Part shown: in pieces, positions 1-64,000 of the stretch
Numbering within the stretch: position 1 is the stretch's first letter
How the letters are laid out: each line of letters begins with the position of its first letter
Assembly: GCF_025147325.1 (NCBI RefSeq)
Contig: NZ_CP102262.1
Span: 3,348,001 to 3,412,000 of the forward strand
Direction: 5' to 3'
From: Bacteroides stercoris ATCC 43183
GTDB taxonomy: Bacteria; Bacteroidota; Bacteroidia; Bacteroidales; Bacteroidaceae
Length of the DNA stretch: 64,000 nt
Notes under the pieces: model-generated
Database searches by the model: none
Told to the model about the DNA's origin: nothing
Seen by the model: only the letters and a program-made list of their open reading frames with translations
Translations under genes and position numbers: made by a program

Positions 1-48
1 ATACATATCTTCATCACTTTTTTTATGTGTTATTTTACATCTTGCGTT

Positions 49-816
49 ATGAGATTAATATTTTCTGTTTTTATTTTTATTTGTACAAGTCTAATTTCTT
101 GTTCGAATAGCTATCAACAATCACAAAATTTAGAGATTCCTATTAATACTATTGAGAGGGCAGAGAATATTTATTATAGGTTAGGTTATACTGTATCTTT
201 TAATCCTGAGCTTAATATACCTAATTGGGTAGCATGGGAACTTAATTCTTCGAAATTAATAGAAAGAGAAAGTAGAGCCGGACATTTTTATCCGGATCCA
301 GATATACCAAGAGGTATAGCTGTAGAAACAGGTGATTATAGTAATTCAGGATATGATAGAGGACATATGTGTCCGGCAGCAGATAACAAATGGGACAAAC
401 AAGCAATGAGAGAGAGTTTTTATATGACGAACATTTGTCCACAACATCATAATCTTAATAGAGGCGATTGGAAAGAGTTGGAAGATGATTGTAGAAGATA
501 GGTTGAAGAGTCTGGTACTATTTATATTGCTTGTGGCCCTATATTGTATAAAAACGATATAAGTTATATTGGAGAAGAGCGTAAAATCCGTGTTCCTAAT
601 GCATTCTTTAAAGTTATATTAGCAGGTTTGGATGAAGGTAAACCAAGAGCTATTGGGTTTATATACAAGAATACATCTGGCAACAATCCATTGGACCATT
701 ATGTAAATTCTGTAAACCAGGTTGAAAGAATAACAGGTTTAGACTTTTTCTCACAACTGCCTGATGACGTTGAGAATGAAATAGAATCTAATTATAATTT
801 AAATCAATGGAGATAA
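49..816 (+). pseudogene. NUC1-type DNA/RNA endonuclease lipoprotein, interrupted by an amber codon
   Basis: Family: His-Me (beta-beta-alpha metal) non-specific endonucleases, which cut DNA and RNA with a catalytic His in DRGH. The reading frame holds DRGHMCPAADN at about residue 103 and the metal-site stretch MTNICPQHHNLNRGDW. I start at ATG 49 because it gives a clean lipoprotein signal (MRLIFSVF... with lipobox LISC); an ATG at 25 is also in frame. TAG at 499-501 (codon 151) stops the protein right after CRR, and the same frame continues to 816 with VEESGTIYIACGPI and the rest of the fold. Family members have Trp after CRR/CRK, so TGG to TAG is the simplest explanation. The product is probably non-functional unless the codon is read through. 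The gene is AT-rich and lies in a decayed island. Confidence 0.8.
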
Positions 817-820
817 AATA

Positions 821-1273
821 ATGAATAGTAATATGCAGTGTCCGATTTGTGGAAGTACAAATAATATTATTCTGGAGAATAACAGCCAGAAAATACTAAA
901 ACTAAGACATCCAGGGCTGTTATTTTCTAATAAAGAACTTGCCAATAAATTTAATACAAGGTGCCTTTGCCCAAAATGTAATTTAGAGTTTAAATATAAC
1001 GAAGTAACAGGGTATTCTATCGATATTACAAAAAAAATGGAGTTCGGTATATTATCTGCTCTTTGGCAATATATAGATATAAAATTGTGCTACAGTGATT
1101 CTATAGACAATTTGTTTATAGACAAGGATAGCAGGAACCTTTTTATCAAGTTCTTATTTGATAAATACTCAATAAGGTTGAATGAATCAGATTTATTAGT
1201 AAGATACAAATCAAAGAATATTAATAAGGTAGGTGATTTGGTATCTTATATTAAAAGCTTGAAAATAGAATAA
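821..1273 (+). CDS. small zinc-ribbon protein of unknown function
   Basis: A 150-residue protein that I do not recognise. The N-terminus has two likely zinc-binding knuckles, CPIC (Cys7, Cys10) and CPKC (Cys50, Cys53, with an extra Cys48), about 40 residues apart. The C-terminal third is helical, and its end (NKVGDLVSYIKSLK) resembles the last helix of acyl carrier proteins; the likeness is weak and no clear phosphopantetheine DSL motif is present. There is no signal peptide, so it is probably cytoplasmic. It starts 4 bases after the broken nuclease gene and is probably cotranscribed with it. Composition is AT-rich like the nuclease. It could be a partner of the nuclease, but nothing in the sequence shows that. 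Confidence 0.6.
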   Translation: MNSNMQCPICGSTNNIILENNSQKILKLRHPGLLFSNKELANKFNTRCLCPKCNLEFKYNEVTGYSIDITKKMEFGILSALWQYIDIKLCYSDSIDNLFIDKDSRNLFIKFLFDKYSIRLNESDLLVRYKSKNINKVGDLVSYIKSLKIE

Positions 1274-1517
1274 TATTTTTTAATACAGCATATTATGAAT
1301 AAATAATAGTAATGTTTGTAACTGTTATAAACTTAATTAAGTTTGTTGTTAAATTATCTCTATACAAAATATGGCATGTATCATAAAAAAGTATCATAAA
1401 AAAGAAATAAAAACTTGCTTTTCTTTTATATTATCACTATATTTGTATATACTAGTTAGCGTTCTTTGAATAATGCAAAACAAGACAGAATACAGAACTT
1501 CCCTCGTTTCTAAATCG

Positions 1518-2627
1518 TTACCTGTCTAAAAGTTTATTTCTTGTAAGTTTCTTATTTCTAGTAAATAAGAAAATATACGAGTGTCTTGCAAGGTGGAAGG
1601 TGATATTCTTATTTATTCCGCACAAATCACCTATTTCTTTCAAATACGAATTTAATTTTTGATTACTCAATACGGGTAACAATTCTCCTTTAGGCAATTG
1701 TCCCTCATACTTTTTCAATATAGCTAATGGCACTTTCAGAAGTGGAACATTCACCGGAGTATCTGTTTTTTGACGATGTTTCATAATCCACGGCTTACCA
1801 TCAAAAGAAATACTAATTTCACTCGCTTTTAACGTTTTCAGATCAATATACGCCAAGCCCGTAAAACATGAAAAAATGAAAACATCCCGCACCTGTTCCA
1901 ATCGTTTCGTGGGAAACTTCTTCTTCATTATTTTTTGCAGTTCCACATCCGTCAAATACCCTCTATCCACACGCTTCAAACGAATTTTATAATTCACGAA
2001 TGGATCAGTGAAAATCCAGCCATTATTTTTCGCCATAATCACAATCATCCGGAAAGTCTGCATAAATTTAGCAGTTGTATTTTCATTACATAGACTAACG
2101 GTACGTAAATACGTCTCAAAGTCCGTGATGAACATATGATTAATCTCTTTCAAAGCAATGTCCGTAATATTATACTTAGCCTTCATAAATTCCTCCATCC
2201 TACGATAACACCTATCATATTTAGCTAATGTAGCTGCACTCTTACTGATACCTACTAACTTTTGTGCATCATCATTATGCTTTCTGAATAATTCCAATAG
2301 TGTTTGTTGTTTAATAGTATATCCTAGGAAAGCATTTCTTACTTTCTCCGCAGTAACAAATGATTCATGCATTTCAATATCACGATAGTGATTTTTCAGG
2401 GAAGTACGTATATCTTCCAACAAATCATTCAACTGACGTGCCTTTACGGAGTTACCTGCCGCTTTACCTTGCTTAACGTCCCATGCCTTAGGATCAATAT
2501 TCAATTTAGAGCTAAATTGAGATACCTCACCACTTACTGTCAGTCTGACCATTATGCAGACTGTACCATCTTTGTTCACTTGATTTTTTCTAATGTAGAA
2601 AAGAATCTTAAAAGTACTTTTGCTCAT
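1518..2627 (-). pseudogene. tyrosine recombinase/integrase, C-terminally truncated
   Basis: Bacteroides-type phage integrase: N-terminal arm-binding region (SKSTFKILFYIRK), SAM-like core-binding domain, then the start of the catalytic domain (FSCFTGLAYIDLKTL, box II HLARHSY). I start at ATG 2627 (MSKSTFKI); the frame is open to 2714, but those extra residues do not resemble the family. After HLARHSY the protein runs into unrelated residues and stops at 1518-1520, so the GH motif and the nucleophilic Tyr are missing. It should be unable to recombine DNA. The box I Arg position is Ala, which I recall as common in IntDOT-like enzymes. It lies about 300 bases from tRNA-Ser, a typical integration target. 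Confidence 0.8.
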
Positions 2628-2753
2628 ATACGTTGTTCTTTTTATGTCCGTTACAATAGGAATCTTACTTCCCGTTGCAAAGGAACGATTAACAATTCGT
2701 GTATGAACAGACATCTAAGAGACAACGAGCGACAAATCAGCAACTTACAGTTA

Positions 2754-2795
2754 AAATCGTTACTATTTTTATTGGCTGATTTTCAGTAACGATTT
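2754..2795. repeat. inverted repeat upstream of the integrase remnant
   Basis: Arms AAATCGTTACT (2754-2764) and AGTAACGATTT (2785-2795) are perfect complements separated by 20 bases. The same 10-mer AAATCGTTAC recurs at 1512-1521, overlapping the stop codon of the truncated integrase. This could be an integrase binding site, an attachment-site remnant, or an operator for the integrase gene. Confidence 0.6.
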
Positions 2796-2857
2796 GGTAA
2801 CACTACTTTGTCCAAACAGGACATTTTCATGTCTTTCACTTGTCCAAGCACAAACAT

Positions 2858-2891
2858 AAAAAAGTCCCGTAAAACCTTGATTTTACGGGAC
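2858..2891 (-). terminator. Rho-independent terminator of tRNA-Ser
   Basis: A perfect 11-bp stem (GTCCCGTAAAA at 2864-2874, TTTTACGGGAC at 2881-2891) with a 6-base loop. A run of A on the plus strand at 2858-2863 gives the U tract for minus-strand transcription. It lies 38 bases past the 3' end of the tRNA. Confidence 0.85.
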
Positions 2892-2929
2892 TTGTCTTAG
2901 CTTTTCCGTCATTTGTCTTTGACGTTTCG

Positions 2930-3014
2930 CGGAGAGACAGGGATTCGAACCCCGGGTGCCTCGCAGCACAACGGTTTTCAAGACCGCCGCAATCGACCAC
3001 TCTGCCACCTCTCC
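2930..3014 (-). tRNA. tRNA-Ser (anticodon TGA)
   Basis: Read on the minus strand, the 5' acceptor strand GGAGAGG pairs with TCTCTCC (one G-U pair) and is followed by discriminator G. The anticodon loop CTTGAAA carries TGA. The extra arm is long, as in class II serine tRNAs, and the T loop reads GGTTCGAATCC. CCA is not encoded. The acceptor 3' end faces the integrase remnant, as expected if an element once integrated at this tRNA. Confidence 0.95.
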
Positions 3015-3055
3015 AAAACTTCTTTTTCAAGAAGTGCTTCTCTCTTAAAGCGGTG

Positions 3056-3086
3056 CAAAGGTACAAATCATTTTTAAATCTGCAAA
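3056..3086 (-). promoter_or_regulatory. promoter of tRNA-Ser
   Basis: On the minus strand TTTG (3083-3086) lies 19 bases before TACCTTTG (3056-3063), a textbook Bacteroides -33/-7 pair. Transcription would start near 3049, giving a 5' leader of about 35 bases before the tRNA. Confidence 0.75.
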
Positions 3087-3116
3087 CATCTTTCCCGTTT
3101 TTTCACGAAATAATTG

Positions 3117-3124
3117 TACTTTTG
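3117..3124 (+). promoter_or_regulatory. -7 box just before mutS2
   Basis: TACTTTTG matches the Bacteroides -7 consensus TAnnTTTG, but no good -33 TTTG lies 19-20 bases upstream. It ends 5 bases before the mutS2 ATG, so if it is used the mRNA would have almost no leader. Confidence 0.45.
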
Positions 3125-3129
3125 TACCC

Positions 3130-5667
3130 ATGATATACCCACAGAACTTTGAACAGAAGATAGGCTTCGACCAAATACGCCAACTGCTAAAAGAAAAATG
3201 TCTCAGTACGCTTGGCGAAGAGCGAGTGACAGATATGGTGTTCTCCGACCGCTTTAATGAAGTAGAAGAACGCCTGGATCAGGTTACAGAATTCGTACGT
3301 ATACTTCAAGAAGAAGATAATTTTCCGGCACAATATTTTTTTGATGTACGTCCGTCCCTGAAACGGATACGGGTGGAAGGCATGTATTTGGACGAGCAGG
3401 AGCTTTTCGACCTGCGCCGCTCTTTAGAAACGATACGCGACATTGTACGCTTTTTGCAAAAAAGCGAAAATGAAGAAGAGGAAACCACATCTCCTTATCC
3501 TTGTCTGAAGCGATTGGCAGGAGACATAACGGTATTCCCGCAACTTATCGGAAAAATAAACGGCATTCTTTCTCCCTACGGAAAAATAAAAGATAACGCC
3601 TCGGCAGAACTGGCACGCATCCGCCGCGAACTGGCAAGTACAATGGGAAGTATCTCACGCTCATTGAACAGCATCCTGCGCAATGCCCAATCGGAAGGTG
3701 TTGTAGACAAGGACGTAACCCCCACAATGCGCGACGGGCGACTGGTGATTCCTGTAGCTCCAGCCTTGAAACGAAAAATAAAAGGCATCGTACATGACGA
3801 ATCCGCCAGTGGTAAAACCGTATTCATCGAACCCGCCGAAGTAGTGGAAGCCAACAATCGCATCCGCGAACTCGAAGGGGACGAACGGCGGGAGATTATC
3901 CGCATCCTTATGGAATTTTCCAATTTGTTACGCCCATCCATTCCCGATGTTTTACTGTCATATGAATTTCTTGCCGAAATAGATTTCATACGTGCCAAGG
4001 CCTTGTTTTCCGAGCAAATCACCGGACTGAAACCGGCTTTTGAAAACAAGCAGGTTATAGACTGGACAATGGCGGTACATCCGCTGTTGCAACTCTCTCT
4101 TGCCAAACATGGGAAAAAAGTTATACCGCTGGATATAGAGCTGGACGAAAAACAACGTATTCTCATCATCTCCGGTCCCAACGCCGGCGGAAAGTCTGTC
4201 TGCCTGAAAACCGTAGGGTTGCTGCAATACATGTTGCAATGCGGTCTGCTCATCCCGATGCACGAACGTAGCCATGCCGGCATATTCAGCAATATATTCA
4301 TTGACATCGGCGACGAGCAGTCTATCGAAGATGACCTCAGCACCTACTCCTCGCACCTGACCAATATGAAGATAATGATGAAAAACTGCAACGAACGCAG
4401 TCTCATCCTTATCGACGAGTTCGGTGGCGGTACGGAACCCCAGATTGGCGGAGCGATAGCCGAAGCAGTGTTGAAACGTTTCAACCAAAAGCAGACGTTC
4501 GGCGTTATTACTACACACTACCAGAATCTGAAGCATTTTGCCGAAGACCATGATGGGGTGGTAAACGGAGCCATGTTATACGACCGCCATTTGATGCAGG
4601 CCCTTTTTCAGCTCCAGATAGGTAATCCGGGCAGTTCATTTGCCGTAGAGATTGCCCGTAAAATCGGATTGCCGGAAGATGTAATCTCCGATGCTTCGGA
4701 AATTGTAGGCAGTGAATACATCAATGCCGACAAGTACCTGCAAGATATTGTACGCGACAAACGTTATTGGGAAAGCAAACGTCAGACTATCCGGCAACGC
4801 GAAAAGCATATGGAGGAAACCATTGCCCGTTATCAGACAGAGATAGAAGAGTTGCAGAAGTCGCGCAAGGAGATTCTGCAGAAAGCCAAAGAGGAGGCGG
4901 AACAACTGATGCAGGAAGCTAATGCCCGCATAGAAAACACCATCCGCGCCATTAAAGAAGCGCAGGCCGAAAAGGAAAAGACACGCCAGATACGGCAGGA
5001 ATTAAATGATTTCCGCGAATCGCTGGACACCCTCACCGCTAAGGAGCAGGAAGAAAAAATTGCCCGCAAAATAGAAAAACTGAAAGAAAAACAAAACCGG
5101 AAAAAGGAGAAGAAAGCCAACAAGAATCAGGAAAATACATTGTCTGCACAAGCGTTGGCAGAGCAACAGGCAAAGAAAGAAGCCGAACGTCTGGCAGCAA
5201 TCGTACCCGGAAGCTATGTCAAGATAAAAGGACAGACCTCAGTTGGCGAAGTATTGGAGATAAACGGCAAGAAAGCCATCGTTGCGTTCGGAAGTATCAA
5301 AACCACAGTCAAGCTGGATAGGCTGGAACGGACAAATGCGCAGCCTAAGCAAGCGGATGTCTCTACCAAGAGTACCTATATCAGTTCTCAGACACAAGAC
5401 AGCATGTACGAAAAAAAGCTGAACTTCAAGCAAGATATAGATGTACGCGGCATGCGTGGAGACGAAGCCCTACAGGCTGTGACCTATTTCATAGACGATG
5501 CCATATTGGTAGGAATGTCACGCGTACGCATCCTACACGGAACCGGTACGGGCATCCTGCGCACGCTTATCCGCCAATATCTGCAAACCGTGCCCGGTGT
5601 AAGCCATTTTGCCGATGAGCACATTCAATTTGGCGGAGCGGGGATTACGGTTGTAGACTTAAGTTAA
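3130..5667 (+). CDS. mutS2: MutS2 family DNA-binding ATPase/endonuclease
   Basis: An 845-residue MutS2, the branch of MutS that lacks the mismatch-reading N-terminal domain. In other bacteria MutS2 limits homologous recombination or rescues stalled ribosomes. In order: helical core and clamp, MutS ATPase with Walker A GPNAGGKS (about residue 347) and Walker B DEFGGGTEP, a long charged coiled coil rich in Lys/Glu/Gln (about 540-680), a KOW-like segment (VPGSYVKIKGQTSVGEV), and a C-terminal Smr nuclease domain (DVRGMRGDEA near 769, HGTGTGILR near 802). Length is a little above the usual ~790. It is read away from tRNA-Ser, 115 bases from it. Confidence 0.95.
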   Translation: MIYPQNFEQKIGFDQIRQLLKEKCLSTLGEERVTDMVFSDRFNEVEERLDQVTEFVRILQEEDNFPAQYFFDVRPSLKRIRVEGMYLDEQELFDLRRSLETIRDIVRFLQKSENEEEETTSPYPCLKRLAGDITVFPQLIGKINGILSPYGKIKDNASAELARIRRELASTMGSISRSLNSILRNAQSEGVVDKDVTPTMRDGRLVIPVAPALKRKIKGIVHDESASGKTVFIEPAEVVEANNRIRELEGDERREIIRILMEFSNLLRPSIPDVLLSYEFLAEIDFIRAKALFSEQITGLKPAFENKQVIDWTMAVHPLLQLSLAKHGKKVIPLDIELDEKQRILIISGPNAGGKSVCLKTVGLLQYMLQCGLLIPMHERSHAGIFSNIFIDIGDEQSIEDDLSTYSSHLTNMKIMMKNCNERSLILIDEFGGGTEPQIGGAIAEAVLKRFNQKQTFGVITTHYQNLKHFAEDHDGVVNGAMLYDRHLMQALFQLQIGNPGSSFAVEIARKIGLPEDVISDASEIVGSEYINADKYLQDIVRDKRYWESKRQTIRQREKHMEETIARYQTEIEELQKSRKEILQKAKEEAEQLMQEANARIENTIRAIKEAQAEKEKTRQIRQELNDFRESLDTLTAKEQEEKIARKIEKLKEKQNRKKEKKANKNQENTLSAQALAEQQAKKEAERLAAIVPGSYVKIKGQTSVGEVLEINGKKAIVAFGSIKTTVKLDRLERTNAQPKQADVSTKSTYISSQTQDSMYEKKLNFKQDIDVRGMRGDEALQAVTYFIDDAILVGMSRVRILHGTGTGILRTLIRQYLQTVPGVSHFADEHIQFGGAGITVVDLS

Positions 5668-5756
5668 TTGAAATTTAAAAATCGAGCAACAGAAAACTGC
5701 AAAGTTACAATATTAACAATCCTGATAAACAAATAATCCAATAACCCATTAGCAAG

Positions 5757-6968
5757 ATGAAATCAATCAAAGAACTATATCGCATCGGCACCGGTCCTTC
5801 AAGCAGCCATACCATGGGACCTCGCAAGGCAGCCGAGATATTTCTGGAAAGACATCCGGAAGCTGCATCGTTCAAAGTAACATTATACGGCAGTCTGGCG
5901 GCAACAGGCAAGGGTCACATGACCAACATTGCCATTACCGAAGTGCTGCAGCCGATAGCACCGGTAGAGATTATCTGGGAGCCAAAGATTTTTCTCCCCT
6001 TCCACCCTAACGGAATGAAGTTTGTCTCCGTTGACAAAGCAGGAAAAGAGACCGACCGATGGACAGTGTTCAGTATCGGCGGCGGCGCTTTGGCAGAAGA
6101 GAATGACGGAGCATCCTCGGTCAATACACCCGATGTGTATTCCATGAGCAGCATGACGGAAATCATGCAATGGTGCGAACGTACAGGAAAGAGCTATTGG
6201 GAATACGTCAAGGAATGTGAAGACAGCGATCTATGGGATTACCTGCAAGAAGTATGGAAAACCATGCAGGATGCCGTGAAACGGGGATTGGAACAGGAAG
6301 GCGTATTGCCCGGTCCGTTGAACCTACGCCGTAAAGCTTCCACTTACTATATACGTGCCAGCGGATACAAACAATCCCTGCAATCGCGCGGACTGGTATT
6401 TGCCTATGCATTGGCGGTAAGTGAAGAAAATGCTTCGGGCGGCGTCATCGTCACTGCTCCTACGTGCGGCTCGTGCGGAGTGATGCCTGCCGTACTCTAC
6501 CACCTTTCCAAAAGTCGTGATTTCAGTGATACGCGTATCTTGCGCGCCCTTGCCACAGCCGGGTTGGTAGGAAATATAGTAAAGACCAACGCTTCCATTT
6601 CAGGCGCGGAAGTAGGCTGCCAGGGAGAAGTCGGCGTAGCCTGTGCAATGGCCTCGGCAGCCGCCAACCAACTTTTTGGCGGCAGCCCCGCACAAATAGA
6701 ATATGCTGCGGAAATGGGTTTGGAACATCATCTGGGAATGACCTGCGACCCGGTATGCGGACTGGTGCAGATTCCTTGTATAGAACGGAATGCCTATGCC
6801 GCCGCACGCGCCTTGGATGCCAACCTTTACTCCTCTTTCACCGATGGTATGCACCGGGTATCTTTCGACAAAGTAGTAGCAGTTATGAAAGAAACCGGAA
6901 ACGACCTTCCGTCACTTTATAAGGAAACAAGTGAAGGCGGACTGGCTAAAGATTATAAACCGATGTAG
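5757..6968 (+). CDS. sdaA: L-serine ammonia-lyase (iron-sulfur, single chain)
   Basis: Converts L-serine to pyruvate and ammonia using a [4Fe-4S] cluster. The 403-residue chain fuses the beta domain (N-terminus with SSHTMGP near residue 16) and the alpha domain, the layout of the one-chain enzyme. Candidate cluster cysteines sit in APTCGSCGVMP and CDPVCGLVQIPC. It starts 89 bases after mutS2 on the same strand, possibly within its transcript, and ends before a strong hairpin at 7006-7057. The region between the two genes has no good promoter box that I can see. The reading frame is complete and no key residue appears lost. Confidence 0.95.
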   Translation: MKSIKELYRIGTGPSSSHTMGPRKAAEIFLERHPEAASFKVTLYGSLAATGKGHMTNIAITEVLQPIAPVEIIWEPKIFLPFHPNGMKFVSVDKAGKETDRWTVFSIGGGALAEENDGASSVNTPDVYSMSSMTEIMQWCERTGKSYWEYVKECEDSDLWDYLQEVWKTMQDAVKRGLEQEGVLPGPLNLRRKASTYYIRASGYKQSLQSRGLVFAYALAVSEENASGGVIVTAPTCGSCGVMPAVLYHLSKSRDFSDTRILRALATAGLVGNIVKTNASISGAEVGCQGEVGVACAMASAAANQLFGGSPAQIEYAAEMGLEHHLGMTCDPVCGLVQIPCIERNAYAAARALDANLYSSFTDGMHRVSFDKVVAVMKETGNDLPSLYKETSEGGLAKDYKPM

Positions 6969-7005
6969 CAGTCAGAGACAAAAGCACGTCCAACTTACTC
7001 AAAAC

Positions 7006-7057
7006 AAAATGAAGAATCTCTTCTCTTAATATGTAAGGAGAAGAGATTCTTCATTTT
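7006..7057. terminator. bidirectional terminator between sdaA and the PepSY-like genes
   Basis: GAAGAATCTCTTCTC (7011-7025) and GAGAAGAGATTCTTC (7038-7052) form a perfect 15-bp stem with a 12-base loop, extended by AAAAT/ATTTT on both sides. The A run on the left and T run on the right let it serve both convergent transcripts. Confidence 0.85.
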
Positions 7058-7085
7058 GTTCCGGTTATACCTCAATCAAACAAGA

Positions 7086-7598
7086 TTAACGCCCGGTCTT
7101 CAGCTCATCTATCGGCCAGTGCGTATCGTCCTTATTGCCACTTACATCACGTTTCTGCAATAAATTACCATCTCCGGCATAGAACAACTGATACTCCTCA
7201 TTACCTCTCTCCACTTCGATAACATACTGGACAGGCTGTACGGGATATTCAAGCATATCAATATCTTCCCGTTTCCACTGCGCATATTCTCCGCCTTCGA
7301 AAGCGGTCTGTACCGTAGGCGGCAAACCTTCCCAAAGAATATCCGTCTCCGTCAATTTCCAGGTTGCCTGAACATCATACCACACATCCATTTCCCTGCC
7401 GTCCATCCAACAGTCGGCTACGAAATAATCACCTTTCCGTTCCCATTCAATATCCATGGCAGCAGGATATTTGTCCTTAAGGGCTTTCGACACGGCATCG
7501 GGAACTTTTATATTATCGTTTTTGTCATCATCATCGCACGCACCGAAAGCCATTGCCGCAATGAACATCATCGCTAATACTTGAATTTTTGTTTTCAT
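7086..7598 (-). CDS. PepSY-like (BLIP-like) lipoprotein
   Basis: A 170-residue secreted protein with a lipoprotein signal (MKTKIQVLAMMFIAAMAFGAC), followed by the acidic run DDDDKND. In Bacteroidetes acidic residues right after the lipid cysteine act as an export signal to the cell surface. The rest looks like two copies of the beta-lactamase-inhibitor-like PepSY fold: repeats of AVSKALKDKYPAAMDIEWER and TVQTAFEGGEYAQWKRED, each followed by Tyr/Val-rich strands. It is the last gene of a run with a second PepSY-like protein and a two-component system. The ligand is unknown; a role in sensing or inhibiting envelope enzymes is inferred from context only. Confidence 0.75.
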   Translation of the reverse strand: MKTKIQVLAMMFIAAMAFGACDDDDKNDNIKVPDAVSKALKDKYPAAMDIEWERKGDYFVADCWMDGREMDVWYDVQATWKLTETDILWEGLPPTVQTAFEGGEYAQWKREDIDMLEYPVQPVQYVIEVERGNEEYQLFYAGDGNLLQKRDVSGNKDDTHWPIDELKTGR

Positions 7599-7644
7599 CT
7601 TCTTGGCAAAAAAAATTAAAGTTATACATTCTGCATTATTACAA

Positions 7645-8085
7645 TCAATCGTCCATGCCTACAAATTTTCCTTTGCTGTTGAATTTCAAGGAATAGTCAT
7701 TGGCAAGTTCAACTTCCACCCCGCTGCGTCTGCGTTCAATCTTGGTGATGACCTCCTGCGGGAAGTTCGTCTTTACATACTCTTTCACAGATACCGGAAT
7801 CAGAGCTTCGGGCACAGCAGCCTTCTTGCAATCCACATCAGTCCAGTTTCCGTTGCTGTCAAAATCAATCTCCGTACGGTCGGTCAACAGCACCTCATAA
7901 CTTTTCGAGCCCAGTATTCCGGTTTCAATCTTGATATGCGAGATTTGCGGATCGGTGAAATACCGGTTGATGAAGTTACGGGCTGTCAAAGGCAACTGCT
8001 TGGCATCGCGCGTAATGACATCACCGGCAAATGCCAACTGAACGGCTACAAGAGCCAACACAAGGATAGATAATACTTTCTTCAT
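7645..8085 (-). CDS. PepSY-like (BLIP-like) periplasmic protein
   Basis: A 146-residue protein with a cleavable signal peptide (MKKVLSILVLALVAVQLAFA, then GDV); there is no lipobox Cys, so it should be free in the periplasm. Two PepSY-like repeats can be seen: LTARNFINRYFTDPQISHIKI then VLLTDRTEIDFDSNGNW, and VKEYVKTNFPQEVITKIERR then VELANDYSLKFNSKGKF. This strand-turn layout is typical of the family. It lies 46 bases upstream of the second family member and 92 bases downstream of the sensor kinase, all on the minus strand, so it is probably an output or input partner of that kinase. Confidence 0.8.
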   Translation of the reverse strand: MKKVLSILVLALVAVQLAFAGDVITRDAKQLPLTARNFINRYFTDPQISHIKIETGILGSKSYEVLLTDRTEIDFDSNGNWTDVDCKKAAVPEALIPVSVKEYVKTNFPQEVITKIERRRSGVEVELANDYSLKFNSKGKFVGMDD

Positions 8086-8177
8086 AATCGTTATTTTTTA
8101 ATGTTACTGATTTGTTTCATATCATTCACACTGCAAATAACGACAGAGAAATAGGAAAGATTTGGGAATAATCAGTG

Positions 8178-9467
8178 TTAACGGTTATTTTTATTTTCTT
8201 TAACAAGTAGAAAGCAATGCATTCCATCCTGCCATTCGTAAGTAAGCCTCAAAAAAGAAATCCGGGCTATGGAACGGGCTATGGCGAGTCCCAGTCCGGT
8301 GGAATCTTTCTTTCCGTCAATACTATGGTAGAAACGGCGGAACAACTTCTCACCGTCCAAAGGAGTATCACCTGTATTCTTTATTACCAGCGAATCCGGA
8401 GTAGTGAGTATCTGCAACTCTCCCCCATCCGCATTATGAAGCAATGCATTCTTAACCAGATTGGAAACCAGAATCTGTGCCAACGAATGATTACAGCGGA
8501 TAATAAAAGGCTGTTCCCCCTGCTTACGCAGCAAGCGCACCTGCTTATGTTCGTATATATCCATCAAATCAGGCAGAAGGTTTTCCAGTATCTCGTCCAC
8601 CGATACATCCTCCGACTCCGTGTACTGCCCGTTCTCTATACGGGAAAGCAGCAGCAAGGACTTATTCAGTTTCACCGCACGTCCCAACGTTGAATAGATT
8701 TCATCCAGTTCCTTCATCTGCTGTTCGGTCAGGCTGTCGCTTTCAGCCAGCAGTTCCACTTTACCGCGCACGATGGCAAGCGGTGTCTGCAACTCATGCG
8801 ATGCGTTTTCTATAAACTGCTTCTGCTCTTCATAAGCCTTGTAACTGCGGTTGCCCATATCCACCGCAGCCTCGCTCAACTGACGGAATTCACGTATCTT
8901 CGTAGGGTTCTCCAATGCCGGAACTTCTTTGCCGGGCTGGATGCCGTGCAACCAGTCCAGTAACTTATGCAACGGGCGGAATACCCCTTTCAATATCACT
9001 TGAATGCCCACCGATGTACAAATCAGCAACAGCAGGAACAAAGCCCCCAAATACCAGAGCATTGCCTCCACCATATCGTCCCGTTCCAAAATGGAAATCA
9101 TCAGAGTAAGCTCGTAAAACTGTCCGTCGGGCATGCGGAATGCCGTACGCATCACGCGTACCGGTTCGTTCTCGTCCTCAAGTTCGATATACACGGTAGA
9201 GTCATAAAAAACTTCCTGATAATGATTTCCCTCCTGTTCAGAGATGGGACGGAATTTATAAAAAGACATCAATGAGCCCTCCGTTTCAAGAAGGGAAGAA
9301 TCGTGAAGTACGTGTTCTATTAATATTTCGGCATAATTTTCCAGCGTATCGTCCGTTTCATCAACAACCTCATCAATAATGGCATAATAAAACAATACCC
9401 CCCATACAGCCATCAGGACAAATAGCAATAAGGAGATTTTACGATATGTATAATATACCAGTTTCAT
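8178..9467 (-). CDS. sensor histidine kinase (RprX-like)
   Basis: A 429-residue membrane kinase. It has TM1 at about 12-30, a periplasmic sensor of about 100 residues rich in acidic residues, TM2 at about 137-158, a HAMP-like linker, and the phosphoacceptor His224 in ASHELQTPL. The C-terminal ATPase domain has N-box NLVKNALLHN and G-box DSTGLGLAIARSIA. It resembles RprX of Bacteroides fragilis, whose signal is not settled. The ATG overlaps the last 4 bases of the response regulator gene, so the two are translationally coupled. Two PepSY-like secreted proteins follow, which may work in the same pathway. Confidence 0.9.
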   Translation of the reverse strand: MKLVYYTYRKISLLLFVLMAVWGVLFYYAIIDEVVDETDDTLENYAEILIEHVLHDSSLLETEGSLMSFYKFRPISEQEGNHYQEVFYDSTVYIELEDENEPVRVMRTAFRMPDGQFYELTLMISILERDDMVEAMLWYLGALFLLLLICTSVGIQVILKGVFRPLHKLLDWLHGIQPGKEVPALENPTKIREFRQLSEAAVDMGNRSYKAYEEQKQFIENASHELQTPLAIVRGKVELLAESDSLTEQQMKELDEIYSTLGRAVKLNKSLLLLSRIENGQYTESEDVSVDEILENLLPDLMDIYEHKQVRLLRKQGEQPFIIRCNHSLAQILVSNLVKNALLHNADGGELQILTTPDSLVIKNTGDTPLDGEKLFRRFYHSIDGKKDSTGLGLAIARSIARISFLRLTYEWQDGMHCFLLVKENKNNR

Positions 9468-10141
9468 AATTCGGACAATTTATAGCCAAAGCCATAAACA
9501 GCTTTCAGCTCCACAGAGGCATTGGCCTGCTTCAGCTTCTTGCGCAGGTTCTTCACCTGCGAATATATGAAATCCAACGAATCTGCCTGGTCAATATTAT
9601 CACCCCACACCGACTCGGCAAGGCTCATTTTATTGATAACCCGGTTGGCGTTCACCACAAAGTAATACAGCAGGTCGAATTCCTTACGGTTCAGTTGCAA
9701 AGGAGCACCGCCTACTTCCGCCTGCCGTTTGTCCGGATAGAGCAACAAATTGCCCACGGTGACAGACATATCGCCTTGTGCCTGACGGCGGCGTATTAAA
9801 GATTTTATGCGTGCATTCAGTTCTGCCAGATGGAAAGGCTTCGTCAGATAATCATCCGCCCCCAGTTCCAGACCGTCCACTTTATCGTCCAGCGAATCCT
9901 TGGCGGAGATGATGAGCACACTGTCCGTACGGCGCAAGTGCTTCAGCTCGCGCAACAAATCCAGACCGCTTCCTCCCGGCAGCATAATGTCCAATAGGAT
10001 ACAGTCGTAATCATAGTCGTTTATCTTGTCCAGAGCCGAAAAATAATCGGCAGCCGTTTCTACGACAAATTTCTCTTTCAGGAGCGAAGTGCGGATTGTT
10101 TCCCGCAAATCTTGCTCATCTTCTACAATCAGGATTTTCAT
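9464..10141 (-). CDS. OmpR-family response regulator (RprY-like)
   Basis: A 225-residue regulator with a receiver domain (acidic pocket VEDE at 7-10, phosphoacceptor Asp51 in LLDIMLPGGSG, Lys in ISAKDS) and a C-terminal winged-helix DNA-binding domain ending YSQVKNLRKKLK and AVYGFGYKL. It is the first gene of the minus-strand run regulator, kinase, PepSY-like, PepSY-like. The targets are not evident from this window. Confidence 0.92.
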   Translation of the reverse strand: MKILIVEDEQDLRETIRTSLLKEKFVVETAADYFSALDKINDYDYDCILLDIMLPGGSGLDLLRELKHLRRTDSVLIISAKDSLDDKVDGLELGADDYLTKPFHLAELNARIKSLIRRRQAQGDMSVTVGNLLLYPDKRQAEVGGAPLQLNRKEFDLLYYFVVNANRVINKMSLAESVWGDNIDQADSLDFIYSQVKNLRKKLKQANASVELKAVYGFGYKLSEL

Positions 10142-10192
10142 GTCGGCAAAAAAAACTCACAAATCTGGAATCATTCTGGAATTACCCGTATA

Positions 10193-10744
10193 TCAATTGG
10201 AAACGGCATCTTCCCCATACACCTCTTCCAGCAGTTCCTCTTTCGCCATGGAGATTTTGCCATCCGCGGAAACCGTCAGCCGGAGAGGTACATAAAGGTC
10301 GGATTGCGGATAGCAGATGCTGGCGGCATAGATAATGCCCTGAGGCGTTGTCTTATCATAGACCAGTCCTTCCAGAATGGCATATTTCAGAAAGCGGGCA
10401 TCGACCAGTGAGGCGAAACTTTCCTTCGTAAACACCTTGTCCACAATCTGTTTTCCGCCACAAGTGATGCGCAGCGCAATGCTGTTGTCGATAAACCTCT
10501 CTCCCTGCTCATCCGTCACAACAGGCAGACTCTCGTCCGGGCGGCGGACAACAGACGAGCGGTACTCCCTGCCTTTGTAGGTAATGGTCACTTTCGTATC
10601 GGAAACCTGCATACGCTGTGGAGCAGATATCACTGTGCTGTCTTTCATCAAAACCTGTACATCGTCTCCGCCTTTATTCCGCGATGTGCAGGAAATAACC
10701 GACAACATCACCGCACAAGTCACTATATAAACAAGAGTCTTCAT
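10193..10744 (-). CDS. DUF4738-like lipoprotein
   Basis: I start at ATG 10744, which gives a lipoprotein signal (MKTLVYIVTCAVMLSVISC); the open frame extends 58 codons further up but those residues look random. The mature protein (about 165 residues) has strand-rich segments such as VTITYKGREYRSSVVRR and GGKQIVDKVFTKESFA. I place it in DUF4738, a Bacteroidales lipoprotein family without a known role; that assignment is from memory. It lies 51 bases upstream of the response regulator, on the same strand, and might be cotranscribed with the two-component operon. Confidence 0.65.
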   Translation of the reverse strand: MKTLVYIVTCAVMLSVISCTSRNKGGDDVQVLMKDSTVISAPQRMQVSDTKVTITYKGREYRSSVVRRPDESLPVVTDEQGERFIDNSIALRITCGGKQIVDKVFTKESFASLVDARFLKYAILEGLVYDKTTPQGIIYAASICYPQSDLYVPLRLTVSADGKISMAKEELLEEVYGEDAVSN

Positions 10745-10914
10745 TGATTCTTTTTTTTTATTGACAAGGGCAAAGGAACAAAAAGAGCGGGAAAAATACA
10801 AATGAAAGCCATTAAAAACAGCAAGGGAGCATACCAAAAGAAAAACATCAGGTACATTCTGCCCCCTCTCATTACCGTCAAGCATATCCGTATATCCTAA
10901 GAATCTGCCTTCAA

Positions 10915-11142
10915 TCAAGGTTCGTTCAGGTAACGGACGATTATTCCCACTTGCCTCGGCATAAATGTCCGCACCCTTGCGTGGTATCCCGTAAGCAGCA
11001 ATTCCGCATACAATTCGCTGTTACGTTTAATCCAGCGCGTCAGCGTACGGATAGCACACCGTGCCGTTGTGTTGGGGCAATACAGGCATGCCAGCTCTCT
11101 TTTCGTATACGTTCTGATACGGAAGTCATTTTCATTTTCCAT
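10915..11142 (-). CDS. DUF4248 family protein
   Basis: A 75-residue basic protein matching the Bacteroidales DUF4248 pattern: FRIRTYTKRELACLYCP, then TARCAIRTLTRWI, then LTGYHARVRTFMPRQVGIIV. The middle looks like a helix-turn-helix, so nucleic-acid binding is plausible but unproven. From memory, such genes often sit next to HU-like genes, as here: two HU-family genes follow upstream on the same strand. It contains two Cys (LYCP and ARCA), too few for a zinc site. Confidence 0.75.
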   Translation of the reverse strand: MENENDFRIRTYTKRELACLYCPNTTARCAIRTLTRWIKRNSELYAELLLTGYHARVRTFMPRQVGIIVRYLNEP

Positions 11143-11309
11143 AGTTTTTTTGCAGATTTATCATCAAAGTTTTTTTATTAGAGATACAAAGATACAACAT
11201 CCGAAAGGCGAAGTCAAGCAATCGGAGAAAAGATATGAACCTTTCCTGAAAAAAGTCCATATCCCTCTCTTTTACTTTCGCTTACCGTTCCAGGCAGACT
11301 GAAAGAATG

Positions 11310-11774
11310 TTATCCCAACGGATTTTCTTCTTCCCCGTTTCCGCCGGTTCCCGGAGCAGAACCGCCTCCCGAAACAGTTTCCGTTTTTTCCCAACTTGCT
11401 CTCGTCACGCTGGCACGTGTCAGCATCTCCCTGAAGTACTGTCCCGGCGTAAAAATTATTTTCCGACGATAAACCGTATCCGACTTCACATCCTCTTCCC
11501 TGTCCTGACTCTTTGCATTGATGCCCGGTCGGAAACAACCGAAATCACCCAACTGTACGGAAAACCCCTTGTTAATGTTAATGTTCAATGTGTCTATCAA
11601 GCCATCCAGAACCATCTTTACCACACCACGCGGAGCCATGCCTATCTTGGTGACTTCATCGCACAAATCGCCAAACTGTATTATACCAAGCGTTTTCAGT
11701 TGCGCTACATACTTTTCCGTTTTTGTCTGATCAAAACCGAATACTTTCTTTTTCACTTCGTAATTCAATGCCAT
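11310..11774 (-). CDS. HU-family DNA-binding protein (HU-related, Bacteroidetes type)
   Basis: A 154-residue histone-like protein. Residues about 1-120 match the HU-HIG fold found in Bacteroidetes: helical N-terminus (FGDLCDEVTKIGMAPRGVV), dimer core (LDGLIDTLNININKG) and the beta-arm region (VQLGDFGCFRPGINAK). The last 30 residues are Gly/Ser/Glu-rich and probably disordered. It should bind and bend DNA as a dimer. It lies between the DUF4248 gene and a second, larger HU-like gene on the same strand. The stretches either side (166 and 223 bases) are AT-rich without clear signals. Confidence 0.85.
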   Translation of the reverse strand: MALNYEVKKKVFGFDQTKTEKYVAQLKTLGIIQFGDLCDEVTKIGMAPRGVVKMVLDGLIDTLNININKGFSVQLGDFGCFRPGINAKSQDREEDVKSDTVYRRKIIFTPGQYFREMLTRASVTRASWEKTETVSGGGSAPGTGGNGEEENPLG

Positions 11775-11997
11775 AACTTTTTTTAATTTAAACGATTAAT
11801 AAATTTGTTTTTCGGTTTTGTTTGCTCGTCAGTTTGCAAAACCTGCTTCTCTGTGATCACAATACAAAGATACAACAGGCGCAAAGCGACATGGTGCTTT
11901 AACTGTCGTTTCAGTAAGTTACAGTCATGATAAAGAGGATTAACAACAATAGATAAGCTATTGATAAACAAAGATATATATACCTATAAAAAACTTT

Positions 11998-12612
11998 TCA
12001 CTTTTTTCCTGCATACACCACATTTCTCCCCATTCCGTATCTCACCAACACTCCGTCTCTGATAAACTGATTCAAATCGTTAACGGCCTGCTTGTAGCTA
12101 CGTCCCGTCAGACGGGCATACTGGGCACGGTTAATGCAAGGATTCCGCTGCAAATATTCGTCCAGCAATTGAAAGCGGCGCTCCATAGACGAAAGGTTAT
12201 CCGAGGAAAGCGGCACGGCGGGTTGCGGCCTGCGCTCAAGCCTCATCTTACCGCTTAAATCTTCATGAAATTTCTTCCCCAGACGGAAATTCAGTCCGCG
12301 CAAGGCAACTGACGCGGCACGTACCTCATCTTTCTCCATCGCACGGCGCCGGCAACTCAATGAGGGCGTAAAATAGCCCAACTCACCCAATTCTACCGTC
12401 CAACCGTTGGCCAGGCAATCGCGCAGTTCGTCCATGAACGCTGCCATCGCACCTTCAAGCACGCTGCGGCTGATACCCGTAAACAAGTGGACACGGTCTA
12501 TAAACTCTTTTCTATCAATCGTTCCCTTAGCCACAAAATGGGCATAAAGGGGTTGTTGCTCACCGGTGCGGCGAATATCGGGTTTCTCCAAAAGGTCATA
12601 ATAGGCACTCAT
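11998..12612 (-). CDS. HU-like protein fused to a C-terminal helix-turn-helix
   Basis: A 204-residue protein from ATG 12612 (MSAYYDLL); an in-frame TTG at 12621 is possible but less likely. Residues about 20-115 follow the HU-related fold (IDRKEFIDRVHLFTGIS, FMDELRDCLANGWTVELGELG). After a linker, residues about 145-200 form a winged-helix-like domain (INRAQYARLTGRSYKQAVND, then LVRYGMGRNVVYA). The combination suggests a DNA-bending regulator with added sequence specificity. The gene is preceded by an array of GTTCC-type repeats at exact 22-bp spacing (12703-12786), which could be its own binding site. Confidence 0.8.
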   Translation of the reverse strand: MSAYYDLLEKPDIRRTGEQQPLYAHFVAKGTIDRKEFIDRVHLFTGISRSVLEGAMAAFMDELRDCLANGWTVELGELGYFTPSLSCRRRAMEKDEVRAASVALRGLNFRLGKKFHEDLSGKMRLERRPQPAVPLSSDNLSSMERRFQLLDEYLQRNPCINRAQYARLTGRSYKQAVNDLNQFIRDGVLVRYGMGRNVVYAGKK

Positions 12613-12702
12613 ACTTTTCAAGATGCTAAGTTTTCACCATTGCTACACTCAGCATCCTTTCTCACGGTGACAAAGAGAGAAAGCCGTTTCTTCAATTAAA
12701 TC

Positions 12703-12786
12703 GTTCCGCCACGGGGTAAATTTTGTTCCACCACGGAGAAAGTTCTGTTCCACCATGGCGGAATGGAATTTACTCCATGGCGGAAC
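12703..12786 (-). repeat. 22-bp repeat array (copy A) upstream of the HU-HTH gene
   Basis: GTTCC-type units begin at 12703 (GTTCCGCCACGG), 12725 (GTTCCACCACGG) and 12747 (GTTCCACCATGG), exactly 22 bases apart. The third is palindromic and continues into CGGAAT, and an inverted unit CCATGGCGGAAC ends at 12786, again 22 bases from the last inverted half. Read toward the gene, the units are NNGGCGGAAC. The array ends 91 bases before the ATG at 12612. A homologous array lies at 37052-37135 before another gene. Confidence 0.9.
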
Positions 12787-12803
12787 AATCTGGCATTAGG
12801 AAG

Positions 12804-12834
12804 TAAAGATACTGCTATTTTGCCGGATAAGCAA
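12804..12834 (-). promoter_or_regulatory. candidate promoter of the HU-HTH gene
   Basis: On the minus strand TTG (12832-12834) lies 20 bases before TATCTTTA (12804-12811), one base off the TAnnTTTG consensus. If used, transcription starts near 12797 and the 22-bp array is in the mRNA leader. Confidence 0.4.
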
Positions 12835-12874
12835 TAAAAGCTACAAAAAAAGAGAATAATAATTCCGCCTGCCG

Positions 12875-13561
12875 TCACAGCGCTTTCCAGAACTTCTGGA
12901 AATCCCGGTAGCGCCCGTAACATACCAATCGGTCGCCCGCCTGTATCCGGTCATCATCCGGCAGTTCGTTCACTACATCATGCTCGGTGAAAGAGATGCC
13001 CAGGCAATTCTTCAAAGTCTCGGCACGCTTCAGAGCAAGCAGTTTCAACCCGAACTCGCTGTCAAGCTTCAGTTCATTTACATTGTAGCCTATAAATTTT
13101 TCGGGCACAGTAAAATTCACAACGTAGTAATTGGAATCCACCCGGAACGTTTCGATGTCGGCACCAAACTCAAGCAGATGAACCAGTCCGCGGGCCGCAT
13201 CCTCCTCAGGAGTAAGGATACGATCCAGGCCGAAAGCCTCCAGCACCGAACGGTGCACCCCGTCGATAGCCCTTGCATAGATGCGTTTCACCTTTTTCTG
13301 TTTCAACAGCGCCACCACCCGGATGGAAGCGCCGAAATTCTCGCCGATAGCGACAATAACGACATCGACACTATTCAAAGGAAGCACGGACAAAGCCTGC
13401 CCGTCGGTTGCATCAATCACAAAGGCGGTTGCCACCTTGTCCTTCAAACTATCCACACGGCCGGCACTGATGTCCGCACCTATCACCTCATGTCCCAAAG
13501 CCGAAAGCTCCTCGGCAAGCACATGACCGTAATTACCCAAACCGATAATAATATATTTCAT
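12875..13561 (-). CDS. trkA: Trk/Ktr potassium uptake regulatory subunit (RCK protein)
   Basis: A 228-residue cytoplasmic protein that gates the TrkH channel. It has an N-terminal Rossmann fold (IIGLGNYGHVLAEEL, acidic D in GADIS at the end of strand 2) that binds NAD or ATP/ADP, and a C-terminal TrkA-C/RCK-C domain (FTVPEKFIGYNVNELK to LVCYGRYRDFQKF). I start at ATG 13561 (MKYIIIG). This is the short, KtrA-like form rather than the duplicated E. coli TrkA. It lies 45 bases downstream of its channel gene. Confidence 0.9.
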   Translation of the reverse strand: MKYIIIGLGNYGHVLAEELSALGHEVIGADISAGRVDSLKDKVATAFVIDATDGQALSVLPLNSVDVVIVAIGENFGASIRVVALLKQKKVKRIYARAIDGVHRSVLEAFGLDRILTPEEDAARGLVHLLEFGADIETFRVDSNYYVVNFTVPEKFIGYNVNELKLDSEFGLKLLALKRAETLKNCLGISFTEHDVVNELPDDDRIQAGDRLVCYGRYRDFQKFWKAL

Positions 13562-13606
13562 AATCAATCAATGTTAGCATTTCACACACCTGTTTCCAAA
13601 TCTCAC

Positions 13607-15436
13607 TTAGTTAATGATAATCTGTCCGCTCGGATACTGGTACTTCGTATGTTTTTTCTGCTTGATGATGCCGAGCATCAGTGTTATAAGCCCCACACGT
13701 CCGACAAACATTAAAAGCGCCACCAGCAACTTGCTGTCGCTGCCCAGCAAGGGAGTGGCATTCAGGCTGGAGCCGACCGTACTGATGGCCGAAACACATT
13801 CAAAGGTAATAGCAAGCAGGGATAGTCCCGGCTCCAGGATACTGATGATGAAGACAGACACGAACAGCACTCCGAACGACATCACCACTGTAGCATTGGA
13901 ACGTCGGATAGAGTCGTGCGACAACTCACGCCCGAACACCTCCACCCGCTCCGTGCCGCGCAATACCGCCACAAGATTCAGCACCACAACCGCAAAAGCG
14001 TTCACTTTGATACCGCCTGCGGTGGACTGCGAACCGCCGCCAATCCACATAAGAATAAGGTAGAGCAATAAAGTCTGTACCCCCAGGCCGGCTAAATCCA
14101 CACTGGAAAAACCCGCCGTACGGGGACAGGCAGCATTGAAAAACGCCTGTGTCCACTTATCGGCAACCGACATCCCCGCAAAAGACGCGTTCCACTCAAA
14201 AAAAGCGATACCGGCCGTGCCCACCGCCAAGAGCAGGAAGGTAACAATCAGCACAATACGCGTATTCAGGTTATAAAGATGGTAGAAACGGCGGCCGTCC
14301 CACTCCCATGTATGCAAAAATCGCCAGAAACGGCGTATATGATAAAGGATAATGTCCTTGAAGTTCACCAATATGGGGAAACCGATACCGCCCAGAATAA
14401 TCAGCAGTGAAATGTATATATAGAACGGGTTATGCCCCTTCATCAGCAACGGATTGCCCAAATTGCCCGGCAAGGTGGAAAACCCAGCATTGCAGAATGC
14501 CGATATAGAATGAAAAGCCGAAAACGCCAGCTCTTCGTGCACATCCATCCCCATTGTACCATGAATATCGCTCCAGATGGCAAACGTACCTATCCCCTCT
14601 ATCACCAATGTAAAGCCAAGGATATACACCAGTGTGGACAACAGGGAATTCAAAGAATTGGAACTGACCATATCGCGCACCACCAACTGATTATACAAAG
14701 AGGTATTCCCCATGAAGAACATCGCGAAGAAACTTGTCAGCGTCATCACCCCCAGACCGCCAATCTGAATCAGCAGAATGATGATTACAAAACCCGTTGT
14801 CGTGAAAGTGGATGCCACGTCTACCGAAGTCAGTCCCGTCACACACACCGCACTGGTGGAAATAAACAGCGAATCCACCCACGAGATGCCCGCCACCGTA
14901 GAACGGGGAAGCATCAGCAACCCTGTCCCTATGAGTATGATAATGAAGAAACTGACCGCCAGGATAAGCGAAGGGTTTGTCCGTCGCCCCAGCAACCGTA
15001 CCAGTCCATACGACAGATTCAGGAAAGACAGCACCAGCAGCAATACAAGATGATAGGCCTTGCCGTTCAGAAAATCCCAGACTGCCTGCACGGCGCCTTC
15101 CACTTCCGGGCGATGAAAGATAACCGGAACCAGCGTCAGATAAAGCAGAAAAGTCAATATCCAGGTCAGCATACTGAAAGTCTGCCTCGTATCTTTATAC
15201 TCCAACAGAATATGTAAGGATATATCAACCAGAAAAACAATCCACACACCATGGTACAGACGCTGCAATTGGTGAGCCTCTGCCGCCGAAATGGTAAATC
15301 CGTGTTCGTATACCAGACCGACAATCAGCAGGATAGACGCCAGGTACGTCAAGGCTGTCATTACTCCCAACGCCACGCGTATATAGGGATGAATCCATTT
15401 ATTCTGGTACAAAAAGAACTTATGATAGAGCTTCAT
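13607..15436 (-). CDS. trkH: Trk/Ktr potassium uptake channel subunit
   Basis: A 609-residue integral membrane protein. The four pore repeats typical of TrkH/KtrB are visible, with selectivity-filter glycines in TSAVCVTGLTSVD, ISAFCNAGFSTLP, NAACPRTAGFSSV and VSAISTVGSSLNA. An extra N-terminal membrane region of about 150 residues precedes the core, as usual in Bacteroidetes. It takes up K+ with H+ or Na+. It is cotranscribed with the RCK subunit 45 bases downstream. The 137 bases to the divergent trpB-like gene hold promoters for both directions. Confidence 0.92.
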   Translation of the reverse strand: MKLYHKFFLYQNKWIHPYIRVALGVMTALTYLASILLIVGLVYEHGFTISAAEAHQLQRLYHGVWIVFLVDISLHILLEYKDTRQTFSMLTWILTFLLYLTLVPVIFHRPEVEGAVQAVWDFLNGKAYHLVLLLVLSFLNLSYGLVRLLGRRTNPSLILAVSFFIIILIGTGLLMLPRSTVAGISWVDSLFISTSAVCVTGLTSVDVASTFTTTGFVIIILLIQIGGLGVMTLTSFFAMFFMGNTSLYNQLVVRDMVSSNSLNSLLSTLVYILGFTLVIEGIGTFAIWSDIHGTMGMDVHEELAFSAFHSISAFCNAGFSTLPGNLGNPLLMKGHNPFYIYISLLIILGGIGFPILVNFKDIILYHIRRFWRFLHTWEWDGRRFYHLYNLNTRIVLIVTFLLLAVGTAGIAFFEWNASFAGMSVADKWTQAFFNAACPRTAGFSSVDLAGLGVQTLLLYLILMWIGGGSQSTAGGIKVNAFAVVVLNLVAVLRGTERVEVFGRELSHDSIRRSNATVVMSFGVLFVSVFIISILEPGLSLLAITFECVSAISTVGSSLNATPLLGSDSKLLVALLMFVGRVGLITLMLGIIKQKKHTKYQYPSGQIIIN

Positions 15437-15513
15437 AAATATATCGGTTAATGAGACATGGCAAACTTAGACAAATCTGCCCTTATAAACAAAAAACAAT
15501 GGAAAAAAGAAAT

Positions 15514-15540
15514 TGGTTTAAAAATAATAGCTACATTTGG
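15514..15540 (+). promoter_or_regulatory. candidate promoter of the trpB-like gene
   Basis: TACATTTG (15533-15540) fits the Bacteroides -7 box; TTG at 15514-15516 is a possible -33 at a short 16-base spacing. Transcription would start about 25 bases before the ATG at 15574. Confidence 0.5.
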
Positions 15541-15573
15541 ACACAGAATCACTTTTAATTTATAATAACCACT

Positions 15574-16941
15574 ATGAGCAACAAAACAAAAAGATTCATC
15601 CTTCCGGAAGAAGAAATTCCACATTACTGGTATAATATACAGGCCGATATGGTGAACAAGCCCATGCCGCCACTCAACCCCGCCACCAAGCAACCGCTGA
15701 AAGCGGAAGATTTGTATCCCGTTTTTGCAGAAGAGCTCTGCCGCCAGGAACTCAATCAGACCGATGCCTGGATTGAAATACCCGAACAGGTGCGCGAAAT
15801 GTACAAATACTACCGAAGCACTCCGCTGGTGCGTGCCTACGGACTGGAAAAAGCGCTGGGTACACCGGCACATATCTATTTCAAAAACGAGAGTGTGAGC
15901 CCGATGGGGTCTCACAAACTGAACTCCGCCATACCGCAGGCCTACTATTGCAAGCAGGAGGGTGTGACAAACGTCACCACCGAAACCGGAGCCGGACAAT
16001 GGGGAGCTTCGCTGGCTTATGCCGCCCGCCTCTTCGGGTTGGAAGCCGCCGTATACCAGGTAAAAATCAGCTATGAGCAAAAGCCTTACCGCCGCAGTAT
16101 CATGCAGACCTTCGGTGCGCAGGTAACTCCTTCTCCCTCCATGTCCACCCGTGCCGGAAAAGATATTCTGACCGCTCACCCCAACCACCAGGGTTCGCTG
16201 GGCACGGCCATTTCCGAGGCCATCGAGCTGGCACGAACCACGCCCAACTGTAAGTATACGCTCGGTTCCGTATTGAGCCACGTCACTCTGCACCAGACTG
16301 TAATCGGCCTGGAAGCCGAAAAACAAATGCAAATGGCCGGCGAATATCCCGATATGGTCATTGCCTGCTTCGGAGGCGGTTCCAACTTCGGAGGCATCGC
16401 ATTCCCATTTATGCGCCACACCATCCTCGAAGGCAAAAAAACACGGTTCATTGCCGCCGAACCGGCATCCTGCCCGAAACTGACACGCGGCAAATTCCAA
16501 TACGACTTCGGCGATGAAGCCGGATATACCCCGCTACTGCCGATGTTTACCTTAGGACATAATTTCGCTCCCGCCAACATCCACGCCGGCGGTCTGCGCT
16601 ATCACGGTGCCGGCGTCATCGTATCGCAACTGCTGAAAGACGGCTATATGGAAGCGACGGACATCAAACAACTCGAATCGTTCGAAGCCGGCTGCCTTTT
16701 CGCACAGGCAGAAGGAATCATCCCTGCACCGGAGTCCTGCCACGCCATTGCAGCCACTGTACGCGAAGCAAATAAATGCAAGGAAACGGGCGAAGAGAAA
16801 GTCATCCTGTTCAACCTGTCCGGCCATGGCCTCATCGATATGGCATCGTACGACAAGTACCTTGCCGGCGATTTGCAAAACTATGAACTGACCGACAACG
16901 ATATCCGGAGAAATCTGGATGAAATAGGCAATCTGGTCTAA
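15574..16941 (+). CDS. trpB: tryptophan synthase beta chain, type 2 (TrpB2)
   Basis: A 455-residue PLP enzyme of the TrpB2 group, longer at the N-terminus than TrpB1. The Schiff-base Lys is Lys115 in MGSHKLNSA, the phosphate-binding loop is GGGSNFGG, and ETGAGQWG carries the catalytic Glu. It joins indole and serine to make tryptophan. It stands alone here, without trpA, as TrpB2 genes usually do; an indole-salvage or related serine-lyase role is possible. Its stop codon overlaps the stop of the convergent ClC gene (16938-16941), so there is no terminator between them. Confidence 0.9.
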   Translation: MSNKTKRFILPEEEIPHYWYNIQADMVNKPMPPLNPATKQPLKAEDLYPVFAEELCRQELNQTDAWIEIPEQVREMYKYYRSTPLVRAYGLEKALGTPAHIYFKNESVSPMGSHKLNSAIPQAYYCKQEGVTNVTTETGAGQWGASLAYAARLFGLEAAVYQVKISYEQKPYRRSIMQTFGAQVTPSPSMSTRAGKDILTAHPNHQGSLGTAISEAIELARTTPNCKYTLGSVLSHVTLHQTVIGLEAEKQMQMAGEYPDMVIACFGGGSNFGGIAFPFMRHTILEGKKTRFIAAEPASCPKLTRGKFQYDFGDEAGYTPLLPMFTLGHNFAPANIHAGGLRYHGAGVIVSQLLKDGYMEATDIKQLESFEAGCLFAQAEGIIPAPESCHAIAATVREANKCKETGEEKVILFNLSGHGLIDMASYDKYLAGDLQNYELTDNDIRRNLDEIGNLV

Positions 16942-18515
16942 TAGATATTTGCCATACTGACGAGCGGTTCATAGAGTTTCTCTATGTCCTGCGAATCCAT
17001 TTCAATCTGCACCTGGTCTCCCGGAATCAGACTTGTTTCCGCAGGGACCAGGTTTTTTCCATCCCTATGCACATTGATGATAACACAGCGTTCGGGCAAG
17101 GAAAGCTCGCTTACTGCCTTGCCGTCGAAGTAAGAACCGGTCATGACTTCCACAGACAGCGTATACCGGTTTTCTTCACGGAAATCGGGAGAGTTAATCA
17201 TATCCTCGTATAAGATTACGTTGAAAGACTTCATCTGGAGCAGCTCCGTAAAATAATACGTCAAACCGCCTACCACCACCGAGGGATAAAAGACTTCGAA
17301 GTGTCCGGTTATCTCCGTTATCAGCACAATTGCCGTAAGCGGTGTACGCTCAATGGCCACCAAAAATGCCGACATGGATATCAGCATGACATAAGTGATA
17401 TTTGGGGGCTCGATAATGCCGTACTTTACAGCGACCAGTCCTACAAGCTGCCCCAACAGTCCGCCCGTCACCAAAGTGGGAATAAAGTTACCACCCGGCA
17501 AGCCTGAAGACACGGAGCACACCGAAAACCCGAAATGCAACAGCATGACGGCAAGCACCCACATTATTTCCGTACTGCCGTTCTGCGCCTGTTGCAGCAA
17601 AAACTGCTCGCCGCCACCGGTCAGGTTTACCTGCATCAACGAGATAATGTAGGCAACCAGTACCAAATAAAACATCTTGATATATACCGGAGACTTGACC
17701 TTAGAATATACCCGCTTGAACGAAATCATAAGCACAGAGTATATCTTGCCGGCAATGGAAATGATAACAGCCAACAAAAGGAAATACTTCATCCGGACAA
17801 GAAAAGTCAAAACAGGTTCCGACACCTCAATCAGATGATAAGGGTTCACGGGAAAAACCAAACCGGCAACCGCTCCTGCCACTACACCCGCCAACAACGT
17901 AGTAATGGCTGTCTTAGGAGCATCGAAACGTTCAATGGATTCGATAACAATCAATGAAGAGGCCAATGGAGCAGCAAAAGCAGCCGCAAGCCCCGCCCCA
18001 GCTCCTGCTGCCAGCAACTGCTTGCGCTCGCCCTGCAGAATATGCGTCCATCGGGACACGAGACTGCCGATATAGGAGCCTATCTGTACAGAAGGCCCCT
18101 CACGCCCCAATGACAATCCGGCAGCCACAGAAAGAATTCCACCAGCGAATTTGGAAACCAGCTCCACAAACGGGTGTTTATAGGTTATGCGTCCGTTGAT
18201 TACCCCGCGCGTCTGCGGAATGCCGCCGCCACTGATAAGAGGCATCCTGCCTACCAGAAAGGACACAAACATCAGAATCCCCCAAAACAGCAAAAACAGG
18301 AGTATATGCCAGTACCAGGCAGGGCGGGATGCGAAAAAGTCGCTGCGGATATGTAGCAGGAAATAAAGCAGATAGTGATAACAGACCGCAATAAGCCCTG
18401 TCAGCAATCCCACAATCATGCTGACAAAATAAAGCCGCGCATCTACCAACTTCAACTTCCAGATATGCCAGCCGCGAACCGTTTTCCAATTCTTTATTTT
18501 CTGAAAAAAACGCAT
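16938..18515 (-). CDS. ClC-type chloride channel/antiporter with C-terminal RCK-C domain
   Basis: A 525-residue protein. The first ~430 residues are the ClC membrane core with about ten or more helices; the gating Glu139 is in GREGPSVQIGS and the anion-site loop is SGLPGGNFIP. The selectivity motif normally read GSGIP is GGGIP here (residues 96-100), so the central Ser is Gly. The last ~85 residues are a TrkA-C-like domain (VEVMTGSYFDGKAVSEL) that may bind a small ligand and regulate transport. It is separated by a divergent/convergent trpB from the Trk genes. Whether it exchanges Cl-/H+ or only conducts cannot be told from sequence. Confidence 0.88.
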   Translation of the reverse strand: MRFFQKIKNWKTVRGWHIWKLKLVDARLYFVSMIVGLLTGLIAVCYHYLLYFLLHIRSDFFASRPAWYWHILLFLLFWGILMFVSFLVGRMPLISGGGIPQTRGVINGRITYKHPFVELVSKFAGGILSVAAGLSLGREGPSVQIGSYIGSLVSRWTHILQGERKQLLAAGAGAGLAAAFAAPLASSLIVIESIERFDAPKTAITTLLAGVVAGAVAGLVFPVNPYHLIEVSEPVLTFLVRMKYFLLLAVIISIAGKIYSVLMISFKRVYSKVKSPVYIKMFYLVLVAYIISLMQVNLTGGGEQFLLQQAQNGSTEIMWVLAVMLLHFGFSVCSVSSGLPGGNFIPTLVTGGLLGQLVGLVAVKYGIIEPPNITYVMLISMSAFLVAIERTPLTAIVLITEITGHFEVFYPSVVVGGLTYYFTELLQMKSFNVILYEDMINSPDFREENRYTLSVEVMTGSYFDGKAVSELSLPERCVIINVHRDGKNLVPAETSLIPGDQVQIEMDSQDIEKLYEPLVSMANIY

Positions 18516-18621
18516 GGAGTATTCTTTGTTATCTGCATTCCCCTACAACAATTTCTCTCCTGTGAAGTTCTGAACCGGCTACCCGATTATATTTATTTTA
18601 CCCTCTCAGCATTGCTGATAA

Positions 18622-18667
18622 TAAAAAAGAATCTCCCCGTCAAGCCATACACAGAGAGGAGATTCTT
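18622..18667 (-). terminator. terminator downstream of the Spy-like gene
   Basis: AAGAATCTCC (18627-18636) pairs with GGAGATTCTT (18658-18667). A run of A to its left gives the U tract for minus-strand transcripts. The rest of the 18516-18746 gap shows nothing clear. Confidence 0.7.
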
Positions 18668-18746
18668 CGCTACATTCAAAAGCTAAGAACGGAGCTTTTT
18701 ATATTATGACACACTTATTATATTAAACCACAGTTTTTCCGGCAGC

Positions 18747-19298
18747 TTAAGACTTCTGTGCAGAACGTACCGGGTGTTTATGTTTTCCTTGCGCAACAGC
18801 CTGCTTTTTTCTGCGGTCAAATTCTTTTTTCAACTTGTTGGCATTGTTCTGTTCCGTCCGGTAAATCTTCATAATCTGTTTGGGAGAAAGTATTTTTCTG
18901 AATTCATCATAATACTTCTCACGCACATCCAGTATCTTACGACTTTGGGCAAAACGTCCTTTTATCTGCTGCTCCACCTCGGCATCCGTCAGCACCGGTT
19001 TAGGTTGCGACTTCATGCCTTTCTGCTCCGTTCCCTGCCCGGAGGAGAGCTGCCTGCGGTTCATCATTCTGCATTCGCGCAATTCCTTCAAATAGTTCTG
19101 ATAAACCGGTACAAATCTGGCAGCTGCGGCATCATCCAACATCAGTGTGTTCACCATCTGATTGGTCTGGCGTTCCATGAACTGCTCCGGTGTGTGACGT
19201 TGCCTTTTATCTTTATTCACCTGGTTTTGAGCAGAGAGACTGAACTGACCGCCTATCATAAGGCACGTCAGAAATACGTAAATGAATTTTGCTTTCAT
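18747..19298 (-). CDS. Spy/CpxP-like periplasmic protein
   Basis: A 183-residue secreted protein with signal peptide MKAKFIYVFLTCLMIGGQFS followed by LSAQ. The mature chain is almost all helix and strongly basic at the C-terminus. It carries EQFMERQTNQMVNTLMLDDA and ILSPKQIMKIYRTEQ, the second resembling the LTxxQ repeats of Spy/CpxP chaperones. It lies 28 bases after a small membrane anti-sigma-like gene and an ECF sigma gene, all on the minus strand. The arrangement suggests an envelope-stress output or feedback protein; that is inference. Confidence 0.65.
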   Translation of the reverse strand: MKAKFIYVFLTCLMIGGQFSLSAQNQVNKDKRQRHTPEQFMERQTNQMVNTLMLDDAAAARFVPVYQNYLKELRECRMMNRRQLSSGQGTEQKGMKSQPKPVLTDAEVEQQIKGRFAQSRKILDVREKYYDEFRKILSPKQIMKIYRTEQNNANKLKKEFDRRKKQAVAQGKHKHPVRSAQKS

Positions 19299-19326
19299 AA
19301 TTCTTCTTTTTTTTAAGACAATACTA

Positions 19327-19674
19327 TTAATTTAAAAATATATCGCTTTCGGAGAAGCTGACGAGCTCTTCCAGCTCCTCGTCCGACATTTCACGAATCC
19401 ATTTATCAGCAGGGGCCGCCGCCGTACAATTCCCGGTATCCAGCATCTGCCCTCCTCTATCACCTTCCCTGAAAAGAGACGGCATAAACAGAAAGCCGAC
19501 CAATGCCGCAGCTATGGCAATACCCGCAGAAACGGTTATCCACAAACGATGCCCTGCCGGCTTGCTACCATACGTATGTTTCCGCACATTACGCTGCATT
19601 TCGTCAAAGAAACCTTCGGGCACACGATAGGGAGTTTTTTTTCCTATATCATCAAAATCAAACTCTTTTTTCAT
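19327..19674 (-). CDS. small single-pass membrane protein, probable anti-sigma factor
   Basis: A 115-residue protein with a cytoplasmic N-terminal segment of about 43 residues (PYRVPEGFFDEMQRNVRKH), one membrane helix at about 44-66, and an acidic C-terminus of about 50 residues outside (EMSDEELEELVSFSESD). The gene starts 4 bases after the ECF sigma gene ends, which is the usual place for an anti-sigma factor. It is shorter than FecR-type anti-sigmas and has no zinc-binding motif. The role is inferred from position and topology. Confidence 0.6.
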   Translation of the reverse strand: MKKEFDFDDIGKKTPYRVPEGFFDEMQRNVRKHTYGSKPAGHRLWITVSAGIAIAAALVGFLFMPSLFREGDRGGQMLDTGNCTAAAPADKWIREMSDEELEELVSFSESDIFLN

Positions 19675-19678
19675 AATC

Positions 19679-20218
19679 TCAATTATTTAGTATGTACTCT
19701 TTAATCTTTTCCTTCGCATAATGATAATTCACCTTAAGCGTATCTGCCTTACCGTCGAGAATGTGGGCGATTTCCTCGTAATCAAGTTCATCATAGTAGC
19801 GGAGATTGAATATCAACCGTTGCTTCTCCGGCAATCTCAATATGGCTTCCTGGAACTTGACGGCCAACTCATTTTCATAGTCCACATAGTCGGAAGCCTT
19901 CAAACTGGAAATCAGGTTTTCCTGAATATCTTCGGTTGAAACGGTTTCCCGCCTTTTACGGCTATTCAACAAGCGGAGGCTTTCATTCGTTGCAATCCGG
20001 TAAATCCATGTGCTCAGTGAACTCTCGCAACGGAATTGCTCCCAATGCCTGTACACCTGAATAAAGACTTCCTGCAATACATCCTCTGCATCTTCGTGCA
20101 GCACTACCAAACGCCGTATATAATAATATATCGGTTCCTGAAAACATTCCACCAACAGTTGAAAGCCCTGTTCACGGTTGGATTTATATATTTGTCGAAT
20201 CTTGTTTTCGTTTATCAT
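19679..20218 (-). CDS. ECF-type RNA polymerase sigma factor
   Basis: A 179-residue sigma-70 family regulator with only regions 2 and 4. Region 2 is seen in EDAEDVLQEVFIQVYRHW and STWIYRIATNESL (core binding and -10 reading). Region 4 is in RLPEKQRLIFNLRYYDELDY followed by EEIAHILDG (the -35-reading helix-turn-helix). It heads a three-gene run with a membrane anti-sigma-like protein and a Spy-like periplasmic protein. It probably responds to envelope conditions and may drive its own operon; no conserved target sequence was identified. Confidence 0.9.
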   Translation of the reverse strand: MINENKIRQIYKSNREQGFQLLVECFQEPIYYYIRRLVVLHEDAEDVLQEVFIQVYRHWEQFRCESSLSTWIYRIATNESLRLLNSRKRRETVSTEDIQENLISSLKASDYVDYENELAVKFQEAILRLPEKQRLIFNLRYYDELDYEEIAHILDGKADTLKVNYHYAKEKIKEYILNN

Positions 20219-20298
20219 CAGTTCATCCGGGTTTTACTGGTTAGAAAGGAGAAATGGGAAGAAGTTAAATGAGATGGAGCGTATTTGTCGTTTATTAA

Positions 20299-20341
20299 CA
20301 AAAAAAGTCGGGGCTGCATCTTTACAAGACACAGCCCCGAC
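20299..20341 (-). terminator. terminator of the DUF4250 gene
   Basis: GTCGGGGCTG (20307-20316) and CAGCCCCGAC (20332-20341) form a perfect 10-bp GC-rich stem; the A run on the plus strand just left of it is the U tract for minus-strand transcripts. Confidence 0.85.
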
Positions 20342-20366
20342 CCATCTGTTTATAAGTTTACGGCAA

Positions 20367-20543
20367 TTACCAGAATCTGTTTCGCTCAGGATTATACTCA
20401 AATCCCACTCTTTTCAGTGTCCGGACAATTACTTCTTTCTCAACGTTCATATCCTCACAAAGTGCATCCAGTGAAGGATAGAAATCACGCAATTTCATAT
20501 TGATGAAGCTGTACAGCATCATCGGATCTTCAGGCAATTTCAT
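20367..20543 (-). CDS. DUF4250 family protein
   Basis: A 58-residue protein from ATG 20543 (MKLPEDPMMLYSFINMKLRD); a GTG two codons earlier is less likely. It matches DUF4250, a small family found in gut bacteria, with conserved LPxDPxxL, NxKLRDxYxSLDxLCED and a C-terminal hydrophobic/aromatic end. The middle could be a helix-turn-helix, so DNA binding is possible. It is monocistronic, ending at a strong terminator and lying between the ECF cluster and the btu operon. No function is known to me. Confidence 0.8.
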   Translation of the reverse strand: MKLPEDPMMLYSFINMKLRDFYPSLDALCEDMNVEKEVIVRTLKRVGFEYNPERNRFW

Positions 20544-20666
20544 AGTCACAATCTTTGTTTAAATTAAACACTAATACCGGGCGCAAAAATACAATAAAAT
20601 ATCATACGAAAGAGTATTATCCCTTGAAATCTGCAAGTTATCCATGCAAACGATTGAAACGACACG

Positions 20667-21695
20667 TCAATTAAAATGTTGCGGTCCTCTTTGGCTAACG
20701 ATTACATAGATAATGACCGGCGCTCCGATAATCGGTGTAACTGCATTCAAAGGTATAATACCTGCCTCACCGGGCAGAACGCAAATCAGGTTGCAAAGCA
20801 ATGCTACTGCTCCACCGCTCAAGATAGTCACAGGCAACAAGGAGTTGTGATTGGCTGTCCGCAATACCATACGGGCTATATGAGGAACGGCAAGTCCGAT
20901 AAATGCAACCGGTCCGCAAAAAGCGGTGGTTATGGCGGTCAGCAAACCGGTGATGACCAAAAGCCAGTTGCGCACATATCGTATATTGATTCCCAAATTC
21001 TCCGCATAACGCTCTCCCAGCAATAATGCGTTCAAAGGTTTTATCAGTAATAAAGAGCCGAATAATCCGGCAACGGTCACCAATGCGAAAGCAGGCATTT
21101 GTTGGAGAGAGACACCGCCAAAATTACCCAATCCCCATACCATATAAGATTGCACTCCCTCTGCCGTAGCAAAGAAATTCAGCAGGGCAATGGCGGACGA
21201 AGCAATATAACCTATCATGATACCCGTTATCAGCAACATGACATTGCTTTTTAACAACGTAGAAAAGAATAGGATAAGTCCCATTATCAGCATAGCACCT
21301 ACAAACGCCCCAGCCAGTACGGAAAAGAAACCGGACAAACTGAATGTTCCGGCGGATATGCTTCCACCAAAAAACAGCATCACGAACGCCACTCCCAGAC
21401 TCGCCCCGGAATTAATGCCCAGAATAGACGGGCCTGCCAACGGATTCTTAAAAGCGGTCTGCAACATCAGTCCGCAGACTGCCAGTGCACCTCCGCAAAG
21501 CAATGCTGTCAAGGCTTGAGGCAGGCGGGACTCCCATACAATAAAACTCCAGCTTGCCTTCTCGCCTTCATGCCCCATGAGTATGCTGAAAACATCGGAT
21601 ACGGGAATCGGAACCGACCCTATCAGCAGATTAGCCATAAACAGTAATACAATTACCATTCCTAATCCGATGCCATATTTCCATCCTTTATTCAT
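20667..21695 (-). CDS. btuC: FecCD-family ABC permease, vitamin B12 type (BtuC)
   Basis: A 342-residue inner-membrane permease with about ten helices. The signature PLAGPSILGINSGASLGVAF and the cytoplasmic coupling stretch CGPVAFIGLAVPHIARMVLR are those of BtuC/FecCD proteins. The gene overlaps the end of the substrate-binding protein gene by 8 bases. It is the last gene of the riboswitch-led operon. No BtuD-type ATPase gene follows (the next gene, 124 bases on, is DUF4250), so the ATPase must be encoded elsewhere. Cobamide specificity is inferred from the operon. Confidence 0.88.
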   Translation of the reverse strand: MNKGWKYGIGLGMVIVLLFMANLLIGSVPIPVSDVFSILMGHEGEKASWSFIVWESRLPQALTALLCGGALAVCGLMLQTAFKNPLAGPSILGINSGASLGVAFVMLFFGGSISAGTFSLSGFFSVLAGAFVGAMLIMGLILFFSTLLKSNVMLLITGIMIGYIASSAIALLNFFATAEGVQSYMVWGLGNFGGVSLQQMPAFALVTVAGLFGSLLLIKPLNALLLGERYAENLGINIRYVRNWLLVITGLLTAITTAFCGPVAFIGLAVPHIARMVLRTANHNSLLPVTILSGGAVALLCNLICVLPGEAGIIPLNAVTPIIGAPVIIYVIVSQRGPQHFN

Positions 21696-22824
21696 TCAAT
21701 TTGCAAAAATAGCGCAAACCGCCTAAATCTCCTATTTCGGGATGTAAAATCTGTATCAAATCCGACAACAAATAGTCCGGACGGAAAGGAGTTTCTTCAT
21801 AAAAAGGAACTTTTGCCGTGTTACATCCGTAAATATTCCGTGTTTTAAATGCTTTGAAGCCAGTATAACCTATATAATCGGCTTTCAAATCAGAATAGGT
21901 CATATCACGGTCTCGATTGTACTTAATAGTCCATACATCTGCATCACCAGCCTTGTCAAAAACTGTTTCAAAAGCCAAAGGAATGGAACCGCTGTGTTTA
22001 TCTTCCGCAAAAGCATAACGCCCGCAGGCATCATTAAACAAACGTCCGATTGTACTGCAACCACCCGGTACATACCAGGCAGAACCGCTTTTCAGTTCAC
22101 TGACAATAGACAAAGACGAAGACGAAAGTGAAGCACGTTTTCTAAGCTGGTTATAACAACTATCCACCTCGGCAAAAAGGCTGTCGGCTTTTGAGACAAC
22201 ACCAAAAAGCAACCCGTAGAAACGCATCCATTCGGCACGCCCCAAAGCGGAAGTCTCCATATAGTCGGCACACTCGATAATAGGAATATTCAGTTTTTCA
22301 ACGCGTCCGTAACCACCGCTGTTCTCAAACGGAGAAAGCAAAATAGCATCGGGATGCAGGTCGATAATCTTTTCCATATCAGGATTCATACCGTCACCAC
22401 AGTCGGTAACCGTTCCGTTACGGTATCCGTCCTGTATAACCGGGAGTTTAATGTACTTCAAGTCACACACACCGCCTATACAGCCTGCAGCTCCCAACTT
22501 ATCCATGAGACTGCAATGAACCGAGGAATAAATGACCGATTTGCGAAGCGGAGTACGGACAATTGTCCCCTCGGGCAGATGCGCCGGTAAAGGTTGGGAT
22601 GCCGGAACCAAAATATAGGTGTGCAATGTTTTCAGGGTATCCCAAGGGTTACGTAAAGTGGCAATAGTGTAGCCGGGATAACTTACTAACGTGAGGTTAT
22701 CGGCATAACGCAGAGGGATAGTATCACCGGATATAAAAACAGAGACAGTCTTGTCCTTCCCACTACAAGCGGAAAGGAACAAGACCAGTGTCAGCATAAG
22801 AAACAATAATGTAACTTTTCTCAT
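21688..22824 (-). CDS. btuF: ABC transporter substrate-binding lipoprotein (BtuF-like)
   Basis: A 378-residue lipoprotein (signal ending LFLSAC) of the helical-backbone metal/cobalamin-binding class. Lobe 1 contains LMDKLGAAGCIGGVCDLKYI and MEKIIDLHPDAILLSPFENS; a long connecting helix follows, then lobe 2 (GSIPLAFETVFDKAGDADVW). It lies between the BtuG-like gene (2 bases) and the permease gene (8-base overlap), so it should hand the substrate to BtuC. The family also binds iron chelates, but the cobalamin riboswitch upstream makes a cobamide the likely ligand. Confidence 0.85.
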   Translation of the reverse strand: MRKVTLLFLMLTLVLFLSACSGKDKTVSVFISGDTIPLRYADNLTLVSYPGYTIATLRNPWDTLKTLHTYILVPASQPLPAHLPEGTIVRTPLRKSVIYSSVHCSLMDKLGAAGCIGGVCDLKYIKLPVIQDGYRNGTVTDCGDGMNPDMEKIIDLHPDAILLSPFENSGGYGRVEKLNIPIIECADYMETSALGRAEWMRFYGLLFGVVSKADSLFAEVDSCYNQLRKRASLSSSSLSIVSELKSGSAWYVPGGCSTIGRLFNDACGRYAFAEDKHSGSIPLAFETVFDKAGDADVWTIKYNRDRDMTYSDLKADYIGYTGFKAFKTRNIYGCNTAKVPFYEETPFRPDYLLSDLIQILHPEIGDLGGLRYFCKLNE

Positions 22825-22826
22825 TT

Positions 22827-23960
22827 TTAATTAAAGAATACAGCAGAATTGGGATTCTGACCACCACAATCGAACTTTTCTATGAAAGTTCCATCTTTCT
22901 TGAAACGGTAGATATTTCCATTACCGGCAGCAAAATAGGTTGTACCAATATAAATATCACCATTATCATCATTCACCTGCAACATAGACGTACTTGTTGT
23001 TGCCAGTTCTTTAGGAGCATTATCTTTCAAGAAAGAAGACTGGTTCAATGTTTTGGTTTTAATATTATAAGTACTGAAATGATTGGTTGTAACAGCAGGA
23101 TTTACATTCCAGTTTGTCAATGAATTAATCAGATACACTACATCATCATCTGCAGCCATATAAGTAGCGTGACCAATGTTAGTCACCTCGTTACTATTGG
23201 CCGGATCTATTATTTGTAAAACATAACCCTCCTCTACAAAAGAATAGTCCCATGCTATGAGAAATATCTTATCATCTTCTTCCATCAAAACATTAGGATT
23301 TGTTGCCACAGCTAACTTTTCTTTTAAAGTAAATGTAGCCAAATCCACAACAAATACATCATTCAGATAAACCCACTTCCCGTCAACCTGCTTATAAGAA
23401 TTAGCCACATAAAGCATGTTATTACTAATTGCTACACCTTCCAGATTATAGCCATTCTCAATAGCTAACTTCTTTTCCACTTTTAACGTATTAGCATTAA
23501 TCTTTGCCACGACACCACCATAGAAAGAAGCATAAATATAACCGTCTTCGGCTGCTATTGCACGGATACCAGCCGCCAAATCCGGATCATCCACAAATGA
23601 CGCACGAGTCTGTTCCACACCGGCTGCATTCAGTTTTACCAGATAGTTGGAGCCATATACTGCCACATACATACATTCATTGTATTCAATCATCGTCTGA
23701 CCAAGGTCTCCCAACTTAGCCTTATTTTGTTTCTGAAAAATATCACCGATAAAATCAGCACCTCCATTAGGAGCATAAAAAGCAATATTTGCGTTGTTAG
23801 CACCTTGCGTACCTGCATTCAGGAAAAAGGCACGCACTTGCGGCAAAGCAACTGTTGAACCTGAATCATCTAACAAATCGTCATCATCACTACAAGACGC
23901 AAATGAAACACTTAACGCGAGCATACAAAGCATGCTGACTAATAAACTTCTTACTTTCAT
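22827..23960 (-). CDS. btuG: BtuG-like surface beta-propeller lipoprotein (DUF5074)
   Basis: A 377-residue lipoprotein with signal ending SFASC followed by SDDDD, the acidic export signal for the Bacteroidetes outer surface. The rest is made of repeated beta-blades (for example YIYASFYGGVVAKINANTLK, MLYVANSYKQVDGKWVY, DIYIGTTYFAAGNGNIYRF), consistent with a seven-blade propeller, ending in FDCGGQNPNSAVFF. In Bacteroides thetaiotaomicron BtuG sits on BtuB and captures B12 with very high affinity. Here the gene lies 21 bases after the btuB-like gene in the same operon, matching that pairing. Confidence 0.85.
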   Translation of the reverse strand: MKVRSLLVSMLCMLALSVSFASCSDDDDLLDDSGSTVALPQVRAFFLNAGTQGANNANIAFYAPNGGADFIGDIFQKQNKAKLGDLGQTMIEYNECMYVAVYGSNYLVKLNAAGVEQTRASFVDDPDLAAGIRAIAAEDGYIYASFYGGVVAKINANTLKVEKKLAIENGYNLEGVAISNNMLYVANSYKQVDGKWVYLNDVFVVDLATFTLKEKLAVATNPNVLMEEDDKIFLIAWDYSFVEEGYVLQIIDPANSNEVTNIGHATYMAADDDVVYLINSLTNWNVNPAVTTNHFSTYNIKTKTLNQSSFLKDNAPKELATTSTSMLQVNDDNGDIYIGTTYFAAGNGNIYRFKKDGTFIEKFDCGGQNPNSAVFFN

Positions 23961-23981
23961 AATTCTTACTTATTTAATTGG

Positions 23982-25994
23982 TTAAAATTCAATTGTTCCC
24001 GTCAGTCGCCAAGAGCGTCCCGGCATAGGATAATATTTTATCACATCATACTGTGTATCTGTCAGATTAATGATTTCGGCCTGCAAACGCAATTTACAAT
24101 GCCGAAAAGAGAAGTTTCTGGAAAGACTGACCGTATGCTCCATGTATCCGTCAATTCTATTCTCAGGTATATTCTGTGACATACTATACCGCTCGCTTAC
24201 CCCTACAATGGAATACCCCACATTAACCCACGGCATTTCCAAAACTGCAGATACATTCCCGCTATGCTTAGGGGTGTAAGGCAGCTGATCTTTATAACTT
24301 TTAGAAGTGGCATCGGTCAAGTCTATAGCTTTCTGCCAAGTATACCCACCCGACACAACAAGCACCATATTTTTACCTAATGAAGCTGCCGCCGCCAATG
24401 TAGCATCCATTCCCGTAACATGAACTTTTCCATAATTAGCCATCTTCCAGGCATAGGTGGTAGGGAATGCAACGATCTTATCAGTCACATCATTATAATA
24501 ACCGTCAACAGTGACTGATAGATAATTTAAAAAAGAAGAAAAGGACCTGCTCCATGTTATGCCCATATTATACTCATTAGCCTTTTCCGGACGCAGACTT
24601 CTGTTGCCCAGCCGATAATAATACAGGTCATTGAATGTGGGCATACGGAAAGTACTTTTATACATTAACCGCAAAAAGAGCAATTGTTCTTGCCAGGGCT
24701 GTAAACTAACCGTAAAAGAAGGAGCCAGACGTTGAAAGTCAGCAGGTGCATCACCTATTTTCACATGTTCGGTTACATTGGTATAGACCAACGAACCGGT
24801 AGCTGTTATCCTACCCTGCCGATAACGAGCGTTAAAAGCTGTCAAAGAAGTATATCTTATAGGAAAAGGACAGTCCGGTAAATTACTGCGCAATTTATTG
24901 ATAATTCCGTCTTGCGCCAAAGATAAAGACAAAACATTCCATGGACGATATAATGCAGTTACCGACAAATAATATTCATCCTGCCGATGCACAGCCCGGT
25001 ACAACCCATCTGCATACTCATTGCCCTTATCTTCGTATTTATTCCATCCATGATTATATTTGGCTTGTGCCTGTAAAGACCATTTCTGTGAAAAATCCTT
25101 CTTGTAACGAGTTTGTATAAAAACATTCTCATCCCAAAGAGTTTCATCTGAAATAGGATTATAAAGTGTCACCGAACCGGGCAACCCCCGTTTTGAATAA
25201 AAGTAATAGGCCTTCAATTCCAAATTACTACTATCTTTGAAAGTATGAAATAAGGTAGGCTCTATCTGATAAGTATAGATTGCCGAATTATTACGCTTTT
25301 CTTCCGTCACATATTTTCCGTTCACTAACGTGAATGGATAATTACCATCAGCCCGCATATAATTTCCATTCAACGAAAAGGAAGTACGGCTACCTGCTTT
25401 CTGCCACCACCGGATTGAAGGACTGACGTAGCCAAAAGAACCGCCTCTCATCTGCACCCGAAATGCGGAATTGCGTTCATTTTCAAAATGCGGTTTTTCC
25501 GTTTCAATACTCAACACCCCTGCCGATGCATACATACGTGCCGATTGCAACAAGTCTTCCGGTTGCCCGATATTCAGGGAAAGCACAGAGACATTATCCA
25601 ACGAAAAACGACCAATATCTATTTGTCCCGCCTGGCAGTTGCTCACAACAACCCCATCATAACTGACAGCCGTATGTGCCGCTCCCATATTACGGACGGA
25701 AACGGTTTTCAACCCACCTATTCCTCCATAGTCCTTTACATTAGCACCGGCAAAACGACGTACGGCATCTGCCATATTCTGTATGCCCAATTGGCTAATA
25801 TCCTGTTGCGACAAAGTTTGGATGGGAACTGATGAAGTTACTTTATTGGGTAATCTACGGGCTGTCACTGTCACCTTCTCTATTTGGTGCACTTTTCCTG
25901 TAATTGTATCCCTGACCACTTCTTGTGCAGAAAGGGAAACTGCACACAAAAAACCGATAGCACAGACTATCCGTACTTTAGTTCTTCTCGCCAT
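23982..25994 (-). CDS. btuB: TonB-dependent outer-membrane cobalamin receptor (BtuB-like)
   Basis: A 670-residue outer-membrane receptor. Signal peptide (GFLCAVSLSAQ), then a region with possible TonB box (EKVTVTARR), plug domain (DISQLGIQNMADAVRRFAGA, VSVRNMGAAHTAVSYDGVVV) and a 22-strand barrel of about 500 residues ending in an aromatic (TGTIEF). The length is on the short side and there is no carboxypeptidase-like N-terminal extension, unlike SusC-type receptors. It is the first gene of the operon and follows a cobalamin riboswitch, so the substrate is most likely B12 or a related cobamide. Confidence 0.92.
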   Translation of the reverse strand: MARRTKVRIVCAIGFLCAVSLSAQEVVRDTITGKVHQIEKVTVTARRLPNKVTSSVPIQTLSQQDISQLGIQNMADAVRRFAGANVKDYGGIGGLKTVSVRNMGAAHTAVSYDGVVVSNCQAGQIDIGRFSLDNVSVLSLNIGQPEDLLQSARMYASAGVLSIETEKPHFENERNSAFRVQMRGGSFGYVSPSIRWWQKAGSRTSFSLNGNYMRADGNYPFTLVNGKYVTEEKRNNSAIYTYQIEPTLFHTFKDSSNLELKAYYFYSKRGLPGSVTLYNPISDETLWDENVFIQTRYKKDFSQKWSLQAQAKYNHGWNKYEDKGNEYADGLYRAVHRQDEYYLSVTALYRPWNVLSLSLAQDGIINKLRSNLPDCPFPIRYTSLTAFNARYRQGRITATGSLVYTNVTEHVKIGDAPADFQRLAPSFTVSLQPWQEQLLFLRLMYKSTFRMPTFNDLYYYRLGNRSLRPEKANEYNMGITWSRSFSSFLNYLSVTVDGYYNDVTDKIVAFPTTYAWKMANYGKVHVTGMDATLAAAASLGKNMVLVVSGGYTWQKAIDLTDATSKSYKDQLPYTPKHSGNVSAVLEMPWVNVGYSIVGVSERYSMSQNIPENRIDGYMEHTVSLSRNFSFRHCKLRLQAEIINLTDTQYDVIKYYPMPGRSWRLTGTIEF

Positions 25995-26068
25995 ACAAAG
26001 TAAGCAAAGATTATCTTAAAACCACTTACACACTGTCCGCTTTCCTCGAACGGACAATTTTTTGACTT

Positions 26069-26238
26069 CGTTTTGCAGGTCTTCTGACTTATTCCTGATG
26101 TATCACCTTCCCATTCTTCAAGAACAGTGGCATAAGTATTAATACATCTTTTACGGAACTTACAGCAGCGGGACTGTCCGGGACTTTCACCCGATTCCCT
26201 TTTCATCCTCCTCCTGAACAAGAGTGCAGAACAAAACG
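26069..26238 (-). ncRNA. cobalamin riboswitch
   Basis: On the minus strand the leader of the btu operon contains the conserved cobalamin-aptamer elements in order: GGGAATCGGGTGAAAGTCC, CCGCTGCTGTAAG, the B12 box TATGCCACTG, GGGAAGG, and AGTCAGAAGACCTGC. Outer stem P1 is CGTTTTG (26232-26238) with CAAAACG (26069-26075). Downstream, TTGTCCG and CGGACAG can form a hairpin with no U tract, so control of translation start seems more likely than termination. When cobalamin binds, btu expression should fall. Confidence 0.93.
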
Positions 26239-26242
26239 CCGG

Positions 26243-26250
26243 CAAAGATA
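26243..26250 (-). promoter_or_regulatory. -7 box of the btu operon
   Basis: On the minus strand TATCTTTG fits TAnnTTTG. The predicted start, about 7 bases on, falls at 26237, right at the first base pair of the riboswitch. No clear -33 box. Confidence 0.55.
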
Positions 26251-26277
26251 GGAATATATATAATAAGTCTATAAATC

Positions 26278-27513
26278 TTACAACAGTTTCTTCAAAAAAA
26301 CATTCATTATTTTATAAGAAGCATAACTTACCCCCTTTCTGCGAGAAGGTAACCGATGAAAGGAAAAACGGGCACATATACAAGAACATAATGCTCCCAT
26401 AAAGAACAGAAATCCGGCAGAACTTCTGATATCTCCCATCCCGACCAAAGGTGACACGATACCTCCAAATGCAAAACCTATTGCCCCTAAAAGAGCCGAA
26501 GCTACTCCGGCATTCCTACGTTCACAGTCCATAGCCAAAGTGTTGGAAGCAGTAAAAGCCATTCCTACCATTGAAAGCAAACAAAAGACCAACACTTCAT
26601 AAACCCAGAAATTACAATTCAGAAAGAATGCAACGGAAAGTAGTACGGAAATAAACAACATCCCATGATTTCCTATATGTAAGGCATGTTCCATGGTAGA
26701 ACAACGCACAGACAATGCTGAAGATATTACCATTGCAACCGCATTAACCCCGAAGCAAACACTGAACAGCATGGGTGAAAGACCATAATGTTGTTGCATA
26801 ATAAAAGGAGCGGAAGCAATATTGGTGAACAGAACACCCATTGTAAAACCGTATTGTAAAATGTAACGCACATATTGGCGGTTACGTAATACGGCACCGA
26901 AACGGTGATACATATCTACACATCTTATATTTTGCCTTTGTCCAATTGGCAGAGACTCCTTAAAACGTACACTTCCGATAACCAGAAGAACGCCCAATGC
27001 AAACAAAAACCAGAAAATGCCATGCCAACCTCCAAAGTCAGCCAATGCCCCACCGCCTATCGGAGCAACTACCGTAGCTATTCCATTGACAGCGCCAATA
27101 GTAGCCAACATGCCAGCAAGCTCATGAGCAGAATATTTATCGGCAGCAATAGAACGGGATATCACAACTCCTCCCGCTCCGGCAACTCCCTGCACAAAAC
27201 GCCACAACACAAACTGTGATATGTCCCGGGAGAAGATACAGCCTACAGTAGAAATCAGAAATAGACCCATAGCTACCAACAAGGGAGAACGGCGACCGTA
27301 CTTATCACTTAACGGACCAAAAACCAATTGTCCTATCGCCAGCCCCACCATACTCGTAGTAAGCCCCAACTGTACTTTTGAAGATGTAGTTTGGAAGAAA
27401 TCCGACATTGCCGGTAAAGTAGGAAGATACATGTCCATAACAAATGGACCAAAAGCGCTCAACATCCCCAAAAACACCAATATGAAACCTTTTGAATTTT
27501 GTTTACCTGTCAT
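26278..27513 (-). CDS. Bcr/CflA-type MFS multidrug exporter
   Basis: A 411-residue major facilitator protein with 12 predicted membrane helices. The Bcr/CflA signatures are visible: MDMYLPTLPAMSDFF in helix 1 and GPLSDKYGRRSPLLVAM in loop 2-3. I start at ATG 27513 (MTGKQNSKG), which has AGAGGG just upstream; the frame is open further but into unlikely sequence. It should export drugs or metabolites with protons. The divergent AraC-type gene 155 bases away is a plausible regulator. It ends 40 bases before the btu riboswitch on the same strand, with no terminator seen, so read-through into btu is possible. Confidence 0.88.
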   Translation of the reverse strand: MTGKQNSKGFILVFLGMLSAFGPFVMDMYLPTLPAMSDFFQTTSSKVQLGLTTSMVGLAIGQLVFGPLSDKYGRRSPLLVAMGLFLISTVGCIFSRDISQFVLWRFVQGVAGAGGVVISRSIAADKYSAHELAGMLATIGAVNGIATVVAPIGGGALADFGGWHGIFWFLFALGVLLVIGSVRFKESLPIGQRQNIRCVDMYHRFGAVLRNRQYVRYILQYGFTMGVLFTNIASAPFIMQQHYGLSPMLFSVCFGVNAVAMVISSALSVRCSTMEHALHIGNHGMLFISVLLSVAFFLNCNFWVYEVLVFCLLSMVGMAFTASNTLAMDCERRNAGVASALLGAIGFAFGGIVSPLVGMGDIRSSAGFLFFMGALCSCICARFSFHRLPSRRKGVSYASYKIMNVFLKKLL

Positions 27514-27635
27514 TATCTTTCCCTCTTTTAAAATCGGCGGCAAAATTATCCCATATTTTCCAAACAGCCTATGGCTTATCTTGTACAAAACATTTCATTT
27601 TCGGAACAATATACAGTATTATCATTGAATATATC

Positions 27636-27643
27636 TATATTTG
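27636..27643 (+). promoter_or_regulatory. -7 box of the AraC-type gene
   Basis: TATATTTG fits the TAnnTTTG consensus; no good -33 box at 19-20 bases. Transcription would start near 27650, 19 bases before the ATG at 27669. Confidence 0.5.
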
Positions 27644-27668
27644 TTACGTAAAACAGAACTTTATTCAC

Positions 27669-28520
27669 ATGTACGAACAAATATCTCCAGACACTTCCCA
27701 TATCAGATATGAAGAAACCGACTTGTCGTATCTGAAACTACGTCCATACCGTTTTAAATGTGGCATATACTTAATCTGCATACAGGGTAAAAGCATTATT
27801 TCGACAGGAGTGCAACAATATGCTTTTGATGAACAAACCGAATTAATTTTCCTTACAGGCAGCCTCATCCAGATAATACAGGCCTCTGCCGATTTTAAAG
27901 TACGGATACTTCTATTTCCCAAAGACGTTTTCCTAAAAGCAATACTACCGATTGATACCCCCTACTTCAATTACGTACATGAACACCCGCATTATCATCA
28001 CACGGCAGATGAAAGGAGTCAGAATACGTGGCGGGAAATTGTATTATGGATGGACGTTGCCCAAATGCTTTTCAAGAACAACAACACACTCCTGTTCAGA
28101 AAACAACAAGAACTTAATTTCCTTCAAAGCATATTAATGTGGCTTTTCAATACTATTCCGGAAAAACTGGCTGCCAATAAGCAATATAGCAGAAAACAGA
28201 TGCTCTGCCACCAGTTCATGCAACTGATACGCGAACACAGTACTTGCGAACATCAAGTTCCGTTTTATACGGAACAGCTCTGCATAACTCCTCGTTACCT
28301 ATACGAAATCACCACTCAATACATGAATGGAAAAACGCCTAAACAACTGATAGATGAGCAACTGATAGCGGAAGCCAAAGTTCTTTTAAACGAACCGTGC
28401 TTATCTGTTACCGAAATTGCCGAACTGCTGAACTTTGCCGACCAATCTTACCTGAGCCGTTTTTTCAAAAAGAACACCGGCATGTCTCCTAAAGAATTCA
28501 GGTTACAAAAGCTATTATAA
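27669..28520 (+). CDS. AraC-family transcriptional regulator
   Basis: A 283-residue protein from ATG 27669 (MYEQISPDTS). The N-terminal ~170 residues are a ligand/dimer domain of the cupin-like AraC type (RFKCGIYLICIQGKSIIS, AFDEQTELIFLTG). The C-terminal ~100 residues have the two AraC helix-turn-helix motifs (YTEQLCITPRYLYEITTQYM and VTEIAELLNFADQSYLSRFF, ending TGMSPKEFR). It is transcribed divergently from the Bcr/CflA exporter and probably controls it and itself. The inducer is unknown. Confidence 0.88.
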   Translation: MYEQISPDTSHIRYEETDLSYLKLRPYRFKCGIYLICIQGKSIISTGVQQYAFDEQTELIFLTGSLIQIIQASADFKVRILLFPKDVFLKAILPIDTPYFNYVHEHPHYHHTADERSQNTWREIVLWMDVAQMLFKNNNTLLFRKQQELNFLQSILMWLFNTIPEKLAANKQYSRKQMLCHQFMQLIREHSTCEHQVPFYTEQLCITPRYLYEITTQYMNGKTPKQLIDEQLIAEAKVLLNEPCLSVTEIAELLNFADQSYLSRFFKKNTGMSPKEFRLQKLL

Positions 28521-28549
28521 CCAGTTTCGTCAAAATAATTTAAAATCGG

Positions 28550-28578
28550 TTGTTTTAACCGCCATTTTATTAACTTTG
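28550..28578 (+). promoter_or_regulatory. promoter of the HAD-hotdog gene
   Basis: TTG (28550-28552) and TAACTTTG (28571-28578) with 18 bases between: a good Bacteroides promoter. Transcription would start about 20 bases before the ATG. TTG lies inside a small palindrome, GGTTGTTTTAACC. Confidence 0.65.
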
Positions 28579-28603
28579 TTAGCATAACCAAAACCAAGCT
28601 GCC

Positions 28604-29836
28604 ATGAAATACAAATTATTAGTTCTTGACGTAGACGGGACACTTCTCAACGATGCCAAGGAAATCAGTAAACGGACTCTTGCTTCCTTACTTAAAGTGC
28701 AGCAAATGGGCATACGTGTCGCATTGGCTTCCGGAAGACCTACATACGGCCTTATGCCATTAGCCAAAACTCTTGAATTAGGCAACTATGGGGGCTTCAT
28801 CATCTCCTATAACGGTGGCCAGATAATCAATGCGCAAAATGGGGAAATCCTGTTTGAACGGCGAATCAATCCGGAAATGCTACCTTATTTGGAGAAAAAA
28901 GCACGCAAAAATAATTTTGCCATATTTACTTACCATGATGATACCATACTGACAGATAGTTCCGATAATGAACATGTCCGTGCCGAAGCCAATCTGAATA
29001 ATCTGAAAATCATTCAGGAAGAAGAATTTTCCACAGCAATAGATTTTGCACCATGCAAATGCATATTAGTCAGTAATGATGAAGAAGCATTGAAAGATTT
29101 GGAAGAGCATTGGAAAAAGCGTTTGGACGGAACGCTGGATGTTTTTTGCTCGGAACCTTACTTTCTGGAAGTCGTGCCCTGCGGAATTGATAAAGCAAAC
29201 ACCTTAGGCGTCCTATTGTCATATTTGAACATCGCCCGTGAGGAAGTAATCGCCATTGGAGACGGCGTATGCGATGTCAATATGCTCCAAGTTGCCGGTC
29301 TGGGCATAGCCATGGGGCATGCGCAAGACTCCGTAAAAGTTTGTGCCGACTATGTAACAGCTTCCAATGAAGAAGACGGTGTTGCCCAATCTGTAGAAAA
29401 ATTGATTCTGGCTGAAGTGCATGCTGCTGAAATACCTCTTGACCTGCTAAACGAGCGGGCACGCCATGCATTAATGGGCAACTTGGGTATCCAATACACC
29501 TATGCCTCGGAAGAACGCATAGAAGCAACCATGCCCGTAGACCACCGTACCCGCCAGCCCTTTGGCATTCTACACGGCGGTGCAACTCTTGCGCTTGCCG
29601 AAACCGTTGCCGGACTCGGCTCTATGATAACCTGCCAGCCCGATGAAATTGTGGTAGGCATGCAAGTCAGCGGAAACCATATTTCGTCCGCACACGAAGG
29701 AGATACCGTACGTGCGGTAGCGACTATCGTGCATAAAGGACGTTCATCTCATGTGTGGAACGTAGATGTATTTACTTCTACCAATAAGCTGGTTTCTTCT
29801 GTCAGAGTTGTTAACAGTGTTTTGAAGAAAAGATAA
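28604..29836 (+). CDS. HAD phosphatase fused to a hotdog thioesterase
   Basis: A 410-residue two-domain protein. Residues about 1-270 are a Cof-type HAD hydrolase: motif I LDVDGTLL (8-15), a cap domain, motif IV GDGVCDVNML (about 219). Residues about 275-410 are a PaaI/MenI-type hotdog domain with HGGATLALAETVAGLGS near 324, the catalytic loop of DHNA-CoA-type thioesterases. Cof-type enzymes dephosphorylate sugar phosphates or FMN-like compounds; the hotdog part likely hydrolyses an aromatic or other acyl-CoA, possibly in menaquinone synthesis. No men genes are nearby. The two domains read through without a stop. It ends 8 bases before the large helicase gene. Confidence 0.85.
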   Translation: MKYKLLVLDVDGTLLNDAKEISKRTLASLLKVQQMGIRVALASGRPTYGLMPLAKTLELGNYGGFIISYNGGQIINAQNGEILFERRINPEMLPYLEKKARKNNFAIFTYHDDTILTDSSDNEHVRAEANLNNLKIIQEEEFSTAIDFAPCKCILVSNDEEALKDLEEHWKKRLDGTLDVFCSEPYFLEVVPCGIDKANTLGVLLSYLNIAREEVIAIGDGVCDVNMLQVAGLGIAMGHAQDSVKVCADYVTASNEEDGVAQSVEKLILAEVHAAEIPLDLLNERARHALMGNLGIQYTYASEERIEATMPVDHRTRQPFGILHGGATLALAETVAGLGSMITCQPDEIVVGMQVSGNHISSAHEGDTVRAVATIVHKGRSSHVWNVDVFTSTNKLVSSVRVVNSVLKKR

Positions 29837-29844
29837 GTTGAGAT

Positions 29845-32800
29845 ATGCCAATATGGAGTAGACTCATAAACATCAGATATGCCATAGTAGATGTCGAAGT
29901 CGGCTTGAAAAATCATAAAATCCATGATATCGGAGCACTCCGCCATGATGGTGCTACATACCACAAAGCTTCAAAAAAGGAGTTATTTGAATTTCTCAGC
30001 GGCACGGATTATATATGCGGACATAACATCATTCACCATGATGCCAAATATCTATTCACAGACAAAACATGCCAATGGATTTTGGTCGACACGCTTTATT
30101 TATCTCCTTTGCTGTTTCCGGAACGTCCTTACCATAAACTTGTGAAAGATGACAAACTGATAAGTGATCAGATGAATAATCCGGTAAATGATTGCGAAAA
30201 AGCAAAAGCACTGCTATTGGATGAGATAGCACGCTGGCATTCGTTACCAGATGCAAAGCGCCGGTTATTTGCATCTTTATTAAAGGATAGGAAAGAGTTC
30301 GAAGGTTTTCTCAGTATGGTAGGTGCTGTATATACCAACAAAGGAATATCCGAACTGATCAGCAACCTCTATGTGAATAAAATATGCCAGCATGCAGAGC
30401 TTGACATGCTTATCAAACAATATCCGTGCGAACTGGCATACGCATTAGCCCTGATTGACACAATCGACCATCATTCCATTACTCCGGGATGGGTACTTTA
30501 CAATTATCCCAAAGTGGAATTTGTTATAAAACTTCTACGACACAACAGATGCAACGAAGGTTGTGTTTACTGCAACACCCAACTGGATGTACTACATAAC
30601 TTAAAAATATTTTTTGGATACGAACAATTCCGCACCTATGAGGGTGAGGCTCTTCAAGAACAAGCCGTTCAAGCAGCGGTAAAAGGCAAATCGTTACTGG
30701 CAATATTCCCTACTGGCGGTGGAAAATCGCTGACTTTTCAGCTACCGGCACTCATGTCCGGTCATTCGGTACATGGTCTTACGGTCGTTATCTCACCATT
30801 GCAGTCACTGATGAAAGACCAGGTAGATAATCTTGCCGACCGGGGAATTACTGATGCTGTAACCATTAATGGCCTATTAGACCCTATTACACGGGCACTA
30901 TCAATACAAAGAGTACAAAATGGGGAAGCTTCCCTCTTATATATAGCCCCCGAAATGCTTCGTTCAAAAACCATTGAGAAAATTCTGATGGCGCGCCATG
31001 TAGTAAGATTTGTGATAGATGAAGCACATTGTTTCTCTTCATGGGGACAGGATTTTAGAGTCGACTACCTTTATATTGGGAAATTCATCAGAAAATATCA
31101 ACAGAAAAAAGGATGCAAAGAACCAATACCTGTGTCTTGTTTCACTGCCACAGCCAAACAGAAAGTTGTGCAAGACATTCGCGATTATTTCAAACAGACA
31201 TTAAATTTAAATCTGGAATTGTATGCATCAACAGCCTCAAGAACAAACCTTCGCTATTCTGTCATACACGCTGAAACTGATGATGATAAATATTTAAAAT
31301 TAAGGAGACTTATAGCTGAGTCCGATAGCCCTACCATTGTTTACGTATCGCGCACTAAACGTACTAAAGAACTTGCTGTAAAACTGACTCGTGACGGTTA
31401 TAAAGCATTACCTTTCAACGGTAAGATGGAGTCAGAAGAAAAGATTGCCAACCAAGATGCATTTATGAACGACCAAGTACGCATCATTGTAGCAACATCA
31501 GCCTTCGGTATGGGAGTCGATAAAAAAGATGTCGGACTTGTAGTACATTATGACATATCCGATTCATTGGAAAACTATGTTCAGGAAGCAGGAAGAGCCG
31601 GTCGCGACCCTAAACTCAGCGCACGTTGTTATGTACTTTACAGCGACAATGACTTGGACAAGCATTTTATACTGCTGAATCAAACCAAATTAAGTATCAG
31701 CGAAATACAACAAGTATGGAAGGCCATAAAGGACCTTACCAGACAACGTATGAGAGTCAATTGTTCTGCATTGGAAATAGCACGGCAGGCAGGTTGGGAC
31801 GACTCCGTATCCGATATTGAAACCCGTGTTCGGACGGCATTGGCTACTTTGGAACAAAGCGGATACCTGATAAGAGGAAATAACGTACCCCATGTGTATG
31901 CTACGGGTATCACAGTAAAAAATATAGATGAAGCAAGAATGCGTATATCGGCATCATTGTTATTTGGCAGTGATGAAATAGAAAAGGCCGTTCGAATCAT
32001 CAAATCACTGATTTCACAGAAATATATTACCAAAGCTCAAGACTCAGAGGCTGAATCACGAATTGATTATCTGGCAGATATATTAGGAATCAGTAAAAAA
32101 GAAATAATATCTGTTGTAGAGCGCATGCGTCAAGAAGGCATATTGGCAGATAGCAAAGATATATCCGCTTATCTACAGGATACCGGAGACTCGGAACGAA
32201 AATCGCAGGCTCTCCTCGAACGCTTTGCAAAACTCGAACGATATATTCTTAACCACATTCCTGACGAATCTTTACAAACATCATATAAGCAACTAAATGA
32301 TAATGCCACAAACAGCGGAATCAATACATCCAAAGAAAAGGATATTCGGACATTGCTCTATTTCCTCTGTGTCAAAGGATACGTCAAAAAAGAAGAAGAC
32401 GCTTCCCATAATATAACAATCAGTCGCCAGACAGATTTCGATTCAACCATCAAACAGTTTGAAAAACGACTGGAAATAAGCCGTTTCACCATAGAATGGC
32501 TATACAAGTTAGTTGCCGATACGGAAAAAGAATGCTCACAAAACAAAACAGTCCAATTTTCCGTAGTAGAACTTCTAAATCAAATAAAGTCAAATCCCCA
32601 ATCTCTTTTTAGCGAACCCGACAAACTACAGTTGGAAGATGTGGAAGAAGCCCTTCTTTATCTATCAAAAATCGGAGCATTAAAGCTTGAAGGCGGTTTC
32701 CTTATTCTTTATAATGCTATGAATATTCAAAGAATAAAGGATAACAAATCAAGATATAAACAAGACGACTACCGGATGCTTAACGAATTCTACAAGCAAA

Positions 32801-34653
32801 AAATCCAGCAAGTACATATTGTAGGGGAATACGCCAATTTGATGGTAAAGGATTATAATGCAGCATTGCAGTATGTCCAAGACTACTTCCAGATGGACTA
32901 CAAAAAGTTTGTCGCAAAATATTTTAAAGGAGAAAGAGTAAGTGAAATACAGCGCAACCTGACTCCTCAGAAATACAAGCAATTGTTCGGTCAACTATCC
33001 AAACGTCAAATGGAAATTATTTCCGACAAGGAATCGCGCTGCATCGTTGTTGCAGCAGGTCCCGGCAGTGGAAAAACACGCGTACTGGTCCATAAACTTG
33101 CATCACTCCTATTACTTGAAGATGTAAAGCATGAACAGCTCTTAATGCTGACATTTTCAAGAGCGGCTGCCACGGAATTCAAACAGAGGCTTATGGAGCT
33201 GATAGGAAATGCTACCCATTTTATTGAGATAAAAACATTTCATTCCTATTGTTTTGACCTTTTAGGAAGAATAGGAAACCTTGAGGATGCCAAAGACATC
33301 GTCTCGAAAGCTGCCAAAATGATTAATCAAGGGGAAGTGGAACCAACCAAGATCGGTAAGACAGTACTTGTCATAGACGAGGCTCAGGACATGGGAAAAG
33401 AAGAATACGACCTTGTGAATGCCTTGATAGCCAATAATGAAGAGATGCGTGTTATAGCAGTGGGCGACGATGACCAAAACATTTATGAATTCCGCGGTTC
33501 GAATTCCCAATATATGTATCGACTGACACAAAATCCTGAAAGTAAGTTCATTGAGATGACTGAAAATTATCGCAGCACACATCATTTGGTAAATTTTGCC
33601 AATGAATTCGCTAAGAATATAGGCAAAAGAATGAAAAGCACCCCAATCATTTCAATGCGAAAAGAGAACGGATGGGTTGGAGTAACATATCATCAATCAA
33701 AGTATATGTATCAGCCACTGGTTGAAGAACTGCTTCATCAACGAGGAAGCGGGACCTCATGTGTGCTTACCCAAACAAACGAAGAAGCAGTCATTTTAAC
33801 GGCTCTTTTGCGAAAGCATGCCATAAACAGCAAATTGATACAATCCATGGACGGCTTCCTTTTCTGGAATATGGCCGAGATGAGATATTTTTTGAGATAT
33901 ATAGAGAAACGGATAAAAACTCCTTTAATTCCGGAAGAGTTATGGGAAAAAGCGAAGCATGTAACCTACACCACTTATGAAAAAAGTAAAAGCTTGACAT
34001 ATGTAAAGCGTTGCATAGAACTATTTGAACAAACCTATAAAGTAAAATACCATAGTGACTTCAAAGAATTTGTATTTGAATCATCAGTAGAAGATTTCTG
34101 TGACATTTCGGGGACAGATGTTGTAGTATCAACCATCCATAAAGCCAAAGGAAGAGAATTCGATAATGTGTATATGCTCATATCCGATAATTACTCAAAA
34201 GACGACCATCTTATGCGTCGATATTATGTAGGAATGACCCGTGCTAAAAATCAACTGTTTATACATACGAATGGCAACTGCTTCAATCATATAAGCGCTG
34301 ACAGACATTGTATCGACCGAAAAGAATATGCGATGCCCGAAGAAATAGTTCTGCAACTTTCCCACAAAGATGTCTTTCTGAAATTTTTTAAAGGACGCAA
34401 ACAAGAGATATTAGCATTAAGAAGCGGAGATTCTCTGATTTACAAGGACTCTGTTTTATATACAGCCTCAACCAATAAAGCGGTAGCAAAATTATCACAG
34501 AATATGCAAGCCACAATGTGTGAGTGGGAAAAAAAGGGTTATAAAGTGAGAGCTGCGTATGTCCGATTTATTGTAGCATGGAAATCTAAAGACTCCCCAA
34601 AAGATGAACCGGAAACAGCCGTCTTATTAGCAGACTTACTACTTTCATTATAA
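29845..34653 (+). CDS. exonuclease-RecQ-UvrD fusion helicase
   Basis: A 1602-residue protein with three enzyme modules. (1) Residues 1-125: DEDDh-type 3'-5' exonuclease, with VDVEVG (Asp16, Glu18), CGHNIIHHD (Asp66) and HKLVKDD/NNPVNDCEKA. (2) About 260-830: RecQ helicase, Walker A FPTGGGKS at 288, DEAHCFSSWGQDFR at 392, motif VI QEAGRAGRD, then winged-helix-like segments. (3) About 1045-1550: UvrD/PcrA helicase, Walker A AAGPGSGKTR at 1071, DEAQD near 1178, GDDDQNIYEFRG near 1207, STIHKAKGREF near 1429, YVGMTRAK near 1461. RecQ and UvrD both move 3'-5' on DNA. It is 8 bases after the HAD-hotdog gene and probably cotranscribed; it ends before a bidirectional terminator. Confidence 0.9.
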   Translation: MPIWSRLINIRYAIVDVEVGLKNHKIHDIGALRHDGATYHKASKKELFEFLSGTDYICGHNIIHHDAKYLFTDKTCQWILVDTLYLSPLLFPERPYHKLVKDDKLISDQMNNPVNDCEKAKALLLDEIARWHSLPDAKRRLFASLLKDRKEFEGFLSMVGAVYTNKGISELISNLYVNKICQHAELDMLIKQYPCELAYALALIDTIDHHSITPGWVLYNYPKVEFVIKLLRHNRCNEGCVYCNTQLDVLHNLKIFFGYEQFRTYEGEALQEQAVQAAVKGKSLLAIFPTGGGKSLTFQLPALMSGHSVHGLTVVISPLQSLMKDQVDNLADRGITDAVTINGLLDPITRALSIQRVQNGEASLLYIAPEMLRSKTIEKILMARHVVRFVIDEAHCFSSWGQDFRVDYLYIGKFIRKYQQKKGCKEPIPVSCFTATAKQKVVQDIRDYFKQTLNLNLELYASTASRTNLRYSVIHAETDDDKYLKLRRLIAESDSPTIVYVSRTKRTKELAVKLTRDGYKALPFNGKMESEEKIANQDAFMNDQVRIIVATSAFGMGVDKKDVGLVVHYDISDSLENYVQEAGRAGRDPKLSARCYVLYSDNDLDKHFILLNQTKLSISEIQQVWKAIKDLTRQRMRVNCSALEIARQAGWDDSVSDIETRVRTALATLEQSGYLIRGNNVPHVYATGITVKNIDEARMRISASLLFGSDEIEKAVRIIKSLISQKYITKAQDSEAESRIDYLADILGISKKEIISVVERMRQEGILADSKDISAYLQDTGDSERKSQALLERFAKLERYILNHIPDESLQTSYKQLNDNATNSGINTSKEKDIRTLLYFLCVKGYVKKEEDASHNITISRQTDFDSTIKQFEKRLEISRFTIEWLYKLVADTEKECSQNKTVQFSVVELLNQIKSNPQSLFSEPDKLQLEDVEEALLYLSKIGALKLEGGFLILYNAMNIQRIKDNKSRYKQDDYRMLNEFYKQKIQQVHIVGEYANLMVKDYNAALQYVQDYFQMDYKKFVAKYFKGERVSEIQRNLTPQKYKQLFGQLSKRQMEIISDKESRCIVVAAGPGSGKTRVLVHKLASLLLLEDVKHEQLLMLTFSRAAATEFKQRLMELIGNATHFIEIKTFHSYCFDLLGRIGNLEDAKDIVSKAAKMINQGEVEPTKIGKTVLVIDEAQDMGKEEYDLVNALIANNEEMRVIAVGDDDQNIYEFRGSNSQYMYRLTQNPESKFIEMTENYRSTHHLVNFANEFAKNIGKRMKSTPIISMRKENGWVGVTYHQSKYMYQPLVEELLHQRGSGTSCVLTQTNEEAVILTALLRKHAINSKLIQSMDGFLFWNMAEMRYFLRYIEKRIKTPLIPEELWEKAKHVTYTTYEKSKSLTYVKRCIELFEQTYKVKYHSDFKEFVFESSVEDFCDISGTDVVVSTIHKAKGREFDNVYMLISDNYSKDDHLMRRYYVGMTRAKNQLFIHTNGNCFNHISADRHCIDRKEYAMPEEIVLQLSHKDVFLKFFKGRKQEILALRSGDSLIYKDSVLYTASTNKAVAKLSQNMQATMCEWEKKGYKVRAAYVRFIVAWKSKDSPKDEPETAVLLADLLLSL

Positions 34654-34710
34654 CCTAAGATACATAATCCTCAATCCAAACAAATAAGGAAAACCATGCG
34701 GATAATAAGA

Positions 34711-34741
34711 AAAGCGTGCAACTCATTGAGCTGCACGCTTT
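34711..34741. terminator. bidirectional terminator between the helicase gene and dnaK
   Basis: AAAGCGTGCA (34711-34720) and TGCACGCTTT (34732-34741) form a perfect 10-bp stem with an 11-base loop, between two convergent genes. Confidence 0.85.
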
Positions 34742-34775
34742 TGCTTATTGTTTGTTATCTGTTTCCTTATCGGAA

Positions 34776-36695
34776 TCATTTGACTTCCTCAAAGTCAGCA
34801 TCCTGTACATTATCCCCATGCTTGCCATTATCCTGAGCACCGCCTTGCTGTCCTGCATTCATATCAGGACCGGCCTGTGCACCACCTTGAGCACCGCTCT
34901 GGGCATACATCTCAGCGCTTGCAGCTTGGAAAGCGGTATTCAGTTCAGCCATCGCAGAGTCAACAGCAGCTAAATCCTGTGCTTTGTGAGCATCTTTCAG
35001 TTTCTGCAAGGCAGCTTCAATCGGAGCTTTCTTGTCGGCAGGAAGCTTATCGCCCAGTTCCTTCAACTGATTTTCAGTAGTGAAAATCATTGAGTCAGCC
35101 TGGTTCAGCTTGTCAACTTTCTCACGTTCTTTCTTATCGGCTTCGGCATTTGCTTCGGCTTCGGCTTTCATCTTTTCGATTTCTTCCTTGCTCAAACCGC
35201 TGGAAGCCTCGATACGGATAGCCTGTTCCTTACCGGTAGCCTTATCTTTGGCAGATACTTTCAAGATACCGTTGGCATCGATATCGAATGTCACCTCAAT
35301 CTGAGGAATACCACGACGTGCCGGAGCGATACCTGTCAGGTTAAACTGACCGATTGACTTGTTCTGTGCAGCCATCGGACGTTCACCCTGCAATACGTGG
35401 ATAGTAACTTCCGTCTGGTTATCGGCGGCAGTAGAGAATGTTTCACTCTTCTTGCAAGGAATAGTCGTATTGGCGTCAATCAGCTTGGTCATTACACCAC
35501 CCATGGTTTCGATACCCATAGACAGCGGAGTAACATCCAGCAATACAACACCCTTGATTTCGTCCGTCAATACGGCACCTTGTACTGCAGCACCTACAGC
35601 TACTACCTCATCGGGATTTACACCCTTGGAAGGCACTTTACCGAAGAAATCCTCAACCAGTTTCTGTACAGCCGGTATACGTGAAGAACCACCTACAAGG
35701 ATAACCTCATCTATATCGGAGTTGCCCAAACCGGCATCGCTCATAGCTTTCTTACACGGTTCAAGACAAGCCTGAATCAAGTTGTGGGCCAAAGCTTCGA
35801 ATTTGGCACGGGTCAGCGTCTTAACCAAGTGTTTGGGCACACCGCCTACAGGCATAATGTACGGCAAGTTGATTTCCGTGCTCGTAGAAGAAGACAATTC
35901 AATCTTAGCTTTTTCGGCAGCTTCCTTCAAACGTTGCATAGCCATCGGATCCTGAGTCAGGTCGGCGCCTTCATCGTTCTTGAACTCTTGAACCAGCCAG
36001 TCGATAATTACCTGGTCGAAGTCGTCACCACCCAAGTGAGTATCACCGTTGGTTGACAATACTTCGAACACACCGCCACCGAATTCGAGGATAGAAATAT
36101 CGAATGTACCGCCACCGAGGTCGAACACGGCAACTTTCATATCCTTATGCGCCTTGTCGATACCATAAGCCAAAGCTGCGGCAGTCGGTTCGTTCACGAT
36201 ACGCTTTACTTCCAGACCGGCAATCTGACCGGCTTCCTTCGTAGCCTGACGCTGAGAGTCGGAGAAATAAGCCGGAACGGTGATTACGGCTTCCGTTACT
36301 TCTTGTCCCAGATAATCCTCAGCGGTCTTTTTCATTTTCTGCAGAATCATTGCAGAAATTTCCTGCGGAGTATAGAGACGTCCGTCAATATCCACACGCG
36401 GAGTATTGTTGTCACCTTTTACCACTTTATAAGGTACGCGAGCGATTTCTTTCTGAACCTGATCCCAGTTCTCACCCATGAAACGTTTGATAGAGAACAC
36501 GGTTCTTGTAGGGTTTGTGATAGCCTGACGCTTTGCAGGATCACCGATCTTACGTTCGCCGCCATCTACAAATGCCACTACTGAAGGAGTTGTACGCTTA
36601 CCTTCACTGTTTGCAATTACTACAGGTTCGTTTCCTTCGAATACAGAAACACAAGAGTTTGTTGTTCCTAAGTCAATACCAATAATTTTTCCCAT
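34776..36695 (-). CDS. dnaK: Hsp70 chaperone DnaK
   Basis: A 639-residue Hsp70. ATPase domain with [20 protein letters not shown] at the N-terminus, [13 protein letters not shown] and [11 protein letters not shown]; linker followed by substrate-binding beta domain ([17 protein letters not shown]) and a helical lid, ending in a Gly/Gln/Ala-rich tail with the conserved end DADFEEVK. It folds and refolds proteins with DnaJ and GrpE, neither of which is in this window. The upstream region carries an inverted repeat and a 12-base motif shared with clpB, which may be heat-shock control. It is monocistronic. Confidence 0.98.
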
Positions 36696-36811
36696 GATCG
36701 TTATTTTTTTATTTGTTATTATTCTGTTTCGCTGTCCGCCTCGTTGGCAGACGCCAATAAAAAGACAAACGCCGTGCCAAATTGTTCAAGGCGGCGGCAG
36801 ATTTATGAATG

Positions 36812-36835
36812 TGACAGTTTGTCTGTCAGTTTGGC
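36812..36835 (-). promoter_or_regulatory. candidate heat-shock control element of dnaK
   Basis: TGACAG (36812-36817) and CTGTCA (36823-36828) are a perfect inverted repeat with 5 bases between. Overlapping it, on the minus strand, is GCCAAACTGACA (36824-36835), which matches GCCAATTTGACA at 48832-48843 upstream of clpB at 10 of 12 positions. Distance to the dnaK ATG is 129 bases. Confidence 0.5.
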
Positions 36836-36900
36836 AGAATTAAATATATTTTTTCTGTCGGAAATTACCATTTGTTAATTTCTATCCCACTCAAAAGTCC

Positions 36901-36908
36901 TACTTTTG
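36901..36908 (+). promoter_or_regulatory. -7 box upstream of the MATE gene
   Basis: TACTTTTG matches TAnnTTTG. The nearest TTTG is 26 bases upstream, too far for a standard -33. If used it gives a leader of nearly 300 bases that includes the 22-bp array. Confidence 0.4.
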
Positions 36909-37051
36909 CCCCCGAAAAAGAAAAGATATTGTTTGAGGGATTCAAGAAAGCATGTTGGTTCTCTTTTTTCAGACTTTATCAGATTTTCTCTAAAGAAAGC
37001 TGATATAAAACCAAAACACTTTCTAAAAAGGAGCATTGCCAATATTTATCC

Positions 37052-37135
37052 GTTCCATCATGGTGGAACAGAATGTATCCCGTGATGGAACACAAGTTTC
37101 TCCGTGGTGGAACAAAAACTTCCTCATGGCGGAAC
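37052..37135 (+). repeat. 22-bp repeat array (copy B) upstream of the MATE gene
   Basis: Four units whose GGAAC ends fall at 37069, 37091, 37113 and 37135, exactly 22 bases apart. The units read ATGGTGGAAC, GTGATGGAAC, GTGGTGGAAC and ATGGCGGAAC. The first is a full palindrome, GTTCCATCATGGTGGAAC. The array ends 72 bases before the ATG at 37207. It is homologous to copy A at 12703-12786, and relative to the gene downstream both copies have the same orientation. Confidence 0.92.
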
Positions 37136-37206
37136 GAATAAGCATTAGCCGCCGAACCTCTTAAACAAAGAAACAGATTACAATAAAACATAGAAGACTA
37201 AAGATT

Positions 37207-38622
37207 ATGGAAAAGATGAGAGACAGTATTGACTTCAAGAACATGGACATTGCGGCATTATTCCGCAAATTACTGCTCCCAACCGTACTGGGAATGATAT
37301 TTTCCGCATTGTTCGTCATTACCGACGGTATCTTTGTGGGAAAAGGTATAGGCAGCGATGCCCTTGCCGCCGTCAATATCGTGGCACCGCTATGGTTGTT
37401 CTCCACCGGCATCGGCCTGATGTTCGGCGTAGGAGCATCCGTGGTGGCTTCCATCCACTTGTCACACAATAAACCCAAAACGGCACGTATCAACATTACG
37501 CAATCCATAGTGGTATCCTCCCTGCTGCTGATGTGCACTTCTACCCTATTTTGCCTGTTTGCACCGCAAGTGGTACATCTGTTAGGCAGTTCGGAACGGC
37601 TCAAACCTTTGGCTGTAGAATATATGTGCTGGTTTGTACCCTTTTCCGCTTTTACGGCCCTGCTTAATTCGGGCATGTTTTTCCTGCGACTGGACGGTTC
37701 GCCCAACTTCGCCATGTTCTGCAATATAGTTGCCTCCGTTCTGAACATCATACTCGATTATCTGTTTATCTTCCCTTTCGGCTGGGGAATGTTCGGTGCG
37801 GCCTTCGCAAGCGCCATAGGAACAACGGTAGGAGCGTTAATGATTATCATCTATCTTTCACGGCGCAACTGTGTGCTGCGTTTCTATCCGGTGAAGTTCA
37901 GCCGCAACAGCATGAAGCTGATGAAGCGCAATGTAGGGTATATGTGCCGGCTGGGCTCATCTGCCTTTCTGTGTGAAGTGGCTATTGCCTGCATGATGTT
38001 TGTAGGCAATCTTGTATTCATCCATTATCTGAAAGAAGACGGTGTGGCGGCCTTCAGCATCGCCTGCTACTTCTTTCCTATCATATTTATGGTATACAAT
38101 GCCATTGCGCAGTCTGCACAGCCTATTATCAGTTTCAACTATGGGCTTAACGAAACGTTGCGCGTACGCAAGACGTATCTGCTTGCCTTAAAGACAGCCG
38201 TTGGCTGCGGGATATGCTTTGCCCTGATTACAATATTTTGCAGCCGGGAGATTGTTGCCATGTTCATAGACCGGAGTTATCCCGCCTATGATATAGCAGT
38301 GAAAGGCTTGCCTTTATATGCATCCGGTTTCGTATTCTTTGCAATCAACATAGTTTCCATCGGTTATTTTCAGAGCGTGGAACGCGCCAAGTACGCCACT
38401 GTCATCACGCTACTGCGCGGATTTATCTTATTGACACTCTGCTTTTACGGACTTCCGCTACTATTGGGCAAACCGGGAATTTGGCTGGCTACCCCGCTGG
38501 CAGAATTATTGACCACTCTTTTCATACTCATTATTTATATGGGCAGGAAAAGAAATGGCAAGGAAAATTCAATATCTTTGCAACATGGAAATCATGCTAA
38601 AGAAATTCTGCAAGAAGTATAA
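37207..38622 (+). CDS. MATE-family multidrug/cation exporter
   Basis: A 471-residue membrane protein with about 12 helices in two related halves. The N-terminal half has LRKLLLPTVLGMIFSALFVI-like start and ITDGIFVGKGIGSDALAAVN, typical of MATE proteins; the second half repeats the pattern (FSIACYFFPIIFMVYNAIAQ, AQPIISFNYGL). It should expel drugs or other cationic compounds using H+ or Na+. It overlaps the start of a Crp-family regulator gene, so the two are coupled. A 22-bp repeat array lies 72 bases upstream. Confidence 0.9.
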   Translation: MEKMRDSIDFKNMDIAALFRKLLLPTVLGMIFSALFVITDGIFVGKGIGSDALAAVNIVAPLWLFSTGIGLMFGVGASVVASIHLSHNKPKTARINITQSIVVSSLLLMCTSTLFCLFAPQVVHLLGSSERLKPLAVEYMCWFVPFSAFTALLNSGMFFLRLDGSPNFAMFCNIVASVLNIILDYLFIFPFGWGMFGAAFASAIGTTVGALMIIIYLSRRNCVLRFYPVKFSRNSMKLMKRNVGYMCRLGSSAFLCEVAIACMMFVGNLVFIHYLKEDGVAAFSIACYFFPIIFMVYNAIAQSAQPIISFNYGLNETLRVRKTYLLALKTAVGCGICFALITIFCSREIVAMFIDRSYPAYDIAVKGLPLYASGFVFFAINIVSIGYFQSVERAKYATVITLLRGFILLTLCFYGLPLLLGKPGIWLATPLAELLTTLFILIIYMGRKRNGKENSISLQHGNHAKEILQEV

Positions 38623-39175
38623 ATTACCCGAAAAAAGCCTGTTTGAGCTGTTGTCTCATATGGAAGAAATATCCTTTTCCAAAGGAGAGCTTATAATAGA
38701 GAAGGGAGAACGGAATTCTAATTTCTACCTTATAAAGAAAGGTATATGGCGGGCATACTACCTGGCGGACAGAACAGAAAACTCCTTATGGTTTGCCACT
38801 CCCGGCGATGCCGCATTTTCTTCATGGGGGTATGTGGACGACAAACCTTCTCAGGTCAATATCGAGTCTGTAAACGACAGTACAGCCTATTGCATCAGTA
38901 AAGCCAAATTAGAGGCTCTGTTTGCACACTCTATCGAAATGGCAAACTTCGGCAGAAAGATTTTTGAACGTGAAATTTTGTCAGTGGACGCTTCGACACT
39001 GGCTTATGGGACACCACCCACCGCCAAAGAGCGTTATCTGACATTAATGGAAGAGAATCCGGAACTATTGCAGGATGTACCACTGAAATACTTGGCCTCA
39101 TACCTGTATATCACTCCGCAATCATTAAGCCGCATACGTGCCGGACTGAGGGAAAAAGAGGATGTGTCAAAATAA
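38585..39175 (+). CDS. Crp/Fnr-family transcriptional regulator
   Basis: A 196-residue protein from ATG 38585 (MEIMLKKFC), overlapping the end of the MATE gene by 38 bases; an in-frame ATG at 38555 would extend it by 10 residues. The N-terminal cyclic-nucleotide-binding fold (FSKGELIIEKGERNSNFYLI, KKGIWRAYYL) lacks the full cAMP-binding Arg/Ser set and the Fnr cysteines, so its signal is unknown. The C-terminal winged helix is VPLKYLASYLYITPQSLSRI. It may control the exporter it is coupled to; that is inferred from the overlap. Confidence 0.85.
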   Translation: MEIMLKKFCKKYKLPEKSLFELLSHMEEISFSKGELIIEKGERNSNFYLIKKGIWRAYYLADRTENSLWFATPGDAAFSSWGYVDDKPSQVNIESVNDSTAYCISKAKLEALFAHSIEMANFGRKIFEREILSVDASTLAYGTPPTAKERYLTLMEENPELLQDVPLKYLASYLYITPQSLSRIRAGLREKEDVSK

Positions 39176-39210
39176 AAAACGCCCGCTGTTTGCTCCTTTA
39201 TCAAACAAAA

Positions 39211-39264
39211 ATTACACGGATTTCACAGAAAAAGAATAAAATAAATCTGTAAAATCCGTGTAAT
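39211..39264. terminator. palindromic terminator between convergent crp-like and META genes
   Basis: ATTACACGGATTT (39211-39223) pairs perfectly with AAATCCGTGTAAT (39252-39264). The sequence between includes TTCACAGAAAAAGAATAAA. Similar words occur at 51600-51658, so this belongs to a dispersed repeat family. Confidence 0.7.
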
Positions 39265-39291
39265 CTTATACTGAATAATGACCGATGTCCG

Positions 39292-40083
39292 TTATTTCTT
39301 CACCAATACCATTACCAGATTGTTGTCCGCATCATAAAAGCCCATACCGCCGCCTGCCAGCTTACCGAAAGACTGAACGGAATTCAATGCTTTCAACACA
39401 CGGCTCTCCACTTCCATATCGGAACATGCCATCATGGTACTGATAACCTGCGGGAAAGATATGGCTACCGGATTTGCATCATCCACATTAAATGAACCGT
39501 TAATGACATTACATCCGGCAGTACCATGCAGAGTTTTTTCTGCAATATTGAACTCGATGAACGGCTGCTTTTCCATTCCCGACGGGATGGTCTCTCCACC
39601 GGCCTCGCTAATCATCCATTTGCCGTTCAAATCGGCCAACTTAGCAGAAGCTTCTTTTTTCTGCAACACAATGACAGGACGATTGGAAGAAGCGCATAAT
39701 GCCATATTCTCCTTGCCCAGTTGCTTATACTTCTTTACCTGTCCTAAAGCAGCCAGCACGTTTTTCTCCACTGTCATATCCGGACACATCATACGGGTAC
39801 TTCCCAATGCGCCAAGGTCTATCTGTCCGGGTTTGGCGTTCACATCGAACGAACCCATCAGACGGTTACAGCCACTGTTGCCATATACCTGTCCGGTCTT
39901 TGTATCAAAACCGATAAAAGGAAATTCCTGATTCGGAGCAGGTACAACCGCACTGCCGTTTATTTCAATAATATTCCACTCACCACTCAAGGAAGAGAGC
40001 GTTGCGGCATTTTTAGTCGAAGCGCAAGATGACAGCCCTGCCACAGTAGCCGCCATACAAAGGGAAACAAATACTTTCTTCAT
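39292..40083 (-). CDS. lipoprotein with two META (HslJ-like) domains
   Basis: A 263-residue lipoprotein (signal ending VAGLSSC). Two META domains follow: the first has WNIIEINGSAV, YGNSGCNRLMGSF and STRMMCPDM; the second has WMISEAGGETI, HGTAGCNVINGSF and STMMACSDM. Each domain has a conserved pair of Cys that could form a disulfide. HslJ-type proteins are linked to heat and drug (novobiocin) tolerance in E. coli, but no enzyme activity is known. It is monocistronic, convergent with the Crp-family gene. Confidence 0.85.
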   Translation of the reverse strand: MKKVFVSLCMAATVAGLSSCASTKNAATLSSLSGEWNIIEINGSAVVPAPNQEFPFIGFDTKTGQVYGNSGCNRLMGSFDVNAKPGQIDLGALGSTRMMCPDMTVEKNVLAALGQVKKYKQLGKENMALCASSNRPVIVLQKKEASAKLADLNGKWMISEAGGETIPSGMEKQPFIEFNIAEKTLHGTAGCNVINGSFNVDDANPVAISFPQVISTMMACSDMEVESRVLKALNSVQSFGKLAGGGMGFYDADNNLVMVLVKK

Positions 40084-40220
40084 TGTTACTTTTTGTTTAA
40101 GTTAATTTTATCACCACAAATATATACAAAATAATCCAAAAGCAAACCTTTTGTTTAGAAATAGCAATACTTGGTCAAAGTATTTAGCAGGATTTTAATG
40201 TTTATCTGAGAATTAAGCCT

Positions 40221-40228
40221 TATATTTG
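40221..40228 (+). promoter_or_regulatory. -7 box of the saccharopine dehydrogenase-family gene
   Basis: TATATTTG fits TAnnTTTG; the -33 region (TTTA at 40201-40204) is a weak match. Transcription would start about 40 bases before the ATG. Confidence 0.45.
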
Positions 40229-40275
40229 CTCATTGAAAAAAAATAATCATATTTAAAACTTTTGTAAGTAGAAAA

Positions 40276-41469
40276 ATGGGTAAAGTTCTTATTATCGGTG
40301 CAGGCGGTGTAGGTACCGTTGTTGCGCACAAAGTAGCTCAAAATCCGGATGTGTTTACAGAAATCATGATTGCCAGCCGCACCAAATCCAAATGCGACGC
40401 TGTTGTAAAAGCAATCGGCAACCCTAACATCAAAACCGCTCAGGTAGATGCAGACAATGTAGACGAACTGGTGGCGCTCTTCAACAGTTTCAAACCCGAA
40501 ATCGTCATAAACGTAGCTCTCCCCTATCAGGACCTTACTATCATGGAAGCCTGTCTGAAAAGCGGAGTAAATTATCTGGATACAGCCAATTACGAACCGA
40601 AAGACGTAGCTCATTTCGAATACAGCTGGCAATGGGCATACAAAAAGCGCTTTGAAGATGCCGGACTGACAGCTATCCTCGGCTGTGGTTTCGACCCGGG
40701 TGTAAGCGGCATATATACCGCCTATGCAGCCAAGCATCATTTTGACGAAATCCAATACCTGGACATTGTGGACTGCAATGCAGGAAATCATCACAAAGCA
40801 TTTGCTACCAACTTCAACCCGGAAATCAACATCCGCGAAATTACCCAAAACGGACGTTATTACGAAAACGGCGAATGGGTAACCACCAAACCGTTGGAAA
40901 TCCACAAAGCACTCACCTACCCCAATATCGGTCCGCGCGACTCTTACCTTCTTTATCACGAAGAACTGGAGTCTCTGGTGAAAAATTTCCCCACAATCAA
41001 ACGTGCACGTTTCTGGATGACATTCGGACAAGAATACCTGACCCACCTGCGTGTTATCCAGAACATTGGCATGGCCCGCATTGATGAGGTAGAATACAAC
41101 GGCATGAAAATCGTTCCGCTGCAATTCCTGAAAGCCGTACTCCCCAACCCGCAGGATTTAGGAGAGAACTACGAAGGCGAAACCTCTATCGGTTGCCGTA
41201 TCCGCGGCTTGAAAGACGGCAAAGAACACACCTATTATATATATAACAATTGCAGCCACCAAGAAGCTTACAAGGAAACAGGCATGCAGGGCGTGAGCTA
41301 CACAACCGGTGTTCCTGCCATGATTGGCGCCATGATGTTCCTCAAAGGTCTGTGGAAGAGACCGGGTGTATGGAACGTAGAGGAGTTCGATCCCGATCCG
41401 TTCATGGAACAGCTTAACAAGCAAGGACTGCCCTGGCATGAAGTAATCGACGGAAACTTGGAAGTTTAA
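40276..41469 (+). CDS. saccharopine dehydrogenase-family enzyme, likely carboxynorspermidine/carboxyspermidine dehydrogenase
   Basis: A 397-residue NAD(P)-dependent enzyme. The N-terminus has the Rossmann motif IGAGGVGTVVAHKV; GCGFDPGVSGIYTAY and DIVDCNAGNHH follow, both typical of the LYS9-like and carboxynorspermidine synthase group. The latter joins aspartate semialdehyde to diaminopropane or putrescine to make (nor)spermidine in many gut Bacteroidetes. The substrate cannot be fixed from sequence alone. The decarboxylase partner (nspC) is not in the window. It ends 49 bases before bcp on the same strand. Confidence 0.8.
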   Translation: MGKVLIIGAGGVGTVVAHKVAQNPDVFTEIMIASRTKSKCDAVVKAIGNPNIKTAQVDADNVDELVALFNSFKPEIVINVALPYQDLTIMEACLKSGVNYLDTANYEPKDVAHFEYSWQWAYKKRFEDAGLTAILGCGFDPGVSGIYTAYAAKHHFDEIQYLDIVDCNAGNHHKAFATNFNPEINIREITQNGRYYENGEWVTTKPLEIHKALTYPNIGPRDSYLLYHEELESLVKNFPTIKRARFWMTFGQEYLTHLRVIQNIGMARIDEVEYNGMKIVPLQFLKAVLPNPQDLGENYEGETSIGCRIRGLKDGKEHTYYIYNNCSHQEAYKETGMQGVSYTTGVPAMIGAMMFLKGLWKRPGVWNVEEFDPDPFMEQLNKQGLPWHEVIDGNLEV

Positions 41470-41518
41470 ATTAGCGATTAATCATTTATTACCAATCAAC
41501 CCCTAAACACTGAATTAC

Positions 41519-41965
41519 GTGAATATCGGAGATAAAGCGCCCGAAATACTGGGTATCAATGAAAAAGGCGAAGAAATTCGTCTGAGCGATTATAAAGGAA
41601 AAAAAATAGTGCTCTATTTTTATCCCAAAGACTCAACTTCAGGTTGTACGGCACAAGCCTGCAACCTGCGCGACAACTATACCGACCTGCGTAAGGCCGG
41701 CTACGAAGTTATCGGAGTCAGTGTAGACAACGAGAAGTCGCACCAGAAATTCATCGAAAAGAACAACCTGCCCTTTACCCTGATTGCAGACACAGACAAA
41801 AAGCTGGTGGAGCAATTCGGCGTATGGGGTGAAAAGAGCATGTACGGACGTAAATATATGGGTACTTTCCGCACCACCTTCATCATCAATGAGGAAGGAG
41901 TGATTGAGCGTATCATCACCCCTAAGGAAGTAAAGACTAAAGACCACGCCGCACAAATCCTGTAA
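41519..41965 (+). CDS. bcp: thioredoxin-dependent peroxiredoxin (Bcp/PrxQ)
   Basis: A 148-residue peroxiredoxin that reduces hydroperoxides using thioredoxin. Peroxidatic Cys43 and resolving Cys48 sit in STSGCTAQACNLRD, the atypical two-Cys layout of PrxQ. The start is GTG at 41519 (product begins MNIGDKAPEI); no ATG fits the conserved N-terminus. It lies between the saccharopine dehydrogenase-family gene and recA on the same strand. The spacer to recA is made of repeated words (TTAATCACTAAA twice, 21 bases apart). Confidence 0.93.
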   Translation: MNIGDKAPEILGINEKGEEIRLSDYKGKKIVLYFYPKDSTSGCTAQACNLRDNYTDLRKAGYEVIGVSVDNEKSHQKFIEKNNLPFTLIADTDKKLVEQFGVWGEKSMYGRKYMGTFRTTFIINEEGVIERIITPKEVKTKDHAAQIL

Positions 41966-42014
41966 CAGTGATTGATAATTAATCACTAAACACTAATCAT
42001 TAATCACTAAAATA

Positions 42015-43052
42015 ATGGCAAAGAAAGACGAACTTAATTTTGAAAACGGAAATAACATGGCAGGCAGCGAAAAACTAAAGGCGCTGCAAGCTGCCATGGA
42101 TAAGATAGAAAAAAGTTTCGGCAAGGGTTCTATCATGAAAATGGGCGACGAAAGCGTCGAACAAGTAGAAGTAATCCCTACCGGTTCCATCGGACTGAAC
42201 GTAGCATTGGGTGTAGGCGGTTACCCCCGCGGACGTATCATTGAAATCTACGGTCCGGAATCTTCCGGTAAGACCACGCTGGCAATCCATGCCATCGCCG
42301 AAGCACAAAAAGCAGGCGGCATCGCAGCATTCATCGATGCGGAACACGCTTTCGACCGCTTCTATGCAGCCAAATTGGGTGTAGATGTGGATAACCTCTT
42401 GATTTCACAACCGGACAACGGCGAGCAGGCATTGGAAATTGCAGAGCAACTGATTCGTTCTTCCGCTATTGACATCATCGTTGTAGACTCCGTAGCCGCT
42501 CTGACACCGAAAGCCGAAATCGAAGGCGATATGGGCGACAACAAGGTAGGTTTGCAGGCACGTCTTATGTCACAGGCTCTGCGTAAGCTGACATCTGCCG
42601 TTAGCAAAACCCGTACAACTTGTATCTTCATCAACCAGCTCCGTGAAAAAATCGGCGTAATGTTCGGTAATCCTGAAACGACCACCGGCGGTAACGCATT
42701 GAAGTTCTATGCTTCCGTACGTCTTGACATCCGTGGTGGCCAAGCTATCAAGAATGGCGAGGAGGTTATCGGCAAGCAGACCAAAGTGAAAGTTGTAAAG
42801 AACAAGGTAGCTCCTCCTTTCCGTCGTGCAGAATTCGACATCATGTTCGGTGAAGGCATCTCACGTGCTGGAGAAATCATCGATTTGGGTGCGGAACTGG
42901 GCATCATCAAGAAAAGTGGTTCCTGGTTCAGTTATAATGATACTAAAATCGCACAAGGACGCGATGCCGCCAAACAGGTTATTCTCGATAACCCGGAACT
43001 GGCGGAGGAACTGGAAGGACTCATTTTCGAGGAATTGAAAAAAGAGAAGTAA
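42015..43052 (+). CDS. recA: recombinase RecA
   Basis: A 345-residue RecA. Walker [10 protein letters not shown] near residue 76, the [13 protein letters not shown] segment, loop L1 [14 protein letters not shown], loop L2 [19 protein letters not shown]. It forms filaments on single-stranded DNA for recombination and, in many bacteria, SOS control. It is read in the same direction as bcp and follows it by 49 bases. A long imperfect hairpin (43075-43158) follows. No LexA-type site was recognised upstream. Confidence 0.98.
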
Positions 43053-43799
43053 TCCTTAACTGAAAGGTTAAAAGTTTGGATTTTAAGACACAAAGAACTG
43101 GTTTGTTTATAATATGCTTTAGGCACTTTCCGGTTGTTCTTTTGTCTTAAAATCCAAATTTGTTTTACATATATGAGAAGAGACACCATATAACTATTCC
43201 GAAAGCAGATATTCACAATATCAAGCAATTAATGACAAATGGTTCATATTCGTTCTTCTTGTTATCTATCCTCATTCAAAAAAATAATATCCTCATAAAA
43301 GATACCATCATCGGAAAAATCCATAAAATGAAACTATTCATCTTACAAAACATTTTTTGTTATCAAAAGCCCCCACCTTAACACCCCAAACACCACACCT
43401 TAACAACTGAAATGCCACAGCATAACATACTAAAGTCCTAAGGTTTAGGGAGCAAACTCCTGCAATTTAAAGAGCTAAGGTGAGGTGTTTATGTTACTAG
43501 TTTCACACGCTATCCGTATATTGACAGGCGACTATCACCTCTTTTACAAATACAAAAATACACGAAATGATAATAGAACAAAGAAGAAAATGTTCAGAAA
43601 TCAGCAGAAATCATACATTTACAAAGATATGTAATATAAAAACCAGAAACGTATAATCCATAACCAATCGTCTGCAATCAATTATCTTATACACTTCGCA
43701 TTAACAGTTATTTATATATTTATTTTTACAATATTGTTGTTTTATCAATTATTTTATAATATTTTTGCCACGCAACAAACAAAAAATCATAAATAGTGT
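43053..43799. other. 747-base gene-poor stretch after recA with inverted repeats
   Basis: No convincing gene. Contents: (1) an imperfect hairpin with TTTGGATTTTAAGACA (43075-43090) and TGTCTTAAAATCCAAA (43143-43158); (2) direct repeats CACCTTAAC at 43374 and 43396; (3) AAACACCACACCTTA (43388-43402) facing TAAGGTGAGGTGTTT (43476-43490), one mismatch, loop about 73 bases; (4) AT-rich sequence leading to the cassette-1 promoter at 43737-43767. The composition is far more AT-rich than recA. Confidence 0.6.
43737..43767 (+). promoter_or_regulatory. promoter of cassette 1 with embedded operator-like repeat
   Basis: TTG (43737-43739) lies 20 bases before TATTTTTG (43760-43767). Between them TATCA (43743-43747) and TAATA (43757-43761) form an imperfect inverted repeat. 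The block TTGTTTTATCAATTA and ATATTTTTGCC is almost identical to the cassette-2 promoter at 45164-45195. Confidence 0.7.
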
Positions 43800-44393
43800 A
43801 TGGCATTAATAACGTACATTCTTATTGCGATACCGGTATGTCTACTGGCTATCATTCTATGGCTATATTTCAATTATTGGAAATATAAACGCAAGAATCA
43901 TTTCATATTCCTGATACTTCTTTTTTATCCGGTATTGTCGTATGCACAATATATGGACAAAACGCAATGCAAAATTTCATTTTCATCGCATGCAAACCAG
44001 GCGGGAAAATTGGAATATACCCAAGACGGAATAATTTACCGTTTTACGCCGGAAAGCAATGCGTGGAAAATAACCATCAAAAATAATACGAACAAGAATG
44101 CACGGATAAATTGGGAAAAAGGCAGTTTTATCATTAATGGAAAAGCTTCCGGAATCAGTTTGTATCCTTTTACATCCGATGATCCCCCTACGGATGTTAT
44201 CAAAGAAAAATCTGAAATAACCCGAACCGTTACTGCATCCAACTTAATAAAAGGGAAAAAGGTTAATAAAATATATAGTAAACGCAATCTGAAGAGAAAT
44301 GGACGGACGTCCGTCAACATTGCTTTGCCAATCGGTATCGGCAATAAACCGCAGTTTTTCCATATATTCAATTTTATTGTAACAGCTAACTAA
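43800..44393 (+). CDS. membrane-anchored beta-rich protein, cassette 1 (unknown function)
   Basis: A 197-residue protein that I do not recognise. Residues about 3-24 are a membrane helix, followed by a short basic loop (YWKYKRKNH) and a second hydrophobic stretch ending LSYAQ, which looks like a signal-peptidase site. The rest (about 145 residues) is strand-rich: KLEYTQDGIIYRF, AWKITIKNNTNKN, GSFIINGKASGISLYPFTSD, GNKPQFFHIFNFIVT. An immunoglobulin-like or similar beta-sandwich outside the cytoplasm is likely. The paralogue at 45237 is roughly 60% identical by eye. The next gene starts 2 bases after its stop. Confidence 0.65.
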   Translation: MALITYILIAIPVCLLAIILWLYFNYWKYKRKNHFIFLILLFYPVLSYAQYMDKTQCKISFSSHANQAGKLEYTQDGIIYRFTPESNAWKITIKNNTNKNARINWEKGSFIINGKASGISLYPFTSDDPPTDVIKEKSEITRTVTASNLIKGKKVNKIYSKRNLKRNGRTSVNIALPIGIGNKPQFFHIFNFIVTAN

Positions 44394-44395
44394 CT

Positions 44396-44692
44396 ATGAC
44401 TTTCCAATATATTATCAACCATTTGCATGAACCGCATTTGTGGTGTATTGTACTGACCGCCCCACACGCCGAACTCAATATCCAAAAGAAACTGGAACAA
44501 CAAGGGTTTATCACTTATGTTCCAACAATTTCAGTTCGGCGCAGTTGGGCCGGATGTATAAAAGAAATACACATCCCGACAATAGCAAGATGTGTATTTG
44601 TATATGCAACCAAGGAAGAAATGCAAGAGATGCAAAAGGAATATACCGCCTTATCTCTGCAAACCGTTACAGCTTTATATCAAAGCCAATAA
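44396..44692 (+). CDS. NusG N-terminal-domain-only protein, cassette 1
   Basis: A 98-residue protein resembling only the NGN domain of NusG/RfaH/UpxY antiterminators: LWCIVLTAPHAELNIQKKLE, GFITYVPTISVRR, IKEIHIPTIARCVFVYA. The KOW domain that normally follows is absent, and the frame closes cleanly after YQSQ. NGN domains bind the RNA polymerase clamp; without KOW the protein cannot contact ribosome or Rho in the usual way, though it could still compete for polymerase. It starts 2 bases after the membrane-protein gene and must be translated from the same mRNA. Confidence 0.7.
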   Translation: MTFQYIINHLHEPHLWCIVLTAPHAELNIQKKLEQQGFITYVPTISVRRSWAGCIKEIHIPTIARCVFVYATKEEMQEMQKEYTALSLQTVTALYQSQ

Positions 44693-44730
44693 ATTCTTTC
44701 TAAAAACAAATTTATAAATATACCTACGAA

Positions 44731-45075
44731 TCATTTCAACACATCAGAGATTCTCTTTTTCAAGTTCAATTTTGCCAAATCCTCCGGTTTTAATTCCAAC
44801 TCCACCAACACCTTAGCGGTAGCGACATTATATGAGGATTCTTTTATATCACAATTTGTCTGTCCTTCATGTAAAGAGTATAGCATAGCAAAGTCATAGT
44901 TCAATGCTCTTGAAACGTTGTATAACGTATCCGTATCAATACTTTTCCGTGTCAACATATAATCGACACTTTGAGGTCTAACACCCAATCTTCTTGCAAG
45001 TTCAGCCTTAGTAATCTGGTTATCAGCCATAACACTCCTGATAACCTCGCCAATATATATATTACTCTTTTCCAT
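44731..45075 (-). CDS. XRE-family helix-turn-helix regulator
   Basis: A 114-residue protein. The N-terminal ~65 residues are a Cro/CI-type helix-turn-helix (ITKAELARRLGVRPQSVDYM, then DTLYNVSRALNYDFAMLYSL). The C-terminal part ends VLVELELKPEDLAKLNLKKR, a tail I recall from other Bacteroides XRE proteins. The gene lies between the two paralogous cassettes, on the opposite strand. Its likely operators are the TATCA-N9-TRATA repeats inside both cassette promoters, but that is inference. Confidence 0.85.
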   Translation of the reverse strand: MEKSNIYIGEVIRSVMADNQITKAELARRLGVRPQSVDYMLTRKSIDTDTLYNVSRALNYDFAMLYSLHEGQTNCDIKESSYNVATAKVLVELELKPEDLAKLNLKKRISDVLK

Positions 45076-45163
45076 TTCAATGAAGATACGAATTAATTAG
45101 CCACACTAAAACTACTTGAATAATAATTTGTCTGTATATAAGTTCGTTTTAATCCATAATTTA

Positions 45164-45195
45164 TTTGTTTTATCAATTAATTTATGATATTTTTG
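45164..45195 (+). promoter_or_regulatory. promoter of cassette 2 with embedded operator-like repeat
   Basis: TTTG (45164-45167) lies 20 bases before TATTTTTG (45188-45195). Between them TATCA (45171-45175) and TGATA (45185-45189) are a perfect inverted repeat with 9 bases between. Almost identical to the cassette-1 promoter. Confidence 0.75.
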
Positions 45196-45236
45196 CCGCG
45201 TATTCATATAAATAAAAAGATAATACATATAATGCC

Positions 45237-45833
45237 ATGACATTGAGTAGTTGCATTCTCATTACAATCCCGGTCTGTATATCAGCCATCCTTATGCAGA
45301 CTTACTTTGACAGCCGAAAATACAAACGGATACCTCATCTCATTGTTTTATTGTCATTCCTGTTTCCCACCTTATCACATGCACAATACATCGACAACGA
45401 AAACTGCCGCATTTCATTCAAATCATATGAAAACCATCAAGGGAAACTGGAATATAACAAAGAGGGAATTATTTATCAATTCATTCCGAACAGCAATGCA
45501 TGGAAAGTCATCATCAAAAACAACACCGATGAAACCGTATGGCTAAACTGGAAACAAGCCGGTTTCATTGTTAACGGAAGGGCGTCAGGCATCAGCCTCT
45601 ACCCTTTTACAACAGACGAAGCTCCTTTGGAAACCATCAAACACAACCAGGAAATAAACCGCACAATTACAGCAACCAACTTAATTACGGAAAAAGGTAT
45701 CAGCAAAATATATCACAAAAAGAAATTCAGAAAAAACGGAAGAACTTCAGTCACCATCGTTTTTCCAATGACAGTCGGTAATAAACCGCAATTTTTCCAC
45801 ACTTTCAATTTTACAGTAACAAAAGACAACTAA
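45237..45833 (+). CDS. membrane-anchored beta-rich protein, cassette 2 (unknown function)
   Basis: A 198-residue paralogue of the protein at 43800, with the same layout: membrane helix near the N-terminus (SSCILITIPVCISAILMQTY), basic loop (RKYKRIPHL), a second hydrophobic stretch ending LSHAQ, then a strand-rich domain (KLEYNKEGIIYQF, AWKVIIKNNTDET, GFIVNGRASGISLYPFTTD, GNKPQFFHTFNFTVT). The most conserved parts are the ASGISLYPFT and NGRTSV-to-GNKPQFFH segments, which may be the functional surface. The function is unknown. The following NGN-type gene starts 2 bases after its stop, as in cassette 1. Confidence 0.65.
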   Translation: MTLSSCILITIPVCISAILMQTYFDSRKYKRIPHLIVLLSFLFPTLSHAQYIDNENCRISFKSYENHQGKLEYNKEGIIYQFIPNSNAWKVIIKNNTDETVWLNWKQAGFIVNGRASGISLYPFTTDEAPLETIKHNQEINRTITATNLITEKGISKIYHKKKFRKNGRTSVTIVFPMTVGNKPQFFHTFNFTVTKDN

Positions 45834-45835
45834 CT

Positions 45836-46132
45836 ATGACTTTTCAATATATCATCCATCACTTAGATAAGCCACATTCGTGGTTTATCGTATTGACCAA
45901 CCCACACACCGAACTGAATACCAAAAAGAAACTGGAGCAGCAAGGTTTTATTACCTACGTCCCATTGGTTTCGGTTCGGCGATGCTGGGAAGGGTGTATA
46001 AAAGAAATACACATCCCGGCGATAGCGAGATGTGTATTTGTATATGCAACTGACGAAAATGTACTGAGAATGCAGAAAGAATATACCATACTGAATCCTC
46101 AAGCCGTTGCAGCCTTATATCAAGACCAATAA
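45836..46132 (+). CDS. NusG N-terminal-domain-only protein, cassette 2
   Basis: A 98-residue paralogue of the protein at 44396, exactly the same length and about three-quarters identical by eye: SWFIVLTNPHTELNTKKKLE, GFITYVPLVSVRR, IKEIHIPAIARCVFVYA. As there, the KOW domain is missing. Two separately retained copies of the same truncated form show that the short length is the normal state, not decay. Its 3' end overlaps the 3' end of the convergent yeiH gene by 13 bases. Confidence 0.7.
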   Translation: MTFQYIIHHLDKPHSWFIVLTNPHTELNTKKKLEQQGFITYVPLVSVRRCWEGCIKEIHIPAIARCVFVYATDENVLRMQKEYTILNPQAVAALYQDQ

Positions 46133-47142
46133 ATATAAGCCAGTGTACTGACACTGATAACTACCCAAAGCAGAATACCCTGTACAAGCGGTTTGATACC
46201 TACTGCTTTCAGGACATCACGGGAAAGGGAAGCTCCTATAAAGAACAATGTTATTGTCAATGCCTTACGGGCAATACTGTTGATTCCCGCACCGATTAAA
46301 GCCCCTGTCTCGGAAAGATTCAAGACATAGGTATTGACAATCATTGCCAAAACAAAGAAGAAGATAAACCAGGGTATACTGATTTTCTGCCCTTTACTTT
46401 TGAAAATAAATGAAGTAGCAATTGCCAACGGAATAATCCAAAGCGCACGGGTCAGCTTGATAGTAGTAGCTACCCGCAACGCCTCCTCACCATAGGCAGC
46501 ACCCGCACCAACTACCGAACTGGTGTCATGAATGGCAATGGCAGCCCATGTACCGAACTCATGCTGGCTCATATTCAAGGCATGACCTATTACAGGAAAT
46601 ATGAACAATGCAATCGCATTCAAAATAAAAATCGTACCCAAAGCCACAGACATTTCACTGTCTTTTGCCCTCAACACAGGACCTACCGCCGCGATAGCGC
46701 TACCACCGCAAATAGCCGTACCAGAGCTGATCAGATAAGAAGTGTCACGATCTACTTTCAGAAACTTACGACCAATAACCCAGCCGATAAGTAATGTACC
46801 TACCACAGAGATAACCGTAAACTCCATACCTTCCTTACCGGAAGCAAGCGAAGCCTGCAAATTCATACCGAAACCCAGACCTACCACAGAATACTGCAAC
46901 AAATATTTGGATATTTTCTTATTAAACTTAGGATGTGCCTGTCCGCATAACAAAGCAAACGACAGACCAAGAAATAAAGCTACCGGAGGGGTAACCCATG
47001 CGGAATAAGCGTGCATTCCCGGAATATAATCAAGAAACAAGAAAAAAGAAAGAATGACAAGAAGTGAAACGTAAATAATTTTGTTGTTGTTTTGCAGAAA
47101 AGACATATTGATGCTTTTCGCCAATGTTCGAGTTGAAGCCAT
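46120..47142 (-). CDS. yeiH: YeiH-family (UPF0324) putative anion exporter
   Basis: A 340-residue membrane protein with about ten helices. The YeiH signature is visible in YSVVGLGFGMNLQASL, TSYLISSGTAICGGSAIAAV and AAIAIHDTSSVVGAGAAYGE. The family is annotated as sulfate or sulfonate exporters, with weak experimental support. It overlaps the convergent NGN-type gene by 13 bases. A LysR-type gene lies 82 bases upstream on the same strand and probably controls it, as YeiE does in E. coli. Confidence 0.88.
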   Translation of the reverse strand: MASTRTLAKSINMSFLQNNNKIIYVSLLVILSFFLFLDYIPGMHAYSAWVTPPVALFLGLSFALLCGQAHPKFNKKISKYLLQYSVVGLGFGMNLQASLASGKEGMEFTVISVVGTLLIGWVIGRKFLKVDRDTSYLISSGTAICGGSAIAAVGPVLRAKDSEMSVALGTIFILNAIALFIFPVIGHALNMSQHEFGTWAAIAIHDTSSVVGAGAAYGEEALRVATTIKLTRALWIIPLAIATSFIFKSKGQKISIPWFIFFFVLAMIVNTYVLNLSETGALIGAGINSIARKALTITLFFIGASLSRDVLKAVGIKPLVQGILLWVVISVSTLAYIYWS

Positions 47143-47224
47143 ACTTTTTTATTTTTATTAATTTGTTTTCGACCGCAAAGGTAGGCTTCTTTTCTCAATC
47201 ATGCCAATTGTTTCTGCTTATGTG

Positions 47225-48121
47225 CTATAACTTATGGTTATTGTGCATGGCAAATTGCATGAATACTTGCGCCAAACCGCTTTCTTGCCCCTGAGGCTGT
47301 GCAAAACTAAAATCGCGTAACATAGGCATTCCCTTAATCTCAACGACACGCAACTGTCCAGAATACAATTCGCGCGTAATGGAACGAACGGAAACAATGC
47401 CCAGACAATCGGTATGTTCCAAAAACAATTTGATACTTTCCGTGCTTCCCAAATACATCAAAACCTGTAAAGAGGATAACTTTATATTATGTTGCTGCAA
47501 GGCACGCTCAAAAACATCCAATGTCCCCGAACCTCTTTCGCGAAGCACCAAAGGCAAATGGAACAATTCATCAGGAGTTATCTCCTCTCCCACAGCCAAT
47601 TTACTGCCTGTACGCACCACTGCCACCAACTCATCTTCCAAAAAAGTAGTATATCTAATATTAGGCAACCTGAATACTCCTTCGACAAAGCCCAAATCAA
47701 TGCGATGTTCCTGCAAAGCGGCCTCTATCTCTCTGGAATTACCATTCAACAATGACAGGCTGACTTGTGGAAACTTACCGATAAAGCTGGCAAGCAAAGG
47801 AGGTAACACATATTGGGCAATGGTAGTGCTGGCCCCCAGCTTCAAACCGCCTGTATATTCATTATGCAACAAGTGCATTTCGTACTCTAACCGTTTATAG
47901 TCTTCCAAAATCCGCTCGCAATGTTCCAAGAGCAAATTGCCCGACTCCGTCAACGAAATTCTGCTACCCTGCCGGTCGAACAAACGTGTCTGATAAGCAG
48001 CTTCCAACTCTTGTATATGTTTGGTAATAGCAGGCTGGCTGACAAACAATTCTTGCGAAGCCTTCGTAAAACTCAGATTCTTCGCAACAGACCGGAATAC
48101 CTTTAAACGAAAATCGCTCAC
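47225..48121 (-). CDS. LysR-family transcriptional regulator
   Basis: A 298-residue LysR-type regulator. N-terminal winged helix LSFTKASQELFVSQPAITKH, then the periplasmic-binding-like effector domain (LKLGASTTIAQYVLPPLLAS, DLGFVEG, LVLRERGSGTLDVFE), closest by eye to the CysL/YeiE group. The start is GTG at 48121 (product begins MSDFRLKVF), needed to keep the conserved N-terminus. It is upstream of and codirectional with the yeiH gene, and 20 bases after the preceding unknown gene. Confidence 0.9.
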   Translation of the reverse strand: MSDFRLKVFRSVAKNLSFTKASQELFVSQPAITKHIQELEAAYQTRLFDRQGSRISLTESGNLLLEHCERILEDYKRLEYEMHLLHNEYTGGLKLGASTTIAQYVLPPLLASFIGKFPQVSLSLLNGNSREIEAALQEHRIDLGFVEGVFRLPNIRYTTFLEDELVAVVRTGSKLAVGEEITPDELFHLPLVLRERGSGTLDVFERALQQHNIKLSSLQVLMYLGSTESIKLFLEHTDCLGIVSVRSITRELYSGQLRVVEIKGMPMLRDFSFAQPQGQESGLAQVFMQFAMHNNHKL

Positions 48122-48141
48122 AACACAATGAATTAAATTGA

Positions 48142-48768
48142 TTAATTATTCTGCAAATCTTCACTCCTGATACCCAACACTGACATCAGCGGATACCCCA
48201 GCATCTCCCAACGGCATACAGCCGGAGCGGCAGGCTCCTCCATACGGAAATAAACAATGTCTTTTGCCTCTTCTTTATGTCCGGCATTTTCCAATGCGCA
48301 CTCCCTCAAAACGTTCTCAACCTCTTTACCATACTCCTCATTAAAAGGAACAACAATCAGCTTCTTCACTTCGGCGGTATTCAATACTATCTGCAACAAA
48401 TCAAGATACAAGTCTCCACGAGACACAAAACCCTCTGAAGGCACAGCCATAAAACTGAATTCACCCAAAGAAGCCTTAAACGCTACTCCATCCAATTCGT
48501 TCTTCAAATCGGATGGCAGGCAGTGCTCCAGCTTTCCGGACTGCTTATCATATACGAGAAGTACCTGTACATCATTGTCACTCCCTTTCAACCCGGCATC
48601 CATAGCCAGATACATGGTAAAAAGTGCCAGATCCACTGTTTGTAAAGAACGTCCCAGCAACGGTTCAAAATACTTCCTCAAATCGTTTATAACAAAATTC
48701 AGGTAGGCAACATCAATCACCATTACCGTTTCGGAAAGTTTTATTTGGGTATTTTCCATATTACTCAT
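48142..48768 (-). CDS. conserved Bacteroidales protein of unknown function
   Basis: A 208-residue, acidic, soluble protein without signal peptide. The segments VMVIDVAYLNFVINDLRKYF, VDLALFTMYLAMDAGLKGSD and VQVLLVYDKQSGKLEHCLPS look like an alpha/beta fold. I think it belongs to a Bacteroidales-only family (perhaps DUF6621), but cannot confirm this. The ATG at 48768 is kept; a second Met three codons on is possible. It lies 20 bases upstream of the LysR gene and may be cotranscribed with it. It diverges from clpB, sharing a 183-base intergenic region with it. Confidence 0.6.
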   Translation of the reverse strand: MSNMENTQIKLSETVMVIDVAYLNFVINDLRKYFEPLLGRSLQTVDLALFTMYLAMDAGLKGSDNDVQVLLVYDKQSGKLEHCLPSDLKNELDGVAFKASLGEFSFMAVPSEGFVSRGDLYLDLLQIVLNTAEVKKLIVVPFNEEYGKEVENVLRECALENAGHKEEAKDIVYFRMEEPAAPAVCRWEMLGYPLMSVLGIRSEDLQNN

Positions 48769-48831
48769 TTATTTATTGAGGGAGTAAAGATACAAAAAGT
48801 TTTGTAGATAAAAGGTATTTGTCGCAAATCA

Positions 48832-48843
48832 GCCAATTTGACA
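48832..48843 (+). promoter_or_regulatory. candidate heat-shock control motif upstream of clpB
   Basis: GCCAATTTGACA lies 109 bases before the clpB ATG and matches GCCAAACTGACA 129 bases before dnaK (minus strand, 36824-36835). Both are followed by ACATTCAT, immediately here and a few bases further on in dnaK. Confidence 0.45.
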
Positions 48844-48951
48844 TTCATTTTCTTCTATTAACTGAAATTTTGTCTCATTTTTGCTGCTGGCAAATCTTTT
48901 GCGCTTTTTAAAGTGTTATGAAGCTGATAAAAATAGAAAGGAGAACTAAAT

Positions 48952-51546
48952 ATGAACTTTAACCAATTTACTATCAAAGCTCAAGAAGCCGTACAAGAAG
49001 CCGTGAACTTGACGCAAGCACGGGGGCAGCAAGCCATCGAACCTGTACACTTACTTCAAAGCGTGATGAAAGTGGGCGAAAACGTTACCAATTTCATTTT
49101 CCAGAAGTTAGGCATGAACGGGCAGCAAATCGCACTCGTACTTGATAAGCAGATTGACTCCCTGCCCAAAGTATCGGGTGGAGAACCCTACCTGAGTCGT
49201 GAGACTAATGAAATTTTTCAGAAGGCAACCCAATATTCCAAAGAAATGGGCGATGAGTTCGTTTCACTGGAACCGATGTTGCTCGCTTTGCTCACTGTAA
49301 AAAGTACCGCTTCCACCATCCTGAAAGATGCCGGAATGACGGAGAAAGACTTGCGCAATGCAATCAATGAATTACGGAAAGGCGAAAAGGTTACTTCGCA
49401 ATCCAGCGAGGACACTTATCAGTCATTGGAAAAGTATGCCATCAATCTGAACGAGGCAGCCCGAAGCGGCAAACTGGACCCCGTTATCGGACGTGATGAA
49501 GAAATCCGCCGGGTTCTGCAAATCCTAAGCCGCCGTACCAAGAACAATCCTATATTGATAGGTGAGCCGGGTACAGGTAAAACAGCCATTGTAGAAGGAC
49601 TTGCCCACCGTATATTGCGGGGTGATGTACCTGAGAATCTGAAAAACAAACAAGTTTATTCACTGGATATGGGTGCATTGGTTGCAGGAGCCAAATATAA
49701 GGGCGAATTCGAAGAACGTCTGAAAGCCGTCGTCAATGAAGTGAAGAAATCGGAAGGAGACATCATTCTGTTCATCGACGAAATCCACACATTGGTAGGC
49801 GCCGGTAAAGGCGAGGGAGCAATGGATGCCGCCAATATTCTGAAACCTGCTCTGGCACGCGGTGAGCTGAGAAGCATCGGTGCTACCACCTTGGACGAGT
49901 ATCAAAAATACTTTGAGAAAGACAAGGCTTTGGAACGCCGTTTCCAAATCGTTATGGTAAACGAACCGGACACGTTAAGCACCATTTCCATCCTTCGTGG
50001 CTTGAAAGAACGTTATGAAAACCATCACCATGTACGGATTAAAGACGATGCCATCATTGCTGCCGTAGAATTGAGCAACCGTTATATCACCGACCGCTTC
50101 CTGCCGGATAAAGCCATTGACCTGATGGATGAAGCTGCCGCCAAACTCCGTATGGAAGTAGATTCTGTACCGGAAGAGTTGGATGAGATTTCCCGTAAAA
50201 TCAAACAACTGGAAATTGAACGCGAAGCCATCAAGCGCGAAAATGACCGTCTCAAACTGGAGCAAATCGGCAAGGAACTTGCCGAACTAAAAGAACAGGA
50301 AAAGTCGTATAAAGCAAAATGGCAAAACGAAAAGACACTGGTCAACAAAATTCAGCAGAATAAAGTTGAAATAGAAAACCTGAAGTTTGAAGCCGATAAA
50401 GCGGAACGTGAAGGTGATTATGGAAAGGTAGCCGAAATACGTTATGGCAAACTTCAAGCACTGAATCAGGAAATTGAAGAGACCCAGCAAAAGCTGCACG
50501 AAATGCAGGGCGATCAAGCAATGATTAAGGAAGAAGTTGACGCCGAGGATATCGCAGATGTAGTATCCCGATGGACAGGCATACCGGTAAGCAAAATGCT
50601 GCAAAGCGAAAAGGAGAAACTATTGCATCTGGAAGATGAACTGCATCAGCGTGTTATCGGACAGAATGAAGCCATCGAAGCTGTAGCCGATGCTGTACGC
50701 CGCAGCCGCGCGGGACTGCAAGATCCCAAGCGTCCTATCGGCTCATTCCTCTTTCTCGGTACTACCGGTGTAGGTAAAACGGAACTTGCCAAGGCGCTTG
50801 CCGAATTCCTATTTGATGATGAAACGATGATGACGCGTATCGATATGAGCGAATATCAGGAGAAACATAGCGTTTCCCGTCTGGTAGGAGCTCCTCCGGG
50901 ATATGTGGGATATGATGAAGGCGGTCAGTTGACGGAAGCTGTACGCCGCAAACCTTACTCCGTCGTACTGTTCGATGAAATAGAGAAAGCACATCCGGAT
51001 GTATTCAACATACTATTGCAAGTATTGGATGACGGACGTTTGACGGATAATAAGGGACGTACCGTAAACTTCAAGAATACCATTATCATCATGACTTCCA
51101 ATATGGGTAGCGGATACATTCAAAGTCAAATGGAGAAACTGAACGGTTCCAACAAGGAAGAGATTGTAGAGGAAACCAAGAAGGAAGTTATGAATATGCT
51201 GAAAAAGACAATCCGCCCGGAATTTCTGAATCGTATCGACGAGACAATCATGTTCTTGCCGCTGACTGAAAAAGAAATCAAACAGATTGTTGTACTTCAA
51301 ATCAAGAGCGTACAAAAGATGTTATCCGGAAACGGCGTGGAACTGGTATTGACCGATGCCGCCATAGATTTCCTGGCCAATGCAGGATATGATCCGGAGT
51401 TTGGTGCCCGCCCAGTGAAACGTGCTATCCAGCATTACTTGCTGAACGATTTGTCCAAGAAATTATTGTCGCAGGAAGTTGACCGTAGCAAACCAATCAC
51501 GGTAGATATCAATGCAACGAAAGACGAATTGGATTTCAGAAACTGA
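48952..51546 (+). CDS. clpB: ATP-dependent disaggregase ClpB
   Basis: An 864-residue Hsp100. N-terminal substrate domain (1-145), first AAA+ domain with Walker A GEPGTGKT near residue 203 and [10 protein letters not shown], the ClpB-specific coiled-coil middle domain (about 405-525, rich in Glu/Lys), second AAA+ domain with Walker A GTTGVGKT near 605 and [11 protein letters not shown]. It frees aggregated proteins together with DnaK, encoded 14 kb away here. It is monocistronic; the 3' end faces a large nested palindrome. The upstream region shares a motif with dnaK. Confidence 0.98.
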
Positions 51547-51554
51547 CAAGCTAA

Positions 51555-51704
51555 AAAAAGAAGAGGGTGTGTCAAAATACACTTGATGATTTCTTTTAGG
51601 CACGGATTTCGCGGATTTCACGGAAAAAGAACAAAGAACGTGGAATCTGTGCCTAAAAAGAAACAATTAGCAAGCGGATGTTAATTTTGACATACCCTCT
51701 TTTT
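51555..51704. terminator. nested palindrome/terminator between clpB and the DUF5606 gene
   Basis: An outer stem, AAAAAGAAGAGGGTGTGTCA (51555-51574) with TGACATACCCTCTTTTT (51688-51704), encloses an inner stem, TTTTAGGCACGGATT (51594-51608) with AATCTGTGCCTAAAA (51644-51658). A poly-T end lies on each strand, so it can end both convergent transcripts. The inner part resembles the repeat at 39211-39264. Confidence 0.75.
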
Positions 51705-51729
51705 ATTTTAACCTCAGAATGAAGTATAA

Positions 51730-52167
51730 TTATTCAGCTGTTTCTTCTTTAACCTCTTCAGCAGCAGTTTCAGATGTTTCTTCAAAGTCTGTCATATCAC
51801 TTGCTACCAACAGATTATACCAGGAAATCAGTTTTTTAATATCAGACACATATACGCGGTCGCGGTCAAAATTAGGCAACACCGCCGCCAAATAAGCTTG
51901 GAGCTCTTTCACAGAAGCCTTTTTTACATCCAATGCCACGGCTGCACCGTTTTCCTTTTTCTTCATAGAGAGAAGTACATCTTTCAAAGGTACTTCTTCT
52001 GTATCTGTATACATGGCAATATCTCCTAAAGAGATAATCTTTTCATTACCATAAGCAGGAAAACGTTTCTTGTCAACAAGTGACTCCACAATCAACATAT
52101 TCTTTCCCTGAGAGATGAGTTTATACAATCCCGGCTTACCGGAAATAGACAAAATAGTCTTCAACAT
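51730..52167 (-). CDS. DUF5606 family protein
   Basis: A 145-residue cytoplasmic protein matching DUF5606, found across Bacteroidetes: ILSISGKPGLYKLISQGKNM at the N-terminus (SH3-like strands), then KKRFPAYGNEKIISLGDIAM and VKELQAYLAAVLPNFDRDRV-type helices, ending in a Glu-rich tail. No function is known to me. It is the last gene of a minus-strand run with coaE, ybbR, yajC and nusB; the 28-base gap to coaE suggests cotranscription. Confidence 0.85.
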   Translation of the reverse strand: MLKTILSISGKPGLYKLISQGKNMLIVESLVDKKRFPAYGNEKIISLGDIAMYTDTEEVPLKDVLLSMKKKENGAAVALDVKKASVKELQAYLAAVLPNFDRDRVYVSDIKKLISWYNLLVASDMTDFEETSETAAEEVKEETAE

Positions 52168-52195
52168 AATATATTCAGTTTTTGTAATTAGTAGT

Positions 52196-52810
52196 TCATT
52201 TTTTCGGTGGGCAAAGATAGGTATTATTTTGAGACAGAAAAGTGATTAAGCCCAAAACCTGCGGAATTAACGGTGTTTCGCCATCATTCACTATCACAAA
52301 ATCTGCCAGTTTCCGTTTTTCTTCATCGCCCATCTGACTACGAATGCGCTTTTCTATCAGTTCACGTGAGGAAGCATCCCGCTTCATGGCACGCTGCACC
52401 CGTATCTCCTCGGGAGCGTAGACCATAACAACTACATCAACCTCATCTGCAAATCCAGCCTCTATCAGAATAGCAGACTCGATTCCTGCCATCCGGCATG
52501 CCGCACGCTGACAAACCCACTGCCTGAAATCCTCTTTTACACGCGGATGAACAATACCATTAATCTGCCCGGCATGCTCGGGACTACCGAAAAGATAAGA
52601 CGCAAGCAGAGACTTATTCAATACTCCACCGGCATACACCTCCTCACCCAACAAGGCAGTCAACTCACTGCGAATACAAGAGTCTGTCATCATAAGCTGT
52701 TTGGTTTCCCCATCAGAAATATAGACCGGGATTCCCATCACCTCCAACAGTCGGGACACAACACTTTTTCCACTGCCGATACCACCGGTTATACCTATCT
52801 TGACAGTCAT
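52196..52810 (-). CDS. coaE: dephospho-CoA kinase
   Basis: A 204-residue P-loop kinase for the last step of coenzyme A synthesis. P-loop [13 protein letters not shown] at the N-terminus, the DGETKQLM lid region, the conserved HPRVKEDF segment and the nucleotide-binding [14 protein letters not shown] stretch ([17 protein letters not shown]). The start overlaps the stop of the ybbR gene by 4 bases, so the two are coupled. Standard length. Confidence 0.95.
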
Positions 52811-53817
52811 AATGAAGGAGATATTTGTTCTATAAGAAAATCAACCTGCTCCGGATTAAAACGCACTTGTTTCACCCCGTCGGGAATATTCCGCAATTTT
52901 ACCGTATACTTGTCCGAGCCCAAACGCAGCAATTCCTCATAAGAAACATTGATATGAAAATCATCTGCAGTTATCTCACGGAAACGGCTAAGCCCTACCT
53001 GGAAAGTTACTTGAACCTTAGAAGGAAAAGCACGCAATACTTTATCAGCCGGAAAGTTTACGCCGTGCAACGGTACTTCCACCGTCTTTTCCGTATAAAT
53101 GTCCACAGGAAGTATCATCTCGATAGAGGCAGGAACAAACTTCACACCTCGTCGCGCAAGCAAAGACACCTGTTGCCGCAATGTATCGGAGACATTCTCC
53201 TGTTTGACAGGCTGGGTATAGGCAGCGGTTATCGTATCCAATACCCCTTCCGGTGCATAAGCCAAAACCGAGTCCGGTTTAAAAATCGTATCCGACAAAT
53301 AATATTGACGGCCGGCACCCACTGTCCCCGATAATCTGACAGGTACCAATTTGGACATTCCCGTTGCATAAATGTATTCCAAGGTATCTGGCTTCATAGA
53401 AAGCAAGCGGGTGGAAACATTCAACTGACTCAGCACTTTTTTCTCAAACTGAGAAGCATAAATACGTACATGATTATCAACAGCTTTATAATCGGAAAAG
53501 TCAAGCGAAACCGGATAGAAGCTCTTTCCCAACATATAATTAAGCAAAACAGTACCTTTATCCTTTACCTTTATATGCAGTTCGGAGACCGGCTCTGAAG
53601 TAATCATCGTATTATTAGGCACTCCACGCAAACGGACCGGAATAGAAAATTCCGCTTCATAATCGTTGTTCAGTGTCTGCAACAACCAGAAACCACCGGC
53701 TATAAAGAAGAAAAATAAAAAAACAAAGAACTCTCTGCTCTTATCACTGAGCAGAAAGTCCTTTGTTTTTCCGGTTATATTCAAATAAATACGTCTTATG
53801 TTCCTACGATCAAACAT
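52807..53817 (-). CDS. YbbR-domain protein (CdaR-like)
   Basis: A 336-residue protein with one N-terminal membrane helix (about 29-48, [20 protein letters not shown]) and an outer part made of YbbR-type beta repeats ([51 protein letters not shown]). In Firmicutes such proteins (CdaR) regulate the c-di-AMP cyclase CdaA; no cyclase gene is in this window. It is coupled to coaE by a 4-base overlap and follows yajC by 14 bases. Confidence 0.85.
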
Positions 53818-53831
53818 AGGCTCACATCTGC

Positions 53832-54161
53832 TTATTTAGAAGCCTGACTACTGTTTGCATCAGCAGCAGCGGCAAAAATGGAATTCTTGTCAATATGGAT
53901 TTTAACGTTGGAAGCAATTTCAAGAACCACATCATTATCGTTAATTTCCTTGATAATACCATGAATGCCACCGGCAGTAATCACCTTTTGGTTCACTTGA
54001 AGAGATTTGCGGAAATTCGCAATTTCTTTTTGCTTCTTATTTTGCGGGCGAATCATAAAGAAATACATAATAGCGAACATAGCTATCAACATAATCCACA
54101 TCATGCTTCCGTCCGGGCCTGCAGCAGGAGCTTGCAGGAAAAATACTGTCATCAAATTCAT
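53832..54161 (-). CDS. yajC: preprotein translocase subunit YajC
   Basis: A 109-residue protein with one membrane helix near the N-terminus (MMWIMLIAMFAIMYFFMIRP) and the cytoplasmic motif QNKKQKEIANFRKSL followed by VITAGGIHGIIKEI. YajC associates with SecDF in protein export. It lies between nusB (38 bases) and ybbR (14 bases) on the same strand. Length and layout are standard. Confidence 0.95.
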   Translation of the reverse strand: MNLMTVFFLQAPAAGPDGSMMWIMLIAMFAIMYFFMIRPQNKKQKEIANFRKSLQVNQKVITAGGIHGIIKEINDNDVVLEIASNVKIHIDKNSIFAAAADANSSQASK

Positions 54162-54199
54162 AAATATTCCGTTTTAATTTTTATTATTCAACAAAGGTA

Positions 54200-55126
54200 T
54201 CAGTTTTTCGACAACTTCCCTTCTTTTTTCAATTCCTTAACTATTCCATCCAAAGTGCCATTGACAAAACTGCCACTCTTGGCTGTACTGTACACTTTGG
54301 CTATATCTACATACTCATTCAACGAAACGCTGACGGGAATGTTCGGGAAACTCAATATTTCGGCCAATGCACACTGCATGATAACTACATCCATAAAAGC
54401 TACACGGTCCAAATCCCAGTTACGTGTGTTTTCGCTAATAAGATGACGGTAGTAATCGCAGTTCAGAATAGCACGGCGGAACAAACGGCGGGCAAACTCC
54501 TGATCTTCATCATCCTTAAACTCAGGCAATAACGGCTGATTCGCGCCATTCTTCTCATCAAAGCGTTTGATTGTTTTCAGAACGAATGTATCCACAATTT
54601 CCTTGTCGTCATTCCAATAAAGGCTTTGATCTTCGAGTAATATATCAAGTTCCTCATTATTGAAAATGAATGTCTTATAAAGCTTTCTCCATAATTCACG
54701 ATCTGCCTCGTAAGAGTTTTCGGAAGAAGCCATATATTCCTTATATATATCAGACGCTACAATCTTTTCAAATAACCCTTTAACAAAATCTTCATCATTC
54801 TCCCAAGTACGTTTCTGGTTGGAAATAAAGTCCATCAACTGCCTGTTCACTTCCAGTTGGGAAATGAATTTGTTTTCTACAAACTTCATGTTCGGATACA
54901 ACTCTTCGGCTGTGGGAGCCAACTTTGCTTTTGCCGCATCAATGCGCTTTTGTGCGTAGTTCGTCAAGGCTATCATCAACATAAGCAGATAATTGTAAAG
55001 GTCATATGCCTTGGAGAGACTAAAGAACAACTCTTTCTCCGCAGCATCTAAATTTTTACTGCCATTCTGATAATAAGCATATACAATCTGTATAATCTTA
55101 AGACGAATAAGAACTCTGTTTATCAT
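54200..55126 (-). CDS. nusB: transcription antitermination factor NusB (long form)
   Basis: A 308-residue NusB from ATG 55126 (MINRVLIRLKIIQIVYAYYQ); an earlier in-frame Met at 55162 is less likely. NusB of E. coli has about 140 residues; Bacteroidetes have this longer form, with the conserved C-terminal part (AILNCDYYRHLISENTRNWD, VAFMDVVIMQCALAEILSFP, IPVSVSLNEYVDIAKVYST). It acts in rRNA antitermination with NusA, NusE and NusG. It is the first gene of the run nusB-yajC-ybbR-coaE-DUF5606. Confidence 0.93.
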   Translation of the reverse strand: MINRVLIRLKIIQIVYAYYQNGSKNLDAAEKELFFSLSKAYDLYNYLLMLMIALTNYAQKRIDAAKAKLAPTAEELYPNMKFVENKFISQLEVNRQLMDFISNQKRTWENDEDFVKGLFEKIVASDIYKEYMASSENSYEADRELWRKLYKTFIFNNEELDILLEDQSLYWNDDKEIVDTFVLKTIKRFDEKNGANQPLLPEFKDDEDQEFARRLFRRAILNCDYYRHLISENTRNWDLDRVAFMDVVIMQCALAEILSFPNIPVSVSLNEYVDIAKVYSTAKSGSFVNGTLDGIVKELKKEGKLSKN

Positions 55127-55297
55127 AACTAAAGTAAATACTGGTGTTTTAACGAGGTGCAAAAGTAGATATTTTTAATGAGTTTACATAAATAAATCAC
55201 ATTTTTTAATGCAGATAATCATTATCCGGGCTTTTTCTTTTGACAGTTTAAAAAAAATCGTCAATTTTGAACCCGATTACAACAAGATAGCTATAAT

Positions 55298-55699
55298 ATG
55301 GAAGACTTTAAAAAGAAAAGCGGACTGGACGTGAGCGACAAAGAAATAGTATTCTCCCAATCCATTAAAGCAGGCAAGCGCATCTATTATTTAGATGTTA
55401 AGAAAAACAGAAAGGACGAAATGTTCCTTGCTATCACTGAAAGCAAGAAGATAGTAACGGGTGAAGGAGATGAATCACAGGTTAGTTTTGAAAAACATAA
55501 AATCTTTTTGTACAAAGAAGATTTTGAAAAATTCATGAATGGCCTGCAACAGGCTATTGGCTTCATTCAGGAACAGCAAGGATGTTTTATGCGCCGCAAC
55601 GACAATGAAGAACAACCTGACAATGTGCAGCCGGCAGAAGAACAGAAAGAAAAAGATTCTCCGCTTGACGGAGAAATTAAAATAGATATTGATTTTTAA
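55298..55699 (+). CDS. PUR-alpha-like nucleic-acid-binding protein (DUF3276)
   Basis: A 133-residue protein. The PUR fold is seen in VFSQSIKAGKRIYYLDVKKN, MFLAITESKKI and KHKIFLYKEDFEKFMNGLQQ; the last ~45 residues are acidic, polar and probably disordered. Bacteroidetes and Borrelia members bind RNA and DNA. It is monocistronic, divergent from nusB, and ends 28 bases before a terminator that overlaps the promoter of the L25 gene. Confidence 0.88.
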   Translation: MEDFKKKSGLDVSDKEIVFSQSIKAGKRIYYLDVKKNRKDEMFLAITESKKIVTGEGDESQVSFEKHKIFLYKEDFEKFMNGLQQAIGFIQEQQGCFMRRNDNEEQPDNVQPAEEQKEKDSPLDGEIKIDIDF

Positions 55700-55708
55700 A
55701 GGAAAACC

Positions 55709-55752
55709 TTTTGATAATTCAAAAAGAAGCGGTATTTTTGCACCGCTTTTTT
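55709..55752 (+). promoter_or_regulatory. L25 promoter overlapping the upstream gene's terminator
   Basis: TTTTG (55709-55713) lies 19 bases before TATTTTTG (55733-55740), a very good Bacteroides promoter. The same bases form a hairpin, AGCGGT (55728-55733) and ACCGCT (55742-55747) followed by six T, which ends the DUF3276 transcript. The predicted start (about 55747) falls at the end of the hairpin. Confidence 0.75.
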
Positions 55753-55837
55753 GCAACATCGTGTGGTGAACCACATCGTGTGATGGTGAATTAAGCAATA
55801 ATCTACTTAATTTAGAGTAACACAAAAAGAAATTAAA

Positions 55838-56431
55838 ATGAAATCAATTGAAGTAAAAGGAACTGCAAGAACTATTGCAGAGCGTTCTTCGGAACAAGCA
55901 AGAGCTTTGAAAGCTATTCGTAAAGACAACGGTGTACCTTGCGTACTCTACGGGGCAGGTGAAAACGTCCATTTCACTGTACCGGCAGAAGGTCTGCGCA
56001 ATTTGGTTTATACTCCGCACATCTACGTGGTTGACCTGATTATCGATGGCAAGAAAGTAAATGCTATCTTGAAAGATATTCAATTCCACCCGGTAAAAGA
56101 TACTATCCTGCACGTTGACTTCTATCAGATTGATGAAACTAAACCTATCGTAATGGAAGTTCCCGTACAAATGGAAGGTCTGGCAGAAGGTGTGAAAGCC
56201 GGTGGTAAGCTGACTCTGCAGATGCGTAAACTGAAAGTTAAAGCTTTGTACAACGCTATTCCTGAAAAACTGATTGTCAATGTATCTCATTTGGGATTGG
56301 GCAAAACGGTAAAAGTAGGTGAATTAAGCTACGAAGGTTTGGAACTGTTGAATGCTAAAGAAGCCGTTGTATGTGCTGTTAAGCTGACTCGTGCCGCAAG
56401 AGGTGCTGCTGCAGCTGCTGCAAACAACTAA
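55838..56431 (+). CDS. rplY: 50S ribosomal protein L25 (CTC form)
   Basis: A 197-residue L25/TL5/CTC-type protein that binds 5S rRNA. N-terminal L25 domain (VKGTARTIAERSSEQARALK, VPCVLYGAGENVHFTV, ILKDIQFHPVKDTILHVDFY) and a C-terminal beta domain (VPVQMEGLAEGVKAGGKL to KLIVNVSHLGLGKTVKVGE), ending in an Ala/Asn-rich tail. Longer than the E. coli form, as usual in this phylum. It leads a run with pth and an S4-domain gene but a hairpin (56466-56531) stands between. Confidence 0.96.
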   Translation: MKSIEVKGTARTIAERSSEQARALKAIRKDNGVPCVLYGAGENVHFTVPAEGLRNLVYTPHIYVVDLIIDGKKVNAILKDIQFHPVKDTILHVDFYQIDETKPIVMEVPVQMEGLAEGVKAGGKLTLQMRKLKVKALYNAIPEKLIVNVSHLGLGKTVKVGELSYEGLELLNAKEAVVCAVKLTRAARGAAAAAANN

Positions 56432-56465
56432 TCGGCGCTTTCTTAGTAAGCAAACGAGATATTCC

Positions 56466-56531
56466 GGAACGCGGATTAACGCAGACGACGCAGATTTCAT
56501 ATCCGCGGACAACTGCGATAATCCGCGTTCC
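56466..56531 (+). terminator. terminator after L25
   Basis: GGAACGCGGATTA (56466-56478) and TAATCCGCGTTCC (56519-56531) form a perfect 13-bp stem, followed by TCTCTTTTT. The loop holds further complementary words (CGCAGA, ATCCGCGGA), so the structure may branch. Confidence 0.75.
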
Positions 56532-56573
56532 TCTCTTTTTATCTGAATTATCATTAAAGCCAAGTATATAAAA

Positions 56574-57137
56574 ATGAAATATCTAATTGCCGGTTTAGGC
56601 AATATCGGTCCCGAATATCACGAAACCCGCCATAATATAGGCTTCATGGTAGTAGATGCTTTAGCTCAAGCAGCCGGAATAACCTTTAATGACGGACGCT
56701 ATGGTTTTACAGCTACCATGTCGGTCAAAGGACGCCAACTGATATTGCTGAAACCGTCTACTTTCATGAATCTGAGTGGAAATGCCGTACGCTATTGGAT
56801 GCAAAAAGAGAACATTCCGTTGGAAAACGTACTGATTGTAGTAGATGATTTGGCACTACCTTTCGGCACCCTGCGGCTGAAAGGGAAAGGAAGCGATGCG
56901 GGACATAACGGACTGAAACATATTGCAGCCACATTAGGTACCCAAAACTATGCCCGCCTGCGTTTTGGTATCGGTAATGATTTTCCCCGCGGCGGACAAG
57001 TGGATTTCGTTTTGGGACACTTTACGGACGAAGACTGGAAAACAATGGATGAACGCCTGAAAACAGCAGGCGAAATCATTAAAAGTTTCTGTCTCGCCGG
57101 TATAGACATTACAATGAATCAGTTCAACAAGAAATGA
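56574..57137 (+). CDS. pth: peptidyl-tRNA hydrolase
   Basis: A 187-residue hydrolase that frees tRNA from peptidyl-tRNA dropped by ribosomes. Catalytic His in [10 protein letters not shown] near residue 20, Asn in [13 protein letters not shown], Asp in [10 protein letters not shown], and the [13 protein letters not shown] loop. It overlaps the next gene by 4 bases (ATGA), so the two are coupled. Standard length. Confidence 0.97.
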
Positions 57138-57550
57138 GTGAAGCAAGAATAGACAAATGGATGTGGGCTGTACGCATATTCAAGACACGTACAATTGCAG
57201 CCGAAGCCTGCAAAAAAGGACGTATCAGTATCAATGGTGCACTTGCAAAGGCAGCTCGAATGGTGAAGCCGGGAGATGTAATACAAGTACGCAAACCGCC
57301 GGTTACCTATTCTTTCAAAGTACTACAGACTATTGAAAAGCGTGTAGGCGCCAAGCTTGTTCCCGAAATGATGGAGAACATAACCGCCCCAGAGCAATAT
57401 GAACTGTTGGAAATGAGCAAAATCAGCGGATTTATCAACCGCGCTAAGGGAACGGGACGCCCCACCAAAAAGGATCGCCGTGAACTGGAAGACTTCACTG
57501 CGCCTGAATTCGTGGATGACTTTGATTTTGATTTCGACTTTGAAGAATAA
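57134..57550 (+). CDS. S4-domain RNA-binding protein (Hsp15-like)
   Basis: A 138-residue protein. The N-terminal ~60 residues are an S4 domain ([40 protein letters not shown]), and the last ~30 residues are acidic, ending [11 protein letters not shown]. In E. coli Hsp15 binds 50S subunits carrying stalled peptidyl-tRNA; coupling to pth by a 4-base overlap fits that role. Confidence 0.88.
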
Positions 57551-57559
57551 TATACAAGT

Positions 57560-58546
57560 ATGAGTGAGAAAATAATAAAATGGGGATTTATCGGCTGCGG
57601 AGAAGTGACCAAATACAAAAGTGGACCTGCATTTCAGAAAATTGAACACTCCGAAGTGGTAGCTGTGATGAGTCGGGATATCTCCAAAGCCAAAGCTTAT
57701 GCCAAAGAAAGAGGCATTGCCAAATGGTACAATGATGCACAGGAACTGATTAATGATGAAGACGTAAATGCCGTATATATTGCCACCCCACCCTCTTCCC
57801 ATGCCACATATGCCATTATGTCCATGAAAGCCGGCAAACCGGTATACATAGAAAAGCCGATGGCAGTGACTTATGAAGAGTGTTGCCGTATCAACCGTAT
57901 TTCCCAAGAAACCGGCATACCTTGTTTTGTAGCCTATTACCGCCGTTATCTTCCTTATTTCCTGAAAGTAAAGTCATTGGTGGAAGAAGGGGCCATCGGA
58001 AATGTCATCAATATACAAATTCGCTTTGCCCAGCCACCCCGCGATCTGGACTATAACAAGGAGAACCTACCCTGGCGTGTACAGCCCGATATCGCCGGTG
58101 GCGGTTATTTTTATGATTTGGCTCCACACCAGATAGACATACTGCAAGATATGTTCGGATATATTCTTGAAGCCAACGGATACAAGAGCAACCGTGGCGG
58201 ACTATATTCTGCAGAGGATACCCTCAGTGCCTGTTTCCAATTTGACAGCGGCCTGGTAGGCAGCGGCTCGTGGTGTTTCGTTGCACATGAGTCTGCACGT
58301 GAAGACCGTATCGAAATCATCGGAGACAAAGGTATGATATGCTTTTCTGTATTTACCTATGATCCCATAGCCTTACACACCGAACGAGGAAGGGAAGAAA
58401 TCCCTGTAGAAAACCCCATTTACGTCCAGCAACCGCTTATTCAAGCTGTTGTAGACCATTTACTTGGCAAATCAATCTGTAACTGCGATGGCGAAAGCGC
58501 AACACTGACAAACTGGGTAATGGACAAAATTTTAAATAAAATATAA
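57560..58546 (+). CDS. Gfo/Idh/MocA-family oxidoreductase
   Basis: A 328-residue NAD(P)-dependent enzyme. Rossmann fold at the N-terminus (WGFIGCGEVTKYKSGPAF), the EKPMAVTYEECCRI segment with the conserved Lys, and the substrate domain (GGGYFYDLAPHQIDILQDMF) with the Asp/His active-site pair. The family acts on sugars, inositols or related alcohols; I cannot tell which. It follows the S4-domain gene by 9 bases and faces the HIT gene. Confidence 0.88.
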   Translation: MSEKIIKWGFIGCGEVTKYKSGPAFQKIEHSEVVAVMSRDISKAKAYAKERGIAKWYNDAQELINDEDVNAVYIATPPSSHATYAIMSMKAGKPVYIEKPMAVTYEECCRINRISQETGIPCFVAYYRRYLPYFLKVKSLVEEGAIGNVINIQIRFAQPPRDLDYNKENLPWRVQPDIAGGGYFYDLAPHQIDILQDMFGYILEANGYKSNRGGLYSAEDTLSACFQFDSGLVGSGSWCFVAHESAREDRIEIIGDKGMICFSVFTYDPIALHTERGREEIPVENPIYVQQPLIQAVVDHLLGKSICNCDGESATLTNWVMDKILNKI

Positions 58547-58551
58547 AATAC

Positions 58552-58643
58552 GAAGTATAAGGTATAAATGGCTATGCTATGATATTACATAACCATTTGT
58601 CATTCATAAATCATGCTCATTGCCAATTTATACTTTATACTTC
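58552..58643. terminator. nested palindrome between convergent oxidoreductase and HIT genes
   Basis: The outer arms are 58552-58571 (GAAGTATAAGGTATAAATGG) and 58623-58643, nearly complementary. An inner pair, AAATGGCTATG (58566-58576) and CATAACCATTT (58588-58598), can form an alternative stem. AT-rich, without strong T runs, but placed as a bidirectional terminator. Confidence 0.5.
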
Positions 58644-58651
58644 ATTCTCTT

Positions 58652-59077
58652 TCAAAGTTTGCTTCTCACCGCTTCAACCAATTCCTGATATTCGACATCC
58701 GTCAGATACACCTTTCCCGGATTCATCTGGAAAGTACCACCATAATCGGGACCATCTACATATTTCGGCGCCAAATGAAAATGAAGATGAGATAATTTGT
58801 CTGAATACGCACCATAATTAATCTTTTCCGGATTAAAAGCTTTTTGCATGGCACGAGTCACACGGGCAACATCAGCCATAAAAGCATTGCGTTCCTCATC
58901 CGTTAGTTCATTCAAGTCATTGACATGGTCTTTGTAAGCCACAAGGCAGCGCCCGCGATAAGTTTGTTCCTTAAAAAGGAAGACACGTGACACACTAAGC
59001 TGCGCAATCTCAATCATCAGATTATGCAACGTTTCATTATTCTGACAGTACAGACAGTCTTTCGGATCACTTTTCAT
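58652..59077 (-). CDS. HIT-family hydrolase
   Basis: A 141-residue histidine-triad protein; such proteins hydrolyse or transfer nucleotides (for example AMP-lysine, ADP-sugars, diadenosine polyphosphates). The triad is in HLHFHLAPKY near residue 99; a CLYCQ pair near the N-terminus may bind zinc with a later His. The mature length and the LFKEQTYRGRCLVAYKDHVN stretch are typical. It lies 57 bases downstream of the KefB-like gene on the same strand. Confidence 0.9.
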   Translation of the reverse strand: MKSDPKDCLYCQNNETLHNLMIEIAQLSVSRVFLFKEQTYRGRCLVAYKDHVNDLNELTDEERNAFMADVARVTRAMQKAFNPEKINYGAYSDKLSHLHFHLAPKYVDGPDYGGTFQMNPGKVYLTDVEYQELVEAVRSKL

Positions 59078-59133
59078 GATATTTCTTTTTTAAAGTTTAT
59101 GTTCGTAAAGCAAAGATAACCGTTATTCCAATA

Positions 59134-61401
59134 TCACAGGTCGACATTCTCATCATTTTCACCGACCAATTTGTACACATCGACATTCTCACCGACAATC
59201 CATACTACATCCTCCTCGACAAAAGGCTCGTGCACGTCAGGAGCATGCAAAGTTTCCCCTCCTCGCTCCACTCCAACAATCAGGCAGTGGTATTTCTCGC
59301 GTATGCCTGCATCTTTCAATGTTTTACCCAAGAACGGAGAATTTGCATCGATACGCAACTGACGCAGTATCATCTCACTTTTTTCCACGGCGTCCGCAGC
59401 TATCGTTGAAAGCTTATTCATTTCCTCACCAAACACATTCAATTCTTCATCAGTAGCAATAACCTGTATCTTATCTAAAGGAAAGAGACGCACAGAAGCA
59501 CCGGGAATATTTATCCGCCTGCGTCCACGAAGAATAGAAACGACATGCACCCCATAACGCTTGCCAAAATTCAACTCCGCCAGCGTCTTGCCTGCCCAAG
59601 CCGATTCCCCGGGAATCTCATAATCCGTCAAATGCAAATCACGCGAAAGCAGACGGCCTGCATATTCAGGCTTCTTCTCGCCCAAATATTCCGCACGCAT
59701 ATCCCGCGACCGCAAATTCTGAAAAAAAGTACGTTCAATCATTATAGACTGCCGCTTCAACTGTCTGGAAAGTATCATTACTATAACCAGCAGTACCGCA
59801 ACTCCAAAGACAAGACCAACCGACAGTTTAAACAATCCGGCTATTACAAACATCACAAAAGAAACTGCCAACAGAATTCGCAGCACGATAGTAGCTACCA
59901 GTGGAGCGCGATTTCCCCGACTGTCGCGCCACAATGTTACGAATTCTACCGAATGGTTTTTCTTAATCATGATGGCTCGCAGAAAAGGAGAAATAAACAG
60001 AACAATGACCAAAGCAGACAATAAAGAGCCCCAAATTCCAGGCAAGTTTCCCTTGAAAAACGGTACAAGGAAGCGGAATGCGATAGCAATCACCGCCACA
60101 CTTACAATGGAATAAACCACCGTAATACGCAACAAAGCAAATATCAGTTTCTTCCATAAACTCTCATGATTCACAGTCTGCGAACCGGAAGCATAATGCA
60201 GCAAAAATTTCTGCCACCGTTCCGGCAAATGCGTATCGACAAAATTGGAAGCCGGTTCTGCAAAACGAATCATATAAGGGGTAAGAAAGGTAGTAATGAC
60301 AGATACAGCCACCACTATAGGATACAGAAAATGACTTGTTACATGCAAAGACACTCCCAAAGAAGCGATGATAAAAGCAAATTCTCCAATCTGCGTCAAA
60401 CTGAATCCGCATTGCATAGCCGTCTTAAGCGGCTGCCCTGCAAGCAATACTCCCAATGTGCCGAACAACGATTGCCCGACAATAACCGCCAATGTAATGA
60501 CAACAATAGGACCCGCATATTCTACTATCATCAAAGGGTCTACCATCATACCTACAGATACAAAGAATATGGCACCGAATAAATCTTTTACCGGCTTAAC
60601 CAGACGTTCAATACTTTCCGCCTCTACCGTTTCAGCCAGAATAGACCCCATGATAAAAGCGCCGAACGCTGCTGAAAATCCCGTATGGGCAGCAAGCACA
60701 ACCATACCGAAACAAAGCCCGAGCGATACAATCAGCAAAGTCTCCTCACTCATCAGCTTCCGACATTTTTTCAACAGAACAGGAATCAAATAGATGCCGA
60801 CCACAAACCACAATATAAGAAAGAATAACAGTTTTGCTATACTGCCCAGCATTTCCGTCCCTTCAAAATTATGACTGACTGCCATGGTAGACAGCATAAC
60901 CATCAGGACAATGGCAAGAATATCTTCCAAAATCAACACACTGAGCACCAGCCCGGTAAACTTCTTCTTGCGCATGCCCAAATCATCAAATGCCTTATAG
61001 ATAATAGTAGTGGAAGACATGGCTATCATACCGCCCAAGAAAATGCAATCCATCCGTTTCCATCCGAAAGCCGTGCCAACTGCCACGCCCAACAATATCA
61101 TACAGAATATAATTGTACAAGCAGCGATTATAGCGGCTCCCCCCACCTTGACTATTTTCTTAAAGCTAAACTCCAGCCCCAAAGCAAACAGCAAGAAAAT
61201 AACGCCGATGTCCGCCCAAGTCTGTATGTTTGCCGTATCCATCACCGAAGGGGTATAAGCCATGTGAGGACTGGCCAAGAAGCCTGCAACGACATACCCC
61301 AAGACTAACGGTTGTTTCAGTTTTTTAAATAATAGCGTCATTATTCCGGCGCAAATCAGTATCAATGCCAAATCGGCGATCAAAGGAGCTAAATGTGACA
61401 T
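59134..61401 (-). CDS. CPA2-type cation/proton antiporter with two RCK-C domains (KefB-like)
   Basis: A 755-residue membrane protein. Residues about 1-390 are the Na+/H+ exchanger core with 12 or so helices (LILEDILAIVLMVMLSTMAV carries the conserved acidic pair region, FSAAFGAFIMGSILAE). A second membrane block of about 4 helices (430-540) follows, which is unusual for KefB. The cytoplasmic end has two TrkA-C domains (AGKTLAELNFGKRYGVHVVS and LGKTLKDAGIREKYHCLIVG). The KefB Rossmann (TrkA-N) domain is absent. It probably exchanges K+ or Na+ for H+ under control of a ligand. Confidence 0.87.
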   Translation of the reverse strand: MSHLAPLIADLALILICAGIMTLLFKKLKQPLVLGYVVAGFLASPHMAYTPSVMDTANIQTWADIGVIFLLFALGLEFSFKKIVKVGGAAIIAACTIIFCMILLGVAVGTAFGWKRMDCIFLGGMIAMSSTTIIYKAFDDLGMRKKKFTGLVLSVLILEDILAIVLMVMLSTMAVSHNFEGTEMLGSIAKLLFFLILWFVVGIYLIPVLLKKCRKLMSEETLLIVSLGLCFGMVVLAAHTGFSAAFGAFIMGSILAETVEAESIERLVKPVKDLFGAIFFVSVGMMVDPLMIVEYAGPIVVITLAVIVGQSLFGTLGVLLAGQPLKTAMQCGFSLTQIGEFAFIIASLGVSLHVTSHFLYPIVVAVSVITTFLTPYMIRFAEPASNFVDTHLPERWQKFLLHYASGSQTVNHESLWKKLIFALLRITVVYSIVSVAVIAIAFRFLVPFFKGNLPGIWGSLLSALVIVLFISPFLRAIMIKKNHSVEFVTLWRDSRGNRAPLVATIVLRILLAVSFVMFVIAGLFKLSVGLVFGVAVLLVIVMILSRQLKRQSIMIERTFFQNLRSRDMRAEYLGEKKPEYAGRLLSRDLHLTDYEIPGESAWAGKTLAELNFGKRYGVHVVSILRGRRRINIPGASVRLFPLDKIQVIATDEELNVFGEEMNKLSTIAADAVEKSEMILRQLRIDANSPFLGKTLKDAGIREKYHCLIVGVERGGETLHAPDVHEPFVEEDVVWIVGENVDVYKLVGENDENVDL

Positions 61402-61429
61402 AATATTTGTCCGATTGAAATTCTACTGA

Positions 61430-61437
61430 CAAAGATA
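61430..61437 (-). promoter_or_regulatory. -7 box of the antiporter gene
   Basis: On the minus strand TATCTTTG fits TAnnTTTG, 29 bases before the ATG at 61401. No strong -33 box is seen. Confidence 0.45.
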
Positions 61438-61652
61438 TAACAAAAAAAGCTTTTGAATCTCTTTTATAACAAAAAACGAGTACCATCAATAGATAAAACA
61501 ACGACCGGTTGTCTCAATTATAAAATCATTTTAAGAAGAAATACCTTTATAATTAATTGGCGAAAAATTTCTTTATTCAAGTAGAAATATCTTTCTTTGT
61601 ACTGCTGATTTTAAAAATTTGGAATTGAATACCAACATTAATAAAAACTGTT

Positions 61653-62069
61653 ATGAAAATTTCGCACATTGAACATTTAGGCATTGCTGTAAAAAGCATT
61701 GAAGAAGCACTTCCGTACTACGAAAATGTATTAGGTTTAAAATGCTACAACATTGAAACCGTAGAAGATCAAAAGGTAAGAACCGCTTTCTTGAAAGTAG
61801 GTGACGTGAAAATTGAGTTGCTCGAACCCACTTCTCCCGAAAGCACCATTGCCAAATTCATCGAAAAGAACAACGGTAACGGCGGTATGCACCATTTAGC
61901 ATTTGCTGTGGAAGACGGAGTGGCAAACGCTCTCGCAGAAGTTGAAGGAAAAGGTATCCGCCTGATTGACAAAGCTCCCCGTAAAGGTGCGGAAGGCTTG
62001 AACATCGCATTCCTGCATCCGAAATCCACACTCGGCGTATTGACGGAACTTTGCGAAAAAGGAGAATAA
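61653..62069 (+). CDS. mce: methylmalonyl-CoA epimerase
   Basis: A 138-residue vicinal-oxygen-chelate enzyme that interconverts (R)- and (S)-methylmalonyl-CoA. Metal ligands include His in HIEHLGIAVKS, His in MHHLAFAVEDG and Glu in GVLTELCEKG. It lies 67 bases upstream of the carboxyltransferase gene, so the pair lets succinyl-CoA-derived methylmalonyl-CoA be decarboxylated to propionyl-CoA, the propionate route of gut Bacteroides. The spacer between the two genes consists of repeated AAATCATAAATC-type words. Confidence 0.95.
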   Translation: MKISHIEHLGIAVKSIEEALPYYENVLGLKCYNIETVEDQKVRTAFLKVGDVKIELLEPTSPESTIAKFIEKNNGNGGMHHLAFAVEDGVANALAEVEGKGIRLIDKAPRKGAEGLNIAFLHPKSTLGVLTELCEKGE

Positions 62070-62136
62070 AGATTTATGGTTTGAAATCATAAATCCGAAA
62101 ACATAAATCTGAAATCATAAATCATAAATAAAGAAT

Positions 62137-63690
62137 ATGAGTAATCAACTTGAGAAAATTAAAGAGCTTATTGACCGCCGTACGGCTGCGCGTCTTGGTG
62201 GTGGTGAAAAAGCGATTGCAAAGCAACATGAGAAAGGGAAATATACAGCTCGCGAGCGTATAGCAATGTTACTCGATGAAGGAAGTTTCGAAGAAATGGA
62301 CATGTTTGTTGAGCACAGATGTACGAATTTCGGTATGGAAAAGAAACACTACCCCGGCGACGGTGTGGTTACCGGTTGCGGTACCATCGACGGTCGCTTG
62401 GTCTACATTTTCGCACAGGATTTCACTGTTTCTGCCGGTTCATTGTCGGAAACCATGTCTTTGAAGATTTGCAAAATCATGGATCAAGCAATGAAGATGG
62501 GTGCTCCCTGCATCGGTATCAATGACTCGGGTGGTGCACGTATTCAAGAAGGTATCAATGCTTTAGCCGGATATGCCGAGATTTTCCAACGCAATATTCT
62601 TGCTTCCGGCGTTATTCCCCAAATTTCCGGTATCTTCGGTCCTTGTGCCGGTGGTGCGGTTTATTCTCCTGCCCTGACTGACTTTACACTAATGATGGAA
62701 GGAACGTCCTACATGTTCCTTACTGGTCCGAAAGTGGTAAAGACCGTAACCGGAGAAGATGTCAGCCAGGAAAATTTGGGTGGTGCAAGCGTACACTCTA
62801 CCAAATCCGGTGTAACTCACTTCACTGCAAAGACCGAAGAGGAAGGTCTTGCACTTATCCGCAAATTACTGAGCTACATCCCTCAAAATAATTTGGAAGA
62901 AGCTCCTTACACAGATTGTACAGATCCCATCGACCGTCTGGAAGATTCTCTGAACGATATTATCCCTGACAATCCGAACAAGCCTTACGATATGTACGAA
63001 GTTATCGGTGCTATCGTTGACAACGGAGAGTTCCTTGAAATTCAGAAAGACTATTCCAAGAATATCATTATCGGTTTTGCCCGTTTCAACGGACAATCAG
63101 TCGGCATTGTAGCCAACCAGCCCAAATATCTGGCAGGTGTACTTGATAGCAACGCTTCTCGTAAGGGTGCACGTTTCGTCCGTTTCTGCGATGCTTTCAA
63201 TATTCCTATCGTATCTTTGGTAGATGTACCGGGCTTCCTTCCCGGAACCGGTCAGGAGTACAACGGTGTTATCCTGCACGGTGCCAAATTGCTGTATGCC
63301 TACGGTGAAGCTACCGTACCTAAAGTTACTATCACCCTACGCAAATCCTATGGCGGTTCGCACATCGTAATGAGCTGTAAGCAACTTCGTGGTGACATGA
63401 ACTATGCATGGCCTACTGCTGAAATCGCAGTTATGGGTGGTGCAGGTGCGGTAGAAGTTCTGTATGCACGCGAGGCTAAAGAGCAAGAAAATCCGGCTCA
63501 GTTCCTGGCTGAAAAAGAAGCTGAATATACCAAACTGTTTGCCAATCCTTACAATGCAGCCAAGTATGGCTATATCGATGATGTTATCGAACCGCGCAAC
63601 ACGCGTTTCCGCATTATCCGCGCCCTGCAACAACTGCAAACCAAGAAATTGACCAACCCGGCCAAGAAACATGGTAATATTCCTCTTTAA
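62137..63690 (+). CDS. mmdA: methylmalonyl-CoA decarboxylase/propionyl-CoA carboxylase carboxyltransferase subunit
   Basis: A 517-residue biotin-dependent carboxyltransferase. Two crotonase-like halves are seen: N-terminal with [20 protein letters not shown] and [17 protein letters not shown]-terminal with [20 protein letters not shown] and [20 protein letters not shown]. In Bacteroides this subunit works with a biotin carrier protein and a membrane decarboxylase that pumps Na+, releasing propionyl-CoA. The next gene, cut by the window edge, starts a lamin-tail lipoprotein that usually lies in this operon. Confidence 0.95.
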
Positions 63691-63737
63691 GAATTGAGAA
63701 TTAACAGTTGAGAATTAAAAAATAAAAACTCAAATTT

Positions 63738-64000
63738 ATGAATAAAACAAAAATCGGAATATTCCTTTCATTGATGCTGGTGCTGGGGTTCTGTTCTTCT
63801 TGTGGAGAAAAGGAGTCAAACTCTAAACTGTTGCTGAATGAAGTGCTTATCACCAACGAAAGCAACTTTCAGGATGATTACGGTGTTCACAGCGCATGGA
63901 TTGAGATATTCAACAAATCATATGGCAGCGCCGACCTTGCAGGTTGCTATCTGAAATTCAGCAGCCAACCGGGTGACACCGCTACCTATTTCATCCCGAA
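63738..64000 (+). CDS. lamin-tail-domain lipoprotein, 5' part (cut by the window end)
   Basis: Starts at ATG 63738 and runs off the window after 87 codons. A lipoprotein signal (MNKTKIGIFLSLMLVLGFCS, then SCGEKE) is followed by a lamin-tail domain start (LLLNEVLITNESNFQDDYGV, HSAWIEIFNKSYGSADLAG). In Bacteroides the gene at this place in the mmd operon encodes a lamin-tail domain joined to an OadG-type membrane subunit; only the first part can be seen here. The spacer before it repeats TTGAGAATTAA twice. Confidence 0.75.
   Translation, partial: MNKTKIGIFLSLMLVLGFCSSCGEKESNSKLLLNEVLITNESNFQDDYGVHSAWIEIFNKSYGSADLAGCYLKFSSQPGDTATYFIP

Follow-up and report, generated by a model that had tools for sequence, protein, structure and literature searches.

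Phased 22-bp dyad arrays in Bacteroides as probable private binding sites of an adjoining HU-HIG protein

A 64,000-nucleotide stretch of the Bacteroides stercoris ATCC 43183 genome, referred to here as the window, carries two arrays of short dyads in a 22-bp register. We consider it probable that these are private binding-site arrays for the HU-helix (HU-HIG) protein whose gene adjoins the first of them, and that they would serve autoregulation and action at a few other loci. The proposal rests on comparison of arrays, neighbouring genes and encoded proteins among related genomes.

The arrays lie at positions 12703 to 12786 (array A, minus strand) and 37052 to 37135 (array B, plus strand), so that the coordinates and the 22-bp spacing given for two GTTCC arrays in a first-pass annotation were borne out. 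Each is 84 bp long and comprises four 18-bp dyad slots spaced at 22 bp, with inverted ends (GTTCC at the left, GGAAC at the right). One slot per array is a full 18-bp palindrome, namely the third slot of A and the first slot of B. As units run forward before the palindrome slot and in reverse after it, the orientation of an array is not well defined, and the earlier description of both arrays as having the same orientation relative to the downstream gene was not retained. With one mismatch or fewer allowed, GTTCCRYCAYGG was matched 12 times in the window, 10 times inside arrays A and B, as compared with 1.23 ± 1.00 matches in dinucleotide shuffles of the window, where 0 of 100 shuffles reached 12. 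Tandem Repeats Finder reported a period of 22 at both arrays and nowhere else in the window. Five arrays with a GTTCC core were found in the B. stercoris genome. The flanks, in an alignment of the related sequences on which flank statistics and pair counts were computed, are conserved and symmetrical to about 33 bp past the array on both sides.

Array A is situated between a trkA-type gene (PF02254; 12875 to 13561, minus strand) and the gene for a 204-aa HU-HIG protein (11998 to 12612, minus strand), and presumably belongs to the leader of the latter. A -7-type box, TATCTTTA (12804 to 12811, minus strand), which we take to be a promoter from the Bacteroides -7 consensus, ends 17 nt before the array in the direction of the HU-HIG gene. 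The number of bases between array and ATG was corrected from 91 to 90 for array A and from 72 to 71 for array B. The 204-aa protein, our proposed array binder, scored 127 bits against PF18291 (curated cut-off 26.2); among the proteins tested, this profile was also matched by the second HU-HIG gene of the window, four paralogs and one ortholog. Its HU domain is joined to a C-terminal part with a helix-turn-helix-like sequence pattern and no separate domain match, which we presume to be a winged helix from the family description and our reading of the sequence. The second HU-HIG protein (154 aa with a glycine-rich tail, PF18291; 11310 to 11774, minus strand) is encoded after the first, and no array precedes its gene, the window search having given arrays A and B only.

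Array B is a dispersed copy of the array A type. It lies between dnaK (PF00012; 34776 to 36695, minus strand), a divergent neighbour, and a downstream gene for a MATE-family transporter (PF01554; 37207 to 38622, plus strand), which is paired with a gene for a cNMP-binding (Crp-type) regulator (PF00027; 38555 to 39175, plus strand). Profile matches agreed with the names that the HU-HIG, MATE and Crp-type genes had been given before. Upstream of the array is TACTTTTG (36901 to 36908, plus strand), which is conserved in the alignment and is the likely -7 box of the MATE gene; given this position, array B would belong to the MATE leader. The array-B position is occupied in five other species as well (L083, L095, L106, L110 and L119).

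We compared the upstream regions of HU-helix genes across Bacteroides. A four-slot array precedes the HU-HIG ortholog in 14 of 14 genus genomes among the matches listed (at least 67% identity), TTTCC replacing GTTCC in some genomes, and paralogs down to about 32% identity also have 22-bp arrays, with differing motifs. A generic array score of at least 90 was reached by 73 of 74 HU-helix upstreams (53 of 54, then 20 of 20), the genes having been picked by hand among the matches listed (beginning with orthologs and going on to paralogs with high scores, drawn from many genomes), versus 3 of 247 control upstreams, a set from which real arrays had been removed. A reversed-sequence control was uninformative because the array score is symmetrical. 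A period of 22 ranked first in 23 of 24 (the other was a tie), 19 of 20 and 19 of 20 HU-helix upstreams, versus 67 of 2000 random windows, which possibly include some real arrays. Furthermore, 47 of 51 HU-helix genes (51 of the 54, with G138c, G079a and G140a omitted) have a -7-type box that ends 16-17 nt short of the array, in the form TAnnTTTG in 38 and TAnnTTT plus A or C in 9.

HU-helix protein matches numbered 1 to 18 per genus genome with any match, among the matches listed. The sole HU-helix gene without an array among the 74 examined was G138c. In genome G022 the array at this locus has shrunk to a 40-bp remnant and the HU gene is absent there (no HMM match within 10 kb); the best HU-helix match of this genome among the matches listed, at another place, is at 38%. 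Related arrays also occur in G133, the genus g17 (G164 and G292), G535, the MAG RGIG4445 and two Prevotellaceae MAGs, and no HU-helix match was found near them in the flanks examined. Dyad patterns were matched in 7 of 399 Bacteroidaceae genomes and, across the order, in 1 of 393, a count that arrays with other motifs would escape. The view that other Bacteroides do not have the array was rejected, as the GTTCC pattern had overlooked arrays of the TTTCC form and, in G018, a degenerate HU array.

Site and protein also appear to be matched. In a comparison that used 51 of the 54 genes, array similarity followed protein similarity, with an r of 0.725 versus 0.158 for the largest of 1000 permutations; shared descent of the adjoining array and gene contributes to this correlation, which is not monotone, pairs at 0.5-0.6 protein identity having an array similarity of 0.47, which does not exceed that of pairs at 0.3-0.5. 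In 37 of 37 cases a dispersed array with a length of exactly 84 bp was nearer to its cognate HU array than to each of the paralog arrays fetched from its own genome (1 to 3 per genome). In G062, two dispersed arrays have the same TTTCC form as that genome's own HU array, and three 22-bp arrays of G073 had no good match to any fetched HU array. Residue 173, within the presumed recognition helix, is V in 5 proteins with TTTCC arrays and A in 1 mixed case; with GTTCC, ATTCC or GTCCC arrays it is Y in 7 proteins and R in 2. These assignments suggest that the residue tracks the site motif. Because of the relatedness of the five V173 proteins, the match may reflect one or two events, and G131 has TTTCC inside two dispersed arrays (L090 and L151) despite Y173 in its HU protein. 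Within the unit, positions 2, 3, 5, 7 and 8 keep their dyad partners 17, 16, 14, 12 and 11, and the pairs 4-15 and 6-13 do not, a pattern suggestive of the reading of DNA by a dimer. The HU protein beside copy A had been named as a candidate binder, and it now has strong comparative support from the 14/14 and 73/74 counts, the similarity relation and residue 173.

The dispersed copies have varied surroundings. For 54 arrays, distant ones included, the flanking ORFs were tandem in 29 cases, divergent in 19 and convergent in 6, and the array of locus III lies 19-32 bp past the stop codon of a HAD-hydrolase gene and is followed by the likely rplU promoter. The arrays are not always promoter elements, and the expectation that they always stand before genes was not supported, given the 6 of 54 between convergent ORFs and the HAD-hydrolase case. 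A coherent regulon of array neighbours likewise found no support, the neighbours including genes for HU, MATE, rplU, a 2-hydroxyacid dehydrogenase/outer-membrane protein and others; no common function was evident among those of the dispersed arrays.

HU proteins are dimers, and 22 bp corresponds to about two turns of DNA. As dimers, they would be able to place the two helix-turn-helix domains of one dimer on one 18-bp dyad, and the 22-bp phasing would align four neighbouring HU-helix dimers along the same face of the duplex. The array may also bear some resemblance to ParB/parS-like sites. With its place immediately after the promoter, such a complex at copy A would cause the protein to regulate its own gene, in the simplest case by repression; where copy B and the other dispersed arrays lie, it may mark, bend or regulate the site. 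A broader proposal, which we advance tentatively and judge somewhat less probable than its opposite, is that HU-helix proteins of Bacteroides form mutually orthogonal address systems. Each paralog would read its own 22-bp-phased four-dyad array, control itself and act at a few dispersed copies, perhaps as a sequence-specific nucleoid protein that bends and bridges distant chromosomal sites, and specificity would have switched repeatedly through the recognition helix and genome-wide rewriting of the arrays.

We also considered whether the array acts as RNA. Transcribed as the first part of the HU (and MATE) leader, it would form a long hairpin, which the HU-helix protein binds or which has some other control over translation, termination or the stability of the mRNA. 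This we regard as unlikely. The array starts soon after a -7-type box, and a strong RNA fold (z < -3) was predicted for 61 of 73 HU arrays, whereas 7 of 73 have z > -2 and still keep the 22-bp phasing. Over 33 arrays, 90 cells of the hairpin pairing had changed on both sides versus 42.6 ± 4.8 in shuffles, and mirror partners agreed at 13.3 of 17 positions, non-mirror units at 11.3 (p 0.0005) and 11.9 (p 0.03). Mirror-pairing covariation is not required by DNA binding alone and counts against a reading of the array as a DNA-binding site only, but concerted evolution of the units can imitate part of it. In 8 of 42 four-slot arrays (a layout count that omits L055, L087, L099, L100 and the distant arrays) the palindrome lies at an end and the other three units all run the same way, which does not favour a leader hairpin. 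Nor do the locus III array, upstream of the likely rplU promoter, and the arrays between convergent ORFs, and no Rfam family reached its gathering score at array A or B. A hairpin within each slot was not favoured, as unit positions 4-15 and 6-13 are unpaired and 341 of 2061 predicted pairs fall within a slot. The first-pass annotation had offered a multi-site operator or a structured leader, a description that agrees with the 16-17 nt from box to array and with the predicted folds.

A mobile or selfish nature of the arrays, as short repeats of MITE or REP/BIME type with inverted ends whose association with HU genes came about incidentally or by later co-option, seems to us very improbable. 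Their conserved symmetrical ends, species-specific loci, apparent flips in place between species and the concerted change of units within genomes would agree with mobility. So would L084 (in G031), which duplicates the locus-II element at a place that has no array in G000, G131, G138 and G018; however, homology at L084 runs past the symmetrical end, and a clean element boundary was not seen. Moreover, copies are few per genome, positions are conserved across species, and mobility leaves one motif per HU paralog unexplained. A RAYT/REP origin was rejected because RAYT (PF01797) is absent from 6 of 9 genomes with arrays or a remnant (G000 and 5 of the 8 others) and because the RAYTs found, the three near locus III, have other palindromes around them and no array units. 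L105 was rejected as a transposed copy, being locus V adjoining rearranged DNA, and no usable empty site was found for L115 and L149. A BrickBuilt-type MITE was set aside as well, since the arrays have 22-bp slots, inverted ends and flanks other than those described for that element. Still less credible is that another regulator reads the arrays and HU-helix genes are merely among its targets: AraC, LuxR, LysR and HTH-cupin types do occur among the array neighbours, but the paralog-specific motifs would need one extra regulator per HU paralog, always targeting that paralog, and it is residue 173 of the HU-helix protein itself that appears to track the motif.

HU proteins are mostly regarded as weakly specific DNA packagers. 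If HU-HIG proteins do bind private arrays, a large HU family with private sites would mean many sequence-specific nucleoid-type proteins in Bacteroides. The target site of each paralog would be predictable from the sequence upstream of its own gene, the protein/site pairs would form a natural series for decoding specificity, and the role of arrays such as that before the MATE-Crp pair would become directly testable.

The proposed binder is a member of the HU-HIG family (PF18291), in which an HU domain is fused to a wHTH, Ig or glycine-rich motif and whose source is reportedly a Cell Cycle paper of 2017. Private upstream arrays for HU-HIG genes are absent from the Pfam description, and none were found in the literature searched. 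Like REP/BIME sequences with their RAYTs (PMC3733652), the arrays are grouped short intergenic palindromes; they differ in their few copies, fixed 84-bp layout and occurrence in genomes of which 6 of 9 are RAYT-free. BrickBuilt of Porphyromonas gingivalis, a relative of Bacteroides, is described as a MITE/minisatellite built of a variable number of 23-nt direct repeats (84 to 991 nt) with a leader and tail, whose terminal repeats are IS5-like with a TIR like GAGACCTTTGCA (PMC4596501). It shares intergenic short tandem repeats and conserved flanking ends with the present arrays, which in contrast have four 22-bp slots and inverted ends and are tied to HU-helix genes. The closing comparison is with the P. 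gingivalis HU protein PG0121, which prefers a 77-bp inverted repeat of the capsule locus to an unrelated 77-mer (PMC3969353). In both cases an HU protein is linked with an extensive inverted repeat close to a promoter. PG0121, however, is a simple HU protein (about 10 kDa) with no helix-turn-helix added to it, and its preference is largely for DNA structure; the site there is one extended inverted repeat that precedes the operon of another gene, whereas here four phased dyads stand in the presumed leader of the HU gene itself.

The first-pass annotation had placed two arrays in the window, and inspection of the sequence bore this out. Array A (12703-12786) precedes a HU-HIG gene and array B (37052-37135) a MATE gene; each spans 84 bp, with four 18-bp slots at 22-bp spacing. 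In both, forward units (GTTCCRYCAYGG plus 10 bp) are followed by one full-palindrome slot and then by reverse units. The B. stercoris genome (4.008 Mb, one contig) held five arrays with a GTTCC core, namely A, B and those at 1472265, 1658618 and 2330323, and six other exact matches to GTTCCRYCAYGG, each a lone unit without an array. On its minus strand, the window also contains a cobalamin riboswitch at 26057-26251 (RF00174, 107 bits).

Pfam names HU-HIG as a family, and the member beside array A is a HU-helix protein, with a presumed C-terminal winged helix. When it was used as the query in a protein search, 83 of 95 genomes of the genus yielded matches. Among the matches listed, a four-slot array lay directly upstream in all 14 genomes with an ortholog of at least 67% identity; five of these carried TTTCC arrays and one a mixed array, which the GTTCC pattern missed. 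Paralogs down to about 32% identity had 22-bp arrays with very different dyads, for example of the GTTCCACTATAGTGGAAC, GTCCGACAGCTGTCGGAC or GTTAGACAACTGTCTAAC types. For HU-helix genes hand-picked among the matches listed, 53/54 and then 20/20 upstream regions scored 90 or higher for a generic array, compared with 3/247 control upstreams, and a period of 22 ranked top in 23/24 (the remaining one tied), 19/20 and 19/20, compared with 67/2000 random windows. Gene G138c was the only HU-helix gene scored that had no array. The HU-helix gene of the window is followed by a second HU-HIG gene (11310-11774, 154 aa) with a glycine-rich tail; an array was looked for at this gene and none was found, which fits a role for the helix part. 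Matches related to the second gene follow a HU-helix gene in other species as well.

Array similarity tracked protein similarity across 51 genes (r 0.725; highest of 1000 permutations, 0.158), in a relation that was not monotone and to which shared descent contributes. All 37 dispersed arrays tested, those elsewhere in a genome, were nearer to the cognate HU array than to any same-genome paralog array compared, and 33 of the 37 were nearer to their own genome's HU array than to the average for other genomes. Two dispersed arrays of genome G062 had the TTTCC form, as in its HU array, and one of them stands, like the locus IV array, ahead of a gene for a 2-hydroxyacid dehydrogenase. The presumed recognition helix (GRS-X-KQA) contains residue 173, which was V in all five proteins with TTTCC HU arrays and A in the one whose HU array is mixed; of the proteins with GTTCC, ATTCC or GTCCC arrays, seven had Y and two had R. 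As the five V173 proteins are related, this match of residue and site may represent one or two events; in genome G131, two dispersed arrays contain TTTCC although its HU protein has Y at 173. The same stretch includes the clade-specific residues 171, 172 and 175, but others are scattered over the whole protein. A PDB sequence search with the HU-helix protein gave two weak matches, both designed constructs.

Genomes were compared at one per species. The initial genus search with the GTTCC pattern gave matches in 11 of 149 genomes, eight of them with at least three. Matching stretches in the named collection numbered 29: 16 from Bacteroides gallinarum, propionicigenes, rodentium, muris, clarus and fluxus, seven with related arrays from one Bacteroidaceae MAG and two from Prevotellaceae MAGs, and four apparently unrelated (Streptomyces, three; a Clostridia MAG, one). 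Related 22-bp-phased dyad arrays were seen in that Bacteroidaceae MAG, in Prevotellaceae MAGs, in genus g17, in genome G133 and in another family of the order (stretches L054, L056, L061, L064, L065, L071, L078, L074, L075, L211-L215, L100, L216 and L217). Exactly four slots were present in 42 of 44 analysed arrays, the palindrome occupying an inner slot (second or third) in 34 and an end slot in eight, and symmetrical flank conservation extended to about -33 (86 flanks, mutually dependent). One Bacteroides rodentium array (L055, 7698-7869) is enlarged to 172 bp; the units in its eight slots are almost the same, which points to recent slippage.

Arrays occupied orthologous places in several species, among them trkA/HU, dnaK/MATE, HAD hydrolase/rplU, 2-hydroxyacid dehydrogenase/outer-membrane protein and citrate synthase/steroid-dehydrogenase-like; further such places exist. 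The core did not separate genomes (302 of 2000 permutations reached the observed value). The spacer (unit positions 13-22) did, with non-orthologous arrays of the same genome at 0.727 versus 0.685 for sister-genome arrays (0/2000 permutations), and across two subclades the likeness of orthologous arrays (0.484) did not exceed that of non-orthologous arrays (0.512). Stretches L012 and L097 agreed at 87% when flipped and 64% directly, and array A and L082 at 86% and 77%. Array positions thus persist through changes of sequence and orientation. Apparent in-place inversion between species, with flanking genes unchanged, was seen for L012/L097, for window 12703-12786/L082 and at locus II between subclades. 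In L103, L104, L105 and L115, arrays lie at junctions where close species differ in adjacent DNA (swapped flanks, missing genes).

By ORF calling, 54 arrays, distant ones included, were in tandem (29), divergent (19) or convergent (6) settings. A -7 box, TAnnTTTG, ended 16-17 nt ahead of the array in 38 of 51 HU-helix genes, and TAnnTTT followed by A or C did so in nine more; among random 70-nt windows taken further upstream, 12% contained TAnnTTTG. In a later HU-helix set, such a box lay 15-18 nt from the array in 15 of 20. Judged from sequence, the promoter would lie upstream of the array at the HU gene, and probably at MATE, which would put the array in the leader; at rplU the promoter is likely downstream of the array. 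Downstream of the rplU region, three species carry a Y1 (RAYT-type) transposase gene (L207 4766-5414; L208 around 3106-3447; L209 4933-5571), flanked by its own nested palindromes of the GCCCTGAAAGGGC, CCCGGGGT..ACCCCGGG and AAGGCTGAAAGCCTT types and, in two of the three, by 20-bp minisatellites.

Some observations stand against the HU link. In the stretches of 2 to 10 kb covered around related arrays, no HU-helix gene was found in genome G133, genus g17, genome G535, two MAGs of Prevotellaceae or one of Bacteroidaceae. Within 100 kb of G073, a large Bacteroides genome, there were three more dyad arrays at 22-bp phasing whose motifs are different (L269 877, L270 1789, L272 19128); these matched none of the compared HU arrays well and had no adjoining HU-helix gene; possibly they are dispersed arrays of other paralogs.

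Action of the array as RNA, which we regard as unlikely, would account for mirror pairing that covaries and for the strong RNA fold predicted for 61 of 73 HU arrays; however, seven of the 73 had z above -2 and retained phasing, and for this reason we prefer DNA binding, as a reading of the sequences. Dyad partners were kept at unit positions 2, 3, 5, 7 and 8 and not at 4-15 or 6-13 (unit frequencies), a pattern to be expected of a DNA-reading dimer. That the arrays are a mobile repeat agrees with array gains and losses and with one known duplicate array (L084), but leaves one motif per HU paralog unexplained. A RAYT origin was rejected, as the RAYT-type genes near rplU carry their own palindromes, unrelated to the 22-bp arrays.

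No published description of such arrays was found in the literature searched, most subscription papers being outside its reach. The nearest experimental precedent found is the P. gingivalis HU protein PG0121, which favoured the 77-bp inverted repeat at the capsule locus over an unrelated 77-mer (PMC3969353).
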